From assembly GCF_019947135.1 (NCBI RefSeq), contig NZ_JAGSHT010000005.1:62001-126000 (forward strand): DNA of 64,000 nt. Reading direction: 5' to 3'. The DNA is from Occultella gossypii. Its GTDB lineage: Bacteria; Actinomycetota; Actinomycetes; Actinomycetales; Beutenbergiaceae. The notes under the pieces are model-generated. The model was not told the origin of the DNA and ran no database searches. It was given only the letters and a program-made list of their open reading frames with translations. Shown piece after piece: positions 1 to 64,000 of the stretch (positions within the stretch are counted from its first letter, which is position 1; each line of letters starts with the position of its first letter). Both the position numbers and the translations under genes were made by a program.

Positions 1-217
1 CGTCCCAGCCGCGGGCGTAGTTGTCGAGGCTGAGGTTGCGCAGGGCGAGCGAAGCGTCGCTGAAGATCGCGGAGTTGTCACGCAACGAGCTGACGATCAT
101 CCACAGCAGCGGGTAGAGCATCCCGAGGGCGAGCAGGATCAGCAGCACGTGCATCGCGACGCGGCGGACGCGCGAGGTCTGGCGCCGCGGGGCGTCGGCG
201 AGGTCGGCGGCGCTCAT
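1..217 (-). CDS. CUT1 sugar ABC transporter permease, MalG class (3' end cut by window)
   Basis: Inner-membrane permease of a carbohydrate ABC importer; only the first 72 codons are in the window. The start is an ATG at 217 that overlaps the TGA of the upstream permease (ATGA), the usual layout for the second permease of a CUT1 pair. After a basic N-terminus there is one membrane segment at about residues 21-43 (contains LGMLYPLLWMIVSS), then the periplasmic stretch SLRDNSAIF and the conserved-looking NLSLDNYARGW typical of the MalG side. The EAA loop lies beyond the window edge. It pairs with the 214-1167 permease; no ATPase is visible, and CUT1 systems often use a shared MsiK-like ATPase encoded elsewhere (family knowledge). 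Confidence 0.88.
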   Translation of the reverse strand, partial: MSAADLADAPRRQTSRVRRVAMHVLLILLALGMLYPLLWMIVSSLRDNSAIFSDASLALRNLSLDNYARGWD

Positions 218-1167
218 CGGTCACCGTCCCCGTAGAAGACCCAGTACCTGGAGAGCAGGAAGTTGATGCCGGTGACGATCGCGATGACGACCAGCAGCAC
301 CCACGCCATCGCCGAGGCGTATCCCATCTGGAAGCTCGTGAAGCCCTGCTGGTACAGGTAGAGCGTGTAGAACAGCGTGGAGTCGGCCGGCCCACCGGAG
401 CCGTTGCTGACGATGTAGGCGGGCACGAACGCCTGGAAGGCGTAGATCGTCTGCAGGATCAGGTTGAAGAAGACGATCGGCGTCAGCAGGGGGACCGTGA
501 TGTTGAGGAACCGCCGGATCGGGCCGGCGCCGTCGACCTCCGCGGCCTCGTAGTAGGAGCGCGGGATCTGGCGCAGGCCGGCGAGGAAGATGATCATCGG
601 TGACCCGAAGGTCCACACGTTGAGGGCGATGATCGTCATGAGTGCGGTGTCAGGGTTGCCGACCCAGCTGCGGCTGGACTCGATCCCGAGCAACCCGAGC
701 GCGGAGTTGACCAGGCCGTCGGCCCCGAAGACCGTGCGCCAGAGCACCGCCACCGCCACGCTCGAGCCGATCAGCGAGGGCAGGTAGAAGACCGCGCGGT
801 AGATCGCGATGCCCGCGATGGCACGATCGAGCAGGAGCGCCAGTCCGAGGGCGAAGGCCAACTGCAGGGGTACCGAGACCAGCACGTAGACCGCTGTCAC
901 ACCGACCGAGGCGAGGTAGCGAGGGTCGCTGGTGAACATCCGGACGTAGTTCTCGAAACCCACGAACGTGGGGTCCTGCAGGAAGTTGTAGTCCGTCATG
1001 GACAGATACAGCGAGACGATCATCGGCCCGACCACGAACGCGAGCAGGCCGATGAGCCAAGGTGTCAGGAAGAGGTAGGGGGCGATCGCACGTCGACCGG
1101 CCGGGCGCCGTCGTGGCGGTTCGGGCGAAGCCGTGAGTGGCCGGCCTTCCAAGGTGGTGGTGGTCAT
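214..1167 (-). CDS. CUT1 sugar ABC transporter permease, MalF class
   Basis: First inner-membrane permease of a carbohydrate ABC importer. It has about six membrane segments, beginning near residue 35 (APYLFLTPWLIGLLAFVV), and the cytoplasmic EAA loop that docks the ATPase (YYEAAEVDGAGPIRRF, then ITVPLL). The C-terminus overlaps the next permease by 4 bp. I place the start at ATG 1167 (MTTTTLEGRP), because an in-frame GTG at 1215 would add 16 polar residues without a better ribosome site. No binding-protein gene precedes it; the divergent neighbour is an XylR-type regulator at 1392. The substrate is unknown, and pairing with an XylR-like sensor suggests a pentose or similar sugar (inference). 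Confidence 0.9.
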   Translation of the reverse strand: MTTTTLEGRPLTASPEPPRRRPAGRRAIAPYLFLTPWLIGLLAFVVGPMIVSLYLSMTDYNFLQDPTFVGFENYVRMFTSDPRYLASVGVTAVYVLVSVPLQLAFALGLALLLDRAIAGIAIYRAVFYLPSLIGSSVAVAVLWRTVFGADGLVNSALGLLGIESSRSWVGNPDTALMTIIALNVWTFGSPMIIFLAGLRQIPRSYYEAAEVDGAGPIRRFLNITVPLLTPIVFFNLILQTIYAFQAFVPAYIVSNGSGGPADSTLFYTLYLYQQGFTSFQMGYASAMAWVLLVVIAIVTGINFLLSRYWVFYGDGDR

Positions 1168-1247
1168 GTGGTTCCCGTTCGCGTCGTTGCTGACAGGTGA
1201 GGCGCTGGTGCGCACCCCAAGGGATTATGTGTCCCCATGAGAAAAAT

Positions 1248-1262
1248 TACTCGGTCGGAGTA
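1248..1262. promoter_or_regulatory. candidate operator, imperfect palindrome
   Basis: TACTCGGTCGGAGTA reads TACTC...GAGTA on both strands, with symmetry at 12 of 15 positions. It sits in the 224-bp gap between the leftward permease start (1167) and the rightward XylR-type regulator start (1392), where an operator for that regulator is expected. Inference from position and symmetry only. Confidence 0.4.
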
Positions 1263-1362
1263 TTCGGGAGGTTCACGGGATGGCTGGAGAACGTCGTCGC
1301 TGGGTGGGACTGCTGCCGTCTGTCTTCATGTTAGGGAGCGCGTGCAGGCCGTTGCGATGCGA

Positions 1363-1368
1363 TATATA
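1363..1368 (+). promoter_or_regulatory. candidate -10 box of the XylR-type regulator
   Basis: TATATA lies 23 bp before the ATG at 1392 in otherwise GC-rich sequence. No good -35 box is found 16-18 bp upstream, so this may be an activator-dependent or weak promoter. Confidence 0.35.
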
Positions 1369-1391
1369 GCTGAGTTCCTTAGAGTTCTGGC

Positions 1392-2573
1392 ATGACTGCT
1401 GGCGCTCATCCGGTGCGCCAGGTGGCGCTGCTCATCGAGACGTCGAACGCGTACGCACGTGGCCTGCTCGCCGGGATCCAGACGTATGTGCGGGCGCACC
1501 ACGGTTGGTCGCTCTACCTGGCCGAACACAGCCGGAACGAGACCGACTTCTCATGGCTGGAGGGCTGGCAGGGGGATGGGCTGATCGCGCGAGTCGAGAA
1601 CACCGAGACCGCGGACCTGGTGCGGCAGCTGGGGCTGCCCACAGTGGATCTCTCGGCCGCGAGGTTGGTGCCGGAGCTGCCCGGCGCCGAGACCGACGAC
1701 GACGACATCGCCAGAATCGCGGTGGAGCACTTCGCCGAGCGGGGTCTGCGCGAGTTCGCGTTCTGCGGTGACGAGCGGTTCGGGTGGTCGCGCACGCGCG
1801 GGGAGCGGTTCATGCACCACGTGGCGGAGCGGGGCGCGCACGCGCACGTCTTCGCGATGCAACGGTCGGGGATGCGGTCGCGGGACCGGCAATGGCTGGC
1901 GCGCTGGCTCAAGGACCTGCCGAAGCCAGTGGGCGTGCTGGGCTGCTACGACATCGCCGGGCAGGAGATCCTCGAAGCCTGCAGACTGGCCGACATCCCG
2001 GTACCGGACGCGGTGGCCGTGCTCGGCGTGGACAACGACGAGCTGATCGCGACGCTGACATCGCCGTCACTGTCGAGCATCCAGCCGGACACCACACGTA
2101 CCGGCTACCTCGCGGCGGCGATGCTCGACCGGATGATGACGGGCGAGGTACTGGAGCCTGGCCTGCGGCTCATCCCACCGGTTCGGATCGTGGCACGGCA
2201 GTCGTCGGAGATCCTCTCGGTCGACGACCCGCAGGTGGTGGCGGCCCTGCGGTTCGTCAGGGATCGAGCGCACGGCGAGGTGAGCGTGGGTGACGTGCTA
2301 CGGCAGGTGGGCTCGTCGCGGCGGGCTCTCGACCAACGCTTCGTGCGGATCCTCGGTCGCACCGTCCATGCCGAGATCACCCGGGTTCGGATGGAACGAG
2401 TGGCGGACCTGCTGTCGACCACGGACCTGACACTGCCTCAGGTGGCCGAGCGGCTCGGGTTCAGGCACAGCGAGTACATGGGTGTCGCGTTCAAGCGCGT
2501 GACCGGGCGGTCGCCCGGGCAGTACCGGAAGGACGTGCGCGGGACCTCGGTGCCCGGTGTCCCGCACGGCTGA
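1392..2573 (+). CDS. XylR-type AraC-family transcriptional regulator with periplasmic-binding-like sensor
   Basis: DNA-binding regulator of about 393 residues. The N-terminal two thirds (about 8-275) resemble a LacI/periplasmic-binding sensor (QVALLIETSNAYARGLLAG, later CYDIAGQEILEACR and VLGVDNDELI). The C-terminal third (about 285-385) has two AraC helix-turn-helix units (VGDVLRQVGSSRRALDQRF; TLPQVAERLGFRHSEYMGVAFKR). The order sensor then AraC domain is that of XylR-type regulators, which bind a sugar and activate the adjacent transport operon. It is transcribed divergently from the CUT1 permeases at 1-1167 and is their likely regulator. Length is normal for the family. The ligand cannot be deduced. 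Confidence 0.88.
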   Translation: MTAGAHPVRQVALLIETSNAYARGLLAGIQTYVRAHHGWSLYLAEHSRNETDFSWLEGWQGDGLIARVENTETADLVRQLGLPTVDLSAARLVPELPGAETDDDDIARIAVEHFAERGLREFAFCGDERFGWSRTRGERFMHHVAERGAHAHVFAMQRSGMRSRDRQWLARWLKDLPKPVGVLGCYDIAGQEILEACRLADIPVPDAVAVLGVDNDELIATLTSPSLSSIQPDTTRTGYLAAAMLDRMMTGEVLEPGLRLIPPVRIVARQSSEILSVDDPQVVAALRFVRDRAHGEVSVGDVLRQVGSSRRALDQRFVRILGRTVHAEITRVRMERVADLLSTTDLTLPQVAERLGFRHSEYMGVAFKRVTGRSPGQYRKDVRGTSVPGVPHG

Positions 2574-2592
2574 TCTGACTGGGCCAAAGCAG

Positions 2593-2621
2593 TTGACTCT
2601 GCCGCCGCGTCAACGTCTAGC
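2593..2621 (+). promoter_or_regulatory. promoter of the DUF2268 gene, probably giving a leaderless mRNA
   Basis: TTGACT at 2593-2598 and TCTAGC at 2616-2621 are separated by 17 bp. The ATG at 2631 starts only 10 bp after the -10 box and has no Shine-Dalgarno sequence, so transcription would begin at or next to the start codon. Leaderless transcripts are common in actinobacteria. Confidence 0.5.
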
Positions 2622-2630
2622 GTCGACGAC

Positions 2631-3512
2631 ATGACATTCATCGTTCTGGACAGTCTGACCGCGATGCGTGAGGTTCTCGCCCTGCCGGTCGCCGAGCGTG
2701 CCGAGGCCGCTCGTCCGTTCCTCTCGGAGGCCGCGGGCATGTACCGCTACTTCCCGGGGGAGCCGGACGTCGTCGAGCTCCACCACCTCGGCGCCGGCTT
2801 CCGGCTCGACACCGACGACGCACGCTACCTCCCGGCTCTCGACCGTATGGCCGACGCCGACGTGTGGGGACGCGTGCAGTCGGCGCTGGACGCCGCCCTC
2901 TCGCTGCAGCTCGAGGCGACGCCGGGCATCACCGTTCCGGAGGAGATCGTCGTCCTCATCGTGCTCGGCAACCCGGCCGACGAACTCTTCATGGACGTCA
3001 GCCTCGGGGTGAGTGGCAACGGGAGCGTCACCGGGTACGTGTGGCTCAACATCTGGCCCAGCGAGGAGAACCTCGCCCGGATCGAGGCGACGGCGGTGCA
3101 CGAGCTCAACCACAACCTGCGCTACGCCAACCGCGTCTGGGACCCCGCCACGGTGACCGTCGGCGAGCACGTCGTCTCCGAAGGGCTCGCCGACGCCTTC
3201 GCGCGGCAGCTGTACGGCGACCTCGGCTACACCCGGATCGGGCTCGCCAGCCTGGCCGACGACGCCGTGTTCGCCAAGACCGTTACCGGTCTCGATATCA
3301 CGGGCATGCAGAACTTCACCGCCTGGGTACACGGTGACGCCCACGCCCGCCGCTACGGCACCGACCCGGTCGGCCTGCCGACCGGCGCCGGCTACTCCGC
3401 CGGCAACCGGCTCGTCGACGCCTACCTCGCCGCGACCGGGAAGACGGCGGCCGAGGCGCTGCTCGCCGACCGCGAGGACGTCATCAGGACGGCGCTCGGG
3501 TCCGCGGGCTAG
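2631..3512 (+). CDS. DUF2268-type putative zinc metalloprotease
   Basis: Predicted cytosolic zinc-dependent protease. The HExxH motif is present as HELNH at about residue 156 (context TAVHELNHNLRYANR), followed by a conserved-looking GEHVVSEGLADAFARQLYG whose Glu is a plausible third metal ligand. There is no signal peptide or membrane segment. Length (293 residues) fits DUF2268 proteins of actinobacteria. It is a single-gene unit, 57 bp after the XylR-type regulator and convergent with the crotonase at 3709. The physiological substrate is unknown; the family assignment rests on the metal motif and its surroundings. Confidence 0.8.
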   Translation: MTFIVLDSLTAMREVLALPVAERAEAARPFLSEAAGMYRYFPGEPDVVELHHLGAGFRLDTDDARYLPALDRMADADVWGRVQSALDAALSLQLEATPGITVPEEIVVLIVLGNPADELFMDVSLGVSGNGSVTGYVWLNIWPSEENLARIEATAVHELNHNLRYANRVWDPATVTVGEHVVSEGLADAFARQLYGDLGYTRIGLASLADDAVFAKTVTGLDITGMQNFTAWVHGDAHARRYGTDPVGLPTGAGYSAGNRLVDAYLAATGKTAAEALLADREDVIRTALGSAG

Positions 3513-3550
3513 GTGCCCTGCCTGGGCGGCGCCGCGCTCAGCTGGTTCCG

Positions 3551-3677
3551 CTGACGCAGGATGCGGGTTGCGCACGGACTGATCGACACTTCGAGTCAGG
3601 GGAGTCACGAACGCGCCCGTTCGCCTGACGCAGGATGCGGGTTCCGCACGGATCGATCGACATTTCGAGCCAGGGGA
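3551..3677. repeat. two direct copies of a 53-bp intergenic repeat
   Basis: Copies at 3551-3603 and 3625-3677, offset by 74 bp, differ at 5 of 53 positions. Both begin CTGACGCAGGATGCGGGTT, contain the core TCGACA, and end TTCGAG[T/C]CAGGGGA. Each can fold a small internal hairpin (TGCGG...CCGCA in copy 2). They fill the gap between two convergent genes, so a role in termination or as a REP-like element is possible. Function unknown. Confidence 0.75.
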
Positions 3678-3708
3678 ACCGGGTGAGGGGCGGCGTGAGG
3701 GCGGGCGC

Positions 3709-4512
3709 TCAGACGGTGGGTGTGCTGGTTGCGGTGGGGCGAGTTGCTCGTAGAGCGGCCCGACGCGCCGCCCGTGCCTCGAGGAACGCCGCCATCCGCT
3801 CCCCGAACTCGGTGCCCTGCAGGGTCGCGCGAGACAGCTCGGTCAGCGCCGCGGCCGCGTCCGGCATGCCGCTCGCGAGCAGTTCGCGGTTCAGCCATCG
3901 CTTGCTCCGGGCGGTGGCGTCGGGTGCGGCCGCGCCGATGCCCGCCAGGACCCGCTCGAGCGTCGCGTCGACATCGTCGACGGCGTAGCTGACCAGGTCG
4001 TGCTGCAGCGCCTCGGCGGGGCCGATCGTGTCGCCGACGAGCGCCAGCCGGGCGGCCAGGCGCCGGGTGGAGGATGACGGGACCGCCGCGAGGAAGACCG
4101 TCGGCCACGCTCCGATCCGGGTCTCCGGCAGCCCGAACGTGGCGCCGGGGCCGGCGATCACGACGTCGCTGACCACGACGATCTCCAGTCCGCCGCCGAG
4201 GGCGGCGCCCTCGACCACAGTGATCATCGGCAGGGGAGAGGCGGCCATCGCGGCGAAAGTCGGCAGCATGCCGTCGACGAAATACTCGATCGCGGCGTCC
4301 GGGCCGGCCAGGTCGCGCATGGAGTCGATGTCGTTGCCGGCGCAGAACGAGCGGGCGTCGCCGCGGATCACCACGGCCCGGTTGGCCGCGTCGTCGGGCG
4401 CCGCCTCGATGGCCTCGCGCAGACCGGTCCACGCGTCCAGGTCCATCGAGTTGCGCTTGGCGGGACGGTCCAGGGTCACCACGACGTGGTCGGACTTGTG
4501 CTCGATGATCAC
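3709..4512 (-). CDS. enoyl-CoA hydratase/isomerase family protein (crotonase fold)
   Basis: Cytosolic crotonase-fold enzyme of 267 residues acting on an acyl-CoA. It has the oxyanion-hole segments ARSFCAGNDI and EGAALGGGLEIVVVSD and both acidic positions used by hydratases (Glu in GGGLEI and Glu in LPETRIGAWPT), so hydratase activity is plausible. The RIGAWPT stretch is shared with the crotonase at 9615, so the two are paralogues within module A. The start is a GTG at 4512 that overlaps the TGA of the CoA-transferase (GTGA), with GGAG 10 bp upstream. A longer in-frame opening to 4686 overlaps the CoA-transferase and is rejected. The gene is the second of a two-gene leftward operon driven from the operator region near 6100. 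Confidence 0.9.
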   Translation of the reverse strand: MIIEHKSDHVVVTLDRPAKRNSMDLDAWTGLREAIEAAPDDAANRAVVIRGDARSFCAGNDIDSMRDLAGPDAAIEYFVDGMLPTFAAMAASPLPMITVVEGAALGGGLEIVVVSDVVIAGPGATFGLPETRIGAWPTVFLAAVPSSSTRRLAARLALVGDTIGPAEALQHDLVSYAVDDVDATLERVLAGIGAAAPDATARSKRWLNRELLASGMPDAAAALTELSRATLQGTEFGERMAAFLEARAARRAALRATRPTATSTPTV

Positions 4513-6062
4513 GATTGCTGCTCCAGGAGGATGGGGTCGATGGGGGCGAAGGCCGCGGCGGGCATCGGGCGCACGTCCCGCATGATCGGGCGCCAGGGCA
4601 GGTGCGCGAGGATGTCGCGCTCGAGGTCGAGTCCGGGCGCGACCTCGATCAGCGCGAGGCCGTCCGGGGTCAGCTCGAAGACGCACCGCTCGGTGACGTA
4701 GAGGGCTCGCCGGCCCTCCTCGGCGGCGAGGCGCCCGGAGAAGGTGACGTCGTCGACGTCGGCGACGAACTTCGCGACCTGACCCTCCCGCACGACCCGG
4801 GCTCCGCCGTCGAGCAGCTCGATCTGGAGGCCCTTCGCGCGGAAGGCGCCGCAGAACACGGACGTGCGCGCGTACTGGCTGATGTCGACGAAGCCGCCGG
4901 GGCCCATCACCTTGCCGCCGAACGCGGACACGTTCACGTTGCCGTGACGGTCGGCCTGCGCCATGCCCAGGCAGGTCACGTCGATCAGGCCGGCCGCGAA
5001 GGAGTCGAACTGGACCGCGGAACTGACCCGGGCGGACGGCCCGACGGACATCCCGAACAGGTCACCGAGCTCGGGGGCACCGTCGTAGAGGCCCTGCTCG
5101 ACGGCGAGGGTCACCTCGTGCAGGCGGCCCTCCTCCCGTAGCACTGCGCCGACGTCGGCGCTCATCCCGAAGCCGAGGTTGAGCACGTCGCCCTCGCGGA
5201 CCTCCATGGCCGCCCTGCGGGCGACGACGGCGCGGATCGGGTCGGTGAAACCGGCCGGCACGCCCTCGGGCGCGGGCGGTGCCGGGTCGAAGAGGGTGTG
5301 GTCCTCCTCGGTGAGGTAGGTCTGGCGCTGCTCGGGAACGACCACCACGTAGTCCACGAGCGCGGCCGGGATGAACACCCGGCGCGGGTCCAGCGGCGCC
5401 GTGGTGCGGCGCTTGACCTGGACGATGACGATCCCGCCCGAGCCCCGGGCCGCCTGGGCGCACTCGAGCGCGTCGAGGGTCGCGGGCTCGGCGTCGGCGC
5501 CGATGTTCCCGCGCTCGTCGACCTCGGTGCCGCGGATGATCGCAACGTCGACCTGGAACGGGCGGTAGCGCAGGTACTCGGTGCCGTCCAGCTCGAGCAG
5601 TTCGACGACGTCGTCGCGGGCGCTGGCGTTCGCGCGGCAGCCCTTGAGCCGGGGATCGGCGAAGGTGTGCAGGCCGGTCCGGGTGACCAGGCCCGGGCGG
5701 CGCGCACCGGACTCGCGCAGCAGGTGCGTGATGACGCCGGCGGGCATCGTGTACGCCTCGATCTTCTCCTCGGCGGCGAGGCGCATCATGGCCGGCGACC
5801 AGGTCCAGTGCCCACCGGTGACCCGCCGGACCATCCCCTCATGGGCGAAGCCGTTGAGGCCGCGGGACGCGCGGTCGCCGGCGCCGAGGGCGTGCACGAC
5901 GTGCAGGGCGCGGGGGGAGGACGTCGCCAGGAAGCGTCGCTCGATGGCACCGATCAGCTCGGTGGGCTCGAGCATCCCGCCGCCGTTGGCGGCCAGCGCC
6001 ACGGTGGCGCCGTCCTTGACCAACGCCGCGGCGTCATCGACCGAGAGCAACTCTGCTCGCAT
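4509..6062 (-). CDS. fused family I acyl-CoA:carboxylate CoA-transferase (YdiF/PCT type)
   Basis: CoA-transferase with alpha and beta halves in one chain (517 residues), as in propionate or acetate CoA-transferases. It moves CoA from a donor acyl-CoA to a free acid through a glutamyl-CoA thioester. The C-terminal half has the GxGM segment (VLNLGFGMSADVGAVLREEG) and the catalytic glutamate as E322 in AVEQG. It is more distant from the two CoA-transferases at 47825 and 52707: its N-terminus reads ALAANGGGMLEPTEL where they read TVSSSSGLGCPD. It is the first gene of the leftward operon, so it probably activates the acid handled by module A (inference). Acyl specificity cannot be read from sequence. 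Confidence 0.9.
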   Translation of the reverse strand: MRAELLSVDDAAALVKDGATVALAANGGGMLEPTELIGAIERRFLATSSPRALHVVHALGAGDRASRGLNGFAHEGMVRRVTGGHWTWSPAMMRLAAEEKIEAYTMPAGVITHLLRESGARRPGLVTRTGLHTFADPRLKGCRANASARDDVVELLELDGTEYLRYRPFQVDVAIIRGTEVDERGNIGADAEPATLDALECAQAARGSGGIVIVQVKRRTTAPLDPRRVFIPAALVDYVVVVPEQRQTYLTEEDHTLFDPAPPAPEGVPAGFTDPIRAVVARRAAMEVREGDVLNLGFGMSADVGAVLREEGRLHEVTLAVEQGLYDGAPELGDLFGMSVGPSARVSSAVQFDSFAAGLIDVTCLGMAQADRHGNVNVSAFGGKVMGPGGFVDISQYARTSVFCGAFRAKGLQIELLDGGARVVREGQVAKFVADVDDVTFSGRLAAEEGRRALYVTERCVFELTPDGLALIEVAPGLDLERDILAHLPWRPIMRDVRPMPAAAFAPIDPILLEQQS

Positions 6063-6095
6063 GGGCTGTCCTTCCAGCTGAGGGTGTCCGTACGA

Positions 6096-6124
6096 ATGAC
6101 ACCGGTTTCCATCCTGTGTGTCAA
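6096..6124 (-). promoter_or_regulatory. leftward promoter with embedded LacI-type operator (module A)
   Basis: On the minus strand, TTGACA at 6124-6119 and TGTCAT at 6101-6096 have a 17-bp spacer. The operator core ATGGAAACCGGTGT (6112-6099) occupies that spacer. An identical 14-mer in mirror orientation lies at 6205-6218. A repressor bound here would block the CoA-transferase/crotonase operon. The best candidate is the LacI-family protein at 14026 (inference). Confidence 0.7.
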
Positions 6125-6197
6125 GTCGCGACCCTGCGTCACCGTGCGAACCCTAGAACTGGCACAAACCAATGGAATCGCTGGCTGAGCTCGTGTC

Positions 6198-6226
6198 TTG
6201 ACATATGGAAACCGGTGTTAGAGAGT
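6198..6226 (+). promoter_or_regulatory. rightward promoter with embedded LacI-type operator (module A)
   Basis: TTGACA at 6198-6203 is a consensus -35 box. A weak -10 (GAGAGT, 6221-6226) follows 17 bp later. The spacer holds ATGGAAACCGGTGT at 6205-6218, identical to the minus-strand copy at 6112-6099. The core ACCGGT is palindromic with a central CG, as in LacI/GalR operators. This would control the long operon from 6334 to 15072. Confidence 0.7.
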
Positions 6227-6333
6227 GTGCGAACAACGCTCTCCGAACTCCCGTGATGGAGGGCACCGGAGCATCACCGTCGCCCTTGGCGCCGATCGCG
6301 GATGCTCCGGAACCAACCCGGCAAGGAGGCCGT

Positions 6334-7704
6334 ATGCGTAGGAAAGCCCGCTTGGTAACGACGGTGGCGATCGCGACCACCGCCGCACTCACGGCGTGTT
6401 CGGGCTCGGGCACGCCCGGCACCGACGAAGGAGACGGCAGCGCCACGATCAACCTGTGGCACACCGAGTCCACGCCCATCACCGTCGAGGCGATGCAGGA
6501 GATCATCGACGAGTACGAGGCGGCCAACCCCGGCGTCGAGATCATCCAGGAGACCGTCGGGTGGGGCGACCTGCAGGTGAAGTTCCAAGCTGCCCTGGCC
6601 GCCGGCGACCTGCCCGAGATCACCCACGTCGAGCCGATGTTCGTGCGCACTCTGTACGGCCAGGACCTGCTGCTCCCGCTCGACGAGGTCGTCGAGTCCT
6701 TCGACGGCGACTACCTGCCGCAGTTGCAGGAGATGTTCGAGCTCGAGGACGGCCACACCTACGGCGTGGTGCACGCCTGGGGCACGGACACCACGACCTA
6801 CCGCGCCGACCTGTACGCGAACGCACCCGAGGCCGGCACTCCCGAGGACGTCACCACCTGGGACGAGTCGATCGCGCAGTGGTCCGCCGTGGCCGAGGCC
6901 AACCCCGGGGTCTCCCCGCTGCTGCTCGCCGGCGCCGCCGCGCACAACGTCAACGAGGAGGTGTACCTGTGGCTCGGCTCGAACGGCGGCACCCTCTTCG
7001 ACGAGAACGGCCACGTCACGATCGACACCCCGGAGATGATCGAGGTACTGGAGTACTGGAAGGAACTCAAGGACACCGGCATCCTCTCCCCGCAGTGGTC
7101 CTCCGCCGCCTACGCGGACAGCCTGAGCGGCCTCGCGAACGGCGATGCGGCGACGATCTACTCCTTCGGCCGCGCGGTGTACACGTTCCAGGAGCAGGCC
7201 CCGGACCTGGTGCCCGGGGAGGACATCCGGGTCTACGGCCCGCGTCCCATCGGCCCCTCCGGCGACGACTGGATCACCCAGCTCGACGCGGAGCCGTTCG
7301 TGGTGTTCAAGGACTCACCGGACGCCGACGCGACCGTCGACTTCCTGAAGTTCTTCTACGAGCACGACAACTACCTCAGCTGGATCGGCACCGTGCCCAC
7401 CCAGTTGCTGCCGGTCATGCCGTCGATGTTCGACGATCCGGAGTGGCAGGCGCTGCCCGAGGTGCAGGAGTGGGACTTCTGGATCGACGTACAGCGTGAG
7501 GCGCTGGAGTCCGGGCGCGCACACCCGCTCATGGTGACCAGTGCGGACGAGATGTCGCTGCCGTATCTGAGCGACCTGTACGGCTCGGCGATCCTCGTCG
7601 ACATGGTGATGGAAGTCGTCGAGAGCGGCGCCGATCCCGCCGAGGCCGCGGCCACCGCGCAGCAGCGGGCCGACGAGCTGCTCTCCCCGCAGTACCAGGA
7701 CTGA
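6334..7704 (+). CDS. extracellular solute-binding lipoprotein of a CUT1 ABC transporter (family 1)
   Basis: Substrate receptor of the module A importer, exported and anchored to the outer face of the membrane. The signal peptide has a lipobox LTAC with the lipidated Cys at residue 22. The mature protein shows family 1 features (ATINLWHTESTPITVEAMQ at the N-terminus). The start at ATG 6334 has the ribosome site AAGGAGG at 6323-6329; an upstream in-frame ATG at 6205 lies inside the promoter spacer and is rejected. Length (456 residues) is usual for the family. A strong hairpin (7712-7765) separates it from the permeases, a frequent way of keeping binding-protein mRNA in excess. Ligand unknown; sharing an operon with acyl-CoA enzymes is unusual for this family. 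Confidence 0.92.
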   Translation: MRRKARLVTTVAIATTAALTACSGSGTPGTDEGDGSATINLWHTESTPITVEAMQEIIDEYEAANPGVEIIQETVGWGDLQVKFQAALAAGDLPEITHVEPMFVRTLYGQDLLLPLDEVVESFDGDYLPQLQEMFELEDGHTYGVVHAWGTDTTTYRADLYANAPEAGTPEDVTTWDESIAQWSAVAEANPGVSPLLLAGAAAHNVNEEVYLWLGSNGGTLFDENGHVTIDTPEMIEVLEYWKELKDTGILSPQWSSAAYADSLSGLANGDAATIYSFGRAVYTFQEQAPDLVPGEDIRVYGPRPIGPSGDDWITQLDAEPFVVFKDSPDADATVDFLKFFYEHDNYLSWIGTVPTQLLPVMPSMFDDPEWQALPEVQEWDFWIDVQREALESGRAHPLMVTSADEMSLPYLSDLYGSAILVDMVMEVVESGADPAEAAATAQQRADELLSPQYQD

Positions 7705-7711
7705 GTAACGC

Positions 7712-7765
7712 CGTTGCGGCCCTGGCCGGCGCCACCCGGCGCCCCGCCCGGCCAGGGCCGCAACG
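7712..7765 (+). terminator. intercistronic hairpin after the binding-protein gene
   Basis: A perfect 18-bp stem is formed by CGTTGCGGCCCTGGCCGG (7712-7729) and its complement at 7748-7765, with an 18-nt loop. No U-run follows. It lies between the binding protein and the first permease, so it is more likely an mRNA-stabilising or partly attenuating hairpin than a full terminator. Confidence 0.75.
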
Positions 7766-7795
7766 CCACCGTTCCCGACCCTCCCGAGGATTCCC

Positions 7796-8734
7796 ATGCT
7801 CACAGACACCCCCGCGCGTGCCGAGACCGGCACCGGTCCGCCGCTGAAGGCGGCGCGCAAGCCCCGCATGCCCCAGTGGTTCTGGGGCGTGCTGCTGGTC
7901 ATCCCGTCAGCCGTCCTGGTCCTCGGCGTCATCGCCGTGCCGATCGTGTACCTGGCGCGGCTCAGCCTGACCGACGCCCACGCGTACCTGCCCCGGATCA
8001 ATGACATCGGGCTAGGCAACTTCGCCAACCTCGCGGCCTCCCCGCAGTTCTGGCAGAGCCTGCGGACGACCCTCCTCTACGCGGTCCTCACCGTGGTGAT
8101 CCAACTCGTCCTCGGCGTCATCGTGGCCCTGCTGATGCACCAGAACTTCCGCGGCCGCGGCGTCGTCCGTCTCATCGCGATCGCGCCCTACATGATCCCG
8201 GCGATCATCGTCGCCCTGGTGTGGCGCTGGCTGCTCGAGCCCAACAACGGCGCCTACTCCTGGATCGTGCGGACTGTGGTGCCCGGGGCGGACGCGGTGA
8301 ACCTGCTCAGCCCCACCTGGATCTTCGCGTCCCTGGTGATGGTCTCGGTCTGGATGTACACGCCGTTCGTGGTGATCAGCGTGCTGGCCCGGCTGCAGAC
8401 CGTCGATCCGTCCGTGATCGAGGCCTCCACGGTCGACGGCGCCGGCCCGTGGCGCCGGTTCTGGCACATCATCCTGCCCGAGCTGAGCGCGGTGCTGCTG
8501 ACCCTGGCACTGCTGCGGTTCATGTTCATGTTCACGAAGTTCGACATCGTCTATCTCTTCGCCGGGACCGGCCAGGAGGTCCGGACGCTGCCGCTGCTGA
8601 CGTTCCAGACGATCTTCGGGGAGTCCCGGCTCGGCGCCGGGGCGAGCCTGGCGATGGTGATGTTCGTCCTGCTCGTCGTCTTCACGACGGTCTACCTCAA
8701 GACCCTGCACCGACGCTCGGAGGACACCGAATGA
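7796..8734 (+). CDS. CUT1 ABC transporter permease, MalF class (module A)
   Basis: Inner-membrane permease of 312 residues with about six membrane segments, the first at about residues 27-55 (FWGVLLVIPSAVLVLGVIAV). The EAA loop is EASTVDGAGPWRRFWH followed by IILPEL near residue 210, the docking site for the ATPase. It overlaps the next permease by 4 bp (ATGA at 8731). It works with the binding protein at 6334. No ATPase gene is present in this operon, so a shared ATPase elsewhere in the genome is likely (family knowledge). Confidence 0.92.
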   Translation: MLTDTPARAETGTGPPLKAARKPRMPQWFWGVLLVIPSAVLVLGVIAVPIVYLARLSLTDAHAYLPRINDIGLGNFANLAASPQFWQSLRTTLLYAVLTVVIQLVLGVIVALLMHQNFRGRGVVRLIAIAPYMIPAIIVALVWRWLLEPNNGAYSWIVRTVVPGADAVNLLSPTWIFASLVMVSVWMYTPFVVISVLARLQTVDPSVIEASTVDGAGPWRRFWHIILPELSAVLLTLALLRFMFMFTKFDIVYLFAGTGQEVRTLPLLTFQTIFGESRLGAGASLAMVMFVLLVVFTTVYLKTLHRRSEDTE

Positions 8735-9567
8735 GCACCCTGAAGCGACTCACCCAGCCGCGGTACGTCCTGGCCATCGGCATCGGCATCGTGGTGGCGG
8801 TGAACCTGTTCCCGTTCTACTGGATGGTCCTGACGTCGGTGAAGCCCGGCACCGAGCTGTTCTCGAACCCGCCGCGGTTCTTCACCACGATGCCGGACTT
8901 CGGTGCCTACGTCCGGCTCATCGAGAGCACCGGATTCCTCACCTTCGCCAAGAACAGCGTGATCATCTCCATCGGCTCCACGCTGCTCTCGATCGCGGTC
9001 TCGGCGATGGCCGCCTACGGGCTCACCCGCTTCAAGTTCCCCGGCAGCAAGGCCTTTACCACCGGGATCCTGTACGCGTACACGTTCGCCCCGATCGTCG
9101 TCGTGGTGCCGCTGTACGGACTGTTCCGCGACCTGGGTCTGATCAACACCTACGGCGGCATGATCCTGGCGTACGCCTCGTTCGGGGTTCCGTTCAGCAT
9201 GTGGCTGCTGCGCCCGTTCTTCAACTCCATCCCGAAGGAGCTCGAGGAGGCCGCGTTCCTGGACGGCGCGAACCGGATCAAGAGTGCCTGGTACGTCGTC
9301 CTGCCGCAGGCGACCCCCGGCATCATCGCCGTCTCGGTGTTCACCTTCCTGCTCGCCTGGGAGGACTACCTGTTCGCCCGGGTGCTCATCACGGACACGA
9401 ACATGAAGACGCTGCCCGTCGCCCTGCACGATCTGCAGAACGCCAGCCTGCAGGACTGGCCGCTGTTGATGGCCGCCGCGGCCCTGGTCAGTCTGCCCGT
9501 GCTGCTCGCGTTCCTGTACCTGCAGAAGTACCTGATCGCCGGCTGGGGCGCCGGCGCGATCAAGTGA
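8731..9567 (+). CDS. CUT1 ABC transporter permease, MalG class (module A)
   Basis: Second inner-membrane permease of the module A importer, 278 residues. It has the N-terminal MalG signature NLFPFYWMVLTSVKPGTELF, six membrane segments and the EAA loop ELEEAAFLDGANRIKSAW followed by VVLPQA. The C-terminus YLIAGWGAGAIK matches the common MalG ending (the G-A-V/I-K tail). The start ATG overlaps the stop of the MalF-class gene. Downstream, 47 bp separate it from the crotonase at 9615 with no terminator, so transporter and enzyme genes appear co-transcribed. Confidence 0.92.
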   Translation: MSTLKRLTQPRYVLAIGIGIVVAVNLFPFYWMVLTSVKPGTELFSNPPRFFTTMPDFGAYVRLIESTGFLTFAKNSVIISIGSTLLSIAVSAMAAYGLTRFKFPGSKAFTTGILYAYTFAPIVVVVPLYGLFRDLGLINTYGGMILAYASFGVPFSMWLLRPFFNSIPKELEEAAFLDGANRIKSAWYVVLPQATPGIIAVSVFTFLLAWEDYLFARVLITDTNMKTLPVALHDLQNASLQDWPLLMAAAALVSLPVLLAFLYLQKYLIAGWGAGAIK

Positions 9568-9614
9568 GCGTCACCGACCAAGCCCGCCACCGCCAACACG
9601 AGGAGCAGTCGCAG

Positions 9615-10388
9615 ATGTATGTGAAGTTCGAGGTCCGGGACGATGCCGCCTGGATCATCATCGACCGGCCGGGCAAGCTCAACGCCCTGGACATGGACGG
9701 GTGGCACGGGATCACGGCGGCACTGCACCAGGCGGCGGCCGAGGCACCCGGGCCCGTGGTCCTGACCGGCACCGGCCGCGCCTTCTGCGCCGGCGACGAC
9801 ATCGCCACGTTCGCCCAGCACACCACCCGCGAACGAGCCCACGACTTCTTCATCGGTGGCCTGCTCGGGACAATGGAGGCCATCGCCACCCACCCCTACC
9901 CGGTCATCGCCGGGGTCAACGGGCTGGCGGTCGGCGGCGGCTGCGAGCTCGTGCTCGTCTCCGACCTGGCCATCGCGGCCGAGTCCGCGAGGTTCGCGCT
10001 GCCCGAGGGCCGCATCGGGGCCTGGCCCACCGTCCAGGTCGGCGTGGCGGCACACGAGAGCGGACGCAAGCTGGCCAACGAGATGGCGTTCGAGATGGGC
10101 TGGGTGCCCGCCGCCGAGGCGCCTCGGTTCGGGCTCGTCAACCGGGTGGTCCCCGATGAGGACCTGGAGGACGAGATCGAGCGGACCATCGCCCGGATCC
10201 GCGCCGGCTCCCCGCAGGCGCAGCGGCTGACCAAGCGGTTCCTCAACGAGGAACTCGTGGCGACCGGCCTGCCGAAGGTCCGTCGTGCGCTGGAGGCCCT
10301 CATCGACGAGACCCTGCCCACGCGCGACCTGCAGGAGGGCACCAGCGCCTTCCTCGCCAAGCGCCAGCCGACCTTCATCGACGCGTGA
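9615..10388 (+). CDS. enoyl-CoA hydratase/isomerase family protein (module A)
   Basis: Crotonase-fold enzyme, 257 residues. Oxyanion-hole segments GRAFCAGDDI and NGLAVGGGCELVLVSD and both catalytic-type acids (GGGCEL; LPEGRIGAWPT) are present, so hydration or isomerisation of an enoyl-CoA is chemically possible. It is closest within the window to the crotonase at 3709, with the same RIGAWPT stretch and a similar C-terminus. The start is ATG 9615 with AGGAG upstream. It lies between the permeases and the CaiB gene in one long operon, so it should act on the CoA ester made by CaiB or by the fused CoA-transferase (inference). Confidence 0.9.
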   Translation: MYVKFEVRDDAAWIIIDRPGKLNALDMDGWHGITAALHQAAAEAPGPVVLTGTGRAFCAGDDIATFAQHTTRERAHDFFIGGLLGTMEAIATHPYPVIAGVNGLAVGGGCELVLVSDLAIAAESARFALPEGRIGAWPTVQVGVAAHESGRKLANEMAFEMGWVPAAEAPRFGLVNRVVPDEDLEDEIERTIARIRAGSPQAQRLTKRFLNEELVATGLPKVRRALEALIDETLPTRDLQEGTSAFLAKRQPTFIDA

Positions 10389-10399
10389 GGACGCCCTCC

Positions 10400-11620
10400 A
10401 TGACGAACATCCTTCCCCTCGAGGGCATCCGCGTCCTCGACTTCGCCCACATGATGCAGGGCCCCTGGGCAGCCGAGATGCTCGCCGACCTCGGCGCCGA
10501 TGTGATCAAGGTCGAGGCCGTCGACGGCGGTGAGCGGGGCCGCCAGTCCGGCACCACGTTCCTGAACGGCCACAGCTCGCAGTTCCTGGCGATGAACCGG
10601 AACAAGCGGTCGGTCGCCGTGAACCTCAAGGACCCGGACGGGCTGCGGGTCGCCCTGCGCCTGATCGAGAGCGCGGACGTGCTCGTGCAGAACTTCCGGC
10701 CCGGCGTGATGGACCGCCTCGGTCTGGGCTGGGACCGGGTCCACGACCTGAACCCCCGGCTGGTGTACTGCTCGGCCTCCGGGTACGGGCCGCACGCCGC
10801 GGACCAGCGGATGCCGGGCCAGGATCTGCTCGCCCAGGCCCGCACCGGTGCGCTCTGGCTGACCGGGACCCGCGACGCCGACCCGACGCCCGCCGGCCCG
10901 TTCGTCGCCGACGTCCACGCCGCCACCATGCTCGCCCTCGGCGCTGCCTCGGCACTCGTGGAGCGGGTCCGCACGGGCACCGGCCGGCTGATCGAGGTGG
11001 ACCTGGTCGGCGCCATGCTGCACCAGACCACCCAGGAGGTCGTCACCGCGATCAACTCCGGCACGGCGCCGGTCCGGCCGACGGTGCCAGGCAGCGCATC
11101 CATCGAGGCCCCGTACGGCGTCCACGCCACTCGCGACGGCTTCGTCGCGATCTCGTTGACGACCATGGAGGCGCTGGCGGAGGGCCTCGGCCGGCCGGGC
11201 CTCCTCGCGGACTTCCCGGACAAGCAGGCCGCGACCGAGCGCCGCGAAGAACTGAATGCCCGCGTGAGCGCACTGGTCGCGACCATGGACTCCGCCCCGT
11301 GCCTGGACGCGCTGAGCGCGGCGGGCGTGTGGTGCGCCCCGGTCAACGACTATCCGGCGATGATGGCCGACCCGATGGTCGCCTGGCCGGAGCGCCGCGT
11401 CCAGGTGGACCACCCCGAGGCGGGCCGTCTCGACCTGGTCGGCAACCCGATCAGGGTCGACGGCGCCCAGCTGCCGGCCCGCCGCCCTGCCCCGCTGCTA
11501 GGCGAGCACACCGGCGAGCTGATCGCCGAGCTCGGCCTCACCGACGAGCTCGACGCACTCCTGGCGAAGGGCGCCATCGGCGCCGGAGCCGAGCAGTTGG
11601 CCGAGCGAGTGACCTCATGA
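10400..11620 (+). CDS. CaiB/BaiF family III CoA-transferase (module A)
   Basis: Family III CoA-transferase, 406 residues. These enzymes transfer CoA directly between an acyl-CoA and a free carboxylate through an aspartyl intermediate. Visible features are the N-terminal LEGIRVLDFAHMMQGPW, the CoA-binding-type stretch NRNKRSVAVNLKDPDG, VLVQNFRPGVMDRLGLGW, and the candidate catalytic Asp142 in GQDLLAQARTG. A GTG at 10385 overlapping the crotonase stop is possible, but ATG 10400 is better placed after GAGGA. The gene at 56365 is a full-length paralogue with the same segments. It ends in a 4-bp overlap with the MaoC gene. The acid substrate is unknown. Confidence 0.92.
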   Translation: MTNILPLEGIRVLDFAHMMQGPWAAEMLADLGADVIKVEAVDGGERGRQSGTTFLNGHSSQFLAMNRNKRSVAVNLKDPDGLRVALRLIESADVLVQNFRPGVMDRLGLGWDRVHDLNPRLVYCSASGYGPHAADQRMPGQDLLAQARTGALWLTGTRDADPTPAGPFVADVHAATMLALGAASALVERVRTGTGRLIEVDLVGAMLHQTTQEVVTAINSGTAPVRPTVPGSASIEAPYGVHATRDGFVAISLTTMEALAEGLGRPGLLADFPDKQAATERREELNARVSALVATMDSAPCLDALSAAGVWCAPVNDYPAMMADPMVAWPERRVQVDHPEAGRLDLVGNPIRVDGAQLPARRPAPLLGEHTGELIAELGLTDELDALLAKGAIGAGAEQLAERVTS

Positions 11621-12069
11621 GTGCCACCGGACGGCGCGACGGGCTCCCCGCCGTCGGCTCGGCCGTTGTCTTCCGCAAGACCGTCACCGAGGCGGACGTC
11701 GGCCTGTTCGCCGGGATCACCGGCGACTTCGCGCCGCAACACACCGACGAGGAGTACATGCGCGAGCGCCCCCAGGGCCGGCGGATGGCGCACGGCACCC
11801 TCGTGCTCGCGCTCACCTCCACCGCGGCGGCGCGGCTGTGCACCGAGCACGACGTCACGGCCGTCTCCTACGGCTACGACCGGGTCCGGTTCATCCGGCC
11901 GGTGTTCCTCGGGGACACGGTCCGAGTGGAGTACACGATCGCGTCCGTCGATCCCGGGCGCCGCCAGGCCGTCGCCGAGATGCGCGCGACCACCCGGCAG
12001 GGCGAGGAACTCGTCCTGGTCGGGACCCACATCCTGTACTGCTACCCGGACGAGGATGGTGCGTCATGA
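11617..12069 (+). CDS. MaoC-like hotdog-fold (R)-hydratase (module A)
   Basis: Small single-domain hotdog protein, 150 residues, probably hydrating an enoyl-CoA or dehydrating a hydroxyacyl-CoA. The hydratase-2 motif is ITGDFAPQH: Asp37 and His42, the catalytic pair of (R)-hydratases, are present, but the Asn normally between them (GDxNPxH) is Ala39. The paralogue at 57591 has the same change. The YGYDRVRFIRPVFLGDTV stretch matches the usual core. It overlaps both neighbours by 4 bp (ATGA at 11617 and at 12066), which indicates tight co-translation with CaiB and the ACAD. Confidence 0.9.
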   Translation: MSATGRRDGLPAVGSAVVFRKTVTEADVGLFAGITGDFAPQHTDEEYMRERPQGRRMAHGTLVLALTSTAAARLCTEHDVTAVSYGYDRVRFIRPVFLGDTVRVEYTIASVDPGRRQAVAEMRATTRQGEELVLVGTHILYCYPDEDGAS

Positions 12070-13250
12070 TCAGCGGGCTGGAAGAGTTCATCCGCACCGA
12101 CGTCGCCCCGCGGGCGCAGGAGATCGACCGCGACGCGACGATCCCGCCGGAGCTGGTCGGGGCGGCCGCCGCCCTCGGCCTGCAGCGGATCCTCGCCGGC
12201 CCCGGCGGTCGCCCGGACGCGACCAGGATCGAGGAGGCTTGTGAGGTGTCGCAGGCCATCGCCGCCCACTCGCCCGCGGTCGCGCTCGCCATCGCCGGGA
12301 CGAGGCTGACCACCTACCTGCTCGGCAAATATGCGCCGGCGCACCTCGTCGACCGGTGGCTCGAACCCACGCTGGCCGGGCGGACGTTCGGGTCGTTCGC
12401 GATCACCGAACCGCATGCCGGCACCGACATCCGCGGGATGAGCACCGTCGCCGAGCTCGACGGGGACCGGTACATCCTGAACGGCGGCAAGTGCTGGGTC
12501 GGGTTCGCCCCGGTCGCCGACTTCGCGATCGTGCTCGCCAAGGTCGGGTCCACCGACCGGGACGCGCCGATGGTCGCGCTCGTGGTCGACATGGCAAGCG
12601 CCGGCGCGTCCGGCCGCCCGGGACCGGAACTCTCCGGCTTCCGGGGCATGCCCAACGGTGAGCTGACCTTCACCGACGTGTCCGTGCCCGCCACCGACAG
12701 GCTGGGCGTGGAGGGCTTCGCCGGCATGATGGACGGGCTCAACATGGCCCGGATCGACGCCGCCGCTTACGCGTGCGGGCTGCTCCGGGGAGCACTGGTC
12801 GCCAGCCTCGAGCGGGCGAACGGACGGGCCGCGTTCGGGCGGCCGCTGGCCGACCTGGCGATCATCCAGCGCAAGATCGGCCGCATCGCGACCGACTATC
12901 ACGCGGCCCGGGCGCTGACCCAGCGGGCGGCACGCTCGTTCGCCGACGGGACCGGGGGCGACCAGGACCTCATCTCGATGGCGAAGATGTTCTCCTCCGA
13001 CGCGGCCCGGCGGGCCACCGACGAGGCAATGCAGATCCACGGCGCCCTCGGCATCGTCACCGACGAGCCGGTCAACCGGATGCACCGGGACGCGAAGGTG
13101 ACCCAGATCTTCGACGGCACCAGCGAGATCCACGAGACCATGCTCGGGCGACGCGCCCTGCGGGCGCAGTCCGCCGGCCGCCTTGTACCGTTCGTGGACG
13201 ACGAGCCGGCCGCTGAACTCAGCGCGCCCGGAGTAGGGGGCAGGCGATGA
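12066..13250 (+). CDS. acyl-CoA dehydrogenase family protein with non-canonical active site (module A)
   Basis: FAD-dependent acyl-CoA dehydrogenase fold, 394 residues. The N-terminal helical domain is followed by the beta domain (FGSFAITEPHAGTDIRG, ILNGGKCWVGFAP) and the C-terminal four-helix domain (AAFGRPLADLAIIQRKIGR; QIHGALGIVTDE). The position that normally holds the catalytic Glu (IYEGT in medium- and short-chain enzymes) is Asp350 in QIFDGTSEIHE. The alternative position used by isovaleryl- and long-chain enzymes is Ala228 (GLNMARID). The paralogue at 58025 shows the same two changes. It may be a slow dehydrogenase, a reductase-type enzyme like CaiA, or catalyse something else. It sits between the MaoC and SDR genes with 4-bp overlaps. 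Confidence 0.9.
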   Translation: MISGLEEFIRTDVAPRAQEIDRDATIPPELVGAAAALGLQRILAGPGGRPDATRIEEACEVSQAIAAHSPAVALAIAGTRLTTYLLGKYAPAHLVDRWLEPTLAGRTFGSFAITEPHAGTDIRGMSTVAELDGDRYILNGGKCWVGFAPVADFAIVLAKVGSTDRDAPMVALVVDMASAGASGRPGPELSGFRGMPNGELTFTDVSVPATDRLGVEGFAGMMDGLNMARIDAAAYACGLLRGALVASLERANGRAAFGRPLADLAIIQRKIGRIATDYHAARALTQRAARSFADGTGGDQDLISMAKMFSSDAARRATDEAMQIHGALGIVTDEPVNRMHRDAKVTQIFDGTSEIHETMLGRRALRAQSAGRLVPFVDDEPAAELSAPGVGGRR

Positions 13251-14029
13251 CTGACGGCGGTCGAACGGGCCCGACGGCGGAGGCGCCGCTGGGTGGGTCG
13301 GTGGCCCTGGTCACCGGTGCGGTGGGTGCGCTCGGGGCGGCCATCTGCCGCGACCTCGCCCGGGCAGGGGCCGACATCGTGGTGCACCACCTGCGTCAGG
13401 ACGAGCAGGCCCGTGCCCTTTGCGGTGAGCTGGAGGCTCTCGGTGCCCGCACCGTCTCGGTGTCCGCGGACGTGACGGATCCCGATGAGGTCGCCGCCGC
13501 GCTGACGCGCGCGCAGGATCACCTGGGTCCGATCGATACCCTGGTCAACAACGCGGGGTGGATGGAGTCACGGCGACTCGTCGACACCGACCTGGCCCAG
13601 TGGCGCCGGACCATGTCCGTCGACATGGACGGGGTCTTCATCGTCACCCGCCAGGTGGTTCCGGGGATGCTGGAGCGAGGGGAGGGGCGCATCGTGAACG
13701 TGAGTTCGCAACTCGCCTTCAAGGGAGCCACCGACTTCGTCGCCTACTGCACCGCGAAGGCCGGGCTGCTCGGTTTCACCCGGGCGCTGGCCCGCGAGAT
13801 CGGACCCGTCGTGCGCGTCAACGCCATCGCACCCGGGCCGATCGACACCCCGATGGTGACCCCGCACGCCACACCTGAGTGGGTACACGCGCGCACCCGC
13901 GACTCCGTCATCGGTCGGCTCGGCCTGCCCGAGGAGATCGGTCCGGCGGTCACGTTCCTGGTCGGCCCCGGCGCGTCGCTGTTCCACGGACAGACGCTGC
14001 ACCTGAACGGTGGCGGGGTGCTGGGGTGA
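13247..14029 (+). CDS. short-chain dehydrogenase/reductase, FabG-like (module A)
   Basis: NAD(P)-dependent oxidoreductase, 260 residues, classical SDR. The cofactor-binding glycine motif is TGAVGALG (variant of TGxxxGxG), followed by NNAG at 101-104, Ser153/154 in NVSSQ and the catalytic Tyr167/Lys171 in YCTAK. It most likely oxidises a 3-hydroxyacyl-CoA, or the reverse, in the module A pathway (inference from context). It overlaps the ACAD by 4 bp and the LacI gene by 4 bp. The paralogue at 59176 shares the NVSSQLAFKGA and ARALAREIGP segments. Confidence 0.91.
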   Translation: MTDGGRTGPTAEAPLGGSVALVTGAVGALGAAICRDLARAGADIVVHHLRQDEQARALCGELEALGARTVSVSADVTDPDEVAAALTRAQDHLGPIDTLVNNAGWMESRRLVDTDLAQWRRTMSVDMDGVFIVTRQVVPGMLERGEGRIVNVSSQLAFKGATDFVAYCTAKAGLLGFTRALAREIGPVVRVNAIAPGPIDTPMVTPHATPEWVHARTRDSVIGRLGLPEEIGPAVTFLVGPGASLFHGQTLHLNGGGVLG

Positions 14030-15072
14030 GCAGCAAGCCCACGATCAACGACGTCGCGGCGCGGGCCGGGGTGTCGAAGGCGACCGTCTCCAAGTACCTC
14101 AACGTGGCCCTGGGCTACTCGGTCGCGCCGAAGACGCGGGCGAAGATCGAGGACGCGATCCGCGACCTCGACTTCCACCCGAACCCGATCGCACGCAGCC
14201 TGACCAGGGGTTCCTCGATGACCATCGGCCTGGTCATCGCCGACATCAAGAACCCGTTCTTCCCCGACCTCGTCGCCAGCGTGCAGGAGATCGTCGAGGC
14301 CGGCGGCTACAACCTGATCCTCGGGAGCTCCGGTCGCGACACCGGCCGGGAGATCGAGATCATCCGGTCGATGGTCCAGCGGCGCGTCGACGGCCTGGTC
14401 CTGGCCTCGGTCCAGGGCGGCTCCGAGGACCTCGAGTTCGTCGAGGAACTGGGCCTGCCGACCGTGCTCGCCAGCCGCGATCTGCCCGAGCTCATCTGGG
14501 ACACGGTGGTGATCGACAACGTCCAGGGCGCCGGGATCGCGGTCAAGCACCTGCGCGACCTCGGCCATACCCGGATCGGGTACGTCGGGAGCAACCCGAC
14601 GGTCAAGCCGTTCCTGGACCGGCTGCACGGCTTCGAGGCGGCGACGGCGGACCTTCCGGAGGCCGTCACGGTCACCGTGGGCTCGATGATGGAGGACGGT
14701 CGGCTCGGCACCCACGAGCTGCTCGCGCGCGCACCGCGGCCCACCGCGCTGCACTTCGCCAACGACGTGATGGCCCTCGGCGGGCTCGTCGCGTGCGCCG
14801 AACTGGCGCTGAGCGTGCCCTGGGACGTGTCGATCATCGGGCATGACAACATCACCGCGGGATCGCTGCCCGGCATCGGGCTCACGACCGTCGACAGTGC
14901 CGCCGCCTGGGTGGGTGAGCGCGCCGCCGAGATGCTGCTGGAGCGGATCCGGGGCGAGAAGGCCGACAGCGAGTCCCCGCAACTCGTGGTGCGACCGGCC
15001 AAGCTGATCCTGCGGTCCTCGACGGCGCCACCCCCCGAGAGCCGCAACGGCGGGCAGGTACCCGCGCGGTAG
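14026..15072 (+). CDS. LacI-family transcriptional regulator (module A)
   Basis: Repressor-type regulator, 348 residues. The N-terminal LacI helix-turn-helix is at about residues 5-25 (TINDVAARAGVSKATVSKYL), followed by the hinge region and a periplasmic-binding-like sensor (TIGLVIADIKNPFFPDLVAS; later VSIIGHDNI). The start is a GTG that overlaps the SDR stop (GTGA), so it is the last gene of the operon and is co-transcribed with its presumed targets. The most likely binding sites are the mirror-image operators at 6099-6112 and 6205-6218, giving autoregulation of both divergent operons. The effector is presumably the imported substrate or an early intermediate (inference). Confidence 0.9.
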   Translation: MSSKPTINDVAARAGVSKATVSKYLNVALGYSVAPKTRAKIEDAIRDLDFHPNPIARSLTRGSSMTIGLVIADIKNPFFPDLVASVQEIVEAGGYNLILGSSGRDTGREIEIIRSMVQRRVDGLVLASVQGGSEDLEFVEELGLPTVLASRDLPELIWDTVVIDNVQGAGIAVKHLRDLGHTRIGYVGSNPTVKPFLDRLHGFEAATADLPEAVTVTVGSMMEDGRLGTHELLARAPRPTALHFANDVMALGGLVACAELALSVPWDVSIIGHDNITAGSLPGIGLTTVDSAAAWVGERAAEMLLERIRGEKADSESPQLVVRPAKLILRSSTAPPPESRNGGQVPAR

Positions 15073-15113
15073 GCCGCTACGGGCAGGTCTCGGCGGGACT
15101 GAGTCGTGCGTCG

Positions 15114-16136
15114 TCAGTCGTCCGCCGGTTTCGGCTTCGGCCCGGTGTTGCGCAGCGACCCCAGCCGGTTGAGAGCGTCGTACCAGAACGGTGCCCCGAG
15201 GGCGGCTGCAGCGGCCGTGATCGCCAGGCCGAGCGCCTTGAGGAGCCAGCCGGCGAACGTCGTGGGCCTGCTGTCGTCGGACCAACCGAGAGGGAGCCCG
15301 TTGCTGGAACCCAATTCCGTGAGCGTGGACCTCACACACTCGCGGGTCTCGTCGAACGATCCGTCCTGTTCGCAGAGGGTCTCGTTGGCGGCGGCCGCCA
15401 CGACCGCAGCGCGCAGCGGTGCATCCTCGTAGAGGGATCGCCCAATCGAGATCGTGTCGATCCCGGCGGCGCTGACCAGGACAACGGCGATGACGACCAG
15501 CCAGCGCTTGGACCAGCGCTTGTATGAGCCGCTGATGCGGTCCATCTGGTCGTCGTACCAATCCTCGAGCGCGGAGACGAAGCTTTTCACGTCTCCCTCG
15601 GTCTGCTTGAGGATGCTGGTCAGGGCTCCCTTGAACGGGGTGGAGTCGTCCAGTTCGGCCACGTGCGCGCGGATCGCGGTGAGGGTCGTCTCGCCGTCCG
15701 TGTCGGGCACGATCAGGTCCACCAGGACTGAGGCGAACGCCCGCGCAGGAAGGTAGCTGGGGTTTCGGGTCTTCTGCCGTGTGGAGCGGGCTTCCTTGAA
15801 CGGCCTGATGAGGGCGTGACCCATGACCGCCGTTGTCCACGGATTGGGCGGGCCGTCGGCGGCCGCAGAGGTGGGCGGGACGGTCGTTGCGTTGGCCGCC
15901 AGTGCCTGGCTGTAGAGCGCCTGCTCGGCCACGATCGGGGCCACCGGCGCGACGATGCTCGGCCCGGTCCCCGTGTCTCCGGGGTCGTCGAGCAGTTCGC
16001 GCAGTCCGCGCAGCAGATACTTGGCCCTCTTTCTCATCGCGTTCGCGATCGCCTCGGTGAGGGCGCTGCACAACAGGGCCATCAAGTAGAAGATCAACGC
16101 GAGTCCGATCGCGGTCTCCAGGACGATGGAGAGCAT
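15114..16136 (-). CDS. membrane protein of unknown function
   Basis: About 340 residues. One hydrophobic segment lies at the N-terminus (about 5-27, ETAIGLALIFYLMALLCSAL) and two more in the C-terminal half (RWLVVIAVVLVSAAGI; LGLAITAAAAALGAPFWY). Between them is a long soluble, charged region (about 30-190). The C-terminal motif GAPFWYDALNRLGSLRNTG recalls a tail seen in other uncharacterised membrane proteins. Cys pairs lie between the second and third membrane segments. I place the start at ATG 16136, which follows GGAGGT closely; GTG 16148 is the alternative. It is a single gene convergent with the module A operon. No function is proposed. Confidence 0.7.
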   Translation of the reverse strand: MLSIVLETAIGLALIFYLMALLCSALTEAIANAMRKRAKYLLRGLRELLDDPGDTGTGPSIVAPVAPIVAEQALYSQALAANATTVPPTSAAADGPPNPWTTAVMGHALIRPFKEARSTRQKTRNPSYLPARAFASVLVDLIVPDTDGETTLTAIRAHVAELDDSTPFKGALTSILKQTEGDVKSFVSALEDWYDDQMDRISGSYKRWSKRWLVVIAVVLVSAAGIDTISIGRSLYEDAPLRAAVVAAAANETLCEQDGSFDETRECVRSTLTELGSSNGLPLGWSDDSRPTTFAGWLLKALGLAITAAAAALGAPFWYDALNRLGSLRNTGPKPKPADD

Positions 16137-16385
16137 GGCAACCTCCACGGGCTCGCGGGCGACGGTGCCCGACGATCAGCGGATTTTACCGGCGAGGGGC
16201 CGCCACCGTCCCTAGATTCGCGGCGCTGGTCGGCACGGCAACCAGGTGGTCTACCCGTGGCAGCGCCGCGTCACGACGATGCTGCGTGCGTTCAGGGCGC
16301 ATAGTGTCGATGACGGACCCGACCGGTCCGCGCGCACGGGACGCACTCAGCACCTCGTGATCACGCGGACGAGACAAGGAAGACC

Positions 16386-17054
16386 ATGACATCGATCGCG
16401 ATCATCGGCGCCGGCCCCGGCCTGGGCTTCGCCGCCGCTCACCGGTTCGGACGCGAGGGGTTCGCGGTCGCCCTCATCTCCCGCACCAAGGACAAGGTCG
16501 ACGAGATGGCCCGCGCCCTGGCCGTGGACGGGATCGAGGCCGGCGGTTACGCCGCCGACGTCCGGGACCGGGGTGCGCTGACGAGCGCACTTGAGTCGGC
16601 GGCGGCGGAGCTGGGGACGATCGAGGTGTTGCAGTACAGTCCGGTACCCAGCCGGGAGTTCCTCCGGCCCGTGCTGGAGACGACCGTCGAGGACCTCGCT
16701 GCCGCAACCGAGTTCTCGATCCTCGCGCCGGCGGCGGCGGTCAGCCAGGTGCTGCCCGGCATGGCCGAGCTGGGCCGGGGCACGATCCTGCTCGTCAACG
16801 GCTCCAGCGCCGCAAACCCGAACGGCAACGTCGCGGGTACCTCCACCGCGTTCGCCGCCGAGTCCGCCTACGGGACGATGCTCCACGAGGCGCTGGCACC
16901 GCAGGGCATCCACGTCGGGCAGTTGATCATTCCCGGTGCCATCGGTGGTGGCGACCCGCTCTTCGCCCCCGACGCGCTCGCCGACCGGCTGTGGTCCATC
17001 CACTCCGGCCGTGGCCCGTTCCGGACCACCGTCACAGACCCAAGTGCCGGCTGA
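16386..17054 (+). CDS. atypical short-chain dehydrogenase-like protein without YxxxK
   Basis: Rossmann-fold protein of 222 residues, shorter than classical SDRs (about 250). The glycine motif GAGPGLGFAAAHRFGREGF and the following ISRTKDKVDEM indicate nucleotide binding. In the region where Tyr-x3-Lys should occur, the sequence reads SAYGTMLHEAL, with a tyrosine but no lysine four residues on. It may be a non-catalytic or divergent SDR. It is preceded by GGAAGACC and the ATG at 16386 and stands alone, convergent with the hydrolase at 17145. No pathway context. Confidence 0.78.
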   Translation: MTSIAIIGAGPGLGFAAAHRFGREGFAVALISRTKDKVDEMARALAVDGIEAGGYAADVRDRGALTSALESAAAELGTIEVLQYSPVPSREFLRPVLETTVEDLAAATEFSILAPAAAVSQVLPGMAELGRGTILLVNGSSAANPNGNVAGTSTAFAAESAYGTMLHEALAPQGIHVGQLIIPGAIGGGDPLFAPDALADRLWSIHSGRGPFRTTVTDPSAG

Positions 17055-17144
17055 GGGGGCCTCAGCGAGTCGGAGCGACAGCGCTGGGTATCAGCGCCCG
17101 GGACCTCGGCGGGGGTTTCATGACGTGAGGACGCGGTGTCCACG

Positions 17145-18023
17145 TCACCGTGGCTCCTCCCGAGCGGTGTCGCCACGCTCTGGCGGGGCCACCTCGGCGA
17201 CGAAGTCATCGAGGATCGCCGCCAACCGTGCCGGCTGGTCCAGGGGCACGAGAGTGTAGGAGTCGGCCACTTCGATCAGCCGGCCCTGCGGGAACAGGTC
17301 CGCCAGCGCAGGCCCATGCTGGCGGGGCATCATCCGGTCCTCGGTCGCCCAAACCACCAGGGCCGGGCGGTCGAAGCGGCGAAGTCCGTCGGTCAGCTCG
17401 CGCAGTTCTTCCGGGGCCGGCGTGGACAGCGCGAACGTCCGCAGGTCCCGGCGCACGAGCCGGTCGCTGCGCGAGGGCTCGAACCATCGGTCCATCAGTG
17501 CGTTGTCGACGGGTCGCTTGCTCATCCAGCCCCACCCGCCCGGGGCGCGCCGGAACCAGGTGAACCGCTGCAGCTGCATGACCAGCCAGAGCAGCGCCGG
17601 TACCCGCGCGGAGGTCGCGATGGCCTTGCCGGGCTGCCCCGGTGGGAAGTTGTCGAAGGCCTCGCACGCCACCAGCACCGCGGACCCGATCCGCGACGAG
17701 TCATCACCCACGAGGAGGAACTGGGCACCGCCCCAGTCGTTGAGGACCAGCGTCACATCGCGGAGGTCGAGCTCCTCGAGCAGTTCACCGACCAACGCGG
17801 CGACGCCCCGATGGGTCACGAGCTCGGGACGGTCCATCGGGCGGCGGTGGCTGCCCAGCGGCAGCGTCGGGCTGATGCACCGGTACCGCGGGGCGAGGTG
17901 CTCCACCACGCCGTGCCACAGGCTCGCGTCCATGTTCACGCCGTGTAGCAGCACGAGGGTGGGGCCGTCCCCGCCGGTGTCCTCGTAGTCGATCGTGCCG
18001 GCAGTCAGGCTCGCGCGGGGCAT
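17145..18023 (-). CDS. alpha/beta hydrolase with Asp nucleophile, haloalkane dehalogenase-like
   Basis: Predicted hydrolase, 292 residues. Its nucleophile elbow is LVLNDWGGAQ, with Asp where esterases have Ser, as in haloalkane dehalogenases and epoxide hydrolases. The oxyanion-type segment LLHGVNMDASLW is present. The C-terminal segment that should carry the catalytic His reads DSYTLVPLDQP, without His. The protein at 42084 is a close paralogue with the same feature. The gene overlaps the end of the DinB-like gene by 1 bp (TGATG at 18023), forming a two-gene operon. Dehalogenase activity is not established; a family-level call is safer. Confidence 0.82.
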   Translation of the reverse strand: MPRASLTAGTIDYEDTGGDGPTLVLLHGVNMDASLWHGVVEHLAPRYRCISPTLPLGSHRRPMDRPELVTHRGVAALVGELLEELDLRDVTLVLNDWGGAQFLLVGDDSSRIGSAVLVACEAFDNFPPGQPGKAIATSARVPALLWLVMQLQRFTWFRRAPGGWGWMSKRPVDNALMDRWFEPSRSDRLVRRDLRTFALSTPAPEELRELTDGLRRFDRPALVVWATEDRMMPRQHGPALADLFPQGRLIEVADSYTLVPLDQPARLAAILDDFVAEVAPPERGDTAREEPR

Positions 18024-18793
18024 CAGCCCTCCCGGGAGGGCTCGCCGGCCTCGAGCACCGCGAGGTCGCGTACCGCATAGCGGTGATGCTCCGCCTCTTC
18101 CTTCAGCACCACCCTGAGGCAGCGGCGTACGACGTACTCCCGGTCGGGATAGGGCTCAGCCGGCTTGCGAGCGCAGACCCGATCGAGCTCGGCCTCGGTG
18201 AGCCCGTCTACGACATTGCGCATCGTGGCCATGCGGGCGAGCCGCGGCGCGAGCACGTCGTCGAACGTCGGGGCGGCTTCGAGGGTGAGTCCGAGTTTCG
18301 CCGTCGCGTCCGGCGGTGTGCCGCCGGCAGGAAAGCCCAACGGGTGAAACGGCGCCTCCTCCTCTAGCACGGCACTGCCCAGCCAGGCATCGGCGGCGAA
18401 CAGCAGGTGCCGTTGGGTCTCGACGAAGGACCACTCGCCGCCCACCTGCTCGTGCAGCGCAGCCTCGGGCAGCAGCCTGGCGCGGTCGAGCGTCGCCGCC
18501 CACTGCGCCTCGATGGCATGCCAAGCAGCCCGGTAGTCGTCCGGGGACACGGCATCACGCGCCAGCACGCGCTTGGGGTGCTGCCGGTCGAGCTCGGCGT
18601 CGACGTAGGCAGTCACGTCGACGTCGTTCACGACGACACGCTCGAATTCGCCGCCCAGGTAGACGTCGCTCCCGGAGCAGTCGACGATCTTCAGACCGCT
18701 GACCGCGCAGTCGCGGATCTCGAGGCCGGTCAGGTCGGACAGGTGGATGCGGGCACCACGGAACTGGTCACTCTGGGCGAGGTCGGCAGCCAT
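18023..18793 (-). CDS. DinB_2-like protein with pentapeptide-like N-terminus
   Basis: About 256 residues. The N-terminal 60 residues contain alternating hydrophobic positions typical of a short pentapeptide-repeat or beta-helix stretch (FRGARIHLSDLTGLEIRDC, VSGLKIVDCSGSDV). The rest looks like a DinB four-helix protein (WHAIEAQWAATLDRA; GEWSFVETQRHLLFAADAWL; EAEHHRYAVRDL), with three His positions that could bind metal. The start at ATG 18793 has GGGAGG upstream; the longer opening to 18904 is rejected. It is translationally coupled to the hydrolase at 17145. DinB-family proteins are often thiol-dependent transferases, but no activity can be assigned here. Confidence 0.78.
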   Translation of the reverse strand: MAADLAQSDQFRGARIHLSDLTGLEIRDCAVSGLKIVDCSGSDVYLGGEFERVVVNDVDVTAYVDAELDRQHPKRVLARDAVSPDDYRAAWHAIEAQWAATLDRARLLPEAALHEQVGGEWSFVETQRHLLFAADAWLGSAVLEEEAPFHPLGFPAGGTPPDATAKLGLTLEAAPTFDDVLAPRLARMATMRNVVDGLTEAELDRVCARKPAEPYPDREYVVRRCLRVVLKEEAEHHRYAVRDLAVLEAGEPSREG

Positions 18794-18899
18794 CGCGGCA
18801 GCCTCCCACACCGGTCCCGGCCCGCGCCACGCTGGAGTGGTCCGGCGCGCGCCCAGGCGACCCGCCGACGTGCGCAGCGAACGAGAGTGACCTGCGAAC

Positions 18900-18955
18900 G
18901 GCAAGGCTCCGGCGTCGGGCAGGGTCTTCGCCTGCCGCGAGCACCGGAGCTTGCC
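18900..18955. terminator. hairpin element, copy 1 of 2, terminator-like
   Basis: GGCAAGGCTCCGGCGTCGGG (from 18900) pairs imperfectly with the arm ending CACCGGAGCTTGCC (18942-18955), with a short loop around 18924-18930. It starts about 20 bp beyond the stop of the leftward permease at 18974 and should terminate that operon. A near-identical element lies at 24783-24837. Confidence 0.7.
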
Positions 18956-18973
18956 CCGAAAGTGCGCGAGCGC

Positions 18974-19834
18974 CTACCCCTTCACGGCGCCGCGCATCAG
19001 GCCGGCAACCAGGTAGCGGCCGAAGAACACCACGAGCAACAGGATCGGCACGAGCGCCAGGACGGCGCTCGCCGTCAGCGGTCCCCACTGCCGCCCGAAG
19101 GCGCTGATGAACTGGTACACCGCCACCTGCACCGGCCGGTAGGCGGAGGTGTTCACCATGACCGATCCGGCGACGAACTCGTTCCAGGCGCCGATGAAGA
19201 CGAACATGCTCGCCGCGGCCAGACTCGGCTTGCACAGCGGGAGGATCACCGAGCGGAACGTCCGCAGGCGGGACGCCCCGTCGATCTTGGCGGCCTCGTC
19301 GAGCTCGGTCGGGATGCCCTCCATGGCGCCCTTGAGGATCCAGACCGCCATCGGCAGGTTGTAGCCGAGGTACAGCAGCGGGAGGATCACGGGCGTGTCG
19401 AGCAGGCCGAGTGCGGCGAAGTACAGGTAGTTCGGGATCACCAGCACCGCGGCACCCATGGACAGCGGGATGCACGCGACGATGACCCCGAACAGCGGGC
19501 GCCGCATCGGGAACCGGAACCTGTCAAACGCGTACGCCGCGATCGCGCCCAGCAGGACCGCCGCCACCGTCGCCACCGTCGAGTAGATCAGGCTGTTCGC
19601 CAGGTTCCGGGTGAACGAGCCACTGAGCACCTGCGCGTAGTGCTCACCGGTGAGGTCGCCCGGGAGGAACGACGGCGGGAACGCGAAGATCTCCGCCGCC
19701 GGCCGTACGGACGTGGCGACGCCCCACAGCACCGGGGCGATGTTGATCAGGGCGACCACGGCGGCCGCCAGCACGATCACGATGCGCACCACGTGGCGAC
19801 GACCGCCGATGCGGTGACTAGAGGTATCTCCCAT
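18974..19834 (-). CDS. CUT1 ABC transporter permease, MalG class (FAD-oxidoreductase operon)
   Basis: Second inner-membrane permease of the importer encoded at 18974-22045; 286 residues. It has about six membrane segments (first: VVRIVIVLAAAVVALINIAP), the MalG-type VLWGVATSVRPAAEIFAFPP, the EAA loop ELDEAAKIDGASRLRTFRSV and the ending GLMRGAVKG. The start ATG overlaps the preceding stop by one base (TGATG at 19836-19832). It is the last gene of the operon, followed by the hairpin at 18900-18955. Longer readings of this frame, up to 20368, run through the upstream permease in the wrong frame and are rejected. Confidence 0.92.
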   Translation of the reverse strand: MGDTSSHRIGGRRHVVRIVIVLAAAVVALINIAPVLWGVATSVRPAAEIFAFPPSFLPGDLTGEHYAQVLSGSFTRNLANSLIYSTVATVAAVLLGAIAAYAFDRFRFPMRRPLFGVIVACIPLSMGAAVLVIPNYLYFAALGLLDTPVILPLLYLGYNLPMAVWILKGAMEGIPTELDEAAKIDGASRLRTFRSVILPLCKPSLAAASMFVFIGAWNEFVAGSVMVNTSAYRPVQVAVYQFISAFGRQWGPLTASAVLALVPILLLVVFFGRYLVAGLMRGAVKG

Positions 19835-20736
19835 CACACGCTCCACTTCGCGAGCCGGAGGTAGGCGAACACCAGGCCGACGTTCAATAGCAGGGCGACG
19901 GCCGCGAGGGCCGCCCCGCCGGAGAAGTCGAAGTGGGTGAACGCCTGCTGGTAGATCGTCAGCGGCAGGATCTGGGTGGCGTCCCCGGGTCCGCCGCCGG
20001 TGGTCACCAGCGGTGCCTCGACGTTGTTCAGGTTGCTCATCGTGAGGACCACCGTGGTGATGGTCAGCGGGGTCTTGATCATCGGCAGCGTGATCAGCCG
20101 GAACTGCTGGCGGGAGGTGGCGCCGTCGATCTTGGCGGCCTCGTAGAACTCCGCCGGGACGGCCTTGATCCCGGCGAGCAGCAGCAGCACTGCGAACCCG
20201 AGGGTGCGCCACATCGCCACCAGGATCAGGGTCATCATCGCCAGGGTCGGGTCGGTCAGGGGTTTGACGTGGATCCCGACCAGACTCAGGAAGTAGACGC
20301 CCGGGCTGATGTCGGTGACGAAGAACCAGCGGAACAGCAGCGCACCGACGATGGTCGAGATGACCCACGGCAGGATCACGAGGATCTGCACGAAGGTGGC
20401 CCGCCCCGTGGTCAGCCGATCCAGGAAGACCGCCACGGCGAGCGCAACGGTCAGAGTGAGGGCCACGGTGACCACGGCGAAGCCGAGGGTCCGCAGCACG
20501 ACCTCCACCATCTGTGGATCGCTGAAAACCCGCCGGTAGTTGTCCAGACCGGCGAACCCGATCGGCCGCACGGACTGCAGTTCCAACAGGCTGTAGTAGA
20601 CGGCGAAGATCGCCGGCAGGATCAGGACGACGAGCAGGACCAGCATGACCGGGGCGACGTAGGCGAGGCCCACCAGGTCACGCCGGTCCCGCTTCATCGC
20701 GCCCTTTCGAACGGGCGAGAGCTGGGACTCAGCCAT
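19834..20736 (-). CDS. CUT1 ABC transporter permease, MalF class (FAD-oxidoreductase operon)
   Basis: Inner-membrane permease, 300 residues from ATG 20736. It has six membrane segments beginning LVGLAYVAPVMLVLLVVLIL, and the EAA loop EFYEAAKIDGATSRQQFR followed by LITLPM. The start overlaps the end of the binding-protein gene by 8 bp. A GTG at 20748, closer to a GGAG, would add four residues, and either is possible. It partners with the binding protein at 20729-22045 and the MalG-class permease. No ATPase gene is in the operon. Confidence 0.9.
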   Translation of the reverse strand: MAESQLSPVRKGAMKRDRRDLVGLAYVAPVMLVLLVVLILPAIFAVYYSLLELQSVRPIGFAGLDNYRRVFSDPQMVEVVLRTLGFAVVTVALTLTVALAVAVFLDRLTTGRATFVQILVILPWVISTIVGALLFRWFFVTDISPGVYFLSLVGIHVKPLTDPTLAMMTLILVAMWRTLGFAVLLLLAGIKAVPAEFYEAAKIDGATSRQQFRLITLPMIKTPLTITTVVLTMSNLNNVEAPLVTTGGGPGDATQILPLTIYQQAFTHFDFSGGAALAAVALLLNVGLVFAYLRLAKWSV

Positions 20737-22045
20737 TGGCGCCGGCACCGAACTCCTGCTGCGCGGCCTCCATCGCCTCGGCCGGCGTGGCCTCGTTGAG
20801 GAGGACCTGCTGGACCGCTTCGTTGAGCGTCTCCCGCCAGCCGGCGGTCGGCACGTCCGTCGGTGGCAGCCAGCCGTAGTCCTGGGAACCCTCGAGGACG
20901 ACGGACAGGAACGCGTTCTCCGGCTGCGCCAGGAAATCGGCGTTGTTCTCGGCGGTCGAGGCGTACAGCGGGGGCTGCTGGGCGTCGACCATCCACTGCT
21001 CGTCCGCCTCCGGGCTGGACATGTAGGCCACGAAGTCGGCGGCCTGTTCGGTCACCTCGCTGCCGCTCCACACGCCCACGGACCAGCCGGCGAGGTTGCC
21101 CGGTGCGTAGCCCTCGCCGTCCTCCGACGGGTAGTGCATGAAGCCGACGTTCTCGGTGCCGACCTGTTCCTGCATCGCGGGTACACGGACGCTGGCGGCG
21201 TTGATCATCGCCACCTGACCGGCCGAGAAGAGTTCGTAGAGGTCCTCGGCGGTGAGCCGGACCGCGTCCGGGGGCGTGACCTGGGACTCGGTCACGAACG
21301 CGGCCTGGAACTCGATGGCCTCGACCGCCTCGTCCGTGCCCCACATGGGCACGCCGTCGTCGCCGAACATCGACCCCTGGGTCTCGACCAGGCGTGCGGA
21401 CAGGATCTGCGGGTCCGCGAACGACGTGCCGAACGCCTGACCCAGGCCCCACCGGTTCTCGTCCGGCGCCGTCAGCTGTTGCGCGGCCGCGGTCAGGTCG
21501 TCCCAGGTGCGGATCTGCGCCGGGTCCACGCCGGCCTCGGCGAGCAGGTCCGTCCGGTACATGATCCCGAAGTGGTTACGGGAGTGCACCACCCCGTAGA
21601 TGGAACCGTCATCGGCCTCCATGGTTTCCCAGTAGACGTCGCGCAGGTCCGCCAGCTGGTCCTCGGGCAGGTCCCCGAAGGCGAGCGAGTTGAGGTCCGC
21701 CAGCGCGCCCTGCTCGACGGCGTTGGACACCTGGTCCAGTGCCACCCACATCACGTCCGGTGCGGAACCCGAGACGTCAGCGGCGAGGAACTGCTGGGTC
21801 ATCGTGTCCCATTGCTGCACCTCGACGTTCACGTGGACGCCGGACTCCTCCTCGTAGGACTCGATCAGGCTCGCGAGCACCTGCTCGCGTCCGCTCGACC
21901 CCTCCGGGTCGAGGAACGTCCACATGGTGATCTCGTCCGGGGTGTCCCCGCCGCCGTTCCCGCAGGCCGCGACCATGCCAAGGGTCAGGGCCGCGGCGGT
22001 GATGGTGAGCATGCGGCGCTTGGTGTGACTTCTTCGTGTCGACAT
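20729..22045 (-). CDS. extracellular solute-binding lipoprotein (FAD-oxidoreductase operon)
   Basis: Substrate receptor of a CUT1 importer, 438 residues. The signal peptide carries the lipobox VAAC with Cys28, after a twin-basic N-terminus (RRSHTKRRM). The mature part begins with a family 1-like segment (EITMWTFLDPEGSSGREQVL). The start at ATG 22045 has AGGAG seven bases upstream; an in-frame GTG/ATG further upstream lies in the gap and is rejected. It follows the FAD oxidoreductase gene by 65 bp. The ligand may be a sugar acid, polyol or glycan fragment that the oxidoreductase acts on (inference). Confidence 0.91.
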   Translation of the reverse strand: MSTRRSHTKRRMLTITAAALTLGMVAACGNGGGDTPDEITMWTFLDPEGSSGREQVLASLIESYEEESGVHVNVEVQQWDTMTQQFLAADVSGSAPDVMWVALDQVSNAVEQGALADLNSLAFGDLPEDQLADLRDVYWETMEADDGSIYGVVHSRNHFGIMYRTDLLAEAGVDPAQIRTWDDLTAAAQQLTAPDENRWGLGQAFGTSFADPQILSARLVETQGSMFGDDGVPMWGTDEAVEAIEFQAAFVTESQVTPPDAVRLTAEDLYELFSAGQVAMINAASVRVPAMQEQVGTENVGFMHYPSEDGEGYAPGNLAGWSVGVWSGSEVTEQAADFVAYMSSPEADEQWMVDAQQPPLYASTAENNADFLAQPENAFLSVVLEGSQDYGWLPPTDVPTAGWRETLNEAVQQVLLNEATPAEAMEAAQQEFGAGANG

Positions 22046-22110
22046 CGTCGTCTCCTCTCTCGAGCTGCCCAGGGCCTCGTGCCCCGGGCAGCGTGCATTC
22101 ATCGGTTGAT

Positions 22111-23523
22111 TCAGTGGGTGGTGACGGCGATGGCCGCCGGCCGGACGGTGCCGGGCAGGATGGCGCCGCGGGCGGCGAGTTCCTGCCGCAGTTCGGCGAC
22201 GTCGACGTCCTTCGGGGTGGTGCCGGCGCGAACGGCCATGGCCGCGGCCAGGCCCGCGGCCTCACCGATCGCCATGCAGGTGCCCATCACCCGGGCCGCC
22301 GCGAACACGGTGGAGTCCACCGAGATCGTCCGGCCGCTGAGCAGCAGGCCGTTCACCTGCTGCGGGAGGAGGCTGCCGAACGGGATCCCGAACGGCTCTT
22401 CGATCACGCGCAGTTCGATGCCGTCGCCGGTGCCGGAGTGGATGTCGATGTTGTACGCGGAGAGGGCGATGGCCTGCTCCGTGGTGGCCTCGCTGTACAG
22501 GGTGTCCATCGTGAGCCGCTGCTCCCCGACGAAGTGCCTGGTCTCCCGGACCCCGAGCGCAGGTGCGATCTGTGCGATCTCCACGTCCTCGAAGCCGGGC
22601 ATGTTGGCCCGCATGAACTCGACCAGCTCCCACACCTGGGCGTAACCGGTCTCCAGGCCCTTCGACAGCTGGACCGGGTCGGACGCGTCGATCCGGGTCA
22701 CCCGGGACGTGTTGATCGCCAGCAGCCGCTCGGACGCGGTGCTGATGTAGATGAACTGGTTGCGGGGGATGTTGAACTTCCCCGCCGCCCGGGCGTCCTT
22801 GACGTGCTCGGTGAGGCCGATGTAGCAGTGCCCGCGGGTCCGGCGCAGGAAGTCCACGTCGTAGCCCGCGGCGTAGTCCTCCTTGATGCCCATCTCCTCG
22901 GGGTTCTCGTCGAGGAAGGCCCAGAACCGCGGCAGGTCGTAGTTGGTGACCGTGAACATCAGGGTGCTCGGCTGCATCGTCTGCGTGCCGTCCTGACCCA
23001 GCAGGTGCGGGACCCCGGCGAGGTAGGCGAGGTCGCCGTCGCCGGTGCCGTCGATGAACACCTTCGCATCGATGCGGGTCTTGGCGAGTTTGCCGTACAC
23101 GGTCACGGACCGCACGGTGTCGGTGTCGTCGACACCCACGTCGAGCAGTTCGTGGTCGAAGAGGATGTCGACGCCGGCCTCCTGGCACATCTGCACCGCG
23201 ACGATCTTGACGAGGTCGGGGGAGACCGGGGTGATCGAGTTGTGCACCGGGCAGCGGAAGTGCCCCGGCGAGCCATCGATCGCGACCAGGCGGTCGATCA
23301 GTTCCTGCGCGATGCCGCCCAGCGCCTTGTTCCCGGACCGGTCGAGGTACCCGAGGACGCCGAGCCCGGAGGCGGCCGCGCCGCCGAGCGCGGACGTCCG
23401 CTCGACCAGCACCGTGCGGGCGCCGGACCGAGCCGCGGCGATCGCCGCCGGGAGTCCGCCGGGGCCGCCGCCGATCACAGCGACGTCGTAGGTGACCGCG
23501 TTCTCGCGCAGTGTGGGTCTCAT
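22111..23523 (-). CDS. FAD-dependent oxidoreductase (FAD_oxidored family)
   Basis: Flavoprotein of 470 residues. The N-terminal dinucleotide-binding motif is VAVIGGGPGGLPAAIAAARS and is followed by VLVERTSALGGAA. A second FAD-contact region, VFIDGTGDGDLAYLAG, is characteristic of FAD_oxidored (PF12831-type) proteins found beside sugar importers. The C-terminus has GLLLSGRTISVDSTVFAAAR and GEAAGLAAA, closing the FAD site. The start is ATG 23523 with GGAAG upstream. It is the first gene of the leftward operon (oxidoreductase, binding protein, MalF, MalG). The operator at 23646-23663 lies upstream. It probably oxidises the imported carbohydrate or a derivative; substrate unknown. Confidence 0.87.
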   Translation of the reverse strand: MRPTLRENAVTYDVAVIGGGPGGLPAAIAAARSGARTVLVERTSALGGAAASGLGVLGYLDRSGNKALGGIAQELIDRLVAIDGSPGHFRCPVHNSITPVSPDLVKIVAVQMCQEAGVDILFDHELLDVGVDDTDTVRSVTVYGKLAKTRIDAKVFIDGTGDGDLAYLAGVPHLLGQDGTQTMQPSTLMFTVTNYDLPRFWAFLDENPEEMGIKEDYAAGYDVDFLRRTRGHCYIGLTEHVKDARAAGKFNIPRNQFIYISTASERLLAINTSRVTRIDASDPVQLSKGLETGYAQVWELVEFMRANMPGFEDVEIAQIAPALGVRETRHFVGEQRLTMDTLYSEATTEQAIALSAYNIDIHSGTGDGIELRVIEEPFGIPFGSLLPQQVNGLLLSGRTISVDSTVFAAARVMGTCMAIGEAAGLAAAMAVRAGTTPKDVDVAELRQELAARGAILPGTVRPAAIAVTTH

Positions 23524-23645
23524 GTCTATCTTCCGTTCAAGGCGTTCGGGCAGGGCGAAGCCCCGCCTGGGTGGGCGTGCGACAGCAGCGCAGGATGGCC
23601 GTGTCGCCGATCTGCTCCCCGTGCATACGGTGCAGGGAAACCGGC

Positions 23646-23663
23646 TGAACAATCGATTTCTCA
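23646..23663. promoter_or_regulatory. LacI-type operator between the FAD oxidoreductase and its regulator
   Basis: TGAACAATCGATTTCTCA is an 18-bp pseudo-palindrome centred on CG: TGAnnAATCGATTnnTCA is symmetric at 14 of 18 positions. It sits in the 197-bp gap between the divergent genes starting at 23523 and 23721. A LacI-family repressor is encoded alongside, which makes it the likely ligand of this site. Confidence 0.7.
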
Positions 23664-23720
23664 GGAACTTAATGGCATGATGTACCGGTGTCAACTCCAC
23701 CGCCTCGATATCGTTCCGGC

Positions 23721-24749
23721 ATGTCCGCTGGTGCCCGCCCGACGTTGCGCGACGTCGCCACCCAGGCGGGCGTCTCCCCGGCGATCGCCTCCCGGGTCCT
23801 GAACGCCGATCCCACGGTCCGAGTACGCGAGGAGACACGCGAACGGATCCAGGGCGTCGCGAAGGACATGGGTTATGTGCCGCACAGCGTCGCCCGGTCA
23901 CTGCGGGGTGCACGCACCGGCGCCATCGGGCTGGTCATGCACGGGTTGGACAGCCCGATCAACGTCGATGTGCTCGCCGGGGCGCAGGCCGCCTGCGCGC
24001 GAGCCGGCTACGTCACCCTGCTCGCGGACGCGGAGCAGCTCGCCGGGGACCACAGCCAGCTCAGCGCGTTCCTGGCACGGGGCCGCCTCGATGGGGTGAT
24101 CCTGCACAGCGGCTACGGCGAGGAGGACCGTCTCCTGGAGGCGATCACCAGTTCGGTACCTGCCGTCCTGGTGAACTCCGAGGACGGCCGGCCGGTGCCG
24201 ACGGTCCGGGTCGACGACGCCGCAGCGGCGCGGCTGGCCACCGAGCACCTCATCGAGCTCGGTCACCGCGAGATCGCCTACATCGCGGGGCCTGAGGGCT
24301 CGCAGACCTCGGACCGTCGCGAGGCGGGCTATCGGGACACGCTCGCCCGCCATGACCTCGGCGGCGCGGTCGACGTGGTCCACGCCGGTTGGTCTGCAGG
24401 CGCGGGGACGACGGCGGTCCACGAGCTTCTTCGTCGGCCCACCCTTCCGACCGGGTTGGTGGTGGCGAACGCCGTCGCGGCGTCCGGGGTGCTCAGCGCC
24501 TTCCGGGACGCCGGGCTCGCGGTGCCCGGGCAAGTCTCGGTGATCACGATCCACGACTCGTGGTTCCTGCAGCATCTGTCCGTCGCGCTGACCGCCGTCC
24601 GGCTGCCGCTCCAGGTGCTCGGGGCGACCGCCGCGGACCTGCTGATCGACACGATCGAGGGGCGGAGCCCCGTCCGCGACGTGGCCATCACCGAACCCGC
24701 ACCGGAGCTGGTCCTGCGAAGGTCCACAGGGCCGACGTCGCGGCGCTGA
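23721..24749 (+). CDS. LacI-family transcriptional regulator (FAD-oxidoreductase operon)
   Basis: Repressor-type regulator, 342 residues from ATG 23721. The helix-turn-helix is TLRDVATQAGVSPAIASRVL, followed by a sensor domain with typical segments (GAIGLVMHGLDSPINVDVLA; HLIELGHREIAYIAGPEGS). A GTG at 23688 would add 11 residues. Neither start has a clear ribosome site. It diverges from the oxidoreductase-importer operon and probably represses it through the operator at 23646-23663. The terminator-like hairpin at 24783 follows its stop. Confidence 0.89.
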   Translation: MSAGARPTLRDVATQAGVSPAIASRVLNADPTVRVREETRERIQGVAKDMGYVPHSVARSLRGARTGAIGLVMHGLDSPINVDVLAGAQAACARAGYVTLLADAEQLAGDHSQLSAFLARGRLDGVILHSGYGEEDRLLEAITSSVPAVLVNSEDGRPVPTVRVDDAAAARLATEHLIELGHREIAYIAGPEGSQTSDRREAGYRDTLARHDLGGAVDVVHAGWSAGAGTTAVHELLRRPTLPTGLVVANAVAASGVLSAFRDAGLAVPGQVSVITIHDSWFLQHLSVALTAVRLPLQVLGATAADLLIDTIEGRSPVRDVAITEPAPELVLRRSTGPTSRR

Positions 24750-24782
24750 CGCAGCGCCGGGAGAGGTGAGGCGCAGACGGAA

Positions 24783-24837
24783 GGCAAGCTCCGGCGTCGG
24801 GCAGGCAGATGCCTTGCCTCGAGCACCGGAGCTTGCC
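24783..24837. terminator. hairpin element, copy 2 of 2, bidirectional terminator
   Basis: GGCAAGCTCCGGCGTCGGGC (from 24783) pairs with the arm ending GAGCACCGGAGCTTGCC (24821-24837). The flanks also pair partly (ACGGAA...TCCGAC). It lies between the 3' ends of two convergent genes (24749 and 24852) and matches the element at 18900-18955 in sequence, not only in shape. Confidence 0.75.
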
Positions 24838-24851
24838 TCCGACGGGTCTGC

Positions 24852-25244
24852 CTACTCGAAGAGACGGATCGAGTTGATCGGGGTGAGGTAGACGTCGCGG
24901 TAGCTGCCGGCGTACAACTCGGACCCGCACAACGTCCCGTTGGTGGCCGAGCACATGCTGGCCCCGGCGCCGCCGGTCTGGTTGTTGTAGACGCGGTGCA
25001 CGCCGTACTGGTTGTAGATCTTGTGCGCACCGTAGGAGTAGAAGACGTACGTGGGGTTGCCGCCGTTCCAGTCGGTGCCGGGGTACACGCACACCGCGCC
25101 GGACGGGCAGCCGGGGTCCTCGCCGCCGGGCGGGTCGGGCTCGGAAGCCTGGGCGGCGCCGGAGACTCCGGCGACGGCGGTCAGCGCGAGCGCCAGGACC
25201 GCGAGCATGCGGAGGCTGCGCTGACGAAGATTGGCCATGGTCAT
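24852..25244 (-). CDS. secreted peptidase-inhibitor family I36-like protein
   Basis: Small exported protein, 130 residues. The signal peptide (MTMANLRQRS, then a hydrophobic stretch LAVLALALTAVAGVSG) ends near AQA-S at about residue 33. The mature domain begins CPSGAVCVYPGTDWNGGNP and has a second Cys pair (SMCSATNGTLCGSE), as in the actinobacterial peptidase-inhibitor I36 / SMPI-like fold with two disulfides. The start is ATG 25244 after GAGGAG; ATG 25238 is also possible. Single-gene unit. Inhibitory activity is a family-level suggestion only. Confidence 0.78.
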   Translation of the reverse strand: MTMANLRQRSLRMLAVLALALTAVAGVSGAAQASEPDPPGGEDPGCPSGAVCVYPGTDWNGGNPTYVFYSYGAHKIYNQYGVHRVYNNQTGGAGASMCSATNGTLCGSELYAGSYRDVYLTPINSIRLFE

Positions 25245-25323
25245 CGGGTGTTGCTCCTCATTGATCGGGTGTTCGGTCGCGACCACCCTGAGGGCGCTGG
25301 GTTTCACCCCGCTTACATGGCCC

Positions 25324-25962
25324 TTACACCGCGCCGGCGGCCGCCCAGGACTGGCGCACCGAGCCGAGCCGGCGTCGCCGGGCGTACCGGAGCTGGACGA
25401 CGATGCCGACCACGGCAAGCACGAGCTGGCCGAGGTACCACAGCGGCTGGTCGCCGATGCGAAGCTCGGTATCGGCCAGGGTGTTGAGATCAAGGCCGTT
25501 GATCAGCAGCAGCAGCCCGGCGACGGCCACGCCGGCGCCGGCGAGAGCGCTGACCACGATGAGCACCAACTCGGGCAGGTTCGTCGCTATCGCGAGCAGT
25601 CCCAGCACGATGCCGCCGACGAGCCCGACGACGACGAGCAGCCACGGCTGCGAGACACCGAGCGCCGAGGCGATCGTCTGGCCGAGCACGAACCCCATCG
25701 AGGCGAACGCGAGCACGATGGCGACGGCGAAGAAGAAGTAGGCGAGCGCCGCGAACACCACCGCCAGGACGATCGCGGCGATCCAGCCCGCGGCAGTGGC
25801 CAGGTATCCCTGATCGGCGAGCGCGGCGACCAGCACTGCGCCGAGTCCGAATCCGATGAAGGCGCCCCAGAGGGCGAGCAGGACCCGCATCGCTCCGCTT
25901 CCGCGGAAGCACAACAGCAGGCCGATCACGAGGGCGAGCACACCCACGACGACGTCGGTCAT
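25324..25962 (-). CDS. multi-pass membrane protein, DUF4203/TMEM198-like
   Basis: 212 residues, mostly hydrophobic, with about six to seven membrane segments (VVVGVLALVIGLLLC; IGFGLGAVLVAALA; WIAAIVLAVVFAALAYFFFA; LLVVVGLVGGIVLGLLAIA). A glycine-rich GFVLG segment and the C-terminal basic tail (RYARRRRLGS) recall DUF4203-type proteins. No catalytic motif is visible. The start is ATG 25962; longer readings of this frame are artefacts. It is separated by 79 bp from the secreted protein and diverges from the XRE-cupin gene. Function unknown. Confidence 0.75.
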   Translation of the reverse strand: MTDVVVGVLALVIGLLLCFRGSGAMRVLLALWGAFIGFGLGAVLVAALADQGYLATAAGWIAAIVLAVVFAALAYFFFAVAIVLAFASMGFVLGQTIASALGVSQPWLLVVVGLVGGIVLGLLAIATNLPELVLIVVSALAGAGVAVAGLLLLINGLDLNTLADTELRIGDQPLWYLGQLVLAVVGIVVQLRYARRRRLGSVRQSWAAAGAV

Positions 25963-26139
25963 GTGGTCTCCGTCCTTGTCCGAAGGGTGCGGCACCGACT
26001 CCGGGGACGGTCCGCACCTCCGATTGTGCCGCGCCGGCCCGGGGAACGGGCAGTGAGCGGTGGGGGAGCCGCAGGAGCCTGCCGCCGAGAACCGTCCCGC
26101 GGTCGTCATGGTGGGCGCCGGCACGGCAGGATACGACCC

Positions 26140-26721
26140 ATGACTCTCAGCGACGACGAGCTCGCCGTCAACGCGATCGGGCAGGCCGTGCGGGCCGGAC
26201 GCAAGCGGCTCGGGCTGTCCGTGCAGCAGTTCGCGGACCGCGCGGACGTGAGCCTTGGCCTGGTCAGCACGCTGGAGCGGGGGCGCGGGAACCCGTCGCT
26301 GCATACGCTGCGCCAGCTCGCGGCGGTGCTCGGCGTGGGCGTGGCGGACCTGCTGGAACCGGCGCTGGAGGACGTCGGCGTGGTGCGGGCGGACGAGCGG
26401 CACCTGCTCCCGGTGCCCGACGGCGCGGAGCCCCAGCGGGTTGTCCGCGAACTGCTCACCCCGCGCGGCGAGACGCGCCTCCAGGTGATCCGCTCCACCC
26501 TGCCGGTCGGATTCTCGAACGAGGCGCAGCCGTTCCGGCACCTGGCCACCGAGTCCATCACGGTGGAGAGCGGACGTCTGCTGCTCGCGCACGGGGACCG
26601 ACGCGAGACCCTCGAGCCGGGCGACTCGGCCACCTACGGCTGCGAGAAGCCGCACTGGTGGGCGAACGTCGCGGACACGCCCACGGTCGTGATCGGGGCG
26701 GTCACGGCGTCGGAGCGGTGA
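26140..26721 (+). CDS. XRE-family regulator with C-terminal cupin
   Basis: 193 residues. An N-terminal XRE helix-turn-helix (about 9-63: GRKRLGLSVQQFADRADVSL, GLVSTLERGRGNPSLHTLRQ) is followed by a cupin sensor (about 105-190: TESITVESGRLLLAHGDR, EPGDSATYGCEKPHWW). Such HTH-cupin regulators commonly control small-molecule uptake or amino-acid and peptide use. Its 3' end overlaps that of the DUF1028 gene by 20 bp. It lies beside DUF1028 and a peptide importer, which it may regulate (inference). There is no Shine-Dalgarno before ATG 26140, so it may be leaderless. Confidence 0.85.
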   Translation: MTLSDDELAVNAIGQAVRAGRKRLGLSVQQFADRADVSLGLVSTLERGRGNPSLHTLRQLAAVLGVGVADLLEPALEDVGVVRADERHLLPVPDGAEPQRVVRELLTPRGETRLQVIRSTLPVGFSNEAQPFRHLATESITVESGRLLLAHGDRRETLEPGDSATYGCEKPHWWANVADTPTVVIGAVTASER

Positions 26722-27337
26722 CCACCGCCCGCAGCCGCACCAGGTCCGCGAGGCGCGCGAGCGGGTCGGTGTCGTCGTCGACGCGCAGGTCGTAGGTCGG
26801 CGCGTCGGCCCCGACCTCGGCGGCGATCAGGGCCGCGCTCTGCCGGCCACGAGCGTCGCCGCCCGCGTCCTGCCCGGCCACGAGCGAACGCAACATCGCC
26901 TGCGCGAGCGAGTGGACGCCGTCGGGCTCGGCGGGGTGGCTGAACGAGGCGAGCATCGCCTCGAGCACCTCGGCACCGGTGAGCACATTTCCCAGGGCGA
27001 CGACGCCGTCGTGCAGCAGGTGCCCACGCCACGCGGTGGTGGCCCGCCCCGTGTGCGCGGCCCCACGCCCGTCCAGCGCGAGCACCGCGGCCTGCCGCAG
27101 CTCCGGCTCGTCGTCCCAGTCGCCGACGGCGGCGATCGCCTGCTCGGGGGAGCGTCCGGTCCGCACGGCGTCCAGCAGCAGGGCACGCAGGCGCGGGTTC
27201 GTCCACGCCTGGCTGGCGGCCGCGCCGACCGCTGGATCGAGCGCCGGCACGGTCGCGCCGACGGCGAGGGACCGGCTCGCAGTGGCGACGCCGATGGCGG
27301 TGCGGTCGCGGTCGAGCGCGATCACCGTGTAGGTCAT
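26702..27337 (-). CDS. DUF1028 family protein
   Basis: 211 residues matching the DUF1028 pattern: N-terminal MTYTVIALDRDRTAIGVATA, then SLAVGATVPALDPAVGAAAS and SQAWTNPRLRALLLDAV. DUF1028 proteins have an Ntn-hydrolase-like fold and often sit beside peptide transporters and aminohydrolases (family knowledge). Here the gene diverges from a Dpp-type importer, so a role in processing imported peptides or amides is plausible but unproven. The last 20 bp overlap the XRE-cupin gene on the other strand. Confidence 0.85.
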   Translation of the reverse strand: MTYTVIALDRDRTAIGVATASRSLAVGATVPALDPAVGAAASQAWTNPRLRALLLDAVRTGRSPEQAIAAVGDWDDEPELRQAAVLALDGRGAAHTGRATTAWRGHLLHDGVVALGNVLTGAEVLEAMLASFSHPAEPDGVHSLAQAMLRSLVAGQDAGGDARGRQSAALIAAEVGADAPTYDLRVDDDTDPLARLADLVRLRAVVTAPTP

Positions 27338-27379
27338 GGTTTCCCGTGTGTTTCGTTTGGTGACGGTTGTGCCGGCGTC

Positions 27380-27408
27380 TTGCCTCATTCCGAAGTCTCG
27401 CACATACT
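27380..27408 (+). promoter_or_regulatory. promoter of the peptide ABC operon
   Basis: TTGCCT (27380-27385) and CATACT (27403-27408) are separated by 17 bp, upstream of the binding-protein ATG at 27445. An AT-richer stretch with two TGATC half-sites (27408 and 27428) follows and could be an operator. Confidence 0.5.
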
Positions 27409-27444
27409 GATCAAATCATCATTAGAGTGATCGAAGGAGTCCTC

Positions 27445-28986
27445 ATGCGCCGCGCCGCATCCCTGATCGCAGGCCTGGCAAGCCTCGCGCTGTTGGCCGC
27501 ATGCTCGGCCGGCGAACCCGTCGACCTGGACGACGACTCCGGTACCGGCCCCGGGCAGTCCGCCGGCGAGATCCTGAGCGTCGCGATCGGCGGTGAGCCC
27601 GATCAGCTCGACCCGAACAAGACCTCCTCCTACTTCTCCTTCCAGGTCCTCGAGAACGTCTACGACACCCTCGTGGAGACCGACGCGAACCTCGAGATGC
27701 AACCCGCCCTCGCGCAGACGTGGGAGACCAGTGACGACCAGCTCACCTGGACCTTCCACCTCCGCGAGGGGGTGACGTTCCACGACGGGTCCGAGTTCAC
27801 CAGCGAGGACGTGCTCTACAGCTACAACCGCATCATCGACGAGGAACTCTCCAACGCGTGGAAGTTCGCGGCCATCAGCGCCATCCAGGCGCCGGACGAG
27901 TACACGGTCGAGATCAGCCTCTCCCAGCCCACCCCGAACCTGTTGTCCAACCTCGGCGGCTTCAAGGGCATGGCCATCGTGAGCCAGGAGAACGTGGAGT
28001 CCGGGGAGATCACCACCGCGCCGATCGGCACCGGGCCGTTCTCGATGACCGAGTATGTCTCCGGTGACCACATCAGCCTCACCGCGAACCCCGACTACTG
28101 GGGCGGCGCCCCGTCCATCGGCGGCGTGGAGTTCCAGTTCATCTCGGAGCCGTCCACGGCCCTGGCCGCGCTGCGCTCGGGGGAGATCGCCTGGACCGAC
28201 GTGGTGCCGCCGCAGCAGGTCGAAGAGCTCGAGGGTGACGACGCGGTCGAACTCGGCGTCGCGCCGTCGAGCGACTACTGGTACCTCGCCCTGAACGAGG
28301 CCAACGAGCCGTGGAACGACCCGCGGGCCCGGCAGGCGATCGCCTATGCGATCGACCGGGACGCGATCATCCAGGCCGTCAGCTACGGCACCGCCACCGC
28401 GAACCAGCTCGCGATCCCCGAGCAGAGCATCTGGTACACCGAGTACGACACCTACGCCACGGACCTCGACCGGGCCCAGGAACTCCTCGACGAGGTCGGC
28501 TACAGCGGCGGCACCCTCGACCTGCTCGTCACCACCGACTACCCGGAGACGGTCACGGCCGCGCAGATCATCGCCGCGAACCTGGATCCGCTCGGCATCG
28601 AGGTCTCGATCCGGCAGCCGGACTTCTCCACCTGGCTCGACGAACAGAACACCGGCAACTTCGACATGCTCATGATGGGCTGGCTCGGCAACATCGACCC
28701 GGACGACTTCTACTACGCCCAGCACCACTCCGCCGGCGCCTCGAACGCGCAGGGCTACGCCAACACCGAGGTGGACGAGCTCCTCGATGCGGGCCGGGTG
28801 GAGACCGACCAGGCCGCCCGCGCCGACCTGTACGCCCGCGCCGCGACGATCATCGCCGACGAAGCCAGCTACATCTATCTCTACAACCCTTCGGTGACCC
28901 AGGCGTGGAGCCCGGACCTGACCGGCTACGAGGTGCTGCCGGACCGGGCCATCCGGTTCCGTTCCGTGGAGCTCGCAGCGTCGTGA
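27445..28986 (+). CDS. peptide/nickel-type ABC transporter solute-binding lipoprotein (family 5)
   Basis: Extracellular receptor of a Dpp/Opp-type importer, 513 residues. Lipobox LAAC with Cys20. It has the family 5 signatures GEPDQLDPNKTSSYF near the start of the mature protein and VTFHDGSEFTSEDVLYSYNR. The ribosome site GAAGGAG lies six bases before ATG 27445. It is the first gene of a five-component importer (binding protein, two permeases, a fused double ATPase), with each junction overlapping by 4 bp. The ligand class is probably oligopeptides or related amides, given adjacency to DUF1028. Confidence 0.93.
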   Translation: MRRAASLIAGLASLALLAACSAGEPVDLDDDSGTGPGQSAGEILSVAIGGEPDQLDPNKTSSYFSFQVLENVYDTLVETDANLEMQPALAQTWETSDDQLTWTFHLREGVTFHDGSEFTSEDVLYSYNRIIDEELSNAWKFAAISAIQAPDEYTVEISLSQPTPNLLSNLGGFKGMAIVSQENVESGEITTAPIGTGPFSMTEYVSGDHISLTANPDYWGGAPSIGGVEFQFISEPSTALAALRSGEIAWTDVVPPQQVEELEGDDAVELGVAPSSDYWYLALNEANEPWNDPRARQAIAYAIDRDAIIQAVSYGTATANQLAIPEQSIWYTEYDTYATDLDRAQELLDEVGYSGGTLDLLVTTDYPETVTAAQIIAANLDPLGIEVSIRQPDFSTWLDEQNTGNFDMLMMGWLGNIDPDDFYYAQHHSAGASNAQGYANTEVDELLDAGRVETDQAARADLYARAATIIADEASYIYLYNPSVTQAWSPDLTGYEVLPDRAIRFRSVELAAS

Positions 28987-29951
28987 GGTCGGGCTCGCCC
29001 CGGGCGCTCGTGGTCTTCCTGGGCGGGCGGCTGCTGTATTCGGCGGTCGTCCTGTTCGGGGTGCTCGTGCTGACGTTCGCGATCGTGCAACTGGTGCCCG
29101 GTGACCCGATCCGGCTCGCGCTGGGCACCCGGTTCAACCAGGAGGCCTACGACGCGCTCCGGGCCGCCAGCGGGCTCGACCGGCCCCTGTCCGAACAGTT
29201 CTTCTCCTACGTCACCGGCGCGCTCACCGGGGACCTCGGAGTGAGCTTCCGCAGCGGGCAGCCGGTCACTTTGCTCCTGCTCGAGCGGCTGCCCGCGACG
29301 ATCTCACTCGCCGTGGTCGGGCTGCTGATCGCGCTGCTGATCTCCGTGCCCGCCGGGATCTGGGCGGGCCTGCGGGAGGGCCGCCTGGCCGACGGCATCG
29401 TGCGGGTCACGTCCCAGTTCGGCGTGTCCATCCCCGACTTCTGGATGGGACTGTTGCTGATCACCCTGTTCGCCGGGGTGCTCGGCTGGCTGCCCTCCAG
29501 CGGGTACGCCCCGCTTGCCGAGGACCCGGCCGGGTGGGCCCGGCGGGTGATCCTGCCCGCCCTCACCGTCGGGCTCGTGGCCGCCGCGATCCTGACCCGC
29601 TACATCCGCGCCGCCGTGCTCGAGGTGGCGCATGCCGGCTTCGTGCGGACCGCGCGCTCGAAGGGGCTCGCGCCGAGCGTGGTCACCGGGCGCCACATCG
29701 TGCGCAACGCGCTCGTGCCGGTGCTGACCATCGTCGGGATCCAGCTCGCCACGATCCTGTCCGGCGTGATCGTGGTGGAGGTCGTCTTCGCCTGGCCCGG
29801 GCTCGGCCGGCTCGTCTACGACGCCGTGGCCGCCCGCGACTACGCCCTCATCCAGGGCGCGGTGCTGCTGATCGCGGTTCTGTTCCTGTTCGTGAACCTG
29901 ATCGTGGACGTGCTGTCCGCGATCGTCGATCCGCGGATCCGGCTCTCATGA
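28983..29951 (+). CDS. peptide ABC transporter permease, DppB class
   Basis: Inner-membrane permease, 322 residues, DppB/OppB type. The N-terminal membrane segment YSAVVLFGVLVLTFAIVQLV is followed by PGDPIRLALG, a hallmark of DppB proteins. The EAA-type loop GFVRTARSKGLAPSVVTGRH and the end IVDVLSAIVDPRIRLS are typical. The GTG start overlaps the stop of the binding protein (GTGA at 28983). It forms the channel with the DppC-class gene downstream. Confidence 0.93.
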   Translation: MRSGSPRALVVFLGGRLLYSAVVLFGVLVLTFAIVQLVPGDPIRLALGTRFNQEAYDALRAASGLDRPLSEQFFSYVTGALTGDLGVSFRSGQPVTLLLLERLPATISLAVVGLLIALLISVPAGIWAGLREGRLADGIVRVTSQFGVSIPDFWMGLLLITLFAGVLGWLPSSGYAPLAEDPAGWARRVILPALTVGLVAAAILTRYIRAAVLEVAHAGFVRTARSKGLAPSVVTGRHIVRNALVPVLTIVGIQLATILSGVIVVEVVFAWPGLGRLVYDAVAARDYALIQGAVLLIAVLFLFVNLIVDVLSAIVDPRIRLS

Positions 29952-30928
29952 GCAACGAGCAACGCCCGACGGCGGAGCCTGGGTCGGGTGGGGTGGGACC
30001 CATTGGTGGGGTGGACCGTCTGGGTGGACCCGGCCGTGCCGGGCCGGCCGGGCTGGACGGCTCCGCGCCCGAGCGCCGAGTCGCCTCGTGGCGGCTGCTC
30101 GCGGCCAACCCGGTCACCGTCGCGGCGGCGGTGGTGCTCGCGGTCGTGGCGTTCGTCGCGCTGTTCGCCCCGTGGCTCGCGCCGTACGGGGTGAACGAGG
30201 TGGACGTCGCCGGTGCGCTGCAGTCGCCGAGCTGGGCGCACCCGTTCGGCACCGACGACCTCGGCCGCGACATCCTGTCCCGGGTGATGCTCGCCGCCGG
30301 CACCTCGCTGCAGGTCGCCGTCGTCTCCGTGACCTTCGCGTTCTGCATCGGCGTGCCGGTCGGGATCATCTCCGGCTACGTCGGCGGCTGGCTCGACACC
30401 GTCTCGATGCGCGTGGTGGACGTCATGTTCGCGTTCCCGGTGCTGCTCCTCGCGCTCGCCATCGTGGCCATCCTGCAGCCCGGCATCGCGACCACGATGC
30501 TGGCCATCGGGATCGTCTACACGCCGATCTTCGCCCGGGTGGCCCGGGCCTCGACGCTCTCGGTGCGCACCGAGCCGTACGTGCAGGTGGCCCAGACCAT
30601 GGGCACCCCGTGGTCGCGCATCTTGCGCCGGCACGTGCTGCCGAACATCACCGGGCCGCTGATCGTGCAGACGTCGCTGTCGCTGGCGTTCGCGATCCTG
30701 TCCGAGGCGGCGTTGTCCTTCCTCGGCCTGGGCATCCAGCCGCCGCAGCCGTCCTGGGGCGGCATGCTGTTCGCCGCCCAGGGGTTCGTCACCCAGGCGT
30801 GGTGGATGAGCGTGTTCCCGGGCCTGGCGATCTTCGTGACCGTGCTCGCGTTCAATCTGCTCGGCGACGGCCTCCGGGACGTCCTCGACCCCAAGCAGCG
30901 CACCCGGATGGAGGCCCGGCACCGATGA
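29948..30928 (+). CDS. peptide ABC transporter permease, DppC class
   Basis: Inner-membrane permease, 326 residues. The first 45 residues are a Gly/Pro-rich cytosolic leader (GSGGVGPIGGVDRLGGPGRA) not usually present in DppC proteins, encoded by G-rich repetitive DNA. After that come the normal DppC features: WAHPFGTDDLGRDILSRVML, VDVMFAFPVLLLALAIV, the EAA loop YVQVAQTMGTPWSRILRRHV, and ALSFLGLGIQPPQPSWGGML. It overlaps both neighbours by 4 bp. Confidence 0.93.
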   Translation: MSNEQRPTAEPGSGGVGPIGGVDRLGGPGRAGPAGLDGSAPERRVASWRLLAANPVTVAAAVVLAVVAFVALFAPWLAPYGVNEVDVAGALQSPSWAHPFGTDDLGRDILSRVMLAAGTSLQVAVVSVTFAFCIGVPVGIISGYVGGWLDTVSMRVVDVMFAFPVLLLALAIVAILQPGIATTMLAIGIVYTPIFARVARASTLSVRTEPYVQVAQTMGTPWSRILRRHVLPNITGPLIVQTSLSLAFAILSEAALSFLGLGIQPPQPSWGGMLFAAQGFVTQAWWMSVFPGLAIFVTVLAFNLLGDGLRDVLDPKQRTRMEARHR

Positions 30929-32526
30929 ACGTCCTCGAGGTCGCCGACCTGCACGTGTCCATCGGCCGCACCGACATCGTCCGCGGTGTGTCCTTCGCGC
31001 TGGAGCCGGAGCAGACCCTCGGGATCGTGGGGGAGTCCGGCTCCGGCAAGTCCATGACCGTGCTCGCCGCCACCGGGCTGCTCGATGCCCCCGGTGCCCG
31101 GGTCAGCGGCTCCTCGTTCCTGCACGACGAGCGGCTCGGCGACTCCCAACTCATCGGGCAGACCCCGAAGGCGCTGCGCCGGGTGCACGGGGATGCGATC
31201 GGGTTCGTGTTCCAGGACCCGTCCACCTCGCTGAACCCGCTGCTCACCCTCGAGCGGCAGATCACCGAGTCCCTCGAGGCCCATCGCAACATGACCCGCC
31301 GCGCGGCCCGCGTCCGCGCGCTCGACCTGCTCACCGCCGTCGGGATCCCCAGTCCTGAGAACCGGCTCGACGCCTACCCGCACCAGCTCTCCGGCGGGCA
31401 GCGCCAGCGCGTCATGATCGCGATCGCCCTCGCGTGCGACCCCGCCCTGCTGATCGCCGACGAGCCGACCACGGCCCTGGATGTGACCACGCAGGCACAG
31501 ATCATCAGCCTGGTCCGGGACCTGCAGGAACAGCGCGGTACCGCCGTGGTCTGGATCAGTCACGACCTCGGTGTGATCGGGCAGGTGGCCGACTCCTGCC
31601 TCGTGCTGCAGGAGGGCCGGGTGGTCGAGCACCGGCCGATCGTGGACCTCGTGGACGCGCCGGCGCACCCGTACACGCAGGTGCTGCTCGCGGCCCGGCC
31701 GCGGCTGGGCGGCTCGCCCCCGCCGCCGGTGGACGACTCCGGGGCGGTGCTGCTGGACGTGGCGAACCTGGACGTGCGGTTCCCCGTCTCCACGCCCACG
31801 GGCCGCACCCACGTGCACGCCGTGCAGGACGTCTCGTTCCAGGTCCGGCGCGGCACCACGCTCGGGCTGGTGGGGGAGTCAGGCTCCGGCAAGTCCACGA
31901 TCGCGAACGCCCTCACCGGGCTGGTGCGGGCGAACGGGGACGCCTGGCTGGACGGGCAGGTGCTGCTCGGCAAGGTGCCGCGGGACCGACGGCGGCGCCT
32001 CGCCATGGTCTTCCAGGATCCGTTCTCCTCGCTCGACCCGCGTATCAGCGCCGGCGGCGCCGTCGCCGAGCCGTTGCGGGTGCACCGGCTGCGGCCCGGC
32101 CGGCACCGCGAGCGGGTGGCCGAACTGTTCGACCTGGTGCGCCTGCCCGGGGCGTTCGCGTCCCGGTTCCCGCACGAGCTCTCCGGCGGCCAGCGCCAGC
32201 GGGTCTCGATCGCGCGCGCCCTCGCGCTCGAGCCGGACCTGCTCATCCTCGACGAGGCCACCGCATCCCTGGACGCCTCGATCCAGGCGCAGGTCCTTCA
32301 GCTGCTGCGCGACCTCCAGCAGGAACTGGCCCTGACCTATCTGTTCATCGCCCACGACCTGGCGATCGTGCAGGACATGAGCCACGACGTGCTGGTCATG
32401 CGCGAGGGCGTCGCCGTCGAGTACCGGCCCGCCGCGGACCTCTTCGCCGACCCGCGCGAGCAGTACACGCAGCGGCTGCTTGCGGCGATCCCGCCGGAGC
32501 GGCCACGGGCGGCGCTGGAGCGGTAA
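30925..32526 (+). CDS. fused double ATPase of the peptide ABC transporter (DppD-DppF)
   Basis: Energy-coupling protein with two complete ABC domains in one chain of 533 residues. Domain 1 (about 1-265) has Walker [10 protein letters not shown], signature LSGGQRQRV and Walker [13 protein letters not shown]. Domain 2 (about 275-525) has Walker [10 protein letters not shown], signature LSGGQRQRV and Walker [13 protein letters not shown]. Both carry the switch His (WISHD; FIAHD). Fusion of DppD and DppF is common in actinobacteria. It is the last gene of the operon, followed by a strong hairpin at 32545-32581. Confidence 0.94.
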
Positions 32527-32544
32527 GGTCCGGTCCGGTTCGGT

Positions 32545-32581
32545 GGCAGACACAGCGGTGCTCACCGCCGCTGTGTCTGCC
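32545..32581 (+). terminator. terminator hairpin of the peptide ABC operon
   Basis: GGCAGACACAGCGG (32545-32558) pairs perfectly with CCGCTGTGTCTGCC (32568-32581) around a 9-nt loop, 19 bp after the ATPase stop. No U-run follows, which is usual for high-GC actinobacteria. Confidence 0.75.
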
Positions 32582-32616
32582 GCGGCGTGCCGCCACGACG
32601 CCCAAGAGAAGCGCTG

Positions 32617-32644
32617 TTGCAAGTCTGTTAACAAAAAATATTTG
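32617..32644 (+). promoter_or_regulatory. AT-rich promoter and candidate operator of the glycan locus
   Basis: TTGCAA (32617-32622) and TATTTG (32639-32644) are spaced 16 bp. The spacer contains the palindrome TGTTAACA (32626-32633) and a run of six A. This is the most AT-rich patch of the surrounding kilobases. The GntR-family protein at 36103 is the nearest candidate regulator. Confidence 0.5.
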
Positions 32645-32705
32645 TGCGATCGACAGTTAATCTCTAACCTGTGGACTGTGGCGGCAGCCAGCCCGTCGTA
32701 CGGAT

Positions 32706-34036
32706 GTGATCGAAGGAGATGACCTGAGCAGGTTCCACAGCTCTGGAGTGCAGTCGCGATGGGCCAACCCAGGTGTATCGCGTCGAGGGTTCCTCGGACT
32801 AGGTGGTGCTGCCGCTGCAGGGACGTTGCTCGCCGGTTGCGGCGGCGGCAGCGGTGGTGGCGGCGGTGAAGCGGATGACGACACGTTGGTGATCTCGTCA
32901 TCGGGCCTGTCCGCCGAGTCGCTGGAGTTCCTCCAGGAGTACGTCGGCGACAAGATCGGGATGAAGCTCGAGCTGCTGACCCTCCAGGACGAGACCTACG
33001 CCTCGCAGCTCGCCACGGTCCAGCAGGCGGGCAATGGCCCCGACCTCGTGCAGTGGACCTCCGAGGGCATGCACTACCTGCGGGCCAGTGGCATCAACCT
33101 GGCACCTCTCGACGACTACGTGACGGACGACATGCGCGCGGCGGGGTATGACGCCGACTTCGCCTCGGGACGTCCGAGGGCAGCGTGTATGCGCTGGCGT
33201 CCGGGGTGAACTGCCGCGCGATCGTGTACCGCAGGGACTGGGCCGAGACGCCGGTCGAGGGCTGGGGCGTCCAGGAGTTCGGCGAGTGGGCCGCCTCGAT
33301 GGTGGGCCCCAACCGCTACGCCTTCGGATTCGAGGCGAAGACCGGCGATGGCCGTGGCTCCTCGAACGTCCTGCCGATGTTGTGGTCGGCCGGCGGCAAT
33401 ACGGTCGTCGGTGAGCCCGGCGCGTTCGAGCTCGGATTCGACGCCGAGGTCCTCACCACGATGTACCAGTTCTACTACGACATGGTGCACACCTACGGGG
33501 CGACGACGACCGACGTGGCCACGTGGGGCTGGGAGGAGACCGACGGCGGCTTCTCCGAGGGCATCCTCGGTGCCTATTCGGTCGGGCCATGGATCAAGTC
33601 CGTCGCCGAGCAGTACCCGGAGGTGCACGAGAACATCGGGGTGGCGCCGTTGCCGAACCTCGGTACTCCGAGCACGTTCTGGGAGTGCTCGTCCTACATG
33701 ATCCACGCCGACTCCAAGAAGCAGGAGAAGGCCTGGGAGTTCCTCCTCGTCCGGGGCGAGGAATACCAGAGCGAGGTGACCGTGGCTCGGGGCGGTCTGA
33801 GTCCGCTCAAGGCGCTCAACCAGGGAACCATCGAGAGCGACCCGGAGTATCTCGGCGTGTTCGCGCAGCAGTTGGAGATCGCTGGAGAGCCTGCGCCCGT
33901 TCCGGCGCAGCCGTTCATGAACAACCTGTTCTACCCGGCCATGCAGGAGCTCGTGCTGCGCGGCACCGACCCGGCGGAGATGGCCGAGACCACGATGACG
34001 CAGGCGGAGGCCGTCCTTGCGGAGGTGAACGGCTGA
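32706..34036 (+). pseudogene. sugar-binding lipoprotein gene broken by a single-base frameshift
   Basis: Two consecutive frames together encode one CUT1-type solute-binding protein of about 440 residues. The first (32706-33209) has a twin-arginine-like lipoprotein signal (SRRGFLGLGG, lipobox LAGC at residue 45) and reads normally to YDADFAS. Sequence then continues in the +2 frame as GTSEGSVYALASGVNCRAIV and runs to 34036. The switch lies at about 33165-33171 (TCGGGACG). One missing G would restore the frame, so it is a 1-bp deletion or a sequencing error. No slippery heptamer is present. The start is uncertain: GTG 32706 has no ribosome site, whereas an in-frame CTG at 32724 lies five bases after GAAGGAG. 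It serves the fused permease downstream. Confidence 0.85.
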
Positions 34037-34037
34037 G

Positions 34038-36035
34038 ATGGCAGCGGCTGGTGGGGTCCGAAGCTCGGTCCCGGATACCTCGATCGACACAGCGGATCCC
34101 GCCGGCCGGGCATCCGACGCCAGGTCACGGCGTCGGGCCCCGGGCCCGGCCGGAACGGGCGGCACGGTGGTGACCAGGAAGCGCAAGGGGATGCGGCGAT
34201 CGTCGCTCGTCTACGCCGCCTTCCTGGTGCCGGCGGTGCTGCTCGTGCTCGGCCTGGTCGCCTACCCCCTGATCTACAGCTTCGTGATCTCGATGCACAG
34301 CGGGAGCACCTTCAACATCGAGAACAGCGAGTACGTCGGCTTCGCGAACTACAAGGCATTCTTCGCCGACCCGAACGCCCTCCTGTACACGAGGAACTCA
34401 TTCATCCGTGGCTTCGGCGGGGTGATCCCGAGCTACATCATCGGGTTCCTCGCTGCCTTGGCACTCAACCGCGCCACCCGGGGCATGCGCGGTCTCCAGG
34501 TCGTGGTGCTGCTGCCGTTCGTGATCTCGGGCCCGATCGCGATCAACACCTGGAAGCTGGTGTTCGACCCGATCACCGGGGTCCCGGCCGCGCTCGGACT
34601 GGACTGGGGCAACCTGTTCGCGAACGAGCAGACGGTCTGGCCCACGCTGTTGTTCATGAACGCGTGGGGGTCGTTCCAGTTCTACTCGATCCTGTTGCTG
34701 GCGGGACTGCAGCGGATCCCCACCGAGCAGTACGAGGCGGTCGAGGTCGACGGCGGTGGCCGGCTCGCGAAGTTCCGCAACGTCACGATGCCTGCCCTGC
34801 TGCCGATCAGCGCCGCCATCTGCGTCTTCCACTTCATGGGCAGCTTCCAGGAGTTCAACCTCATCTATCTGGCCACCGGCGGTGGCCCACTCAACGCCAC
34901 CCAGACCCTCGCGACGTACGCCTACCAGCTCGGCTTCGGTGGCGGCTTCAGCGTGGGCCTGGCCGCGGCCACCACCTTCATCGCCGCCGTCATCATGGCG
35001 TTGACCATCGGCATCATGGGCCTGGTGGGCTGGCTCGTGATCCGGGCCGTCGGCGTCGCCCGGGTGAAGGCACGTGTCACGGCGGTGGCGTCGAAGGCAG
35101 GGGACTCGTTCGATCTCCTCCTGGCCCCGGTCACCCGGCGTCGTGCGTTCGGGTCGGCGAAGCTGCGCCCCAAGCGGAACCGGGTGATCCCGGTGGCCGC
35201 GCTGGCCTTCGCGATCTTCTCCTCGATCCCGACGCTCTACCTGCTCAGCCAGTCGTTCGACGGCCGGCCACCCGGGCCCGGCACGGCACGCATCTTCCCG
35301 GCGGAGTTCACCCTCGACAACTGGATCTCGGTGTTGACGAGTGACGCGATCTGGCGCGGTACCGCAACGGCGCCGGCGCTGATCAGGAACTTCGGCAACA
35401 GCGTCCTGCTGGTGATCGTCGTGACGACGGGCTCGGTGCTGGTGGCCTCGCTCGGCGGTTACGCGCTGGCGCGCTGGCGGGGCTCGGTCGGCAGGCTCGT
35501 CGTCAACGGGTTCTCCGGGCTGCTGCTGTTCGTGCAGATGATTCCGGGCATGATCCTGATCTTCCCGCTGTACCTGATGGCTGCGAAGTTCGGACTGCTC
35601 AACCCCGCCGGCCTGATGATCATTCTGATCGCCGGGGGACTACCGATGGCGCTGTTGTACTTCCGCGTCTACTTCGCCGGGTCCTCGCGGGAGATCGAGG
35701 AGGCAGCGGCGATCGACGGCGCCGGCGCGCTCCGGACGTTCTTCACCATCGTGGTTCCGAACGCGGCCAGTGCGATCGCCGCGATCGCCGCGTTCTCGCT
35801 GATCGGCACGTGGAACGAGTTCCTGCTCTCGCTGACCCTCGTCCAGGACCCGGCGTCGCGGACGTTCCCGCCGGCGATCGCACAGTTCATGCGCGGCAAC
35901 GAGTTCATGCAGAACACACCGCCGGGCGGCATCGCGGTGCTGCTGCTCATTCCGATCATCATCTCGGCGGTCCTGCTCGCGCTCATGCTGAAACAGTTCA
36001 CCACCGCGATGGCCGGCGGCGGAACGAAGGGGTGA
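34038..36035 (+). CDS. fused MalF-MalG CUT1 sugar ABC transporter permease
   Basis: A single 665-residue open frame contains both permeases that are normally separate. Half 1 (about 55-340) has MalF features and an EAA loop at 231-256 (YEAVEVDGGGRLAKFRNVTM). Half 2 (about 385-660) has MalG features (IFSSIPTLYLLSQSFDG) and a second EAA loop at about 552-578 (EIEEAAAIDGAGALRTFF). They are joined by a basic linker (about 341-383, rich in Arg/Lys). The first about 50 residues are disordered, Ala/Arg/Pro-rich. No separate second permease is nearby, so this chain should form the whole channel. It starts 1 bp after the binding-protein stop. Confidence 0.9.
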   Translation: MAAAGGVRSSVPDTSIDTADPAGRASDARSRRRAPGPAGTGGTVVTRKRKGMRRSSLVYAAFLVPAVLLVLGLVAYPLIYSFVISMHSGSTFNIENSEYVGFANYKAFFADPNALLYTRNSFIRGFGGVIPSYIIGFLAALALNRATRGMRGLQVVVLLPFVISGPIAINTWKLVFDPITGVPAALGLDWGNLFANEQTVWPTLLFMNAWGSFQFYSILLLAGLQRIPTEQYEAVEVDGGGRLAKFRNVTMPALLPISAAICVFHFMGSFQEFNLIYLATGGGPLNATQTLATYAYQLGFGGGFSVGLAAATTFIAAVIMALTIGIMGLVGWLVIRAVGVARVKARVTAVASKAGDSFDLLLAPVTRRRAFGSAKLRPKRNRVIPVAALAFAIFSSIPTLYLLSQSFDGRPPGPGTARIFPAEFTLDNWISVLTSDAIWRGTATAPALIRNFGNSVLLVIVVTTGSVLVASLGGYALARWRGSVGRLVVNGFSGLLLFVQMIPGMILIFPLYLMAAKFGLLNPAGLMIILIAGGLPMALLYFRVYFAGSSREIEEAAAIDGAGALRTFFTIVVPNAASAIAAIAAFSLIGTWNEFLLSLTLVQDPASRTFPPAIAQFMRGNEFMQNTPPGGIAVLLLIPIIISAVLLALMLKQFTTAMAGGGTKG

Positions 36036-36102
36036 GGTCCATGGGTTCCGGCGGAATGCGTAGCGTACGCCCTACACTGATCGATGTGCGAAGGATGAAT
36101 CG

Positions 36103-36792
36103 ATGACGCCAGGGGACAGCACAGTGACGTTCGGCCCAGCTCAGCGACGAGTGCTCGCCGACGACGTCACCGACCAGTTGCGCGCAGCCATCGTCTCCGG
36201 CTCGCTGCCGCCGGGCGAGCGGTTGCGTGAGGACGAACTCGCCACGCAGATGAGCGTGAGCCGAGGGCCGATCCGCGAGGCGTTCGTCAAACTCGAACGC
36301 GAGGGCCTGATCGTCATCGAGCGCTACAAGGGCGCCCGGGTGGTCGAGCTCTACCGAGACGACATCGACCAGATCTTCAGCCTCCGCACGGTACTGGAGG
36401 CGCTCGGTGCCGAGTGGGCCTGCCAGCACGCGACCGAGGCGGACATCGAGGAACTCGGACGGGTGCTGGACCGGTTCCTCGAGGCGACCCCGGACACCCT
36501 GACGCCGGAACTCATCGCCGAGCTGGACATCGCCTTCCACGACGGCATCATGCAGGCGTCGCGGCACGATCGGTTGATCCGTGCCTGGGACGGACTCAAG
36601 GCCCAGATCTCGTCATTCCTGATCACGCGCCTGGCGCTTCGCAAGGACTACGGCGAGAGCTGGGAGCCGGACCACCGGGAACTGCTCGGCCACATCGCGA
36701 ACAAGAGGGTGGACGAAGCGGTCGCGCACATCCGGGGGCACGTCAATGCCTCCTACCAGCGCGTCGTCGACGCCATGGAGAACCGGGACTGA
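36103..36792 (+). CDS. GntR-family (FadR subfamily) transcriptional regulator
   Basis: 229 residues. The N-terminal winged helix (about 18-80: QLRAAIVSGSLPPGERLRED, MSVSRGPIREAFVKLEREGL) is followed by an FCD ligand domain (about 90-220) with the usual metal-binding acid and histidines (LDIAFHDGIM; HRELLGHI; HIRGHV). FadR-type regulators with FCD domains often sense sugar acids or organic acids. It lies 67 bp after the fused permease and 39 bp before the glycoside hydrolase, suggesting control of this locus. The gene has the ribosome site AAGGA. Confidence 0.88.
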   Translation: MTPGDSTVTFGPAQRRVLADDVTDQLRAAIVSGSLPPGERLREDELATQMSVSRGPIREAFVKLEREGLIVIERYKGARVVELYRDDIDQIFSLRTVLEALGAEWACQHATEADIEELGRVLDRFLEATPDTLTPELIAELDIAFHDGIMQASRHDRLIRAWDGLKAQISSFLITRLALRKDYGESWEPDHRELLGHIANKRVDEAVAHIRGHVNASYQRVVDAMENRD

Positions 36793-36831
36793 CCCGTCGC
36801 ACCCTGCTGAGCCCCCTCGCTTGGAGCATGC

Positions 36832-38739
36832 ATGGAACCGGCAGCAACGTCGGCCTGCCCAACCACCCAGGAACTTGGTGGCGCATGGTCGCTCGCCATG
36901 GATCCGGACGACGCCGGACGAGCCTCGGGCTGGGCCACTTCGCCCGACCGCGCCGCCCGCTCGGCACCGGTACCCGGCGCGATCCAGCAGGTCTTTCCGG
37001 ACCAGCACGGGATCGCCTGGTACTGGCACCGGTTCGTCGCGGAGGTGTCGGCCGATCCTGACCGACAGCTGTTTCTCGAGTTCGAGTTCGTGGACTACCG
37101 AGCCGACGTCTGGCTCAACGGGACACCGCTCGGCACGCATGACGGCGGGGAGCTGCCTTTCCACTTCGAGGTCACGCATCTGGTGAAGCGCGCCGAGGAG
37201 AACCTGGTCGCGGTGCGGGTCGTGAACCCCTCCGACGAACCCGTGGACGGGCTTGTCATCGGCGAGATCCCCCACCGCAACAAGGTGCCACGTGGGGTGC
37301 GTTCGGGCTGGCAGTACAACTACGGCGGCATCTTCCGGCCGGTTCGGCTCACCTCCGTCCCGCGGCTGCGCATCACCGATCTCGTGGCCAGCCCGCGATG
37401 GCCCTCCGGCGACCTGCCGGTGACGGTCACCGTGTGCAACGACACGGGTGTGTCCAGGACGGGAACTCTGACGGTGTTGGTGAGCCACGGCGCCGGCGGC
37501 GAGCCGGTCACGGAGGCAACCGCTGAGGGCGAGTTCCGGCCGGGCGAATCGGAGCATCGGCTGGCTCTGTCAGTCACTGCCCCGAGATCCTGGAGTCCCG
37601 AGGACCCCACGCTGTACCGCCTCGACGCCACCGTGCGCGCCGGCGATGTCCCGGACGCGTCCGAGCATCGTCTCTCGGTCCGCTGCGGCTTCCGGGACTT
37701 CCGGGTGGAGCGTGGCTTCTTCCGCCTGAACGGTCGCCGCGTGCTGGTGCGTTCGACCCACTCGGGCAATCAGTTCCCGGCGGGTGCCATCACGCCACAG
37801 GACCCCGACCTGATGCGCCGGGACTTCGTGCTCGCGAAGGCGGCCGGGTTCAACATGGTGCGTTTCATCGCCGGCCTACCGTTCCAGGAGCAACTGGACT
37901 TCTGCGACGAGATCGGCCTCATGGTCTACGACGAGTGCGCCGCCGCGTGGTGCCTCGAGGATTCCCCGCGGATGGCCGAGCGGTTCGACGCCGCGACCCT
38001 CGGCATGGTGCGCCGCGACCGCAACCATCCGAGCGTCGTCATCTGGGGCCTGCTCAACGAGACGCGGGACGGCGCCGTCTGCCGACATGCGGCCGACCTG
38101 CTGTCTCGCCTGCGCGAGGTCGACGACGATCGCCTCGTGCTGCTGGGCAGCGGTCGCTGGGACGCTCAACTCGACACCGGTTCGGTGAGCAACCCCGGAT
38201 CGCGCGAGTGGCAGTTCGAGTGGGGTGCCGAGGAACCCGGAGTGCCTCCCGCGGGCGGACTCATCCCGGACGCCCACGCCCGTGGCCTGCCCGGCGGATA
38301 CGTCGAGGGCATGGGAGACGTCCACCTCTACCCGGTTGAACCGCGCACTGCTGCCGAGAGCGAGCGGATCCGGACGATCGGTGCCGGTACCAAGCCGGTG
38401 TTCGTCTCCGAGTTCGGCGTGGGAAGCCTGCTGGACGTGTGGACCCTGACCCGACGCTACGAGCAGGAGGGCTGGCCCGAGGATCTGCCGGACGGTGCCT
38501 TCTTCCGCGGGCTCGCCGAGCGGCTCGAGTCGGACTGGGAGCGCCTCGGGCTCGCGGGCATCCACGCCACGCCCGAGGAGTTCTTCAGGGACAGTCATCT
38601 CAAGCAGTCGAGGCAGCGAGCGCACTCCTTCAGTGAGCTCCGTGCCAATCCGAACCTGTGCGGCTACAGCCTCACCGGCATGCTCGATCACGGCGAGGCC
38701 GAACGCGGTGCGGCGGATTCTCACGATGATCCTCCTTGA
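36832..38739 (+). CDS. glycoside hydrolase family 2 protein, C-terminal end apparently lost
   Basis: Retaining glycosidase-like protein of 635 residues without a signal peptide, so cytosolic. The N-terminal jelly roll (YWHRFVAEVSADPDRQLFLE; VDYRADVWLNGTPLGTHDGG) and the immunoglobulin-like domain are followed by the barrel. The acid/base Glu is in IWGLLNE (about residue 409) and the nucleophile Glu in VFVSEFG (about 527). The chain follows GH2 sequence up to YSLTGMLDHG, then continues with an unrelated EAERGAADSHDDPP and stops. Longer members of this type continue with a WTFW-like segment. The tail therefore looks truncated or frameshifted, and activity is uncertain. Substrate is probably a beta-galactoside, beta-glucuronide or related glycan. 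Confidence 0.83.
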   Translation: MEPAATSACPTTQELGGAWSLAMDPDDAGRASGWATSPDRAARSAPVPGAIQQVFPDQHGIAWYWHRFVAEVSADPDRQLFLEFEFVDYRADVWLNGTPLGTHDGGELPFHFEVTHLVKRAEENLVAVRVVNPSDEPVDGLVIGEIPHRNKVPRGVRSGWQYNYGGIFRPVRLTSVPRLRITDLVASPRWPSGDLPVTVTVCNDTGVSRTGTLTVLVSHGAGGEPVTEATAEGEFRPGESEHRLALSVTAPRSWSPEDPTLYRLDATVRAGDVPDASEHRLSVRCGFRDFRVERGFFRLNGRRVLVRSTHSGNQFPAGAITPQDPDLMRRDFVLAKAAGFNMVRFIAGLPFQEQLDFCDEIGLMVYDECAAAWCLEDSPRMAERFDAATLGMVRRDRNHPSVVIWGLLNETRDGAVCRHAADLLSRLREVDDDRLVLLGSGRWDAQLDTGSVSNPGSREWQFEWGAEEPGVPPAGGLIPDAHARGLPGGYVEGMGDVHLYPVEPRTAAESERIRTIGAGTKPVFVSEFGVGSLLDVWTLTRRYEQEGWPEDLPDGAFFRGLAERLESDWERLGLAGIHATPEEFFRDSHLKQSRQRAHSFSELRANPNLCGYSLTGMLDHGEAERGAADSHDDPP

Positions 38740-39023
38740 GCGATTGGTGGACGTTCTACGCTCGCGCGTCCGAGCACCGGCCAGGTACCGCGAGCCGCGA
38801 CACTTCGGCTACGTCGTGTGACGTACATCGATGCGGCCAGGTCGAGAAACCGCACGGTTGCGGCACTACCGAGGAGAGGCTGATCGCGGGACGATCACCT
38901 GGTGCAGTCGGTACGTCGGTCGACGTAGCGACGCTTACGTTCATCGGCCGACGCGAGCCCGCCGACCGGCTCATATCGTCAACGGATCTTCGCTAACTCC
39001 GCGCTCCTGTCGAAAGGTGTGGC
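38740..39023. other. 284-bp gap after the glycoside hydrolase, probably decayed coding DNA
   Basis: No convincing gene. A frame starting at 38736 reads SDWWTFYARASEHRPG, weakly reminiscent of the WTFW segment expected after the point where the GH2 protein diverges. This suggests remnants of the lost C-terminus. No terminator hairpin is seen. The region must also contain the promoter of the AraC-type gene at 39024, but no consensus boxes stand out. Confidence 0.4.
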
Positions 39024-39746
39024 ATGTCGATCGAGAGCGTTCACCGTGGTTCGGACTCGCCCTATGTGGACCGGGTCTGGCGCGGCCGCACCTACGGCGC
39101 CGGGACCATGACCTCGGTCGCGACGTCGACCTGGGAACTGGTGTTCTGGGAGGACGAAGGCGTCGCCCATGCCGCGGTCCGGGGACCGGAGACGACGGCC
39201 TCCACGGTACCGATCACCGGTGACTCGGAGGCGTTCGGTATCACGTTCGCGCACGGAACGTCCATGCCGCACCTGCCGAACGCCGGCCTCGTCGACAGCG
39301 AGTTGGAGAGCCCGCGCGTCACCGGGCGTACGTTCGAGCTGCGGGACGAGCAGTGGGAGATCCCCGACCTCGATGACGCGGAACTCCTGGTCCGCAAGCT
39401 CGTCGACGCCGGCGTGCTCGTCCGAGACCCGCTGGTTGACGAGGTGGTGTGGGGCGGCATCGCGAAGGTGGGCTCGCGGTCGGTGCAACGGCGAGTGGCC
39501 GCGGCGACCGGCCTCACCCAGGGCGCGATCCGACAGATCCACCGGGCGCGGGAAGCGGCGGTGCTGCTCGGTGAAGGCGCCGCACCACTCGACGCCGTAC
39601 ACAGGCTCGGCTACTACGACCAGCCACATCTGGCGCGGTCGCTCCAGCGGTTCATCGGCCGCACCGCGACACAGCTCCAGCGGCGCGACGACGCCGCCGA
39701 GCCGATGTCGCTCCTGTACAAGCCAGGCGACCCGGTCAATTCCTAA
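39024..39746 (+). CDS. AraC-family transcriptional regulator
   Basis: 240 residues. The N-terminal ligand or dimerisation part (about 1-130) is not recognised, with WELVFWEDEGVAHAAVRGPE resembling DUF6597-type sensor domains. The C-terminal part (about 145-225) has AraC helix-turn-helix units (SVQRRVAAATGLTQGAIRQI; PLDAVHRLGYYDQPHLARSL). It is followed after 53 bp by four co-directional genes that overlap or nearly touch, and it probably regulates them. The start is ATG 39024 after GAAAGG. Confidence 0.84.
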   Translation: MSIESVHRGSDSPYVDRVWRGRTYGAGTMTSVATSTWELVFWEDEGVAHAAVRGPETTASTVPITGDSEAFGITFAHGTSMPHLPNAGLVDSELESPRVTGRTFELRDEQWEIPDLDDAELLVRKLVDAGVLVRDPLVDEVVWGGIAKVGSRSVQRRVAAATGLTQGAIRQIHRAREAAVLLGEGAAPLDAVHRLGYYDQPHLARSLQRFIGRTATQLQRRDDAAEPMSLLYKPGDPVNS

Positions 39747-39799
39747 CGTCATCTCATCGCGGTGATCGACACCGCATCCGAGAATGAGGAGAAACGTCA

Positions 39800-40615
39800 A
39801 TGTCCGACGGCACTGTCACCTCGGTCGACGGCACCACCATCGCCTACACGGCGTGGGGTGACGGCGACCCGATCGTCATCATCGACGGCGCGACCGCGTA
39901 CCGCGCCAGTACCCCCGAGAACGCGCGGACGGCGGACCTGCTCGCCGACGAGTTCCTCGTCATCAACTACGACCGCCGCGGACGCGGCGAGAGCGGCGAC
40001 AACCTGCCCTACGCCGTCGGGCGTGAGTTCGAGGACCTGGCCGCGATCATCGACCAGGCCGGCCACGGCGGTCCGGCGACGGTGTTCGGCTGGTCCTCCG
40101 GAGGGAACCTTGCCCTGAACGCCGCCCAGGCCGGCGTCCCGATCGCGCGGCTGGCCGTGTTCGAGGCGAACGCCGTGACCGACGACTCGCGTCCGCCGCT
40201 GCCTCACGACTACGTCGAGCAACTCGAGGCGGCCGTGGCCGCGGGCCGGCCGGGCGATGCCGTCGCCCTGTTCATGACCGCCGCCGTCATGATGCCGGAG
40301 GAGATGGTGGCCGGGATGCGGGGCGAGGACTTCTGGCCCGGCCTCGAGGCGATCGCCCCGACGATCGCCTACGACGGCCGCCAGGTCGGCGACGCGATGT
40401 CCGGCAGGCCGTTGCGGGCCGACCTCTGGGACCGGGTGGAGGTACCCGTGCTGGCCATGCACGGCATCGACACCTGGCCGTTCCTCGCCGATGCGGCACG
40501 GGCCATCGCCGGGCACCTGCCGACCGCGACCCTCAAGCCGGTACCCGGTGAGGAGCACAGCACCACCCCCGAGGTGCTCGCTGACGCCCTGCGCACCTTC
40601 ATCAGGGAGAACTGA
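39800..40615 (+). CDS. alpha/beta hydrolase (serine nucleophile)
   Basis: Predicted cytosolic esterase-type hydrolase, 271 residues. The nucleophile elbow is FGWSSGGNLAL (Ser in GxSxG), NYDRRGRGESGD marks the conserved strand-turn, and the catalytic His is probably in PGEEHSTTPEVL near the C-terminus. It has the ribosome site GAGGAG before ATG 39800. It is the first gene of an operon with an NmrA-like protein (1 bp gap), a DHFR-like protein and a second hydrolase. Substrate unknown. Confidence 0.87.
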   Translation: MSDGTVTSVDGTTIAYTAWGDGDPIVIIDGATAYRASTPENARTADLLADEFLVINYDRRGRGESGDNLPYAVGREFEDLAAIIDQAGHGGPATVFGWSSGGNLALNAAQAGVPIARLAVFEANAVTDDSRPPLPHDYVEQLEAAVAAGRPGDAVALFMTAAVMMPEEMVAGMRGEDFWPGLEAIAPTIAYDGRQVGDAMSGRPLRADLWDRVEVPVLAMHGIDTWPFLADAARAIAGHLPTATLKPVPGEEHSTTPEVLADALRTFIREN

Positions 40616-40616
40616 C

Positions 40617-41513
40617 GTGGGCAGAATCGTCGTCGCAGGAGCAACCGGCCGCGTCGGATCCGCCACGGCACGAAGCCTGCTCGCCGCGGGTGCGGACGTT
40701 CGAGTCCTGGTTCGCCGTCAGGCCGATGCCCATGCCTGGGAGGCACGGAGGTCCGAGGCGCGTGTGGTCGCGCTCGACGACCGGGCCGGACTCGGCGAAG
40801 CGCTCGAAGGCTGCACCGGGTTCTTCGTGCTGTTGCCGTTCGACCTCACCGTCGATGACCTCGACGCGCACGCCGACAGGTTGATCGGCTCGATCGCGGG
40901 TGCGGTCGCCGACCGACAGGTTCCGCACGTGGTCATGCTCTCCTCCGGCGGGGCCGATCTGGCCGAAGGAACTGGGCCCATCACCGGACTGCACCGGTTG
41001 GAGCAGGCGCTACTGGCCACCGGAACGACCCTGACGGCACTGCGCTCGGGCCACTTCCAGGAGAAGGTCACCGACCTGGTCGAGGTCGCACGCGAGAGCG
41101 GTGTCTACCCGGTGTTCGCGGCCTCCGCCGACGTTCCGCAGCCGATGGTCGCCACCGAGGACCTCGGGGCCGTCGCCGCCGACGCTCTCCTCTCGCCCCC
41201 CGCCGCCAGTGAAGCGGTCGACATCATCGGGCCTGCGTACTCCGAGAGGGCGGTCGCCGTCGCGCTCGGTGACGCGCTCGGCCGGCAACTCCATGTCGCC
41301 ACGCTTCCCGACGAGGCATGGGCCGGTGCGCTGGAGGACGCGGGCTTCCGCCCGCACATCGCAACGAGCGTCGCCGAGCTCTACCGCGCCGACGAGCAGG
41401 GGCTGCTGGCGCCGCGCGGCGACCGGAGCATCCACGTGCACACCAGCTTCGACGTCACCCTCGACCGGCTTCTCGACGTGGTGGGTTCCGGCAACCGGAT
41501 CAAGGAGAACTGA
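40617..41513 (+). CDS. NmrA-like NAD(P)-binding protein
   Basis: 298 residues, atypical extended SDR. The N-terminal Rossmann motif is IVVAGATGRVGSATARSLLA, followed by VRVLVRRQADAHAW. The mid-region VVMLSSGGADLAEGTGP and the following LRSGHFQEKVTDL are typical of NmrA/TMR-like proteins, which bind NAD(P) as sensors or reductases. The GTG start lies one base after the hydrolase stop. It is followed after 1 bp by the DHFR-like gene. Whether it is an enzyme or a redox sensor cannot be decided. Confidence 0.84.
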   Translation: MGRIVVAGATGRVGSATARSLLAAGADVRVLVRRQADAHAWEARRSEARVVALDDRAGLGEALEGCTGFFVLLPFDLTVDDLDAHADRLIGSIAGAVADRQVPHVVMLSSGGADLAEGTGPITGLHRLEQALLATGTTLTALRSGHFQEKVTDLVEVARESGVYPVFAASADVPQPMVATEDLGAVAADALLSPPAASEAVDIIGPAYSERAVAVALGDALGRQLHVATLPDEAWAGALEDAGFRPHIATSVAELYRADEQGLLAPRGDRSIHVHTSFDVTLDRLLDVVGSGNRIKEN

Positions 41514-41514
41514 C

Positions 41515-42078
41515 ATGGGCAAGATCGTGATCACAGAGTTCATCTCCATCGACGGCGTCGTGGAGGCGCCGGGTGGCGAGGACTTCAAGTACCCGGACTG
41601 GAGCTTCGAGGTCGACCGCGGACCCGACGGCGAGCGGTTCAAGGAGGTCGAAGCGCTCCGATCCGCGGCACTGCTCCTCGGCCGCAAGACCTACGAGGGG
41701 TTCGCCGAGGCCTGGCCACAGTACGAAGGTGAGCTCGCCGACAAGTACAACAGCATGCCGAAGTACGTCGTCTCGCGCACGCTCGCCGACCCGAAGTGGA
41801 CCAACACCACCGTGCTCTCCGGAGACCTCGTGGAGGACGTGTCCCGACTCAAGAGCGAGGTCGACGGCGAGATCTCCGTCGCCGGGAGCATCCAGCTCGC
41901 CCAGGGCCTCCTCGCGCACGACCTGGTGGACGAGATCCACCTGATGGTCTCTCCCGTCATCCTCGGGTACGGCCGGAGCCTGTGGGCGCAGACACCCGAC
42001 AGGAGCACCTGGACGCTGACCGAGGCGACGACGTACGGCGACGGCGTGCTGGTCACCATCCACCAGCGCACCAGGTGA
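41515..42078 (+). CDS. dihydrofolate reductase family protein (RibD C-terminal type)
   Basis: 187 residues with the YyaP/RibD_C pattern: KIVITEFISIDGVVEAPGGE, LLLGRKTYEGFAEAWP, KYVVSRTL, SVAGSIQLAQGLLAHDLVDE, and HLMVSPVILGYGRSLW. Members bind NADPH but most are not true folate enzymes. Ribosome site AAGGAG precedes ATG 41515. It is part of the 39800-42917 operon. Physiological substrate unknown. Confidence 0.9.
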   Translation: MGKIVITEFISIDGVVEAPGGEDFKYPDWSFEVDRGPDGERFKEVEALRSAALLLGRKTYEGFAEAWPQYEGELADKYNSMPKYVVSRTLADPKWTNTTVLSGDLVEDVSRLKSEVDGEISVAGSIQLAQGLLAHDLVDEIHLMVSPVILGYGRSLWAQTPDRSTWTLTEATTYGDGVLVTIHQRTR

Positions 42079-42083
42079 GCGCC

Positions 42084-42917
42084 ATGCCCGCGCTCGACCT
42101 GCAGACCGCGACGCTCGATCTCACCGACACCGGCGGAGACGGACCTGCCCTGGTGCTCCTGCACGGGCCACTCCTGGACCGCACCATCTGGGATGGCGTG
42201 ATCGACCGGTTGCCCGACATGCGCTGCATCGCCCCCACCCTGCCGCTCGGTGCGCACCGTCATCCGGCGCCCGAGAACGAGCTGACCAACGAGTCACTGA
42301 CCCGGCTCGTGGCGGACCTGCTCGTCGCGCTCGACCTGCGTGAGGTGACGCTGGTGCTCAACGACTGGGGTGGGGCGCAGATCATCGTCGAACTCGGCCT
42401 TGCCGATCGGGTCACCCGGCTCGCCCTCGTCGCCTGTGAGGCGTTCGACAACGTGCCCGCCGGACAACCGGGGCGCATGCTGGCGCGCATGTCCAGGATC
42501 CCCGGTGGGCTCGCCGTTCAGGCGCAGCTGACGAAGCTGCGGGCGGTGCGGCGCCGGCTCGCAGCCTCGATGGCCGCCCATCCCATCCCGGACGAACGCA
42601 TGCGTCGATGGTTCGAACCCTCACGCGAGGCGAGCATTCGCGAGGACCTGCGCCGGTTCAGCGCCCGCTTCCCGATCCCAGCCACTCGTGACTGGTCCAG
42701 CGGACTCGCCGCGTTCACCGGTCCCGCGCTCGTGGCGTGGGCCGAGGACGACCGCATGATGCCCGCCGAGCACGGCCCGCGCCTCGCGGACCTGTTGCCC
42801 GACGCCGAACTCGTGCGGATCCCGGATGCGGCGACCCTCGTGCCGCTCGATCAGCCGGACCTGCTGGCCCGTCACCTGAGAGAGCTTGTCCAGCGCCCCG
42901 TGCGGCCCGCGGCGTGA
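42084..42917 (+). CDS. alpha/beta hydrolase with Asp nucleophile, paralogue of the 17145 gene
   Basis: 277 residues. The nucleophile elbow is LVLNDWGGAQ (Asp), identical to that of the hydrolase at 17145. Many other segments are shared (PTLPLG.HR; ALVACEAFDN; RRWFEPSR; EDDRMMP). The segment expected to carry the catalytic His reads DAATLVPLDQP, again without His. The two proteins are clearly paralogous. It is the last gene of the AraC-linked operon, five bases after the DHFR-like gene. The reaction is unassigned; haloalkane dehalogenase-like is only a fold-level statement. Confidence 0.82.
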   Translation: MPALDLQTATLDLTDTGGDGPALVLLHGPLLDRTIWDGVIDRLPDMRCIAPTLPLGAHRHPAPENELTNESLTRLVADLLVALDLREVTLVLNDWGGAQIIVELGLADRVTRLALVACEAFDNVPAGQPGRMLARMSRIPGGLAVQAQLTKLRAVRRRLAASMAAHPIPDERMRRWFEPSREASIREDLRRFSARFPIPATRDWSSGLAAFTGPALVAWAEDDRMMPAEHGPRLADLLPDAELVRIPDAATLVPLDQPDLLARHLRELVQRPVRPAA

Positions 42918-43058
42918 GAGACCGCCACGGTCCGGAGGGTGGTCAGGAATCGAGAAGCAGCTACCGGTGGGGCGGTCCTAGCGTGGAGGACACGCCAGAT
43001 CGCCGCCCCGTGGGCCGATTCGGCGCTCCATCCCAGTCGATCAGAACAGGTGATTCCG

Positions 43059-43679
43059 ATGAGTGCCATCACGTCCTTGACCCTTGAGTCCTCCGACCCG
43101 GCCGCCACTGCCGCCGTGTGCGACGCCCTCGGCGTGAGCGACCGGATCGGCGTGCGCGCCGGTGGCGCGCCGAGCCAGGGCTTCCGTGGGTACTCCATCT
43201 CGCTGGTCACGGGCCAGCCGGGCAACGTCGACGCGCTCGTGGCGGCCGCCGTCGACGCCGGTGCGAGCGTGCTCAAGCCTGCCGAGAAGTCGTTCTGGGG
43301 CTACGGCGGCGTGGTCCAGTCACCCGACGGCGCGATCTGGAAGATCGCGAGCTCGTCGAAGAAGGACTCCGGCCCGGCCACACGCGAGTTCGACGACCTC
43401 GTCCTGCTGCTCGGGGTCGCCGACGTGAAGGCGAGCAAGACCGCCTACGTCGAGCGCGGCTTCGAGGTCGCGCGCAGCTTCGGCGGCAAGTACGCCGAGT
43501 TCACCGCCGGGCCGGGCGACGTGAAGCTCGCGTTGTACCCGCGCAAGGGCGCCGCGAAGGACGCCGGACTCTCGCCCGAGGGCTCGGGGTCGCACCGGCT
43601 GGTGATCGGGACCGACGCGGACCCGTTCACCGACGCGGACGGCTACGCGTGGGAGGCCGCGCCGCAACGGGTGGGCTGA
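43059..43679 (+). CDS. VOC-family (glyoxalase/dioxygenase-like) protein
   Basis: 206 residues made of two beta-alpha-beta-beta-beta modules: ITSLTLESSDPAATAAVCDA and FWGYGGVVQSPDGAIWKI in the first, LLLGVADVKASKTAYVERGF and HRLVIGTDADPFTDADGYAW in the second. No clear metal-ligand set (His/Glu) is visible, so it may be a binding rather than catalytic member. Single gene with a possible -10 (TAGCGT at 42979). A second, decayed copy of the 3' end of a gene of this family lies at 47784-47858. Confidence 0.85.
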   Translation: MSAITSLTLESSDPAATAAVCDALGVSDRIGVRAGGAPSQGFRGYSISLVTGQPGNVDALVAAAVDAGASVLKPAEKSFWGYGGVVQSPDGAIWKIASSSKKDSGPATREFDDLVLLLGVADVKASKTAYVERGFEVARSFGGKYAEFTAGPGDVKLALYPRKGAAKDAGLSPEGSGSHRLVIGTDADPFTDADGYAWEAAPQRVG

Positions 43680-43703
43680 CCCTGTCGCGCTGAGCGTACG
43701 GTG

Positions 43704-44750
43704 CTAGCGTCCGCCGGCGAGGTTGCGGTGGCGTTGCCGTGTGCCTGGCGCGCCGTAGGGGTAGTCCTCGATTTCCGGGGCACTGGCGGCGGTGAGCCGG
43801 TCGAGTTGCTCGGCCGTCAGCGTCAGGGTGGCTGCGGCCAAGTTGTCCCGAAGCTGTTCGAGCGTCCGGACGCCGAGGATGACGGAGGTGACCGCGGGCT
43901 GCGCGGCCACCCAGGCCAACGCCACCTGCGCCGGTGTCACCCCGTGCTCATCGGCGACGGCAGAGACCGCGTCGACGACCCGCCAGGTGCGCTCGTCCGC
44001 GTTGCGCTTGTCCCAGGCTTCCATCCCGCGGTTCGGATTCTCGCCGAGACGCGTCGCACCGCTCGGAGCTTGATCGCGGCGGTATTTCCCGCTGAGCCAG
44101 CCACCGCCCAGTGGCGACCACGGCAGCAGTCCGATACCGGCGTCGAGGGCGGCCGGGACGATTTCGAGTTCGATCCCTCGGACGAGGAGGTTGTACTGCG
44201 GTTGGAGGGTCACGGGTGGCGCCCAGCCCTGTTCTCGGGCGAGGTGGACGGCCTTGGTGAGTTGCCAGCCGGTGAAGTTCGAGAATCCGTAGTAGCCGAT
44301 CTTGCCGGCCGTGACCGCGTCGTCGAGGAACCGCAGAGTCTCGTCCAGCGGGGTGATCGCGTCCCATGCGTGTAGTTGGTACAGGTCGATGTGTTCGACC
44401 CCGAGCCGATGCAGGGAGGCGTCGAGGGCAGCGCGAAGGTGGCGCCGGGAGGTACCGAGGTCGTTGGGCCCCTCGCCCATCGGGAAGCGTCCCTTGGTCG
44501 CGAGCACGAGCTGGTTGGCCTCGGTGGGATGCGCGGCGAGCCACCGGCCGATGATCTCCTCGCTGACACCGGCACTGTAGACGTCGGCGGTGTCGATGAA
44601 GTTGCCGCCCGCGGCGACGTAGGCGTCAAGCAGTGCATGCGACGTGGCCTCGTCGGCCTCGGCGCCGAAAGTCATCGTGCCGAGCGCATGGGTTGAGACG
44701 GCAGCACCGCTGCGGCCGAGGGTGCGGTATGCGACAGAGTCCTGAGTCAT
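43704..44750 (-). CDS. aldo/keto reductase
   Basis: NAD(P)H-dependent aldo/keto reductase, 348 residues, (beta/alpha)8 barrel. The catalytic tetrad is visible: Asp and Tyr in FIDTADVYSAG, Lys in VLATKGRF, His in YQLHAWD. LGRSGAAVSTHALGTMTFG at the N-terminus is typical of YajO/Tas-like members. Third gene of a leftward set of three aldo/keto reductases (gaps of 45 and 79 bp) that diverges from a LysR regulator. Substrate unknown. Confidence 0.92.
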   Translation of the reverse strand: MTQDSVAYRTLGRSGAAVSTHALGTMTFGAEADEATSHALLDAYVAAGGNFIDTADVYSAGVSEEIIGRWLAAHPTEANQLVLATKGRFPMGEGPNDLGTSRRHLRAALDASLHRLGVEHIDLYQLHAWDAITPLDETLRFLDDAVTAGKIGYYGFSNFTGWQLTKAVHLAREQGWAPPVTLQPQYNLLVRGIELEIVPAALDAGIGLLPWSPLGGGWLSGKYRRDQAPSGATRLGENPNRGMEAWDKRNADERTWRVVDAVSAVADEHGVTPAQVALAWVAAQPAVTSVILGVRTLEQLRDNLAAATLTLTAEQLDRLTAASAPEIEDYPYGAPGTRQRHRNLAGGR

Positions 44751-44829
44751 GACACGTTCTCCTGGAACTGGATGATGGGTGGTGCTCGCCTACGACCGGC
44801 GCGACGGGCACCTTGGCGTGGGACTACCG

Positions 44830-45765
44830 CTACGGAACGAGGTGCCCGGAGGTGCGGAACAACTCGTACCACTCGGCACGGGTCAGCGGAATCTCGGAAC
44901 CTTGCGCCGCGCCCGCGACACGCTCGGGGTTCGTTGTCCCGAGCACGACCTGCATCTGGGCCGGGTGGCGGGTGATCCACGCGGTCGCGATCGCGATCGG
45001 TGGCACGTCGTAATGGGTGGCGAGCCGGTCGATCACGGCGTTGAGTTCCGGGTAGTCGGGGGAGCCGAGGTACACACCGTTGAAGAAGCCTGCCTGGAAA
45101 GGCGACCACGCCTGGATCGTGATGTCGTGGAGGCGGCAGTAGTCGACGATGCCGCCGCCGTCGCGGTTGACGGATTGCTGCTCGTCGAGCATATTCGCGG
45201 AGACGCCCTGGGCGATGATGGGTTCGTGGGTGATCGACAGTTGCAGTTGGTTGGCGACGATCGGCTGTCGGACGTGCTTGCGTAGCAGGTCGATCTGCCG
45301 CGGCGTCTGGTTCGACACACCGAAGGCGCGCACCTTGCCGGAGGACTGAAGGTCGTCGAACGCTCGGGCGACCTCTTCCGGTTCGACGAGCGCATCGGGA
45401 CGGTGCAGCAGCAGGATGTCGATGCGGTCCGTCTGAAGCGCCGTGAGGGACCCCTCGACGGACCCCACGAGATGTTCGTAGGAGAAGTCGAAGTACGGGC
45501 CCTCCCGCACGATTCCCGCCTTCGTCTGGATGGTGATCTCGTCGCGCTGTGATGGCGTCAGGTGCATCGCCGCCGCGAAGCGGCGCTCGCACCCGTGCAG
45601 GTCGTTGCCGTAGACATCGGCGTGGTCGAAGAAGTCGATACCGGCGTCGCGGGCGGCACCGACCAGGTCACGCACCTCGTCATCGGTCTTGTCGGCGATG
45701 CGCATCAGGCCGAGCACGACATTGGGAGCGACGATCTCGGTTCCCGGCAGAGTGAACGTCTTCAC
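44830..45765 (-). CDS. aldo/keto reductase
   Basis: Aldo/keto reductase, 311 residues, YdhF-like. The tetrad residues are Asp and Tyr in FFDHADVYGND (His replaces the usual Thr between them), Lys in IQTKAGI, and His in LLLHRPDAL. It has the usual AWSPFQAGFFNG and GTTNPERV cofactor segments. Middle gene of the three-gene set. The three proteins are diverged from one another, so this is not a recent tandem duplication. Confidence 0.92.
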   Translation of the reverse strand: MKTFTLPGTEIVAPNVVLGLMRIADKTDDEVRDLVGAARDAGIDFFDHADVYGNDLHGCERRFAAAMHLTPSQRDEITIQTKAGIVREGPYFDFSYEHLVGSVEGSLTALQTDRIDILLLHRPDALVEPEEVARAFDDLQSSGKVRAFGVSNQTPRQIDLLRKHVRQPIVANQLQLSITHEPIIAQGVSANMLDEQQSVNRDGGGIVDYCRLHDITIQAWSPFQAGFFNGVYLGSPDYPELNAVIDRLATHYDVPPIAIATAWITRHPAQMQVVLGTTNPERVAGAAQGSEIPLTRAEWYELFRTSGHLVP

Positions 45766-45810
45766 GACTGTTGTCCTTTCAGAGGGTTGTGCGGCGGCGC
45801 GGCGAGGAGG

Positions 45811-46704
45811 TCAGCCGACACTCGACAGGGCGGCACGTTCGCCGGCGTTCAGCACCAGCTCGGTGGCCCGCACCGAGTCGTTGATGCTGGCGGGGCGGGA
45901 CGCGCCAGGGATGGGGATGACGACCGGCGCCAGGGACAGCTCCCATGCGAGCGCGACCTGCTGGGGGCTCACGCCGTGTGCGTCGGCAACGGCTTGGACC
46001 GCCGTGTGGTGCTCGCCCACCGCGCCCGCGCGGCTGATGCCGCCCAGCGGCGACCACGGCAGGAACGCGACGCCGAGAGCAGCGCAGTGGTCAAGCTCAT
46101 CAAGGCTCGAGCGGAAAGCCGGCGAGAACTGGTTCTGGACCGAGGCCAGTCGTCCACCGAGCACCTCGTTGGCCTCGTCGATCTGAGCGATGGTCGCGTT
46201 CGAGATGCCGGCCATGATGATCACGCCCTCATCGAGGAGATCGCGAAGTGCGCCGATCGAGTCCGCGTAGGGGACGTCGGGGTCGGGGCGGTGGAACTGG
46301 TACAGGCCGATCGCCTCGACGCCAAGCCGGCGTGCGGATGCCTTGGCCGCCTCCTTCAGGTAGTCGGGCCGACCGTTCACGGTCCACGAGCCGTCGCCGG
46401 GACGCAGGTGCCCGCCCTTGGTGGCAACGAGCACGTCATCGGCTGTTCCGGAGTAGGTGCGCAGGACTCCGGCGATGAGATCCTCGTTGTGGCCGACCTC
46501 GCCGGCGTCGCGGTGGTAGGCGTCGGCGGTGTCGATAAGGGTGACGCCGGCATCGAGGGCTGCGTGGATCGTAGCGATCGACCGCTTCTCATCAGGCCGC
46601 CCTTCGATCGACATGGGCATGCCGCCGAGTCCGATCGCGCCGACGGAACGCGTGCCCAGGTTTCGTTGCTGCAAGACGTGCCCTTCGTTCGATGACGTGT
46701 GCAT
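45811..46704 (-). CDS. aldo/keto reductase
   Basis: Aldo/keto reductase, 297 residues. The tetrad is in LIDTADAYHRD (Asp, Tyr), VLVATKGGHL (Lys) and LYQFHRPDPD (His). The cofactor segment is IPIPGASRPASI. It is the first gene of the three-gene set. ATG 46704 has no ribosome site; an in-frame TTG at 46674, seven bases after GAAGGG, would remove ten residues and may be the true start. It diverges from the LysR gene across a 70-bp gap that holds a candidate LysR box. Confidence 0.9.
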   Translation of the reverse strand: MHTSSNEGHVLQQRNLGTRSVGAIGLGGMPMSIEGRPDEKRSIATIHAALDAGVTLIDTADAYHRDAGEVGHNEDLIAGVLRTYSGTADDVLVATKGGHLRPGDGSWTVNGRPDYLKEAAKASARRLGVEAIGLYQFHRPDPDVPYADSIGALRDLLDEGVIIMAGISNATIAQIDEANEVLGGRLASVQNQFSPAFRSSLDELDHCAALGVAFLPWSPLGGISRAGAVGEHHTAVQAVADAHGVSPQQVALAWELSLAPVVIPIPGASRPASINDSVRATELVLNAGERAALSSVG

Positions 46705-46735
46705 CTACGCTAAGGAGCGCCAGGAAAGAAGTAAA

Positions 46736-46747
46736 ACAACTAATTGT
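46736..46747. promoter_or_regulatory. candidate LysR-type binding site
   Basis: ACAACTAATTGT is an interrupted palindrome (ACAA...TTGT) in an AT-rich stretch between the divergent aldo/keto reductase (46704) and LysR (46775) starts. Position and dyad form fit a LysR regulatory box. Confidence 0.55.
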
Positions 46748-46774
46748 GATGCGATTGAGAAGGGTCGTCGATCA

Positions 46775-47701
46775 ATGGATCTTCGTCAGATGGAGTACGT
46801 CGTCGCCCTCGCGGATGAGCAGCAGTTCACCCGCGCCGCGGCGCTCTGCCGAGTCTCGCAGTCGGGTCTGTCCGCCGCGATCCGCAACCTCGAGGACGAA
46901 CTCGGCACACCGCTGTTCACGCGGACCACCCGCCGCGTGGACGTCACCGATGCCGGGCTTGCCCTTCTGCCGTTTGCGCGGGCCACACTCGCCCAGGCGG
47001 CCGCGGGCCGCGATGCAGTCGTGCGCGCGACCCATTCGCTGTCCGGCAGGCTGCACGTCGGCGCCGAGCAGTGCCTCGGCATCGTCGACGTGCCGCCGCT
47101 GCTCGAGCGGTTCCATCGCCGGTATCCGCTCGTCGACATCAACTTCACCCAGGCCGGCTCGCATGACCTCGTCGCGCAGGTCCGCGCGGGCGACCTCGAT
47201 GTGGCGTTCGTTGCCACGACCGAACACCTGGCCACCGCCCGCAGTACGGAGCTCGGGCGGCGGCCGGTGGTGCTGCTCGTGCCGCCGGGGCATCCTCTCG
47301 GGGGCGCCGCGGGTGTGGAATGGGCCGAGCTACGCGATCACGAGTTCATCGACTTCCGTGAGTCGTGGGGGGTGCGCTCCCTCAACGACGCGGCCTGCTC
47401 GGCGCGGGGGGTGTCGAGAAGAGTCCGGTGCACCGTCGATGACATCCATACGCTCCTCGATCTGATCCATCGTGGTCTCGGAATTGCGCTCGTCCCGGAG
47501 CATGTGGCGGAGAAGGCCCAAGCCGCTGGTCTCGCGACGATCAGCCTTCCACGCGAGTCGACCCCTGAATGGGTCGTCTCCGTCGTCTCCGCCAATCAGG
47601 CCGATGCCTCAGCGGCACGGCTGCTCGAACTGCTCGACCCTCCCAAGGGCCCGCCGCAGGTGTCTCCGGAGCCAGCCCAACTGCGCGCTGACGGCACCTG
47701 A
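46775..47701 (+). CDS. LysR-family transcriptional regulator
   Basis: 308 residues. The N-terminal winged helix is MDLRQMEYVVALADEQQFTR and ALCRVSQSGLSAAIRNLEDE, followed by a periplasmic-binding-like effector domain (RLHVGAEQCLGIVDVPPLLE; AGDLDVAFVATTEHL; VLLVPPGHPLGG). Length is normal. It is divergent from the three aldo/keto reductases, which it probably controls. The start is ATG 46775 after GAGAAGGG. Its stop is followed by a 123-bp stretch containing a VOC gene remnant. Confidence 0.91.
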   Translation: MDLRQMEYVVALADEQQFTRAAALCRVSQSGLSAAIRNLEDELGTPLFTRTTRRVDVTDAGLALLPFARATLAQAAAGRDAVVRATHSLSGRLHVGAEQCLGIVDVPPLLERFHRRYPLVDINFTQAGSHDLVAQVRAGDLDVAFVATTEHLATARSTELGRRPVVLLVPPGHPLGGAAGVEWAELRDHEFIDFRESWGVRSLNDAACSARGVSRRVRCTVDDIHTLLDLIHRGLGIALVPEHVAEKAQAAGLATISLPRESTPEWVVSVVSANQADASAARLLELLDPPKGPPQVSPEPAQLRADGT

Positions 47702-47783
47702 CCGCTCGGGTGGCGGCAGGTCGAGACGACGGCGGCCGATCCAGGCATCGGTGAGTCGCGCCTGCGCGGGCGGACGGGTCCCG

Positions 47784-47858
47784 GTGATCGGAACCGACGC
47801 TGACCCGTTCACGGACACGGACGGTTATGCGTGGGAGGTCGCTCCGCACCGGGTGGGC
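47784..47858 (+). pseudogene. 3'-end remnant of a VOC-family gene
   Basis: These 75 bp encode VIGTDADPFTDTDGYAWE and VAPHRVG, matching the C-terminus of the VOC protein at 43059 (43602-43676) with 9 base differences, six of them silent, and 3 residue differences in 25. There is no start and no upstream VOC sequence. It overlaps, on the opposite strand, the last 34 bp of the CoA-transferase gene. It marks a recombination or deletion scar. Confidence 0.8.
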
Positions 47859-49489
47859 GGCGCGGCAGGGACGGGTGGGCGTCCCGCAGGCATGAGCAAT
47901 GGTCGACGGCGAGGGCCGAGTTCCAGCTGTGGCGCGACTTCCCGGAAGAGCCTGTGGTCCATCAGGCGAAGGTCGTCGCTGACCAGCAGGTCGCAGTCGG
48001 CGCGGTCGAGGACGTCCCGCCGGAGGTCGATGCCGGGGGCGATCTCGGTGACCTCGAGTCCTGCGGGGGTCAGGCGCAGGACTGCGCGCTCGGTCACGAC
48101 CGTCACCTGCTGCCCACGGTCGAGGGCATTGCGCGCAGCGAAACTGATCTGCGCGACGTCGGTGACGAACTTCGCGACGTCACCGTCCTGGCGGATGGTC
48201 AGGCGCCCGTCGCCGACCTCGATGTCCCGGCTGCCGGCGGTGAAGTATCCGGAGAGGACGACGTGCGGCGCGAATGTCGTGATGTCGGCGAAGCCGCCGA
48301 TACCGACCGTGACGTGCGACCGACTCGGCAGGTGGGAGACGTTGACATCGCCGGTTCCAGATATCTGGAGGAAGGACAGCATGGCGACGTCGATGCCGCC
48401 GCCGGCCAGCAGGGTGAACTGGTCGATGCTCGGCATCAGCGCATGCGGGTTCATTGCGGAGCCGAACGCGAAGCCGGTGAGCGGGAAGCCCCCGATCGGT
48501 CCCTGCTCGATGACCCAGGTCACCTCGTCCTCGTGACCGGCCTCGAGCAGCACCCGCGGCACCCCAGCGGACAGGCCGAAACCGAGGTTGACGATGTCGT
48601 CGTGGTGCAGCGCTGCGGCGGCCCGCCGGGCGATGACCTTCTCGGGTCCCCACGGCAGTGGCTCGATCTCGGCCAGCGACCGGGACGCCTCGCCGGAGAT
48701 CGTCGGGTCATAGGAGATCTGGGTCGTCTGCATCTGCTCGGGGACCACGACCACGACGTCCACCACGATCCCAGGGACGCGCACCGTCGACGGCGGCAAT
48801 CTGTCCGGGCTAGTCCGCTTCACCTGGGCGATCACGATGCCGCCGTTGTTGTGGGCGGCATACGCCTGATCGAGTGCCCCGAGGGTGCCGCCCTCCTGCT
48901 CGAAGCTGAGGTTGCCGAACGGGTCCGCCGTGGTTGCCCGGATGATCGCGACGTCCACACTGAGCGCGGGATAGAACAGCCAGTCCTTGCCCGCCAGGTG
49001 CTCGATCCGCACGAACTCCTCGGTGGCGGCGTTCATCCGTGCCCCGTCCTGTCTCGGGTCGGCGAAGGTGCCTGCACCGACCTCGGTCAGGACGCCGGGC
49101 TGCCGCGTGGCCGCGGCGCGATGCATCTGGAAGAGCACCCCTGAGGGGATGTTGTAGGCCTGCACGCCACCGCTCTCGATGAGTGCGCGCACCGCGGGGG
49201 GACCGAAGTCGGACGGACCCGACGGCAGGCTCCCCGCGAACAGCCGGCTCAGCTGCCCGGGTTGCTCGGCGAGATGGTCGATGCCCTTGATGCCGTACAT
49301 GTCGCCGGCGGCGATCGGATGGATCAGAGTGAGTCCGCCCGGGGCTGAGGTGTCCCGGTATCGACGGCCCAGCGCTGCCAGCACGGCATCGGGGCAGCCG
49401 AGGCCGGACGAGGAGGAGACGGTGACGGTCGCGCCGTCGGCAATGAGGCCGACGGCCTCGTCGGCGGTGACGATCGGTGGGGTGCGCAT
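47825..49489 (-). CDS. fused family I CoA-transferase (module B, left copy)
   Basis: Acyl-CoA:carboxylate CoA-transferase with alpha and beta halves in one chain, 554 residues from ATG 49489 (ribosome site GAAGGAG). N-terminal VTVSSSSGLGCPDAVLAALG and IHPIAAGDMYGIKGIDHLAE match the right copy at 52707. The catalytic Glu is in VIEQGPIGGFP. The C-terminal about 35 residues (from about GPRRRPLLM) are unlike the right copy and run antisense through a VOC gene remnant, so the original C-terminus has been replaced. It diverges from the TRAP genes; LacI-type operators lie in the 282-bp gap between them. Confidence 0.9.
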   Translation of the reverse strand: MRTPPIVTADEAVGLIADGATVTVSSSSGLGCPDAVLAALGRRYRDTSAPGGLTLIHPIAAGDMYGIKGIDHLAEQPGQLSRLFAGSLPSGPSDFGPPAVRALIESGGVQAYNIPSGVLFQMHRAAATRQPGVLTEVGAGTFADPRQDGARMNAATEEFVRIEHLAGKDWLFYPALSVDVAIIRATTADPFGNLSFEQEGGTLGALDQAYAAHNNGGIVIAQVKRTSPDRLPPSTVRVPGIVVDVVVVVPEQMQTTQISYDPTISGEASRSLAEIEPLPWGPEKVIARRAAAALHHDDIVNLGFGLSAGVPRVLLEAGHEDEVTWVIEQGPIGGFPLTGFAFGSAMNPHALMPSIDQFTLLAGGGIDVAMLSFLQISGTGDVNVSHLPSRSHVTVGIGGFADITTFAPHVVLSGYFTAGSRDIEVGDGRLTIRQDGDVAKFVTDVAQISFAARNALDRGQQVTVVTERAVLRLTPAGLEVTEIAPGIDLRRDVLDRADCDLLVSDDLRLMDHRLFREVAPQLELGPRRRPLLMPAGRPPVPAAPPTRCGATSHA

Positions 49490-49521
49490 GGTGCTCCTTC
49501 GGGCCATTGGACCGGCTGAGC

Positions 49522-49535
49522 GTAGATCGGTCTAC
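49522..49535. promoter_or_regulatory. LacI-type operator, module B site 1
   Basis: GTAGATCGGTCTAC is a near-perfect palindrome centred on CG, 33 bp upstream of the left CoA-transferase start. Its GATCG[A/G]TCTAC core recurs at 49679-49692, and a related site is at 56271-56286 beside the module B LacI gene. Confidence 0.65.
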
Positions 49536-49606
49536 CGATTCTTGCAACCTGGATGATCAATTGAGCGGGCTCCGGCTAGGCCGCTAGAACGTGCGGAGAC
49601 TGTGGT

Positions 49607-49618
49607 CCTGTCGACAGG
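49607..49618. promoter_or_regulatory. perfect 12-bp palindrome of unknown role
   Basis: CCTGTCGACAGG is fully self-complementary and lies midway between the divergent CoA-transferase and TRAP promoters. It differs from the LacI-type sites on either side, so if functional it would bind another regulator. Confidence 0.35.
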
Positions 49619-49652
49619 TTCGCGACCGTGATGTCACGCTGGTCCTTGCGGG

Positions 49653-49679
49653 TTGACTGTGTTGGGTGACTATTCTAAT
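49653..49679 (+). promoter_or_regulatory. candidate promoter of the TRAP operon
   Basis: TTGACT (49653-49658) and TCTAAT (49674-49679) are separated by 15 bp, slightly short. The LacI-type site at 49679-49692 begins at the -10 box, where a bound repressor would block transcription. Confidence 0.5.
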
Positions 49680-49692
49680 GTGATCGATCTAC
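49679..49692. promoter_or_regulatory. LacI-type operator, module B site 2
   Basis: TGTGATCGATCTAC shares GATCG[A/G]TCTAC with site 1 and overlaps the end of the candidate TRAP -10 box. Confidence 0.6.
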
Positions 49693-49771
49693 CGGGTCGA
49701 AAAGACCCGGACTCCCGGCCGACCGTCACCCGTCGTGACGGCGTCAACGAAGACTGAGAGGGTCCACCACC

Positions 49772-50809
49772 ATGCGAACCACCACGAGTGCACGGCGCCG
49801 CGCGGGCGTCCTGCTGGTCGCTGCCGCGCTGACGGCGAGCGTCGCCGCCTGCGACCAGGACGCCATCAACGGGGAGGGCGGCGAGGCCGAGGGCGAGCCC
49901 CATGTGCTCGTCGCGGGCCACCAGCTTGCCGCGGACACCCCGTTCGACCTCGGCCTGGACGAGTTCGCCCGGCTGGTCGAGGAGAAGACCGACGGCCAAG
50001 TGACCGTCGAGGTCCACCCGAACGCCGAACTCGGCACTGAGACGGACATGTTCCAGGCCATGCAGTCCGGAACGATGGACATCGCGATCGTGGCGCCAGG
50101 CTCGATCGCCGAGTTCGTGCCACAGGTCTCCATCCTGTCGATGCCGTTCCTGGTCACGAGCCGGGAGCAGCGGGACGAGATCATCAACGGACCGATCGCC
50201 GAGGATCTCGCCACCAGCATCGAGGAGGCCTCCGGGGTCGTCCCGATGACGTACTTCGGCGGCGGCATCCGGCAGATGTTCTTCACCGAGCCCGCGGAGA
50301 GCATCGATGACATCAACGGTCGGCTCTTCCGGGTGCAGCCCAGCGAGGTGCTGACCGACTCCTTCTCCGCCATCGGGCTCGAGCCCACCGTGGTCGCCTA
50401 CAACGAGCTCTACAACGCGCTGCAGACCGGCGTCGTCGGCGGGGCCGAGAACGAGTCCGTGTTCATCGAGAGCCAGAAGTTCTACGAGCCGGCCTCGAAC
50501 ATCCTGATCACGAACCACGAGGTCACGATCCGGCCGGTGATGATCGCGGCGTCGACACTCGAGGAACTCCCCGAGGACCTACGGGCCGCCGTGCTCGAGG
50601 CGGCCGATGAGGCCGGAGCCTACGAGCGTGACCTCGAGGCGACGACGGACGACGAGCAGCTCGCCGGCCTGGCCGCACTGGACGGCGTGACCGTGGTCGA
50701 GGCAGACACGTCCGGCGCGTTCGACATGGTTCAGCCGGTCTGGGAGCAGTACGCGGCCGAGTGGGGCATGGAAGACACGCTGCAGCAGATCATCGACCTG
50801 CGGGACTGA
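49772..50809 (+). CDS. TRAP transporter solute-binding protein, DctP family
   Basis: Extracellular receptor of a TRAP importer, 345 residues, made as a lipoprotein (lipobox VAAC, Cys27). DctP features include FARLVEEKTDGQVTVEVHPN, LGTETDMFQAMQSGTMDIAI and the central FRVQPSEVLTDSFSAIGLEP, whose Arg normally binds the ligand carboxylate. LYNALQTGVVGGAENESVFI is the usual DctP core. TRAP systems take up organic acids, including sugar acids and sialic acid, using ion gradients (family knowledge). It is the first gene of the rightward module B operon. Confidence 0.93.
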   Translation: MRTTTSARRRAGVLLVAAALTASVAACDQDAINGEGGEAEGEPHVLVAGHQLAADTPFDLGLDEFARLVEEKTDGQVTVEVHPNAELGTETDMFQAMQSGTMDIAIVAPGSIAEFVPQVSILSMPFLVTSREQRDEIINGPIAEDLATSIEEASGVVPMTYFGGGIRQMFFTEPAESIDDINGRLFRVQPSEVLTDSFSAIGLEPTVVAYNELYNALQTGVVGGAENESVFIESQKFYEPASNILITNHEVTIRPVMIAASTLEELPEDLRAAVLEAADEAGAYERDLEATTDDEQLAGLAALDGVTVVEADTSGAFDMVQPVWEQYAAEWGMEDTLQQIIDLRD

Positions 50810-50810
50810 C

Positions 50811-51359
50811 ATGGTCACCGCTGCAGATCGGCTCTACCGAGCCCTCCTCGTGGCCGTGACGGTGCTCCTCGCAGCGCTGACCGTCGTGGTCTCGTACCAG
50901 GTGATCGGCCGCTACGTGCCGTTCATCCCCCGCGCGATCTGGACCGAAGAGATCTCCAGGCTCTGCCTGGAGTGGCTGGTCTTCCTGGGCGCGGCCCTCG
51001 CCATCCGGCGCAACGAGCACTTCATCATCGACGTCATCCCGTCGAAGGTTGCAACGAGGTTCCGCGTCCCGATCCAGCTGGTCATCCTCGTCCTGCTCGC
51101 CGTGGCCTCCATCGCGATCATCGTCGGCGGGTTCGCGTTCGCTGAGACCGGGCTGGGCCGGACGTCGACGACCTCTGGCATCACCCTCAGCTGGGCGTTC
51201 GCCTCCCTGCCGGTCGCCGGGCTCTGCATGCTCTTCTTCGTCGTCGAGCTTGCGGTCCGGACCCTGCGCGGCGAATCCGTGGAGGAGATCGGCGCCGAAC
51301 TGATCGACGAGACCGCGGTCACCCCCGAGGGTCACGGCATCGAAGGAGTTGGTGAGTGA
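50811..51359 (+). CDS. TRAP transporter small membrane subunit, DctQ family
   Basis: 182 residues with four membrane segments (ALLVAVTVLLAALTVVVSYQ; LCLEWLVFLGAALAIRR; VILVLLAVASIAIIVGGFAF; PVAGLCMLFFVVELAV). The EEISRLCLEWLVFLGAA stretch is a DctQ hallmark. It has a charged C-terminal tail. It starts one base after the DctP stop and ends overlapping the DctM start. It associates with DctM in the inner membrane. Confidence 0.92.
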   Translation: MVTAADRLYRALLVAVTVLLAALTVVVSYQVIGRYVPFIPRAIWTEEISRLCLEWLVFLGAALAIRRNEHFIIDVIPSKVATRFRVPIQLVILVLLAVASIAIIVGGFAFAETGLGRTSTTSGITLSWAFASLPVAGLCMLFFVVELAVRTLRGESVEEIGAELIDETAVTPEGHGIEGVGE

Positions 51360-52639
51360 TGGTCGCCATCGCGGTCTCGCTGCTGGTCATCTTCATCTGC
51401 ATCTGCCTGCTGCGCGTCCCGATCGCGTACGCGCTGCTGCTGGCGTGCCTGCCGTTCTTCTTCCTGGCGGACCGGCTCAACACCGAACTCCTCACGCAAC
51501 GGATGTACTCCGGGGTCGACTCATTCGTGCTCCTGGCGGTGCCGTTCTTCGTCCTGGCCGGCGGCATCATGAACGCAGCCAAGGTCACCGACCGGCTGCT
51601 CGCCCTCGCGAATGCGTTGGTCGGATGGGTCCGAGGTGGACTGGGCATGGTCAACGTCGCCACGTCGATGGGCTTCGGTGGCGTCTCCGGGTCCTCGACG
51701 GCAGACGTAGCAGGCCTCGGCTCGATCCTGATCCCGCAGATGAAGCGTCGGGGTTACTCGGCCGGGTACGCCGTCGGCATCACCGCAGCATCCGCGGTCA
51801 TCGGCACGATCATCCCACCGTCCATCCAGATGGTCGTCTGGGGATCCCTGACGAACACCTCGATCGGTGCGATGTTCCTCGGCGGCGTGATCCCCGGGAT
51901 CCTCATCGGTGGCGGGATGATGCTCGTGGCCTACATCGAGGCGCGCCGCCATGACTATCCGCGGGAGCCGAGACTGCCGTTCAAGGAGGTCGCGGTCGCG
52001 TTCCGGGACTCGGCTCTGGCCCTGGTCATGATCGTGATCGTCCTGGGCGGCATCATCGGTGGCTTCGTCACCGCGACCGAAGCATCCGTCCTGGCCGTGC
52101 TCTACGCGCTGTTCCTCGGCCTGGTGGTCTACCGCACGATCAAGATCCGGGACTTGCCGAAGATCTTCAGGGAGAGCGCGCTGCTCACGGCGCTGCCGCT
52201 GTTCGCGCTTGCCGCAGCCGCGGTGTTCGCGTACCTGCTCGCCTTCTACCGGATCCCGTTCATCTTCGAGGACGCCCTCGCCGGGGTCCCGAGCTGGGCG
52301 ATCCTCTGGGTGGTGGTCGCGATCTTCCTCGTCCTGGGCACGTTCCTCGACGCACTCCCAGCGATGGCGATCATGATTCCGGTGCTCGCGCCGGCCGTGC
52401 TCGCCGCCGGCGTGGACCCGGTCCAGTACGGCGTGGTCGCCGTCATCTCGCTCGCGTTCGGTTTGATCACGCCGCCTTACGGGCTGTGCCTGCTGCTCGC
52501 CGCGAAGATCGGGAAGATCCCGGTGATCCAGGCCGTCAAACCCATGGCCCCGTTCGCGCTCGTGATCGTGGCGACGATGGCGCTCGCGATCCTGGTGCCG
52601 GACGTCGTTCTGTGGCTGCCCGGACTGGGCGGCGAGTAA
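51359..52639 (+). CDS. TRAP transporter large permease, DctM family
   Basis: 426 residues with about 12 membrane segments; the channel-forming subunit. DctM signatures include VPFFVLAGGIMNAAKVTDRL, GFGGVSGSSTADVAGLGSIL, IIPPSIQMVVWGSLTNTSIG and FGLITPPYGLCLLLAAKIGK. The start is ATG 51359 (TGATG with the DctQ stop) or GTG 51356, after GAAGGAG. It is followed by a strong hairpin (52650-52680) before the right CoA-transferase. Confidence 0.93.
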   Translation: MVAIAVSLLVIFICICLLRVPIAYALLLACLPFFFLADRLNTELLTQRMYSGVDSFVLLAVPFFVLAGGIMNAAKVTDRLLALANALVGWVRGGLGMVNVATSMGFGGVSGSSTADVAGLGSILIPQMKRRGYSAGYAVGITAASAVIGTIIPPSIQMVVWGSLTNTSIGAMFLGGVIPGILIGGGMMLVAYIEARRHDYPREPRLPFKEVAVAFRDSALALVMIVIVLGGIIGGFVTATEASVLAVLYALFLGLVVYRTIKIRDLPKIFRESALLTALPLFALAAAAVFAYLLAFYRIPFIFEDALAGVPSWAILWVVVAIFLVLGTFLDALPAMAIMIPVLAPAVLAAGVDPVQYGVVAVISLAFGLITPPYGLCLLLAAKIGKIPVIQAVKPMAPFALVIVATMALAILVPDVVLWLPGLGGE

Positions 52640-52649
52640 CCGCTAGCGG

Positions 52650-52680
52650 CGTGGCCCCACCCTGTTCGGGTGGGGCCACG
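52650..52680 (+). terminator. hairpin between the TRAP genes and the right CoA-transferase
   Basis: CGTGGCCCCACCC (52650-52662) and GGGTGGGGCCACG (52668-52680) form a perfect 13-bp stem with a 5-nt loop, 10 bp after the DctM stop. A short T-rich stretch (TTCATCTT) follows, so it may terminate part of the transcripts. Confidence 0.75.
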
Positions 52681-52706
52681 TTCATCTTGGAAGAGAGTTG
52701 GTAGGC

Positions 52707-54347
52707 ATGAAGAAAGTCGAGATCCTCACCGCGCGTGCGGCGGCCGACCTCATCGAGGACGGCGACGTCCTCACCGTCAGCTCGTCGTCCGGGCTCGGGT
52801 GTCCGGACTCGGTGCTGCAGGGGATCGGTGAGCGGTTCAGGCAGACGCAGTCCCCGCGGGGACTCACCTCGGTCCACCCGATCGCGGCCGGGGACATGTA
52901 CGGCATCAAGGGCATCGACCACCTCGCCCAGCCCGGCCTGCTGACGCGGGTAGTGGCGGGCTCCTACCCGTCCGGGCCGTCGTCCGCGGAGCCGCCCGCG
53001 ATCTGGTCCATGATCGAGAACGAGCAGGTCGAGGCGTACAACTTTCCGTCGGGCACGCTGTTCCAGATGCACCGGGCCGTCGCGGCCCACCAGCCCGGCG
53101 TGCTGACGAAGGTCGGCGAGGGCACCTTCATCGACCCGCGTGATCGCGGTGGTCGCATGAACGAGACCACGCCGGCGGATATCGTCGAGTTGCACACCGT
53201 CGGGTCCGAGGAATGGCTCTTCTTCCGTTCGATCGTCCCCGACGTAGCGATCATCCGGGCGACCACGGCCGACGAGTACGGCAACCTCACATTCGAGGAC
53301 GAGGGCTCGCCGCTCGGAGCGCTCGACCTCGCCTATGCGGCCCACAACAACGGCGGCCTGGTCATCGCCCAGGTGAAGCGTGTGGCGAGCGGTCGCAGCC
53401 TCGACCCCCAGAAGGTGCGCGTCCCTGGAATCCTCGTGGACGCCGTCGTCCTCGACCCGGACCAGATGCAGACGACCGGCACCCGCTACGACCCGGCCAT
53501 ATCCGGGCAGCTGCGCCGCCCACTCGCGGACCTGCCCCCGGTCGCGTATTCGCTGGAGAAGGTGATGGCCAGACGCGCAGCTCAAGAACTGGCTGAGGGC
53601 GAGACCGTCAACCTCGGCTTCGGCGTCTCCGCCCTGGTACCGCACGTTCTGAACGAGGAAGGTCACGGTACTGCCGTCTCGTGGGTGCTCGAGCAGGGCG
53701 CGGTCGGCGGCGTCCCGTTGCTCGACTTCGCCTTCGGCTGCTCACAGAACCCCGACGCGATCATGCAGAGCGCGGACCAGTTCACGCTCCTGCAGGGGGC
53801 GGGCTTCTCCCACACGCTGCTGTCGTTCCTGGAGATCGACGCCCGCGGCAACGTCAACGTCCATCACCTCCCTCGCCGCCGGCACGTCACGGCCGGGGTC
53901 GGTGGCTTCGCAGACATCACCGCGGCCGCCCCGGAGATCGTGTTCGTCGGCTCGTTCACGGCCGGACGGCGCCAGATCGAGGTCGGTGCCGACGGACTCG
54001 GCATCGTCGAGGACGGCCCACACACGAAGCTGGTGCCAGAGGTTGCCGCGGTGACCTTCAACGGCCAACTGGCGCTGCGCCGGGGCCAGCGGGTGATCTA
54101 CGTGACCGAACGCTGCGTCATGGAGTTGCGACCTGAGGGCATCACGGTCACCGAGATCGCGCCCGGCGTCGACCTCGACCGGGACGTGTTGGCCCGCAGC
54201 GCCTTCCCGCTGCTGGTCAGCGACGACCTGCGGCTCATGGACACCGTGCTGTTCCGCGACGGCGCGATGGGCCTGACCCTGCCCAGACATCCGGCGCACG
54301 AGCGGCTGGTCCGACGCGCCGGCGCCGCGGACGGGAGCCCCCGATGA
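52707..54347 (+). CDS. fused family I CoA-transferase (module B, right copy)
   Basis: Acyl-CoA:carboxylate CoA-transferase, 546 residues, alpha and beta halves fused. VLTVSSSSGLGCPDSVLQGI and HPIAAGDMYGIKGIDHLAQP match the left copy at 47825. VNLGFGVSALVPHVLNEEG precedes the catalytic Glu in WVLEQGAVGG. It has its own native-looking C-terminus (HPAHERLVRRAGAADGSPR), unlike the left copy. The start is ATG 52707; TTG 52698 is possible. It overlaps the crotonase by 4 bp (ATGA at 54344). It probably charges the acid imported by the TRAP system (inference). Confidence 0.91.
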   Translation: MKKVEILTARAAADLIEDGDVLTVSSSSGLGCPDSVLQGIGERFRQTQSPRGLTSVHPIAAGDMYGIKGIDHLAQPGLLTRVVAGSYPSGPSSAEPPAIWSMIENEQVEAYNFPSGTLFQMHRAVAAHQPGVLTKVGEGTFIDPRDRGGRMNETTPADIVELHTVGSEEWLFFRSIVPDVAIIRATTADEYGNLTFEDEGSPLGALDLAYAAHNNGGLVIAQVKRVASGRSLDPQKVRVPGILVDAVVLDPDQMQTTGTRYDPAISGQLRRPLADLPPVAYSLEKVMARRAAQELAEGETVNLGFGVSALVPHVLNEEGHGTAVSWVLEQGAVGGVPLLDFAFGCSQNPDAIMQSADQFTLLQGAGFSHTLLSFLEIDARGNVNVHHLPRRRHVTAGVGGFADITAAAPEIVFVGSFTAGRRQIEVGADGLGIVEDGPHTKLVPEVAAVTFNGQLALRRGQRVIYVTERCVMELRPEGITVTEIAPGVDLDRDVLARSAFPLLVSDDLRLMDTVLFRDGAMGLTLPRHPAHERLVRRAGAADGSPR

Positions 54348-55138
54348 GCGAGTCCCCGAACCACGGCAGCGCAACACTTTCGTTCGACCCCTCCGGCGAG
54401 GTCGCGACGATCACGCTCGACCGGGCCGCGAAACTCAACGCGCTCACCCCGGCGATGCTGCGCGACCTCGAGGTCGCAGCCCGGGCGGCCGACGACTCCC
54501 CGGCCCGGGTCGTGCTCGTGCGAACGGCGGGCGTCAAGGTGTTCTGCGTCGGGGCCGACATCACGATGTTCGGCGGACTGAGCCCGGTCGAGATGTGGCG
54601 CGACTGGATCACCGTGGGACACCGCGCGTTGAGCGCCATCGAGGCGATCCGGTGCCCCACGATCGCGGTCATCGACGGCCTCGCGTTCGGTGGCGGACTC
54701 GAGCTCGCGCTCGCGTGCGACTTCCGGATCATGGTCACCGACACCCGCGTGGCCCTGCCGGAGACCGGCCTCGGCACCGTCCCCGGTTGGGGCGGCACCG
54801 GTCGGCTGCCGGCCCTGGTCGGCGCCTCCCGCGCGAAGGAGATGATCCTCGCCCGCCGGGAGGTCGGGGCGGACCTCGCTCTCGCCTGGGGACTGGTGAA
54901 CGACGTCACAGCACCCGAGGCACTGGAGGAGTGCGTCGAGGGCTGGTGCGCTCGGATCAGGGGCGGTGGTCCGGTGGCCGTGGCACTGGCGAAGCAACTC
55001 GTCACGGCGACGCTCGACGGCGCCCCGGCCTCGGTGGTCGAGGCGCTGGCCGGCGGTCTCTCCGTCGGTACCGCCGACCTCGCTGAGGGCGTCGCAGCGT
55101 TCCGGGCCAAACGCACCCCGGAGTTCACCGGCCGATAG
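54344..55138 (+). CDS. enoyl-CoA hydratase/isomerase family protein (module B)
   Basis: Crotonase-fold enzyme, 264 residues. Segments KVFCVGADITMFGG and LAFGGGLELALACD form the oxyanion hole; both hydratase acids are present (GGGLEL; LPETGLGTVPGWGG). The GTVPGWGGTGRLPALVG stretch is like classical enoyl-CoA hydratases and unlike the RIGAWPT form in module A, so the two modules recruited different crotonases. It is translationally coupled to the CoA-transferase and is the last gene of the TRAP operon, convergent with the LacI gene. Confidence 0.92.
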   Translation: MSESPNHGSATLSFDPSGEVATITLDRAAKLNALTPAMLRDLEVAARAADDSPARVVLVRTAGVKVFCVGADITMFGGLSPVEMWRDWITVGHRALSAIEAIRCPTIAVIDGLAFGGGLELALACDFRIMVTDTRVALPETGLGTVPGWGGTGRLPALVGASRAKEMILARREVGADLALAWGLVNDVTAPEALEECVEGWCARIRGGGPVAVALAKQLVTATLDGAPASVVEALAGGLSVGTADLAEGVAAFRAKRTPEFTGR

Positions 55139-55208
55139 GTCGTGGCGGCCTCGCGCGTCGGGGACGGGCTGATCGAACGTGTGGTCCGTCGACGGACTAC
55201 ACGACCGC

Positions 55209-56234
55209 TCAGCCTCGCGAGCGCCTGCCCCAGGACAGCGTCGATGCACGTAGCCGCAGAGCCGGCTCGAACTCGATCCGTTCCGGAGGGGCGGCACCGT
55301 CGGCGATCCGGGCAAGCAGCAGTTCCGCGGCGGCCTTACCGACGCGATTGGGCCAGGTCGCCACCGACGTCAGCGGGGGAGCCAGCCAGGACGCCATCGG
55401 GACGTCGTCGAAGCTCGCGACGGCGACGTCCCGGCCCGGGGTCAGGCCGCGCCGGTAGATCTCTGCGTACATACCCATCGTCACCACGTCGCTGTAACCG
55501 ACCACGACGTCCGGCACCTTGCCCTGGTCGAAGACGTGCGCCATAGCGCGTTCGCCGGTGTCGGTGTAGTTCGTCGGCAGCGCCGTCGCCTCTCCGGAGT
55601 CGAACTCGACTGCCGTGCCGAGCCCGGCGCGCAGGCCGGCGATGCGTCCCTGGCGCGCGGAGGACTTCCGCGGTCCGCCGACCAACGTCACCGACCGGGC
55701 CCCCAGGGTGCGCAGGTGCTCACCAAGGATGAGGCCGGCGGCCTCGTTGTCCGGGCCGACATAGTTGTCCTGCTCGTCGATGTACCGCATCATCATGACC
55801 AGAGGCGTTTCGGTCGATTTGGTGTATCGGTCTACCTGCTCCCGGGTGAGATCCTGGGCCGGTTGGAGGAGGAGGCCGTCGACGTGGCGTTCGACCATCG
55901 TGGACAGCAATTGGGACTCGCGCTCGGACTGATCGTGGCTATGTCCGACGAGCACCGTCAAGCCCTCGCCGTGCAGCGTCGCCTCGATGGCCATGATCAT
56001 CTCGCCAAGGTAAGGATTGCGGATTTCCGGTACGATCACGCCGATCGTCATCGACCTGGACGCGCGCAGCATTGCCGCGCGACGGTCGTAGACGTACCCG
56101 AGCTCGACCATCGCCGCACGTACACGCTCGGTGGTGGCCGGCGAGATCCGCTCGCTGCCACGGACCACGAGCGACGCCGTCGCCCGCGAGACCCCCGCCC
56201 GGGCGCTGACGTCATTGAGGGTTACGCGCCCCAT
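55209..56234 (-). CDS. LacI-family transcriptional regulator (module B)
   Basis: 341 residues. The helix-turn-helix is TLNDVSARAGVSRATASLVV, with a sensor domain (MTIGVIVPEIRNPYLGEMIM; HLRTLGARSVTLVGGPRKSS; VAVASFDDVPMASW). It lies between the two halves of module B, convergent with the crotonase and divergent from the CaiB operon. The palindromic site at 56271-56286 is 37 bp upstream of its start, and related sites occur at 49522 and 49679. It is the likely common regulator of the left CoA-transferase, TRAP and CaiB operons. Confidence 0.91.
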   Translation of the reverse strand: MGRVTLNDVSARAGVSRATASLVVRGSERISPATTERVRAAMVELGYVYDRRAAMLRASRSMTIGVIVPEIRNPYLGEMIMAIEATLHGEGLTVLVGHSHDQSERESQLLSTMVERHVDGLLLQPAQDLTREQVDRYTKSTETPLVMMMRYIDEQDNYVGPDNEAAGLILGEHLRTLGARSVTLVGGPRKSSARQGRIAGLRAGLGTAVEFDSGEATALPTNYTDTGERAMAHVFDQGKVPDVVVGYSDVVTMGMYAEIYRRGLTPGRDVAVASFDDVPMASWLAPPLTSVATWPNRVGKAAAELLLARIADGAAPPERIEFEPALRLRASTLSWGRRSRG

Positions 56235-56270
56235 GGTGTGTGCTCCTTCACTCCCCGAATGCTACGATCC

Positions 56271-56286
56271 GTTAGATCGATATAAC
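56271..56286. promoter_or_regulatory. LacI-type operator, module B site 3
   Basis: GTTAGATCGATATAAC is a 16-bp palindrome with a single mismatched pair, centred on CG, in the 130-bp gap between the LacI (56234) and CaiB (56365) starts. Its TAGATCG core is shared with site 1 at 49522-49535. Confidence 0.7.
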
Positions 56287-56364
56287 AACGACCTTAGCGC
56301 CTGTTCGCCGAATGCGACGGGCAGAACCGGGGACCGGCGTGGCTCCCCACATACAGGAGGGTAC

Positions 56365-57594
56365 GTGAGCACGATCAGCGAGACCGGGACGTTCGTGGGG
56401 GTGGAGGACCTGCCGTTGCGCGGCGTCCGCGTCCTCGACCTGTCGCACATGATGCAGGGGCCGTGGGCCACGGAGATGCTGGCGGATCTCGGAGCCGACG
56501 TAATCAAGGTGGAGCACGTCCGTGGTGGTGAGCGCGGACGCCAGTCCGGCACGACGGAGATCGGCGGCCATTCGGCGTTCTACCTGGCCATGAACCGCAA
56601 CAAGAGGTCGCTCGCCCTCGACCTGAAGGCACCGGCCGGGCTCGCGATCGCCCGGGACCTCGTGGCCCGCGCCGACGTCCTGGTGCAGAACTTCCGGCCC
56701 GGCGTCATCGACCGCCTCGGACTGGGATGGACTGAGGTGCACGCCCTCAACCCGGGGCTGATCTACTGCTCCGGCTCCGGGTACGGCGCCGACCAGGCCG
56801 ATCGACCCGGCCAGGACCTGCTCGCCCAGGCCCGCAGCGGCGCGATGGCGCTGACCGGGCACCACGGCGGACCGCCCGCGCCGAGCGGGCCGTTCGTCGC
56901 GGATGCGCACGCCGCGTCGATGCTCGCCCTCGGGGTGTGCGCCGCCCTCTTCGACCGGACCCGTACCGGGCTGGGGCGGCACTTCGAGATCGACCTGATC
57001 GGCTCGATGCTGCACCAGATGACGCAGGAACTCGTCTCCCACCACAACGGTGACCGGCCCACCCGACGTTCCCCCTCGCCATCGAACCCGTTCATGGAGG
57101 GTCCCTACGGCGTCTACGCCACCAGCGACGGGTGGATCGCGATCTCGATGTGCCCGACGGCGGACCTCGCCCGCGCGCTGGAGCGCCCGGACCTGCACGA
57201 GCGTTTCCCGGACAAGGCCACGGCACTCGAACGCCGCGACGAGCTCGTGGAGGACGTGAGCGCGTTGCTCGCGCCGCGGACCACGGCCGACGCCCTCGCC
57301 ACGCTGGAGTCCAACGGCGTGTGGTGCGCGCCGGTCAACGACCTCGACGCGATGACCACCGACCCGGTGGTCGGCTGGGCCGGGCGGCACACCACCGTGC
57401 CGCACCCCGGCATCGGTCCGGTCGACCTGGTCCTGAACCCGCTCTCGCTCGACGGTCGGCGGCTGCCGGTGCGCCGCCCCGCCCCGTTGCACGGCGAGCA
57501 CTCGGCAGAGGTCCTCGCCGAGCTCGGCCTGGACCAGGGCGAGACCGAGCTGCTGGCGCGGGACGGCGTCGTGCACCTCGGCGGTGCCGCATGA
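56365..57594 (+). CDS. CaiB/BaiF family III CoA-transferase (module B)
   Basis: 409 residues, paralogue of the gene at 10400. Shared segments include LRGVRVLDLSHMMQGPW, NRNKRSLALDLKAPAG, VLVQNFRPGVIDRLGLGW and GQDLLAQARSGAMALTG, with candidate catalytic Asp151. The N-terminus carries 17 extra residues. The start is GTG 56365, with CAGGAGGG upstream. It is the first gene of the operon CaiB-MaoC-ACAD-SDR-isomerase, each junction overlapping or nearly touching. The acyl acceptor is unknown; it may share a substrate class with the fused CoA-transferases. Confidence 0.93.
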   Translation: MSTISETGTFVGVEDLPLRGVRVLDLSHMMQGPWATEMLADLGADVIKVEHVRGGERGRQSGTTEIGGHSAFYLAMNRNKRSLALDLKAPAGLAIARDLVARADVLVQNFRPGVIDRLGLGWTEVHALNPGLIYCSGSGYGADQADRPGQDLLAQARSGAMALTGHHGGPPAPSGPFVADAHAASMLALGVCAALFDRTRTGLGRHFEIDLIGSMLHQMTQELVSHHNGDRPTRRSPSPSNPFMEGPYGVYATSDGWIAISMCPTADLARALERPDLHERFPDKATALERRDELVEDVSALLAPRTTADALATLESNGVWCAPVNDLDAMTTDPVVGWAGRHTTVPHPGIGPVDLVLNPLSLDGRRLPVRRPAPLHGEHSAEVLAELGLDQGETELLARDGVVHLGGAA

Positions 57595-58028
57595 GCGCCC
57601 GCTTCCCCGCAATCGGTTCCACGAGCAGGTTCGCCAAGACCATCACCGAGGCGGACGTCGGCTTGTTCGCCGGAATCACCGGCGACTTCGCCCCGCAACA
57701 CATCGACGCCGAGTACATGCGAACCCACCCCGCCGGGCAGCGCGTTGCGCACGGCATCCTCACGCTCGGCGTCGCCTCGACGGCCGCCTCGCTGCTGTGC
57801 GAGCGGGAGGACGTGGTCGCGGTCTCGTACGGCTACGACCGGCTCCGCTTCCTCCGCCCGGTGTTCCTCGGGGACACCGTCGAGGCGCGCTACCGCACCA
57901 CCGAGGTGGACCCCGCGACAGGCAAGTGGTTCGCCGAGGTCAGGGTCACGAACCAGCACGGCGAGCAGGTGCTCGCCGCGGTACACATTCTCTATTGCTA
58001 CCCCGATGACGAAGGAGCACCAGCATGA
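57591..58028 (+). CDS. MaoC-like hotdog-fold (R)-hydratase (module B)
   Basis: 145 residues, paralogue of the protein at 11617 (shared KTITEADVGLFAGITGDFAP, YGYDRLRFLRPVFLGDTV, HILYCYPDDEGA). The catalytic-type Asp32 and His37 are present in GDFAPQH, with Ala34 in place of the Asn of canonical hydratases. It overlaps CaiB and the ACAD by 4 bp. It probably hydrates or dehydrates the CoA ester in this pathway. Confidence 0.91.
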   Translation: MSARFPAIGSTSRFAKTITEADVGLFAGITGDFAPQHIDAEYMRTHPAGQRVAHGILTLGVASTAASLLCEREDVVAVSYGYDRLRFLRPVFLGDTVEARYRTTEVDPATGKWFAEVRVTNQHGEQVLAAVHILYCYPDDEGAPA

Positions 58029-59179
58029 AGATCCTCGATGATCTCGACGAGATGATCGCGACCACCCTTGCGCCGCGGGCAGCAGAGATCGACGCCACCG
58101 CGCAGTTCCCGCAGGACGTCGTCGACGCGGCCGCGAAGATCGGGCTGCAGCGGGTCCTGGTGGGACAGGGCGGCGCGCTCGACGTCTCCAGGGCGACCAT
58201 CGTCCACGAGATCTCCGAGCGCCTGGCGATGCACTCGATGGCATCCGCGGTCGCGATCAGCAACGGGCGCCTGGCGACCTACCTGCTGCTCAAGTACGCC
58301 CCGGTCGACGTGATTGAGCGGTGGGTGGAGCCGACGTTGTCCGGTCGGGCCTTCGGAGCCTTCGCCATCACCGAGCAGCACGCGGGTTCGGATGTGCGGG
58401 GGATGACCACGCTCGCCACCCGGTACGGGGACGAGTACATCTTGACCGGGGCGAAGTCGTGGGTCGGATACGCACCGAACGGCCACTACGCGATCGTGCT
58501 CGCCAAGGAGGAGACCACCGACCGCGACGCCGCAATGGTTGCGCTCGTCGTGGACACCTCGCTGCCCGGCGTGACGCAGGCGCACGGGCCACAGTTCTCC
58601 GGCCTGCGTGGCATGACCAACGGGACGCTGACCTTCGACAAGGTGCGAGTCCCGGCCGGCTCACGTCTCGACGTCGACGGCTTCGGCGGCATGATGGACG
58701 GACTGAACCTGGCCCGGATCGACGCCGCTTCCTACGCCTGCGGGCTGCTGCGAGGCGCTCTGCAGGCGAGCATCGAGCGGGCCGCGACGAGGCAGGCCTT
58801 CGGCAGACCGCTTGGGCATCTACCGTCCATCCAGAGCAAGATCGGCCGCATGGCCGCCGACTACCGAGCTGCCCGCGAGCTGACCCGGCTCGCTTCGGAG
58901 TCCTTCGCCGAGGGCAATGGCGGCGACCAGGACATCATCTCGATGGCGAAGATGTTCGCATCGGACGCCGCCCGCAGGCACACCGACGAGGCGGTGCAGA
59001 TCTTCGGCGCCGAGGGCATCGTCACCTCGTCCTGGGTGAACCGGCTCAACCGGGACGCCAAGGTGACCCAGATCTTCGACGGGACCAGCGAGATCCACGA
59101 GACCATGCTCGGACGACGTGCCGTCCGCGCGTTCTCGCGGGGGGAGCCGCTCGAGTCCTTCCTGGTGCACGTGCCGTGA
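58025..59179 (+). CDS. acyl-CoA dehydrogenase family protein with non-canonical active site (module B)
   Basis: 384 residues, paralogue of the protein at 12066. It has all three ACAD domains (FGAFAITEQHAGSDVRG; ILTGAKSWVGYAPNG; RQAFGRPLGHLPSIQSKIGR). The usual catalytic Glu position is Asp352 in QIFDGTSEIHETMLGRR, and the alternative position in GLNLARID is Ala, as in module A. Conservation of both changes in two diverged copies argues for function, not decay. It overlaps MaoC and the SDR by 4 bp. Confidence 0.91.
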   Translation: MKILDDLDEMIATTLAPRAAEIDATAQFPQDVVDAAAKIGLQRVLVGQGGALDVSRATIVHEISERLAMHSMASAVAISNGRLATYLLLKYAPVDVIERWVEPTLSGRAFGAFAITEQHAGSDVRGMTTLATRYGDEYILTGAKSWVGYAPNGHYAIVLAKEETTDRDAAMVALVVDTSLPGVTQAHGPQFSGLRGMTNGTLTFDKVRVPAGSRLDVDGFGGMMDGLNLARIDAASYACGLLRGALQASIERAATRQAFGRPLGHLPSIQSKIGRMAADYRAARELTRLASESFAEGNGGDQDIISMAKMFASDAARRHTDEAVQIFGAEGIVTSSWVNRLNRDAKVTQIFDGTSEIHETMLGRRAVRAFSRGEPLESFLVHVP

Positions 59180-59919
59180 CCGGGGTTCTCAAGGAGAAGG
59201 TGGTCGTCGTCACCGGCGCCACCGGGGGGATCGGCTCGGCCATCGTTCGTGCGGTGGGCGCGGCCGGTGGCGTGCCCGTGATCGTGCATCACGGCGAGGC
59301 CGCGGCCGCGACGGCGCTCGCCGAGTCGGTCGGGGTGGGCGCCCTGGTCCGCGAGGTGGACGTGCGCGACTGGGACCAGGTCGCCGGGCTCGTGGACGAT
59401 GTCCTGGCCGAGCGCGGACGCCTCGACGTGCTCGTCAACAACGCCGGGATCATGGCGGAGGTTCCGTTCACCGAGATGACCCGGGCGGACTGGGACGCCA
59501 CGATGGACGTCGACCTCACCGGGGTGTTCCTGTGTGCTCGCCACGCGGCCGTCCCGATGCTCGCCGCGGGCGGGGGAGCGATCGTGAACGTGTCATCGCA
59601 GCTCGCCTTCAAGGGTGCCGCCGGGTACACCGCGTACTGCGCAGCCAAAGCGGGGGTCGCCGGCCTCACCCGGGCGCTCGCCCGTGAGATCGGTCCGACC
59701 GTGCGGGTGACCGCGATCGCACCGGGTCCGGTCGCCTCGCCGATGACCGACCCGTACGCCACGGACGAGTGGCTCGCGGAGCGCACCGGCCCGTTGGTGA
59801 TCGGCCGGCTCGCCGAGCCTGAGGAGATCGCGGCGTCCGTGGTCTTCCTCGCCTCTGAGGCGGGTTCCCTCATGCACGGTCAGACGTTGCACGCCAATGG
59901 CGGCGGCGTGCTGGCCTGA
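59176..59919 (+). CDS. short-chain dehydrogenase/reductase, FabG-like (module B)
   Basis: 247 residues, classical SDR. The glycine motif is TGATGGIG, NNAG is at 88-91, Ser140/141 in NVSSQ and catalytic Tyr154/Lys158 in YCAAK. It is a paralogue of the SDR at 13247 (shared QLAFKGA, ARALAREIGP, GQTLHANGGGVL). The GTG start overlaps the ACAD stop. It is followed after 9 bp by the sugar isomerase gene. Confidence 0.92.
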   Translation: MTGVLKEKVVVVTGATGGIGSAIVRAVGAAGGVPVIVHHGEAAAATALAESVGVGALVREVDVRDWDQVAGLVDDVLAERGRLDVLVNNAGIMAEVPFTEMTRADWDATMDVDLTGVFLCARHAAVPMLAAGGGAIVNVSSQLAFKGAAGYTAYCAAKAGVAGLTRALAREIGPTVRVTAIAPGPVASPMTDPYATDEWLAERTGPLVIGRLAEPEEIAASVVFLASEAGSLMHGQTLHANGGGVLA

Positions 59920-59928
59920 GGTGACTTC

Positions 59929-61215
59929 GTGAACGTGATGGACGACGGCGGCCCACCGGTGGAGCGTACGGGTGCGGGTGGGGAGGGGGTACTGATCGAC
60001 TCCCCGGGGCATCGGCTCCGCCTCGACCGGGAGGCCCGCCGACTGCTGGAGTTCGGGCGCGCCGCGCGGCTGCCTGAGGGCGGCTTCGGCTGGCTCGATG
60101 CGACGGGCGTGCCCACGCCGGGGCGGCCCAGGATGCTCTACGTCACCTGCCGGATGACGCATGCGTTCGCGCTCGGCACGCTGCTCGGGGTGGACGGCTC
60201 GGCCGAACTCGTCGACCACGGCTTGCAGGCGCTGCGCGGGTTGTTCGGGGACCGGGCGCACGGAGGCTGGTTCACCTCGGTGGGTGCCGACGGGCCGGCC
60301 GACGACCGCAAGTGGTCCTACCCGCACGCCTTCGTGGTGCTCGCTGCTGCGAGTGCGGCCACGATCGGCCGGCCCGGCGCCACCGAGCTGCTCGACGACG
60401 CCCTGCACGTCATGGCGGAGCGCTTCTGGGACGAGGAGGCGGGCATGGTGGTCGAACAGTGGGACGTCGGCTTCACTCGGCTCGACCCCGAGCGTGGGGC
60501 CAATGCGAACATGCACGCCGTCGAGGCGTTCCTCGCCGCGTGGGCGGCGACCGGCCGGGATGTGTGGCGGGACCGCGCCCTACGGATCGGCTCGCGGATG
60601 GTTGACGTGGCACGCCGGCACGAGTGGCGCCTACCGGAGCACTACGACGCGGCCTGGCACCCAGCCTTGGACCGGTACCGCGACCGTCCGCGGGACCCGT
60701 TCAAGCCGTTCGGCGCCACACCGGGTCACGGCCTCGAGTGGGCGCGGCTGCTGGTCCAGCTGCACCTCGCCTACGAGTCAGCCCCGGGCGGTTCGCCGGC
60801 CTGGCTGATTCCGGCCGCGGAGCAGCTGGCCGACGCAGCCGTGCGGGACGGCTGGCACGTCGATGGCGCCCCCGGCTTCGTCTACACCGTGGACTGGGAG
60901 GGTACTCCGGTCATCCGGAGCCGCCTGCACTGGGTCACCTGCGAGGCCTTGGGCGCCGCCGCGATGCTCTGGCAGGTGACCGGAGACGAGCGGCATGCCC
61001 GCCGCTACGAGACGTGGTGGGCCTACGCCGAGCGGTACCTGATCGACGAACTCCGGGGCTCATGGCACCATGAACTCGACGAGCACAATGCCCCGAGCGC
61101 CACGATCCGTGACGGCAAGGCCGACGCCTACCACGCACTCCAGGCGGTGCTCCTGCCGAGGTTGCCGCCGACCGCCGCCGTGGCTCCCGGCGTCGCCCGG
61201 CTACGGGCTCATTGA
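59929..61215 (+). CDS. AGE-family sugar isomerase, YihS-like (sulfoquinovose or mannose isomerase type)
   Basis: 428 residues, (alpha/alpha)6 barrel of the N-acylglucosamine 2-epimerase family. As I recall E. coli YihS, it aligns over most of its length: GFGWLDATG, TCRMTHAF, LVDHGLQALRG, RGANANMHAVEAFL, GATPGHGLEWARLL, GFVYTVDWEG, DGKADAYHALQ. The histidines at 196, 267 and 402 correspond by position to YihS His176, His248 and His383, and Arg75 to Arg55. It should interconvert an aldose and a ketose. Sulfoquinovose, mannose or a related hexose cannot be separated from sequence alone. The start is GTG 59929 after GAGG; ATG 59938 is possible. It is the last gene of the module B CaiB operon. Confidence 0.86.
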   Translation: MNVMDDGGPPVERTGAGGEGVLIDSPGHRLRLDREARRLLEFGRAARLPEGGFGWLDATGVPTPGRPRMLYVTCRMTHAFALGTLLGVDGSAELVDHGLQALRGLFGDRAHGGWFTSVGADGPADDRKWSYPHAFVVLAAASAATIGRPGATELLDDALHVMAERFWDEEAGMVVEQWDVGFTRLDPERGANANMHAVEAFLAAWAATGRDVWRDRALRIGSRMVDVARRHEWRLPEHYDAAWHPALDRYRDRPRDPFKPFGATPGHGLEWARLLVQLHLAYESAPGGSPAWLIPAAEQLADAAVRDGWHVDGAPGFVYTVDWEGTPVIRSRLHWVTCEALGAAAMLWQVTGDERHARRYETWWAYAERYLIDELRGSWHHELDEHNAPSATIRDGKADAYHALQAVLLPRLPPTAAVAPGVARLRAH

Positions 61216-61293
61216 CCCGGGACGCGTGAGACTGGCTGACGGCCGTTAGGGTGGCGTTCGGAGTGCTGGACGACCCGAGGACGGAGACCACTA

Positions 61294-61869
61294 ATGGAGT
61301 TGCCGGGCTTTCTGGACCACGTGGCAACCGGCGCTGTCATCGGCGGCGGTTCGCCAGCGCACGTGATGATGCACCAGGTCGCGCAGGACGCGCTCCGGAT
61401 CGTCGCCGAACTCAACACGGGTTATCACAACGCGGACGAAGTGCGCGCATTTCTGTCCGAGTTGACCGGACGGACGATCGCCGAGTCTGTCACCGTCTTC
61501 CCCCCGTTCTACTGCGAGTTCGGCAAGAACCTGACCTTCGGCGAGAACGTCTTCGTCAACATGGGCTGCACCTTCCAGGACACGGGCGGGATCTCGATCG
61601 GGGACGGCTCGCTCATCGGGCACGGCAGCACCCTGACCACGCTGAACCATGGCGTCGACCCGGCCCGGCGCGGCGACATGATCCCGGCGCCGGTAGTGAT
61701 CGGCCGGAGCGTGTGGCTCGGCGCCAACGTCACGGTGGTGCCGGGTGTGACGATCGGGGACGGCGCCATCGTCGGGGCGGGCGCAGTGGTAACCAAGGAC
61801 GTCCCCGCGAACACGATCGTGGCCGGGGTGCCGGCCAGGGTCGTCCGGCAGACCGGGTTCGACGCCTAG
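61294..61869 (+). CDS. hexapeptide-repeat sugar O-acetyltransferase (Maa/NodL/LacA type)
   Basis: 191 residues. The left-handed beta-helix is built of hexapeptide repeats ([72 protein letters not shown]). The catalytic-type His lies in [12 protein letters not shown]. It would acetylate a hydroxyl of a sugar or similar acceptor with acetyl-CoA. Single gene, 78 bp after the isomerase; the link to module B is by position only. Confidence 0.9.
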
Positions 61870-62059
61870 ACCTGCGGGCGGTCATCGGATCCCGGGCTCC
61901 GCAGCACTCGGGCAGTGCTGCGCATCGCGGGCCGCGCGTGATGGGCTCGCGCCCGGATACTCTGCGGCAGCCGCCGCGTTCTCGGAGGGTGACAGTGCCG
62001 AGGCCGACGTCCAGTTCGGAACCGAACCGCCCGCCTCGTTCTGCCAGGCCGAAGGGGCG

Positions 62060-62578
62060 TTGCCGGTGGCCGTGGCAGGCGCCTGGCTCACCTCGGTGCA
62101 GAATGAGGCTCTGCGTTTGGACGTCTACCTGGTGGCCGTCGCCCCGGCCCCGGGCGAATCCGAATGGACCTTCGAGGGCGTCCCGCTGTTCGAGCAGGGT
62201 GACCCGGTCGTGACCCTGCAGTACGTGGTCACCAACGTGGGGGAGGAGGATCTGGTGCTCCCGAACGGGGATATGCGCATCAGCCTCAACTATGCGGACA
62301 GCGGCCACTCGGCCACTCCCAGCGAGTTCTTCTGGGAACTCGTGGAGAGCCAGGGTGTGCCGAACAGTCCCATCGACTTCACCGCCACGGCCGGTGAGAC
62401 GGACTGGAACCTGCCGATCGGTCCTGGCCGCTCGGTGTCCTGGGCCGAGGCGTACTGGTACGACGAGGGTGCGGATGCGTTGTTGAGCCTCGAACTGAAC
62501 GAGTTCGTCGACGGCGAGATGGACGGCGACCGGTACGTGATCGATGCCGAGACCGACCTGGTTCTGAGGGCTCCCTGA
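62060..62578 (+). pseudogene. 5'-incomplete gene for an exported DUF4352-like protein
   Basis: The frame encodes a beta-rich domain (TLQYVVTNVGEEDLVLPNGD, SEFFWELVESQGVP) of the kind found in actinobacterial lipoproteins. TTG 62060 is the first possible start, but the same frame is open upstream without any ATG/GTG through the end of the acetyltransferase gene and encodes plausible sequence (FSEGDSAEADVQFGTEPPAS). A signal peptide is missing. The gene has probably lost its 5' end or carries an upstream frameshift. A functional leaderless TTG start cannot be excluded. Function unknown. Confidence 0.6.
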
Positions 62579-62813
62579 CGCCGGCAAGCGCGAAGCGCCG
62601 CCGACCCGAGCAACCTCGAACCAGCGGCACCTCGTGAGCGCTACGACTCAGATGTCGTAATACATTTCTAATGTGGCTCTGACCTGCGCAAACGCAGCGA
62701 AATCCGAGTCTGGGGCCGCGCTGGGGCCGCAACCCTAGGGGTTCGGGCGGCGATGCGGCAACGAGTCGATTCTCTACGGTACGAGTTCCAGCACTTCACT
62801 GGCGAGGCTGGTC
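62579..62813. other. intergenic region before the HTH/nucleotidyltransferase pair
   Basis: No gene. It contains an AT-richer stretch (62641-62680) and two copies of CTGGGGCCGC (62710-62719 and 62721-62730), followed by the near-palindrome AACCCTAGGGGTT. It separates the metabolic island from the toxin-antitoxin-like pair and could be an old recombination junction. No integrase is present. Confidence 0.4.
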
Positions 62814-62841
62814 AGACAACTTCGCATATGCGAAACTGTCT
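62814..62841. promoter_or_regulatory. 28-bp palindromic operator before the HTH/nucleotidyltransferase pair
   Basis: The centre TTCGCATATGCGAA (62821-62834) is a perfect 14-bp palindrome. The flanks AGACAAC and ACTGTCT extend the symmetry to 28 bp with two mismatched pairs. It ends 3 bp before the ATG at 62845, so a bound protein would cover the start region. Autoregulation by the HTH protein is the natural reading. Confidence 0.8.
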
Positions 62842-62844
62842 GTC

Positions 62845-63507
62845 ATGAGTCTCCTCGGTGTATCTGAGGCCGCAGAGCGGCTGGGGGTATCCACGCGACG
62901 CGTGCAGCACCTCGTCGCGAGTGGAGACCTGCGCCAGGTGGCGCGCGGAGTCGTCGACGAAGTCTCGGTCGAGCGTCTGATCGCGGTCCGCGGCGGCTCA
63001 CACGTCCGGGCCTGGTCGGAGGCGACAGCTTGGGGAGCGGTGGCAATCCTGTCGGGGGCAGAGGCTGACTGGATGGGGGAGCGGCAGCGCTCGCGCCTGA
63101 GGGCGCGGCTGCGTACGTTGTCCGCGGTCGAACTCGTGGAGCGTGCCCGTGGCCGGGCCGTTGTGACTCGCTACCGCGCCCACTCGAGCGCCGGCAAGTA
63201 CCTCGTCGCGGCGGTGGTCTATCCAGTGAACGTGGCTGGCCGTCTTGGTCTCGCCGAGACGAGCGCCATCGACGGGTATCTCGCCGTCGATGGCATTGCC
63301 GCCGTGGTGTCGCGTCATGGGTTGATCCGCGACGACGCGGGTCGAGTCACTCTCCGCGCCACGACCATGGATCTCGACATCGTGCGTGACCTGTGTGAAC
63401 GCAGCGTGCTCGTCGCAGCCCTGGATCTGGCGGAGTCCCTCGACGTACGCGAGCGGCGGGCGGGCCTCGCCGCGCTCGACGGCGTTCTGGAGGGCTGGCG
63501 TGGCTGA
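62845..63507 (+). CDS. helix-turn-helix protein, putative antitoxin of a nucleotidyltransferase toxin pair
   Basis: 220 residues. The N-terminal MerR/excisionase-type helix-turn-helix (about 3-50: LGVSEAAERLGVSTRRVQHL) is followed by an unrecognised alpha/beta region ending in LDLAESLDVRERRAGLAALD. No Shine-Dalgarno precedes ATG 62845; the palindrome occupies the leader, and translation may be leaderless. Its stop overlaps the next gene by 8 bp. Two-gene HTH plus nucleotidyltransferase units of this layout behave as toxin-antitoxin or abortive-infection systems (AbiE-like; family knowledge). The antitoxin role is inference. Confidence 0.7.
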   Translation: MSLLGVSEAAERLGVSTRRVQHLVASGDLRQVARGVVDEVSVERLIAVRGGSHVRAWSEATAWGAVAILSGAEADWMGERQRSRLRARLRTLSAVELVERARGRAVVTRYRAHSSAGKYLVAAVVYPVNVAGRLGLAETSAIDGYLAVDGIAAVVSRHGLIRDDAGRVTLRATTMDLDIVRDLCERSVLVAALDLAESLDVRERRAGLAALDGVLEGWRG

Positions 63508-64000
63508 CCGTCTCACCATCGATGTGCCGAGCCCCGTGGGCGGCTGGGGTGCGCCGTGGCCGAATGTCGCCGAGATCGAGGCCGTGCTGCCGCACGAGAA
63601 ATGGACGCTTGTCGGCGGACTCATGGCGCAGCTCCACGCCATCCATCGAGGCGTCGACGCGATCCGGCCGACGAACGACGTGGACATCGTGCTCCACGTC
63701 GAGACCACGCGCGGCATCGCCGCGGAGGCGGCGAACGCACTGGAGTCGATTGGTTACGCGTTCACCCCATCGATGGACGATCGAAACGCCATCGCACACC
63801 GCTTCCTCCGAGGCGACTCACGGGTTGACCTCGCGACCAGTGCGGATGTCGTCGACGTGCTGGTCGCCGACCACGCCGCACCCCGCGTGATCGCGAAGCT
63901 GCGTGGCAAGGACATGATGGCGATCGAGGGCGGAACCCAGGCGCTGCGGCGAACCATCAACGCGCGTCTGCAGATCACGTCCGAGCGAATGACCACGGTC
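63500..64000 (+). CDS. nucleotidyltransferase, AbiEii/MenA-like putative toxin (3' end cut by window)
   Basis: 167 codons visible from GTG 63500 (GTGGCTGA overlap with the HTH gene). The nucleotidyltransferase core is WTLVGGLMAQLHAI, RPTNDVDIVLHV and later RVDLAT: the GG motif followed by T-x-D-x-D, which binds the metal and nucleotide, with a third acid downstream. Toxins of this superfamily transfer nucleotides to tRNA or proteins; related domains occur in non-toxin enzymes. The rest of the gene lies beyond the window. Confidence 0.75.
   Translation, partial: MADRLTIDVPSPVGGWGAPWPNVAEIEAVLPHEKWTLVGGLMAQLHAIHRGVDAIRPTNDVDIVLHVETTRGIAAEAANALESIGYAFTPSMDDRNAIAHRFLRGDSRVDLATSADVVDVLVADHAAPRVIAKLRGKDMMAIEGGTQALRRTINARLQITSERMTTV

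Follow-up and report, generated by a model that had tools for sequence, protein, structure and literature searches.

Two gene sets for acyl-CoA chemistry, each next to a different importer, lie within a single 64,000-nt stretch of DNA from the soil actinomycete Occultella gossypii (here termed the window). Are they genuine copies of one cassette, and what kind of substrate might they process? Pfam assignments and protein identities bore out the original prediction that the gene order CaiB-MaoC-ACAD-SDR occurs twice with paralogy at each position: CaiB (PF02515), MaoC (PF01575), ACAD and SDR were called in both copies (A and B), which share 60%, 63%, 63% and 51% protein identity, respectively. 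As described, all six intra-cassette junctions are 4-bp overlaps. At the DNA level, the sole long match of CaiB1 in the host genome was CaiB2 (71% over about 1.1 kb), the seven others being fragments of 29–247 bp, so the pairing is not due to chance. That the copies are reciprocal relatives held in part: they are sisters by CaiB, by ACAD with moderate support (90/94) and by SDR with weak support (88/87), but the MaoC tree did not resolve and gave none. These data support A and B as true paralogous cassettes carrying different importers.

Features of modules A and B (positions within the window; gathering score of PF02515, 23.3 bits)
Feature	Position	Strand	Details
Crotonase ech1b	3709..4512	-	PF00378; 4-bp overlap with CoAT1
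CoAT1, fused family I CoA-transferase, divergent from importer	4509..6062	-	PF01144 101.5 bits
LacI1 operator-like site (ATGGAAACCGGTGTCA)	6097..6112	-	kept in Occultella and Jiangella promoters
LacI1 operator-like site (ATGGAAACCGGTGTTA), directly past a TTGACA	6205..6220	+	motif search, relatives' promoters
CUT1 solute-binding lipoprotein	6334..7704	+	PF13416/PF01547; weak PDB matches, mainly sugar-binding proteins
CUT1 permease 1	7796..8734	+	PF00528
CUT1 permease 2	8731..9567	+	PF00528
Crotonase ech1a	9564..10388	+	PF00378; best PDB 5zai, 3-hydroxypropionyl-CoA dehydratase, 130 bits
Cassette A CaiB-type family III CoA-transferase	10400..11620	+	PF02515 338 bits
Cassette A MaoC hydratase/dehydratase	11617..12069	+	PF01575; best PDB 4ffu
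Cassette A acyl-CoA dehydrogenase, Asp at catalytic-base position	12066..13250	+	PF00441/PF02770/PF02771; FDGT; best PDB 5ol2
Cassette A SDR	13247..14029	+	PF13561; YxxxK present
LacI1 regulator	14026..15072	+	PF00356/PF13377; 4-bp overlap with SDR
CoAT3, fused family I CoA-transferase, divergent from TRAP operon	47825..49507	-	PF01144
LacI2 operator-like site (CGTAGATCGGTCTACC)	49521..49536	+	1 mismatch
LacI2 operator-like site (ATGTGATCGATCTACC), weaker	49678..49693	+	3 mismatches to pattern
TRAP solute-binding protein DctP	49772..50809	+	PF03480; best PDB 4nx1/4ovp
TRAP small permease DctQ	50811..51359	+	PF04290
TRAP large permease DctM	51356..52639	+	PF06808
CoAT2, fused family I CoA-transferase	52698..54347	+	PF01144
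Crotonase ech2	54344..55138	+	PF00378 145.6 bits
LacI2 regulator	55209..56234	-	PF00356/PF13377
LacI2 operator-like site (GTTAGATCGATATAAC)	56271..56286	+	0 mismatches
Cassette B CaiB-type family III CoA-transferase	56365..57594	+	PF02515 343 bits
Cassette B MaoC	57591..58028	+	PF01575
Cassette B acyl-CoA dehydrogenase, Asp at catalytic-base position	58025..59179	+	Pfam; best PDB 7p98
Cassette B SDR	59176..59919	+	PF13561
AGE-superfamily aldose-ketose isomerase (YihS/mannose-isomerase-like)	59929..61215	+	PF07221; YihS 375 bits; NF051846 452 bits

Pfam domains of both importers were found, joining module A to a CUT1 and module B to a TRAP system, and the same annotation returned the predicted crotonases and fused family I CoA-transferases (in A, two and one, respectively; in B, one and two), together with a single lacI gene per module. 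In module A, CoAT1 and the second crotonase are transcribed divergently from the importer; the CUT1 permeases are not followed by an ATPase gene ahead of the cassette, the module lacks an AGE gene, and its operon contains no glycosidase. In module B, the minus-strand lacI2 stands between the TRAP genes and the cassette, and the last gene, previously left unnamed, encodes the AGE-superfamily isomerase. CoAT3 is present in O. glacieicola as fragments only. The scanned window ORFs contained no AMP-binding (ligase) domain, leaving CoA transfer—as anticipated—as the sole visible means of activation. No thiolase domain was detected among the scanned ORFs of either module, nor was a lyase found in either.

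Search patterns for both operator motifs were derived from the module promoters' own sites. Across the 5.84-Mb genome, the A motif had two exact sites, both within the divergent promoter of module A, and none with one or two mismatches; at three mismatches, 29 more matches appeared (reversed control, five in all). Matches to the B motif at zero and one mismatch were confined to the two B promoter regions. Both motifs are conserved in relatives, with GTGATCGATCTACC likewise preceding dctP in O. glacieicola and at two Ruania loci. For each LacI, close matches are restricted to the promoters of its own module, and we regard them as predicted operators.

Relatives of the modules occur in Occultella, Ruania and Jiangellaceae. 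Tabulating importers by cassette type paired CUT1 with type A in all 14 loci with visible upstream genes, and TRAP plus AGE with type B in 4/4 loci, window included. Order A was conserved in all 13 complete A loci, each with CUT1, a fused CoA-transferase and LacI, and order B, with TRAP, LacI and AGE, in the four B loci. O. glacieicola B lacks SDR, and neither Ruania B locus has the CoA-transferase or the crotonase, which reduces the shared core to CaiB, MaoC and ACAD. Given these losses and the lack of a thiolase noted above, the expectation of ‘beta-oxidation-like’ processing was only partly right.

With respect to the importers, the best PDB matches of DctP were 4nx1/4ovp (210 bits; next best, 145 bits), whose ligand we take to be hexuronate, and two subfamily models exceeded their cut-offs (TIGR00787, 203 versus 175 bits; NF037995, 186 versus 50). 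Arg167, Arg187 and Asn227 are present with the spacing given in the literature, a set that is presumably general among DctP proteins. Among the closest plasmid matches of DctP, both neighbourhoods examined (L069, L070) contain uxuA, encoding mannonate dehydratase. Two structure predictions were of low confidence (pLDDT 47.8 and 36.9). CUT1 and TRAP are broad families, a point against the sugar-acid reading preferred below. The suggested uptake of a ‘polar acid or glycoside’ could be narrowed somewhat for module B, given the hexuronate-type TRAP relatives and the aldose-ketose isomerase.

Turning to the enzymes, PGQD of CaiB aligned to PGYD of formyl-CoA transferase 10uh, the Asp of which we assume to be catalytic. 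Both MaoC copies carry GDFAPQH, presumably the Asp/His catalytic-pair motif of R-specific MaoC hydratases, and the Glu of VEQG is common to all three family I CoA-transferases of the window. In ACAD, Asp replaces the expected Glu (YEGT position) in 18 of the 18 cassette proteins examined; with domain scores otherwise clear, the protein appears to be a variant acyl-CoA dehydrogenase, and not a non-member of the family. This base excepted, the catalytic residues of the cassette enzymes, with roles assigned from general knowledge, appear intact. The NCBIfam models listed for CaiB, MaoC, ACAD and the CoA-transferases each reached about half their cut-off or less.

CoA-transferase, ACAD, hydratase and SDR would be a matching set for ordinary beta-oxidation-like breakdown of an acid (short, branched or dicarboxylic), importers of sugar type having been co-opted for a compound that is not a sugar acid. 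The resemblance of CaiB to succinate-glutarate and mesaconate CoA-transferases is in line with such a role, as is the frequent transport of dicarboxylates by TRAP carriers. Yet neither thiolase nor lyase was found in the modules; LacI regulators and a CUT1 importer are present, the AGE sugar isomerase recurs in every B locus and uxuA in both DctP neighbourhoods, and the family scores fall well below cut-off. We consider this explanation rather unlikely.

The AGE protein scored 359 bits against PF07221 (threshold 23.4) and retains in alignment the His/Arg/Glu positions that we take to be catalytic in AGE/YihS proteins. YihS was its best PDB match, and a Komagataeibacter relative (45%), in which the first Gln (Q362) is kept, lies near alkanesulfonate-monooxygenase genes, as might be expected if the gene encoded a sulfoquinovose isomerase for sulfosugar catabolism. 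This assignment was rejected as extremely unlikely: in the window protein, O. glacieicola and both Ruania, the presumed sulfonate contacts Q362 and Q379 of E. coli YihS align with His and Ala; the annotated ORFs of the modules include no sulfoglycolytic kinase or aldolase domain; and D-mannose isomerase NF051846 (curated cut-off, 600 bits) was alone among NCBIfam models in matching at E 1e-20 or better. UxaC is encoded elsewhere in all six Occultella/Ruania genomes (UxuA in just four, and not found in O. glacieicola), which would make the AGE enzyme unnecessary for plain glucuronate.

The mannose-isomerase match fits an alternative in which module B acts on a mannose-bearing acid (e.g. mannosyl-glycerate or a lactyl ether), the CoA enzymes splitting the acid off the sugar and AGE turning mannose into fructose. 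ACAD, with acryloyl-CoA reductase as its best NCBIfam match (212 and 203 bits; cut-off 640), and ech1a likewise lean to C3 acyl-CoA enzymes. Simple hydrolases would suffice for glycosides, however, the model scores lie under their cut-offs, 5ol2 and 7p98 are, as we understand them, not C3 enzymes, and DctP resembles a presumed hexuronate binder, making this scenario quite improbable. The same C3 matches might indicate a module downstream of sugar cleavage, in which a 3-hydroxypropionate- or lactate-type acid would undergo CoA transfer, dehydration to acryloyl-CoA and an ACAD redox step. A second ech1b-CoAT1 pair (65/73%) elsewhere in the host genome (ech1b paralogue at G000:C5) agrees with this, adjoining Ldh_2, Fe-ADH and ALDH, besides CUT1-type permeases and an MR/MLE gene. 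The likeness is generic, though, and the combination of MaoC, CaiB and SDR, as well as the AGE enzyme, would go unexplained; we judge such a function very unlikely.

Like the second ech1b-CoAT1 pair of the host genome, several single-gene relatives reside in sugar-related surroundings: a Rhodococcus CoAT1 relative (56%) in a cluster with a sugar ABC importer, Gfo/Idh, a DHDPS-family protein, ACAD, SDR and glycerate kinase; a MaoC relative (48%) inside a Sinorhizobium L-fuconate cluster; and a CaiB relative (41%) adjoining GH88 and a DHDPS-family protein. Others are not clearly sugar-associated, namely CoAT1 relatives in Rhizobium and Azoarcus, a Roseibium CaiB relative flanked by aromatic-dioxygenase genes and a sugar-importer cluster, and an Agrobacterium MaoC relative next to an oligopeptide-type importer and amidase.

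Our preferred reading, to which we assign an even chance, is that each module is a self-contained LacI regulon through which sugar acids, or polar acids of a similar kind, are catabolized in a CoA-dependent manner. Each combines an importer, its own LacI with operator-like sites, CoA-transferases, ACAD, MaoC and SDR in tight operons, with AGE in B. CaiB would load the imported acid with CoA, family I CoA-transferases serving as alternative or return CoA carriers; ACAD, MaoC and SDR would modify the acid at its alpha/beta carbons; and the product would be freed as its CoA passes to the next molecule. In module B, the AGE enzyme would then convert the freed aldose to a ketose.

A specific version of this chemistry, tentative and rather unlikely, has a beta O-substituent of the acid removed via ACAD, MaoC and SDR while CaiB recycles the CoA. 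ACAD would desaturate the alpha-beta bond next to the thioester and MaoC hydrate the beta carbon; an O-alkyl or O-glycosyl group there would be released by hemiketal collapse, and SDR would reduce the keto group so formed. The net outcome would be a redox-balanced loss of the O-substituent, for instance at C4 of a uronic acid. The missing SDR of O. glacieicola B weakens the reduction step. Improbable, and new as a chemical route for sugar acids, is the case of a 4-O-alkyl or 4-O-glycosyl uronate with CoA on C6: ACAD (with its Asp base) and MaoC would open the C4-O bond via a 4-keto hemiketal, SDR would reset the centre and CaiB recycle CoA, cutting an ether or glycosidic link by acyl-CoA chemistry instead of a hydrolase, lyase or monooxygenase. 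Low counts of GH67 (2/17) and GH115 (0/11) argue against xylan-derived 4-O-methylglucuronate as substrate.

Sugar acids are usually degraded without CoA, by dehydratases, dehydrogenases, kinases and aldolases, and we know of no use of CoA in the established hexuronate routes (UxaC/UxuA). No matching described pathway was found in the open-licence PMC literature among the matches listed, in accordance with the original prediction, and the modules point to an undescribed breakdown route for a sugar acid. If true, CoA-transferase, ACAD and hydratase would share a conserved regulon with an aldose-ketose isomerase and an importer of hexuronate type, amounting to acyl-CoA chemistry on carbohydrates, and AGE, ACAD, CaiB and MaoC subfamilies now liable to fatty-acid or mannose-enzyme names would gain a function. 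Small gene sets, clear operators and cultured, named relatives make this directly testable.

Among known systems, YihS/AGE mannose isomerases share their fold family and presumed catalytic positions with the module B enzyme, which differs in its CoA-enzyme operon partners and in scoring 452 versus 600 bits. The cai carnitine system likewise unites a family III CoA-transferase (CaiB), ACAD (CaiA) and crotonase (CaiD); MaoC, SDR, LacI and sugar-type importers set the modules apart, and the equivalog models reject carnitine enzymes (CaiB, 106.8 versus 413 bits; CaiA, 111 versus 540). Itaconate/mesaconate pathways have the logic of CaiB plus a MaoC-type hydratase in common, ACAD and SDR being extra here; itaconate degradation was dismissed on the Ich model (26 versus 340 bits) and the lack of a citramalyl-CoA lyase among scanned module ORFs, and a classical beta-oxidation operon on the lack of a thiolase domain in the same ORFs. 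For 3,3'-thiodipropionate catabolism in Variovorax paradoxus TBEA6, the accessible text describes two only partly proven variants, beta-elimination or beta-oxidation, along a proposed route of CoA transfer, ACAD and hydratases ending in beta-sulfur loss (PMC6370202). The route speaks for our preferred reading; its two variants differ in detail from the mechanism proposed here, the substrate is a thioether dicarboxylate, not a sugar acid, and an AGE isomerase and sugar importer are not part of the account in those passages (PMC6370202). Hexuronate TRAP systems, as far as the available text on STM3169 goes, have the Arg/Arg/Asn set in common with module B DctP (PMC7660916). As in such systems with UxaC/UxuA, two close plasmid DctP relatives also adjoin uxuA; in module B, CaiB, MaoC and ACAD stand where hexuronate TRAP systems have UxuA/UxuB.

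The original prediction had described a twin four-gene cassette with 4-bp overlaps and paralogy at each position, and all three features were borne out. Pfam assignments put CaiB, MaoC, ACAD and SDR in identical order at 10400-14029 (copy A) and 56365-59919 (copy B), 6/6 junctions within the two cassettes are 4-bp overlaps, and the A and B proteins share 60, 63, 63 and 51% identity (CaiB, MaoC, ACAD and SDR, respectively). When the DNA of the A copy of CaiB was searched against the host's own 5.84-Mb, 39-contig genome, it returned the B copy at 71% over ~1.1 kb, the rest being seven fragments of 29-247 bp. Each cassette belongs to a larger module, and module B ends in a gene for an isomerase of the AGE (YihS/mannose-isomerase-like) superfamily, which was absent from the prediction's gene list and matters for the interpretation of the pathway.

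Gene content and coordinates of the two modules
Feature	Position	Strand	Gene products
Module A, minus strand	3709-6062	-	Crotonase (ech1b), fused family I CoA-transferase (CoAT1)
Module A, plus strand	6334-15072	+	CUT1 binding lipoprotein, two permeases, crotonase, CaiB, MaoC, ACAD, SDR, LacI
Module B, divergent CoA-transferase	47825-49507	-	Fused CoA-transferase (CoAT3)
Module B, importer segment	49772-55138	+	DctP-DctQ-DctM (TRAP), CoA-transferase, crotonase
Module B, regulator	55209-56234	-	LacI
Module B, cassette segment	56365-61215	+	CaiB, MaoC, ACAD, SDR, AGE-superfamily isomerase

Comparing promoter regions across relatives revealed two distinct palindrome-like operators, one per module. 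The search patterns were derived from the module sites themselves, and the informative part is the scarcity of other genomic matches. For module A the pattern ATGGAAACCGGTGTYA matched exactly at two genomic positions, both in the intergenic region from which the CoA-transferase and binding-protein genes diverge; no site had one or two mismatches and 29 had three (31 matches genome-wide versus 5 for the reversed control). At zero and one mismatch, the B pattern occurred only at the caiB and dctP/CoA-transferase promoters; with two mismatches it appeared at four other places, one of them within the LacI gene of module B, and a third promoter site, at 49678, carries three (at up to three mismatches, 99 matches versus 50 in the reversed control). 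Our reading is that the modules form two independent, local regulons, putatively repressed by their own LacI proteins, rather than parts of genome-wide LacI regulons reaching distant genes.

A genome search for the four-gene order, with tabulation of the accompanying importers, found the importer type and, apart from one missing SDR in type B, the gene order conserved within type A and type B loci. Scanning genome contigs with the two CaiB copies yielded 11 loci: in Occultella aeris and Occultella glacieicola, in five species of Jiangella, in Candidatus Ruania gallistercoris, and in two MAGs, one assigned to Actinomycetes and one to Streptosporangiales. Matches to the two MaoC copies (E 1e-30) were obtained in 7/24 genomes of the family and 14/394 of the class; by neighbourhood, six of the seven and 12 of the 14 carry a cassette, one of the latter (L011, genome G113) on a contig that ends after ACAD, and the matches in G022 (family), G187 and G225 (class) are relatives in other gene surroundings. 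At E 1e-85, a search for ACAD relatives in 396 genomes drawn from the whole phylum matched the host genome only and gives no distribution count, known cassette carriers having evidently been undrawn or missed; no ACAD relatives were found in viral contigs. Both cassette types occur together in the host, O. glacieicola and Ruania gallistercoris, the last with cassette A on a short contig.

All 13 complete A loci (window included; the fourteenth, L011, is cut after ACAD) keep a binding protein, two permeases, crotonase, CaiB, MaoC, ACAD and SDR in this order, and each also has a LacI gene and a fused CoA-transferase joined to it. Among A loci, only the four from Occultella carry ech1b, the second crotonase. 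The four B loci (window, O. glacieicola and two Ruania) all retain the TRAP genes, LacI, CaiB, MaoC, ACAD and the AGE gene. SDR is missing from the O. glacieicola B locus, where the ACAD and AGE genes abut, and CoAT3 is recognisable there in three short stretches only (L016 2480-3107), which looks like a decayed remnant; both Ruania B loci lack the CoA-transferase and crotonase. Since SDR, CoA-transferase, crotonase and CoAT3 are each missing or fragmentary in some B loci, the B core comprises TRAP, LacI, CaiB, MaoC, ACAD and AGE. The Jiangella-family relative G187 combines TRAP, MaoC and ACAD genes with a family I CoA-transferase, and the 20 kb covered there contain no CaiB, from which we infer that these two kinds of transferase could replace each other.

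Judged by their gene trees, the two window copies are not a recent duplication. With six outgroups, the CaiB tree supported A (100/99), B (98/96) and the union of the two (98/95); for SDR, A (100/100) and B (94/92) were supported and A+B weakly so (88/87). For ACAD, B was supported (99/96), A+B moderately (90/94) and A alone not (53/59); for MaoC, A was supported (96/95) and B formed a single group in 1% of bootstraps. Occultella A groups with Jiangella A in the CaiB, MaoC and SDR trees; therefore, the A/B split predates the divergence of the Occultella and Jiangella A copies, or A moved between the two genera.

Residues with established roles in their families are retained: the CaiB Asp (aligned with that of formyl-CoA transferase), the MaoC Asp/His, the SDR YxxxK pair, two Glu positions in the crotonases and the EQG Glu in the CoA-transferases. 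The cassette ACAD is unusual: the motif reads FDGT in 18/18 cassette proteins examined, both window copies included, replacing the catalytic Glu by Asp, as compared to YEGT in SCAD 2vig and YTGT in 7p98. Outside the cassette, this position holds Glu in a Streptosporangiales locus (L018), Rhodococcus USK13 and Aminobacter, and Asp in G187 (L050) and Azoarcus (L067). The NCBIfam models listed for CaiB, MaoC, ACAD and the CoA-transferases all score about half their cut-off or less; the only cut-offs passed were those of general DctP subfamily models.

As to the substrate, DctP, the TRAP binding protein of module B, has 4nx1/4ovp as its best solved relative (210 bits; next 145), the ligands of which are presumably hexuronates. 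Two DctP relatives read, of 20 listed (38% and 34% identity), both have uxuA (mannonate dehydratase) in their neighbourhoods. Structure predictions of DctP and of the CUT1 binding protein were both of poor quality. DctP has the Arg/Arg/Asn set with the spacing seen in glucuronate-binding STM3169 (PMC7660916), the set being a general one.

The AGE protein matched YihS best in the PDB (375 bits), followed by 5x32 (142 bits), which we take to be a mannose isomerase, and scored 452 bits against the NCBIfam cut-off of 600 for D-mannose isomerase. Its catalytic positions are retained, and His and Ala occupy the two YihS Gln positions that presumably contact the sulfonate. Sulfoquinovose, raised by the YihS match, was dropped on this residue comparison and the NCBIfam scan; an aldose-ketose isomerase of other specificity is the best reading. 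Counter to this rejection, a Komagataeibacter plasmid relative (L064, 45%), preceded by a glucose 1-dehydrogenase gene, has alkanesulfonate-monooxygenase genes in its vicinity, and this locus may truly serve sulfosugars. A role as sole uronate isomerase was likewise rejected, given UxaC in 6/6 Occultella/Ruania genomes and 3/11 Jiangellaceae; UxuA (4/6 Occultella/Ruania genomes) was not decisive.

A wider survey covered 15 plasmid stretches chosen from many matches, L058 and L063 being without annotation. In Rhodococcus USK13, a CoAT1 relative (56%) occurs with a sugar ABC importer and genes for Gfo/Idh, ADH, a DHDPS-family protein, ACAD, SDR, AKR and glycerate kinase; a Shinella CoAT1 relative occurs with Gfo/Idh, ADH, crotonase, a sugar importer and LacI. 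Sinorhizobium pSymB (L059) carries a cassette-type MaoC within an L-fuconate degradation cluster, and a Bradyrhizobium CaiB adjoins GH88 and a DHDPS-family protein. These four neighbourhoods count in favour of sugar acids; no clear sugar context was seen in Azoarcus, Rhizobium or Agrobacterium, and Roseibium was mixed. The MaoC of the pSymB cluster is not obviously needed by any step there. CoAT, MaoC and LacI relatives are adjacent to one another in Paraburkholderia (L058), and L018 has Zn-ADH and Gfo/Idh genes mixed with an importer, a crotonase and a CaiB of A type, its ACAD grouping with that of Rhodococcus USK13 in the tree. Aminobacter pMDW2 (L057) has a TRAP small permease, ACAD, CaiB and MaoC (the last three at 31-50% identity), and this set adjoins IS21 elements on a conjugative plasmid. 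The host itself holds a second crotonase-CoA-transferase pair (contig C5, 155000-174500; 65 and 73% identity) adjoining Ldh_2, Fe-ADH, ALDH, IclR, CUT1-type permeases and an MR/MLE gene, likely a third use of the CoAT1-ech1b unit, in an acid-sugar cluster.

Further transport and regulatory genes lie in the window. A transcription factor at 1392-2573 combines an XylR-type periplasmic-binding-like domain with an AraC HTH (PF13377, PF22177, PF12833) and adjoins an ABC permease gene (214-1215). At 19834-23913, a CUT1 permease and binding protein adjoin an FAD_oxidored protein; relatives of this set (33-38%) adjoin the A module in locus L049. At 33185-36035, a 283-aa ORF, a CUT1 binding protein matching only from model position 112 onward, precedes a 665-aa ORF with two permease stretches, which may reflect a permease fusion or a wrongly called start. 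Three consecutive aldo/keto reductase genes occupy the minus strand at 43704-46704; between them and CoAT3 lies a LysR gene on the plus strand, with its end at 47701.

Since no thiolase or lyase was found in module A or module B, the acid is not obviously shortened by this pathway. Instead, we propose that CoA would be loaded by transfer, followed by alpha/beta desaturation, hydration and then a keto-hydroxy step, with CoA recycled; an O-substituent would thereby be removed from the beta carbon, with every cassette enzyme used once and redox balance kept. This remains a proposal, and the SDR loss in one genome, UxaC in 6/6 and the lack of alpha-glucuronidases limit the model or its favourite substrate. 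Xylan-derived 4-O-methylglucuronate, a concrete substrate of this kind, was unsupported (GH67 in 2/17 genomes, GH115 in 0/11 drawn from these 17), a rejection that covers the xylan source.

The combination had not been recognised as a described pathway, which held within the open-licence literature: among the matches listed, neither a CoA route for sugar acids nor this gene combination was found. The thiodipropionate scheme (PMC6370202) is a proposed route related, but not identical, to O-substituent removal. Each enzyme family is already known and the novelty would lie in their combination, with a bolder reading kept open.

Follow-up and report, generated by a model that had tools for sequence, protein, structure and literature searches.

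Genes and inverted repeats of the divergent locus

The window, i.e., the whole 64-kb stretch of DNA that was analysed, contains a 271-bp gap between the starts of two divergently oriented genes, one encoding a CoA-transferase (start at 6062) and the other a solute-binding protein (start at 6334). Two copies of the 14-mer ATGGAAACCGGTGT face each other head-on within this gap. The features of the locus are as follows.

3709..4587, minus strand: crotonase (enoyl-CoA hydratase-like), encoded second in the leftward operon and named from its sequence and its resemblance to the rightward operon's crotonase
4509..6062, minus strand: family I CoA-transferase with fused alpha and beta parts, first gene of the leftward operon (Pfam CoA_trans, FadX-like)
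6096..6124, minus strand: candidate leftward promoter, with TTGACA at 6119-6124, a 17-bp spacer at 6102-6118, and the -10 box TGTCAT at 6096-6101
6099..6112, minus strand: left 14-mer ATGGAAACCGGTGT, exact match, core of the putative operator TGGAAACCGGTGTCAT (6096-6111, minus strand)
6198..6226, plus strand: candidate rightward promoter, with TTGACA at 6198-6203 and a weak, uncertain -10 box
6205..6218, plus strand: right 14-mer ATGGAAACCGGTGT, exact match, core of the putative operator TGGAAACCGGTGTTAG (6206-6221, plus strand)
6334-7704, plus strand: solute-binding lipoprotein, rightward operon (Pfam SBP_bac_8/SBP_bac_1)
7796-8734, plus strand: carbohydrate-type permease 1, rightward operon (Pfam BPD_transp_1)
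about 8734-9567, plus strand: carbohydrate-type permease 2, rightward operon
9567..14029, plus strand: catabolic genes of the rightward operon, named by Pfam (MaoC-like hydratase and acyl-CoA dehydrogenase from the reading of the open reading frames) and given singly in the next four lines
9567 to 10388, plus strand: crotonase
10385-11620, plus strand: CaiB-type CoA-transferase
between the CaiB-type gene and the SDR gene, plus strand: MaoC-like hydratase and acyl-CoA dehydrogenase
13247-14029, plus strand: SDR, overlapping lacI (14026-15072)
14026..15072, plus strand: LacI-family repressor encoded by the last gene of the rightward operon and proposed to bind both sites (Pfam LacI and Peripla_BP_3)

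The preliminary description had placed the 14-mer twice, in opposite orientations, and both copies are indeed exact. The whole genome (5,844,339 bases) holds just these two copies and no third, and when the 271-bp gap was shuffled 5000 times, one shuffle contained an inverted exact repeat of at least 14 nt. By its sequence, the importer belongs to the carbohydrate type, whereas the enzymes encoded in the operon act on CoA thioesters.

The product of 14026-15072 matches PF00356 at residues 6-53 and PF13377 at residues 173-333, both above the cut-offs, and its closest solved structures are PurR, RbsR, and CcpA, the PurR match spanning residues 6-337. It combines the two parts that mark the LacI/GalR family, an N-terminal LacI helix-turn-helix and an effector domain resembling periplasmic binding proteins. 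Its recognition helix reads SKATVSK and its hinge NPIARSL. The helix pattern [ST]K[AGS]TVSK is common to all LacI orthologues whose sequence covers the helix, and all orthologues have the hinge NPIARSL or SPLARGL, sharing the hinge leucine. In LacI/GalR regulators, the leucine of the hinge helix inserts at the central CG of the operator.

Two further observations concern the surroundings of the locus. Genes for fused family I CoA-transferases number at least four in this genome, with three inside the window (the divergent one, 47930-49474, and 52713-54245, the latter two at 109930-111474 and 114713-116245 of contig C27) and a fourth on contig C5 (164349-165869), suggesting that Occultella is rich in CoA-thioester catabolic clusters. 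A XylR-like regulator gene (1392-2573), combining a LacI-type effector domain with a C-terminal AraC helix-turn-helix, is conserved near the locus in all four Occultella species and is oriented away from the minus-strand gene of a sugar-type ABC permease (214-1215).

Candidate operators and the accompanying LacI lineage

Each 14-mer is preceded by a perfect consensus TTGACA, at 6119-6124 on the minus strand and at 6198-6203 on the plus strand, as the preliminary description had it. The leftward -10 box is TGTTAT in O. glacieicola and TGTYAT across the four Occultella species, which by its sequence would be an acceptable sigma-70 -10 element. The rightward -10 box appears weak, the candidates being GAGAGT (6221-6226, spacing 17), a poor match, and TAGAGA (6219-6224, spacing 15). 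Because the -10 boxes are weak, a scan with the sigma-70 consensus (9-of-12) reported no promoter at these sites. Both copies had been assigned to the interior of a 17-bp spacer; this is correct for the right copy, which lies wholly inside, whereas the left one extends 3 bp into the -10 box TGTCAT. The 14-mer starts 6 nt after TTGACA on the left and 1 nt after it on the right, so that the registers differ by 5 nt, or about half a helical turn.

The same arrangement of CoA-transferase, solute-binding protein, and LacI orthologue (85-95% identity) was found in three further Occultella species. Both 14-mers and both TTGACA boxes are unchanged in all four Occultella genomes, and the rightward TTGACA is retained together with TTAnAnAGTGTG in each of them. 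Thus, all motif columns (28/28) and all TTGACA columns (12/12) are invariant among the four species; the corresponding numbers are 10/73 for the columns between the -35 boxes and 91/217 for all non-motif columns of the gap. Outside the two gap sites, exact GGAAACCGGTGTYA has no occurrence in the four Occultella genomes.

The putative operator is 16 bp long, with the consensus TGGAAACCGGTNTCCA and its dyad between ACC and GGT, i.e., an even palindrome with a central CG, and it recurs before orthologous operons. A perfect palindrome, GGAAACCGGTTTCC, is present in the genome G451. The Occultella operators depart from the palindrome at their outer positions, the departure being greater in the right operator (GTGTTAG half). 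Read as LacI-type palindromes, they have dyad centers at 6103/6104 and 6213/6214, 110 bp apart. Even palindromes with a central CG are the usual operator form of the LacI family (1173/1303 TFs; PMC4052901). When a matrix built from non-Occultella operators only was scanned over the window, the left site ranked first (23.8 bits) and the right site second (19.0 bits). The near matches L088, L089, L097, and L139 were considered as further regulon members and rejected, since no regulon gene adjoins them; L088 and L089 look like one coding sequence found in two genomes.

Orthologues of the LacI protein were sought in a sample of 395 genomes from the class. An orthologue with 54-59% identity is present in ten genomes of family f38, close relatives that count as one lineage, and all ten carry GGAAACCGGTNTCC ahead of the gene for the orthologous solute-binding protein. 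Nine of them have the operon on one contig, and there TTGACA is followed after 2-3 nt by AYGGAAACCGGTGTCCA; the exact Occultella 14-mer occurs at this site in one of the nine. A second site in these nine genomes follows 23-33 bp farther downstream, immediately ahead of the solute-binding protein gene and in a single promoter, and these two sites are the only exact occurrences of GGAAACCGGTNTCC in the whole genome of each. The tenth genome (G481) is fragmented: one site precedes its solute-binding protein gene on a separate contig (L129), and the contig with the LacI neighborhood ends within the SDR gene. The gene order in the other nine is solute-binding protein, two permeases, crotonase, CaiB, MaoC-like, acyl-CoA dehydrogenase (leaving out G557 and G467), SDR, CoA-transferase, LacI. 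The rightward catabolic genes of Occultella follow the same order, the extra CoA-transferase of f38 being situated between SDR and LacI, and the importer orthologues are 67-76% identical.

In another genus of Occultella's own family (G014; LacI identity 49%), a single exact GGAAACCGGTATCA is situated between lacI and the next importer operon. This site overlaps a TATCAT box and shares its register with the left site of Occultella. A search of the family's 24 genomes for exact GGAAACCGGTRTYA gave two copies in each of the four Occultella genomes, always in this gap, one in G014, and none in the remaining 19. Another genome with LacI orthologues (G017, 72%) has no site on the contigs seen, and its operon starts fall outside those contigs. 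This genome seems to have three fragments (L077, L078, L079) coding for near relatives of the LacI protein (72-74%), and SDR and acyl-CoA dehydrogenase genes accompany two of these, so that the cluster looks duplicated.

The same site precedes related operons accompanied by the same repressor lineage in distant actinobacteria, and for this reason both Occultella sites are very probably LacI docking sites; their assignment as putative LacI-type operators is well supported by sequence comparison. Conservation of the 14-mer upstream of orthologous clusters, which the preliminary description had proposed as a check, was observed for both copies in 4/4 Occultella, with a related site in 10/10 f38 genomes and one in G014. 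Its other proposal, that the LacI gene ending the rightward operon encodes the ligand, appears likely in view of the co-conservation of site and LacI over three lineages, and we assign the 14026-15072 protein a high probability of being the cognate ligand of both sites.

Proposed repression mechanism and its alternatives

The sites, the degree to which they are conserved, and their association with the LacI lineage are observed; from these we infer binding, repression, induction, and autoregulation as follows. A dimer of the 14026-15072 protein would bind both 16-bp operators, each between the -35 and -10 boxes of its own promoter, where bound repressor and RNA polymerase would exclude each other. 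If both sites are operators of this protein, the two operons would be repressed jointly: in the absence of inducer, neither the importer/CoA-thioester operon nor the divergent CoA-transferase/crotonase operon would be expressed. The inducer, probably the imported compound or a derivative of it, would free both operons. The lacI gene, being the last of the rightward operon, would be autoregulated, provided that this operon forms one transcript. Taken as a whole, repression of both promoters by a LacI dimer through two spacer operators, released by an inducer, is very likely on these comparative grounds. There is a close synthetic parallel in the lac spacer-operator library Pspacer, where lac operators within a 17-bp promoter spacer give strong repression and act in direct competition with RNA polymerase (PMC7804116); the present case differs in being natural, in involving two divergent promoters, and in having a similar instance, with TTGTAACCGGTTACAA, at a paralogous CoA-transferase gene. 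Such simple competition with RNA polymerase is likelier than DNA looping.

Looping had been proposed in the preliminary description, over about 106 bp. This value holds as the offset between the two 14-mers, and not as the operator spacing: since the copies are inverted and the dyad is off-center in the 14-mer, the dyads are farther apart, by 110 bp in the window and in O. glacieicola and by 111 bp in the other two Occultella. A repressor that joins both operators in a loop of about 106-111 bp, giving cooperative shut-off as in gal or lac, is consistent with the two operators flanking the inter-promoter DNA in all four Occultella. It also has a precedent in E. coli gal, where a LacI/GalR-type repressor without a C-terminal tetramerization tail acts on two operators about 110 bp apart (OE and OI, HU-stabilized loop), the operator centers being 113 bp apart (PMC4693257). 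LacI tetramerizes through a C-terminal helix and GalR through a C-subdomain surface, and GalR loops without the C-terminal tail (PMC3877293), so that a GalR-like surface contact is conceivable here. However, several observations argue against a loop. The LacI orthologues end soon after the core (...LILRSSTAPPPESRNGGQVPAR or ...RTSTAPPR), and their alignment reveals no leucine-heptad helix, the LacI-type tetramerization tail. The leaders are about as stable in length (114-115 bp on the right, 32-36 bp on the left) as the inter-site DNA, and the conserved spacing is therefore no special evidence for a loop. The gal system represses best with spacings of 103, 113, and 123 bp, and repression is lifted at 108 and 118 bp (PMC4693257); the 110-111 bp found here lies between the optimum at 113 and the minimum at 108, although the phase depends on the helical repeat assumed in vivo. 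Whole-genome exact search revealed no distant second site in the f38 relatives, which have the paired sites 23-33 bp apart instead. Moreover, the gal operators flank the overlapping promoters of one operon, and their loop has been shown (PMC4693257), whereas here each operator lies within its own divergent promoter and a loop finds no support. Looping is thus possible but not favored, and we regard it as unlikely.

The sites might instead belong to another regulator, either a LacI paralogue encoded elsewhere or the XylR/AraC-type protein of 1392-2573. The genome has about 90 LacI-like first-look candidates, so a paralogue could share the site, and the XylR-type gene is near the locus in all four Occultella. 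In f38 and G014, however, the sites accompany the lineage of the 14026-15072 protein, and an even palindrome with a central CG is a LacI form, whereas direct repeats are the usual targets of AraC-type proteins. In G014 the XylR-type relative is located at C1:1886906, a long way from the operon (about 403000-422000), and the XylR/AraC protein was rejected as ligand on this ground. Overall, a different regulator is quite improbable.

Activation or dual regulation from the spacer, in the manner of MerR, is very improbable. It would suit the position of the sites inside promoters and the poor rightward -10 box, which resembles those of some activated promoters. Nonetheless, the spacers are 17 bp long, whereas those of MerR promoters are 19-20 bp, and the half-turn difference between the two registers is ill-suited to a single activating geometry. 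Near matches (1-3 mismatches) occur frequently, and the ones inspected (e.g., L089) lack a neighboring regulon gene, but a chance repeat or duplicated promoter DNA devoid of regulatory role is contradicted by the conservation, the uniqueness, and the co-occurrence with the LacI lineage, and can practically be dismissed.

Proposed regulon and its probable history

Under the preferred reading, repression of both operons by the 14026-15072 dimer, the regulon resembles the local LacI regulons of RegPrecise (Ravcheev et al., 2014; PMC4052901) in that the regulator gene is inside its own operon, the sites are even 16-bp palindromes with a central CG in promoter regions, and the importer is a carbohydrate-type ABC system; the paired f38 sites, 23-33 bp apart, are near the catalogue peaks at 22 and 32. 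It differs in its enzymes, which are CoA-transferases, crotonases, acyl-CoA dehydrogenase, and SDR. Since nearly 90% of the catalogued LacI-TFs are local regulators of sugar pathways (PMC4052901), CoA-thioester enzymes under a LacI regulator are unusual. The terms "acyl-CoA" and "CoA transferase" do not occur in the main text of that study, and searching the literature for LacI control of an importer/CoA-thioester operon like this one brought up nothing relevant.

The divergent CoA-transferase (4509..6062) is 90-97% identical to its counterparts in other Occultella, 75-77% to those of Georgenia, and 73-74% to a paralogue in its own genus; the enzymes of f38 and G014, with a mutual identity of about 75%, match it at only 46-47%. 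The CoA-transferase gene of these relatives is within the LacI operon or cluster, in f38 between SDR and lacI. No CoA-transferase of the same family occupies this place in the Occultella operon, where the two genes overlap (13247-14029/14026-15072). The crotonase of 3709..4587 likewise has a counterpart after the CoA-transferase in the Occultella loci L027 and L031 (79-93%) and in Georgenia (64-69%). From these comparisons, a Georgenia-type CoA-transferase/crotonase pair seems to have arrived beside the operon, come under the control of its regulator, and taken the place of the in-operon gene, with the replacement presumably running in this direction.

The paralogous CoA-transferase gene of Occultella has a different site, the perfect 16-bp palindrome TTGTAACCGGTTACAA after TTGACT or TTGACA, and the O. 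glacieicola locus has a different LacI gene nearby, with the helix VATVSR. No site of the ATGGAAACCGGTGT type was found beside the Georgenia CoA-transferase genes, which have a different palindrome instead. Another LacI-type palindrome (TTGTAACCGGTTACAA, ATGTATCCGGTTACAT) was observed in or near the promoter of the paralogous CoA-transferase/crotonase loci of both genera: at 9954-9969 of L030, about 50 bp before the CoA-transferase gene in L020, L021, and L022 (reverse complement), and upstream of that gene in L029 and L053. The Georgenia loci with this palindrome also have a different LacI gene with the helix VATVSR nearby.

We tentatively propose, as a broader picture with somewhat less than an even chance of being right, that this LacI lineage, present in at least three actinobacterial groups, runs a carbohydrate-type importer together with a pathway of CoA thioesters resembling beta-oxidation, probably for a non-sugar substrate, and that the regulon was rewired in Occultella, where the in-operon CoA-transferase would have been lost in favor of the divergent pair and a spacer operator would have switched from one LacI specificity, that of the TTGTAACCGGTTACAA type, to another.

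The switch itself is of an ordinary kind, and the regulon and its history of rewiring are modestly interesting. The analysis assigns a regulator and a putative operator to an uncharacterized importer/CoA-thioester pathway of several actinobacterial groups, and this assignment may offer a route to the inducer and substrate of the pathway. It also points to a probable case of regulon rewiring, in which the same enzymatic step moved from the operon to a divergent unit equipped with a copy of the operator, and for which the paralogue in the same genome, under a different LacI-type operator, provides a comparison.
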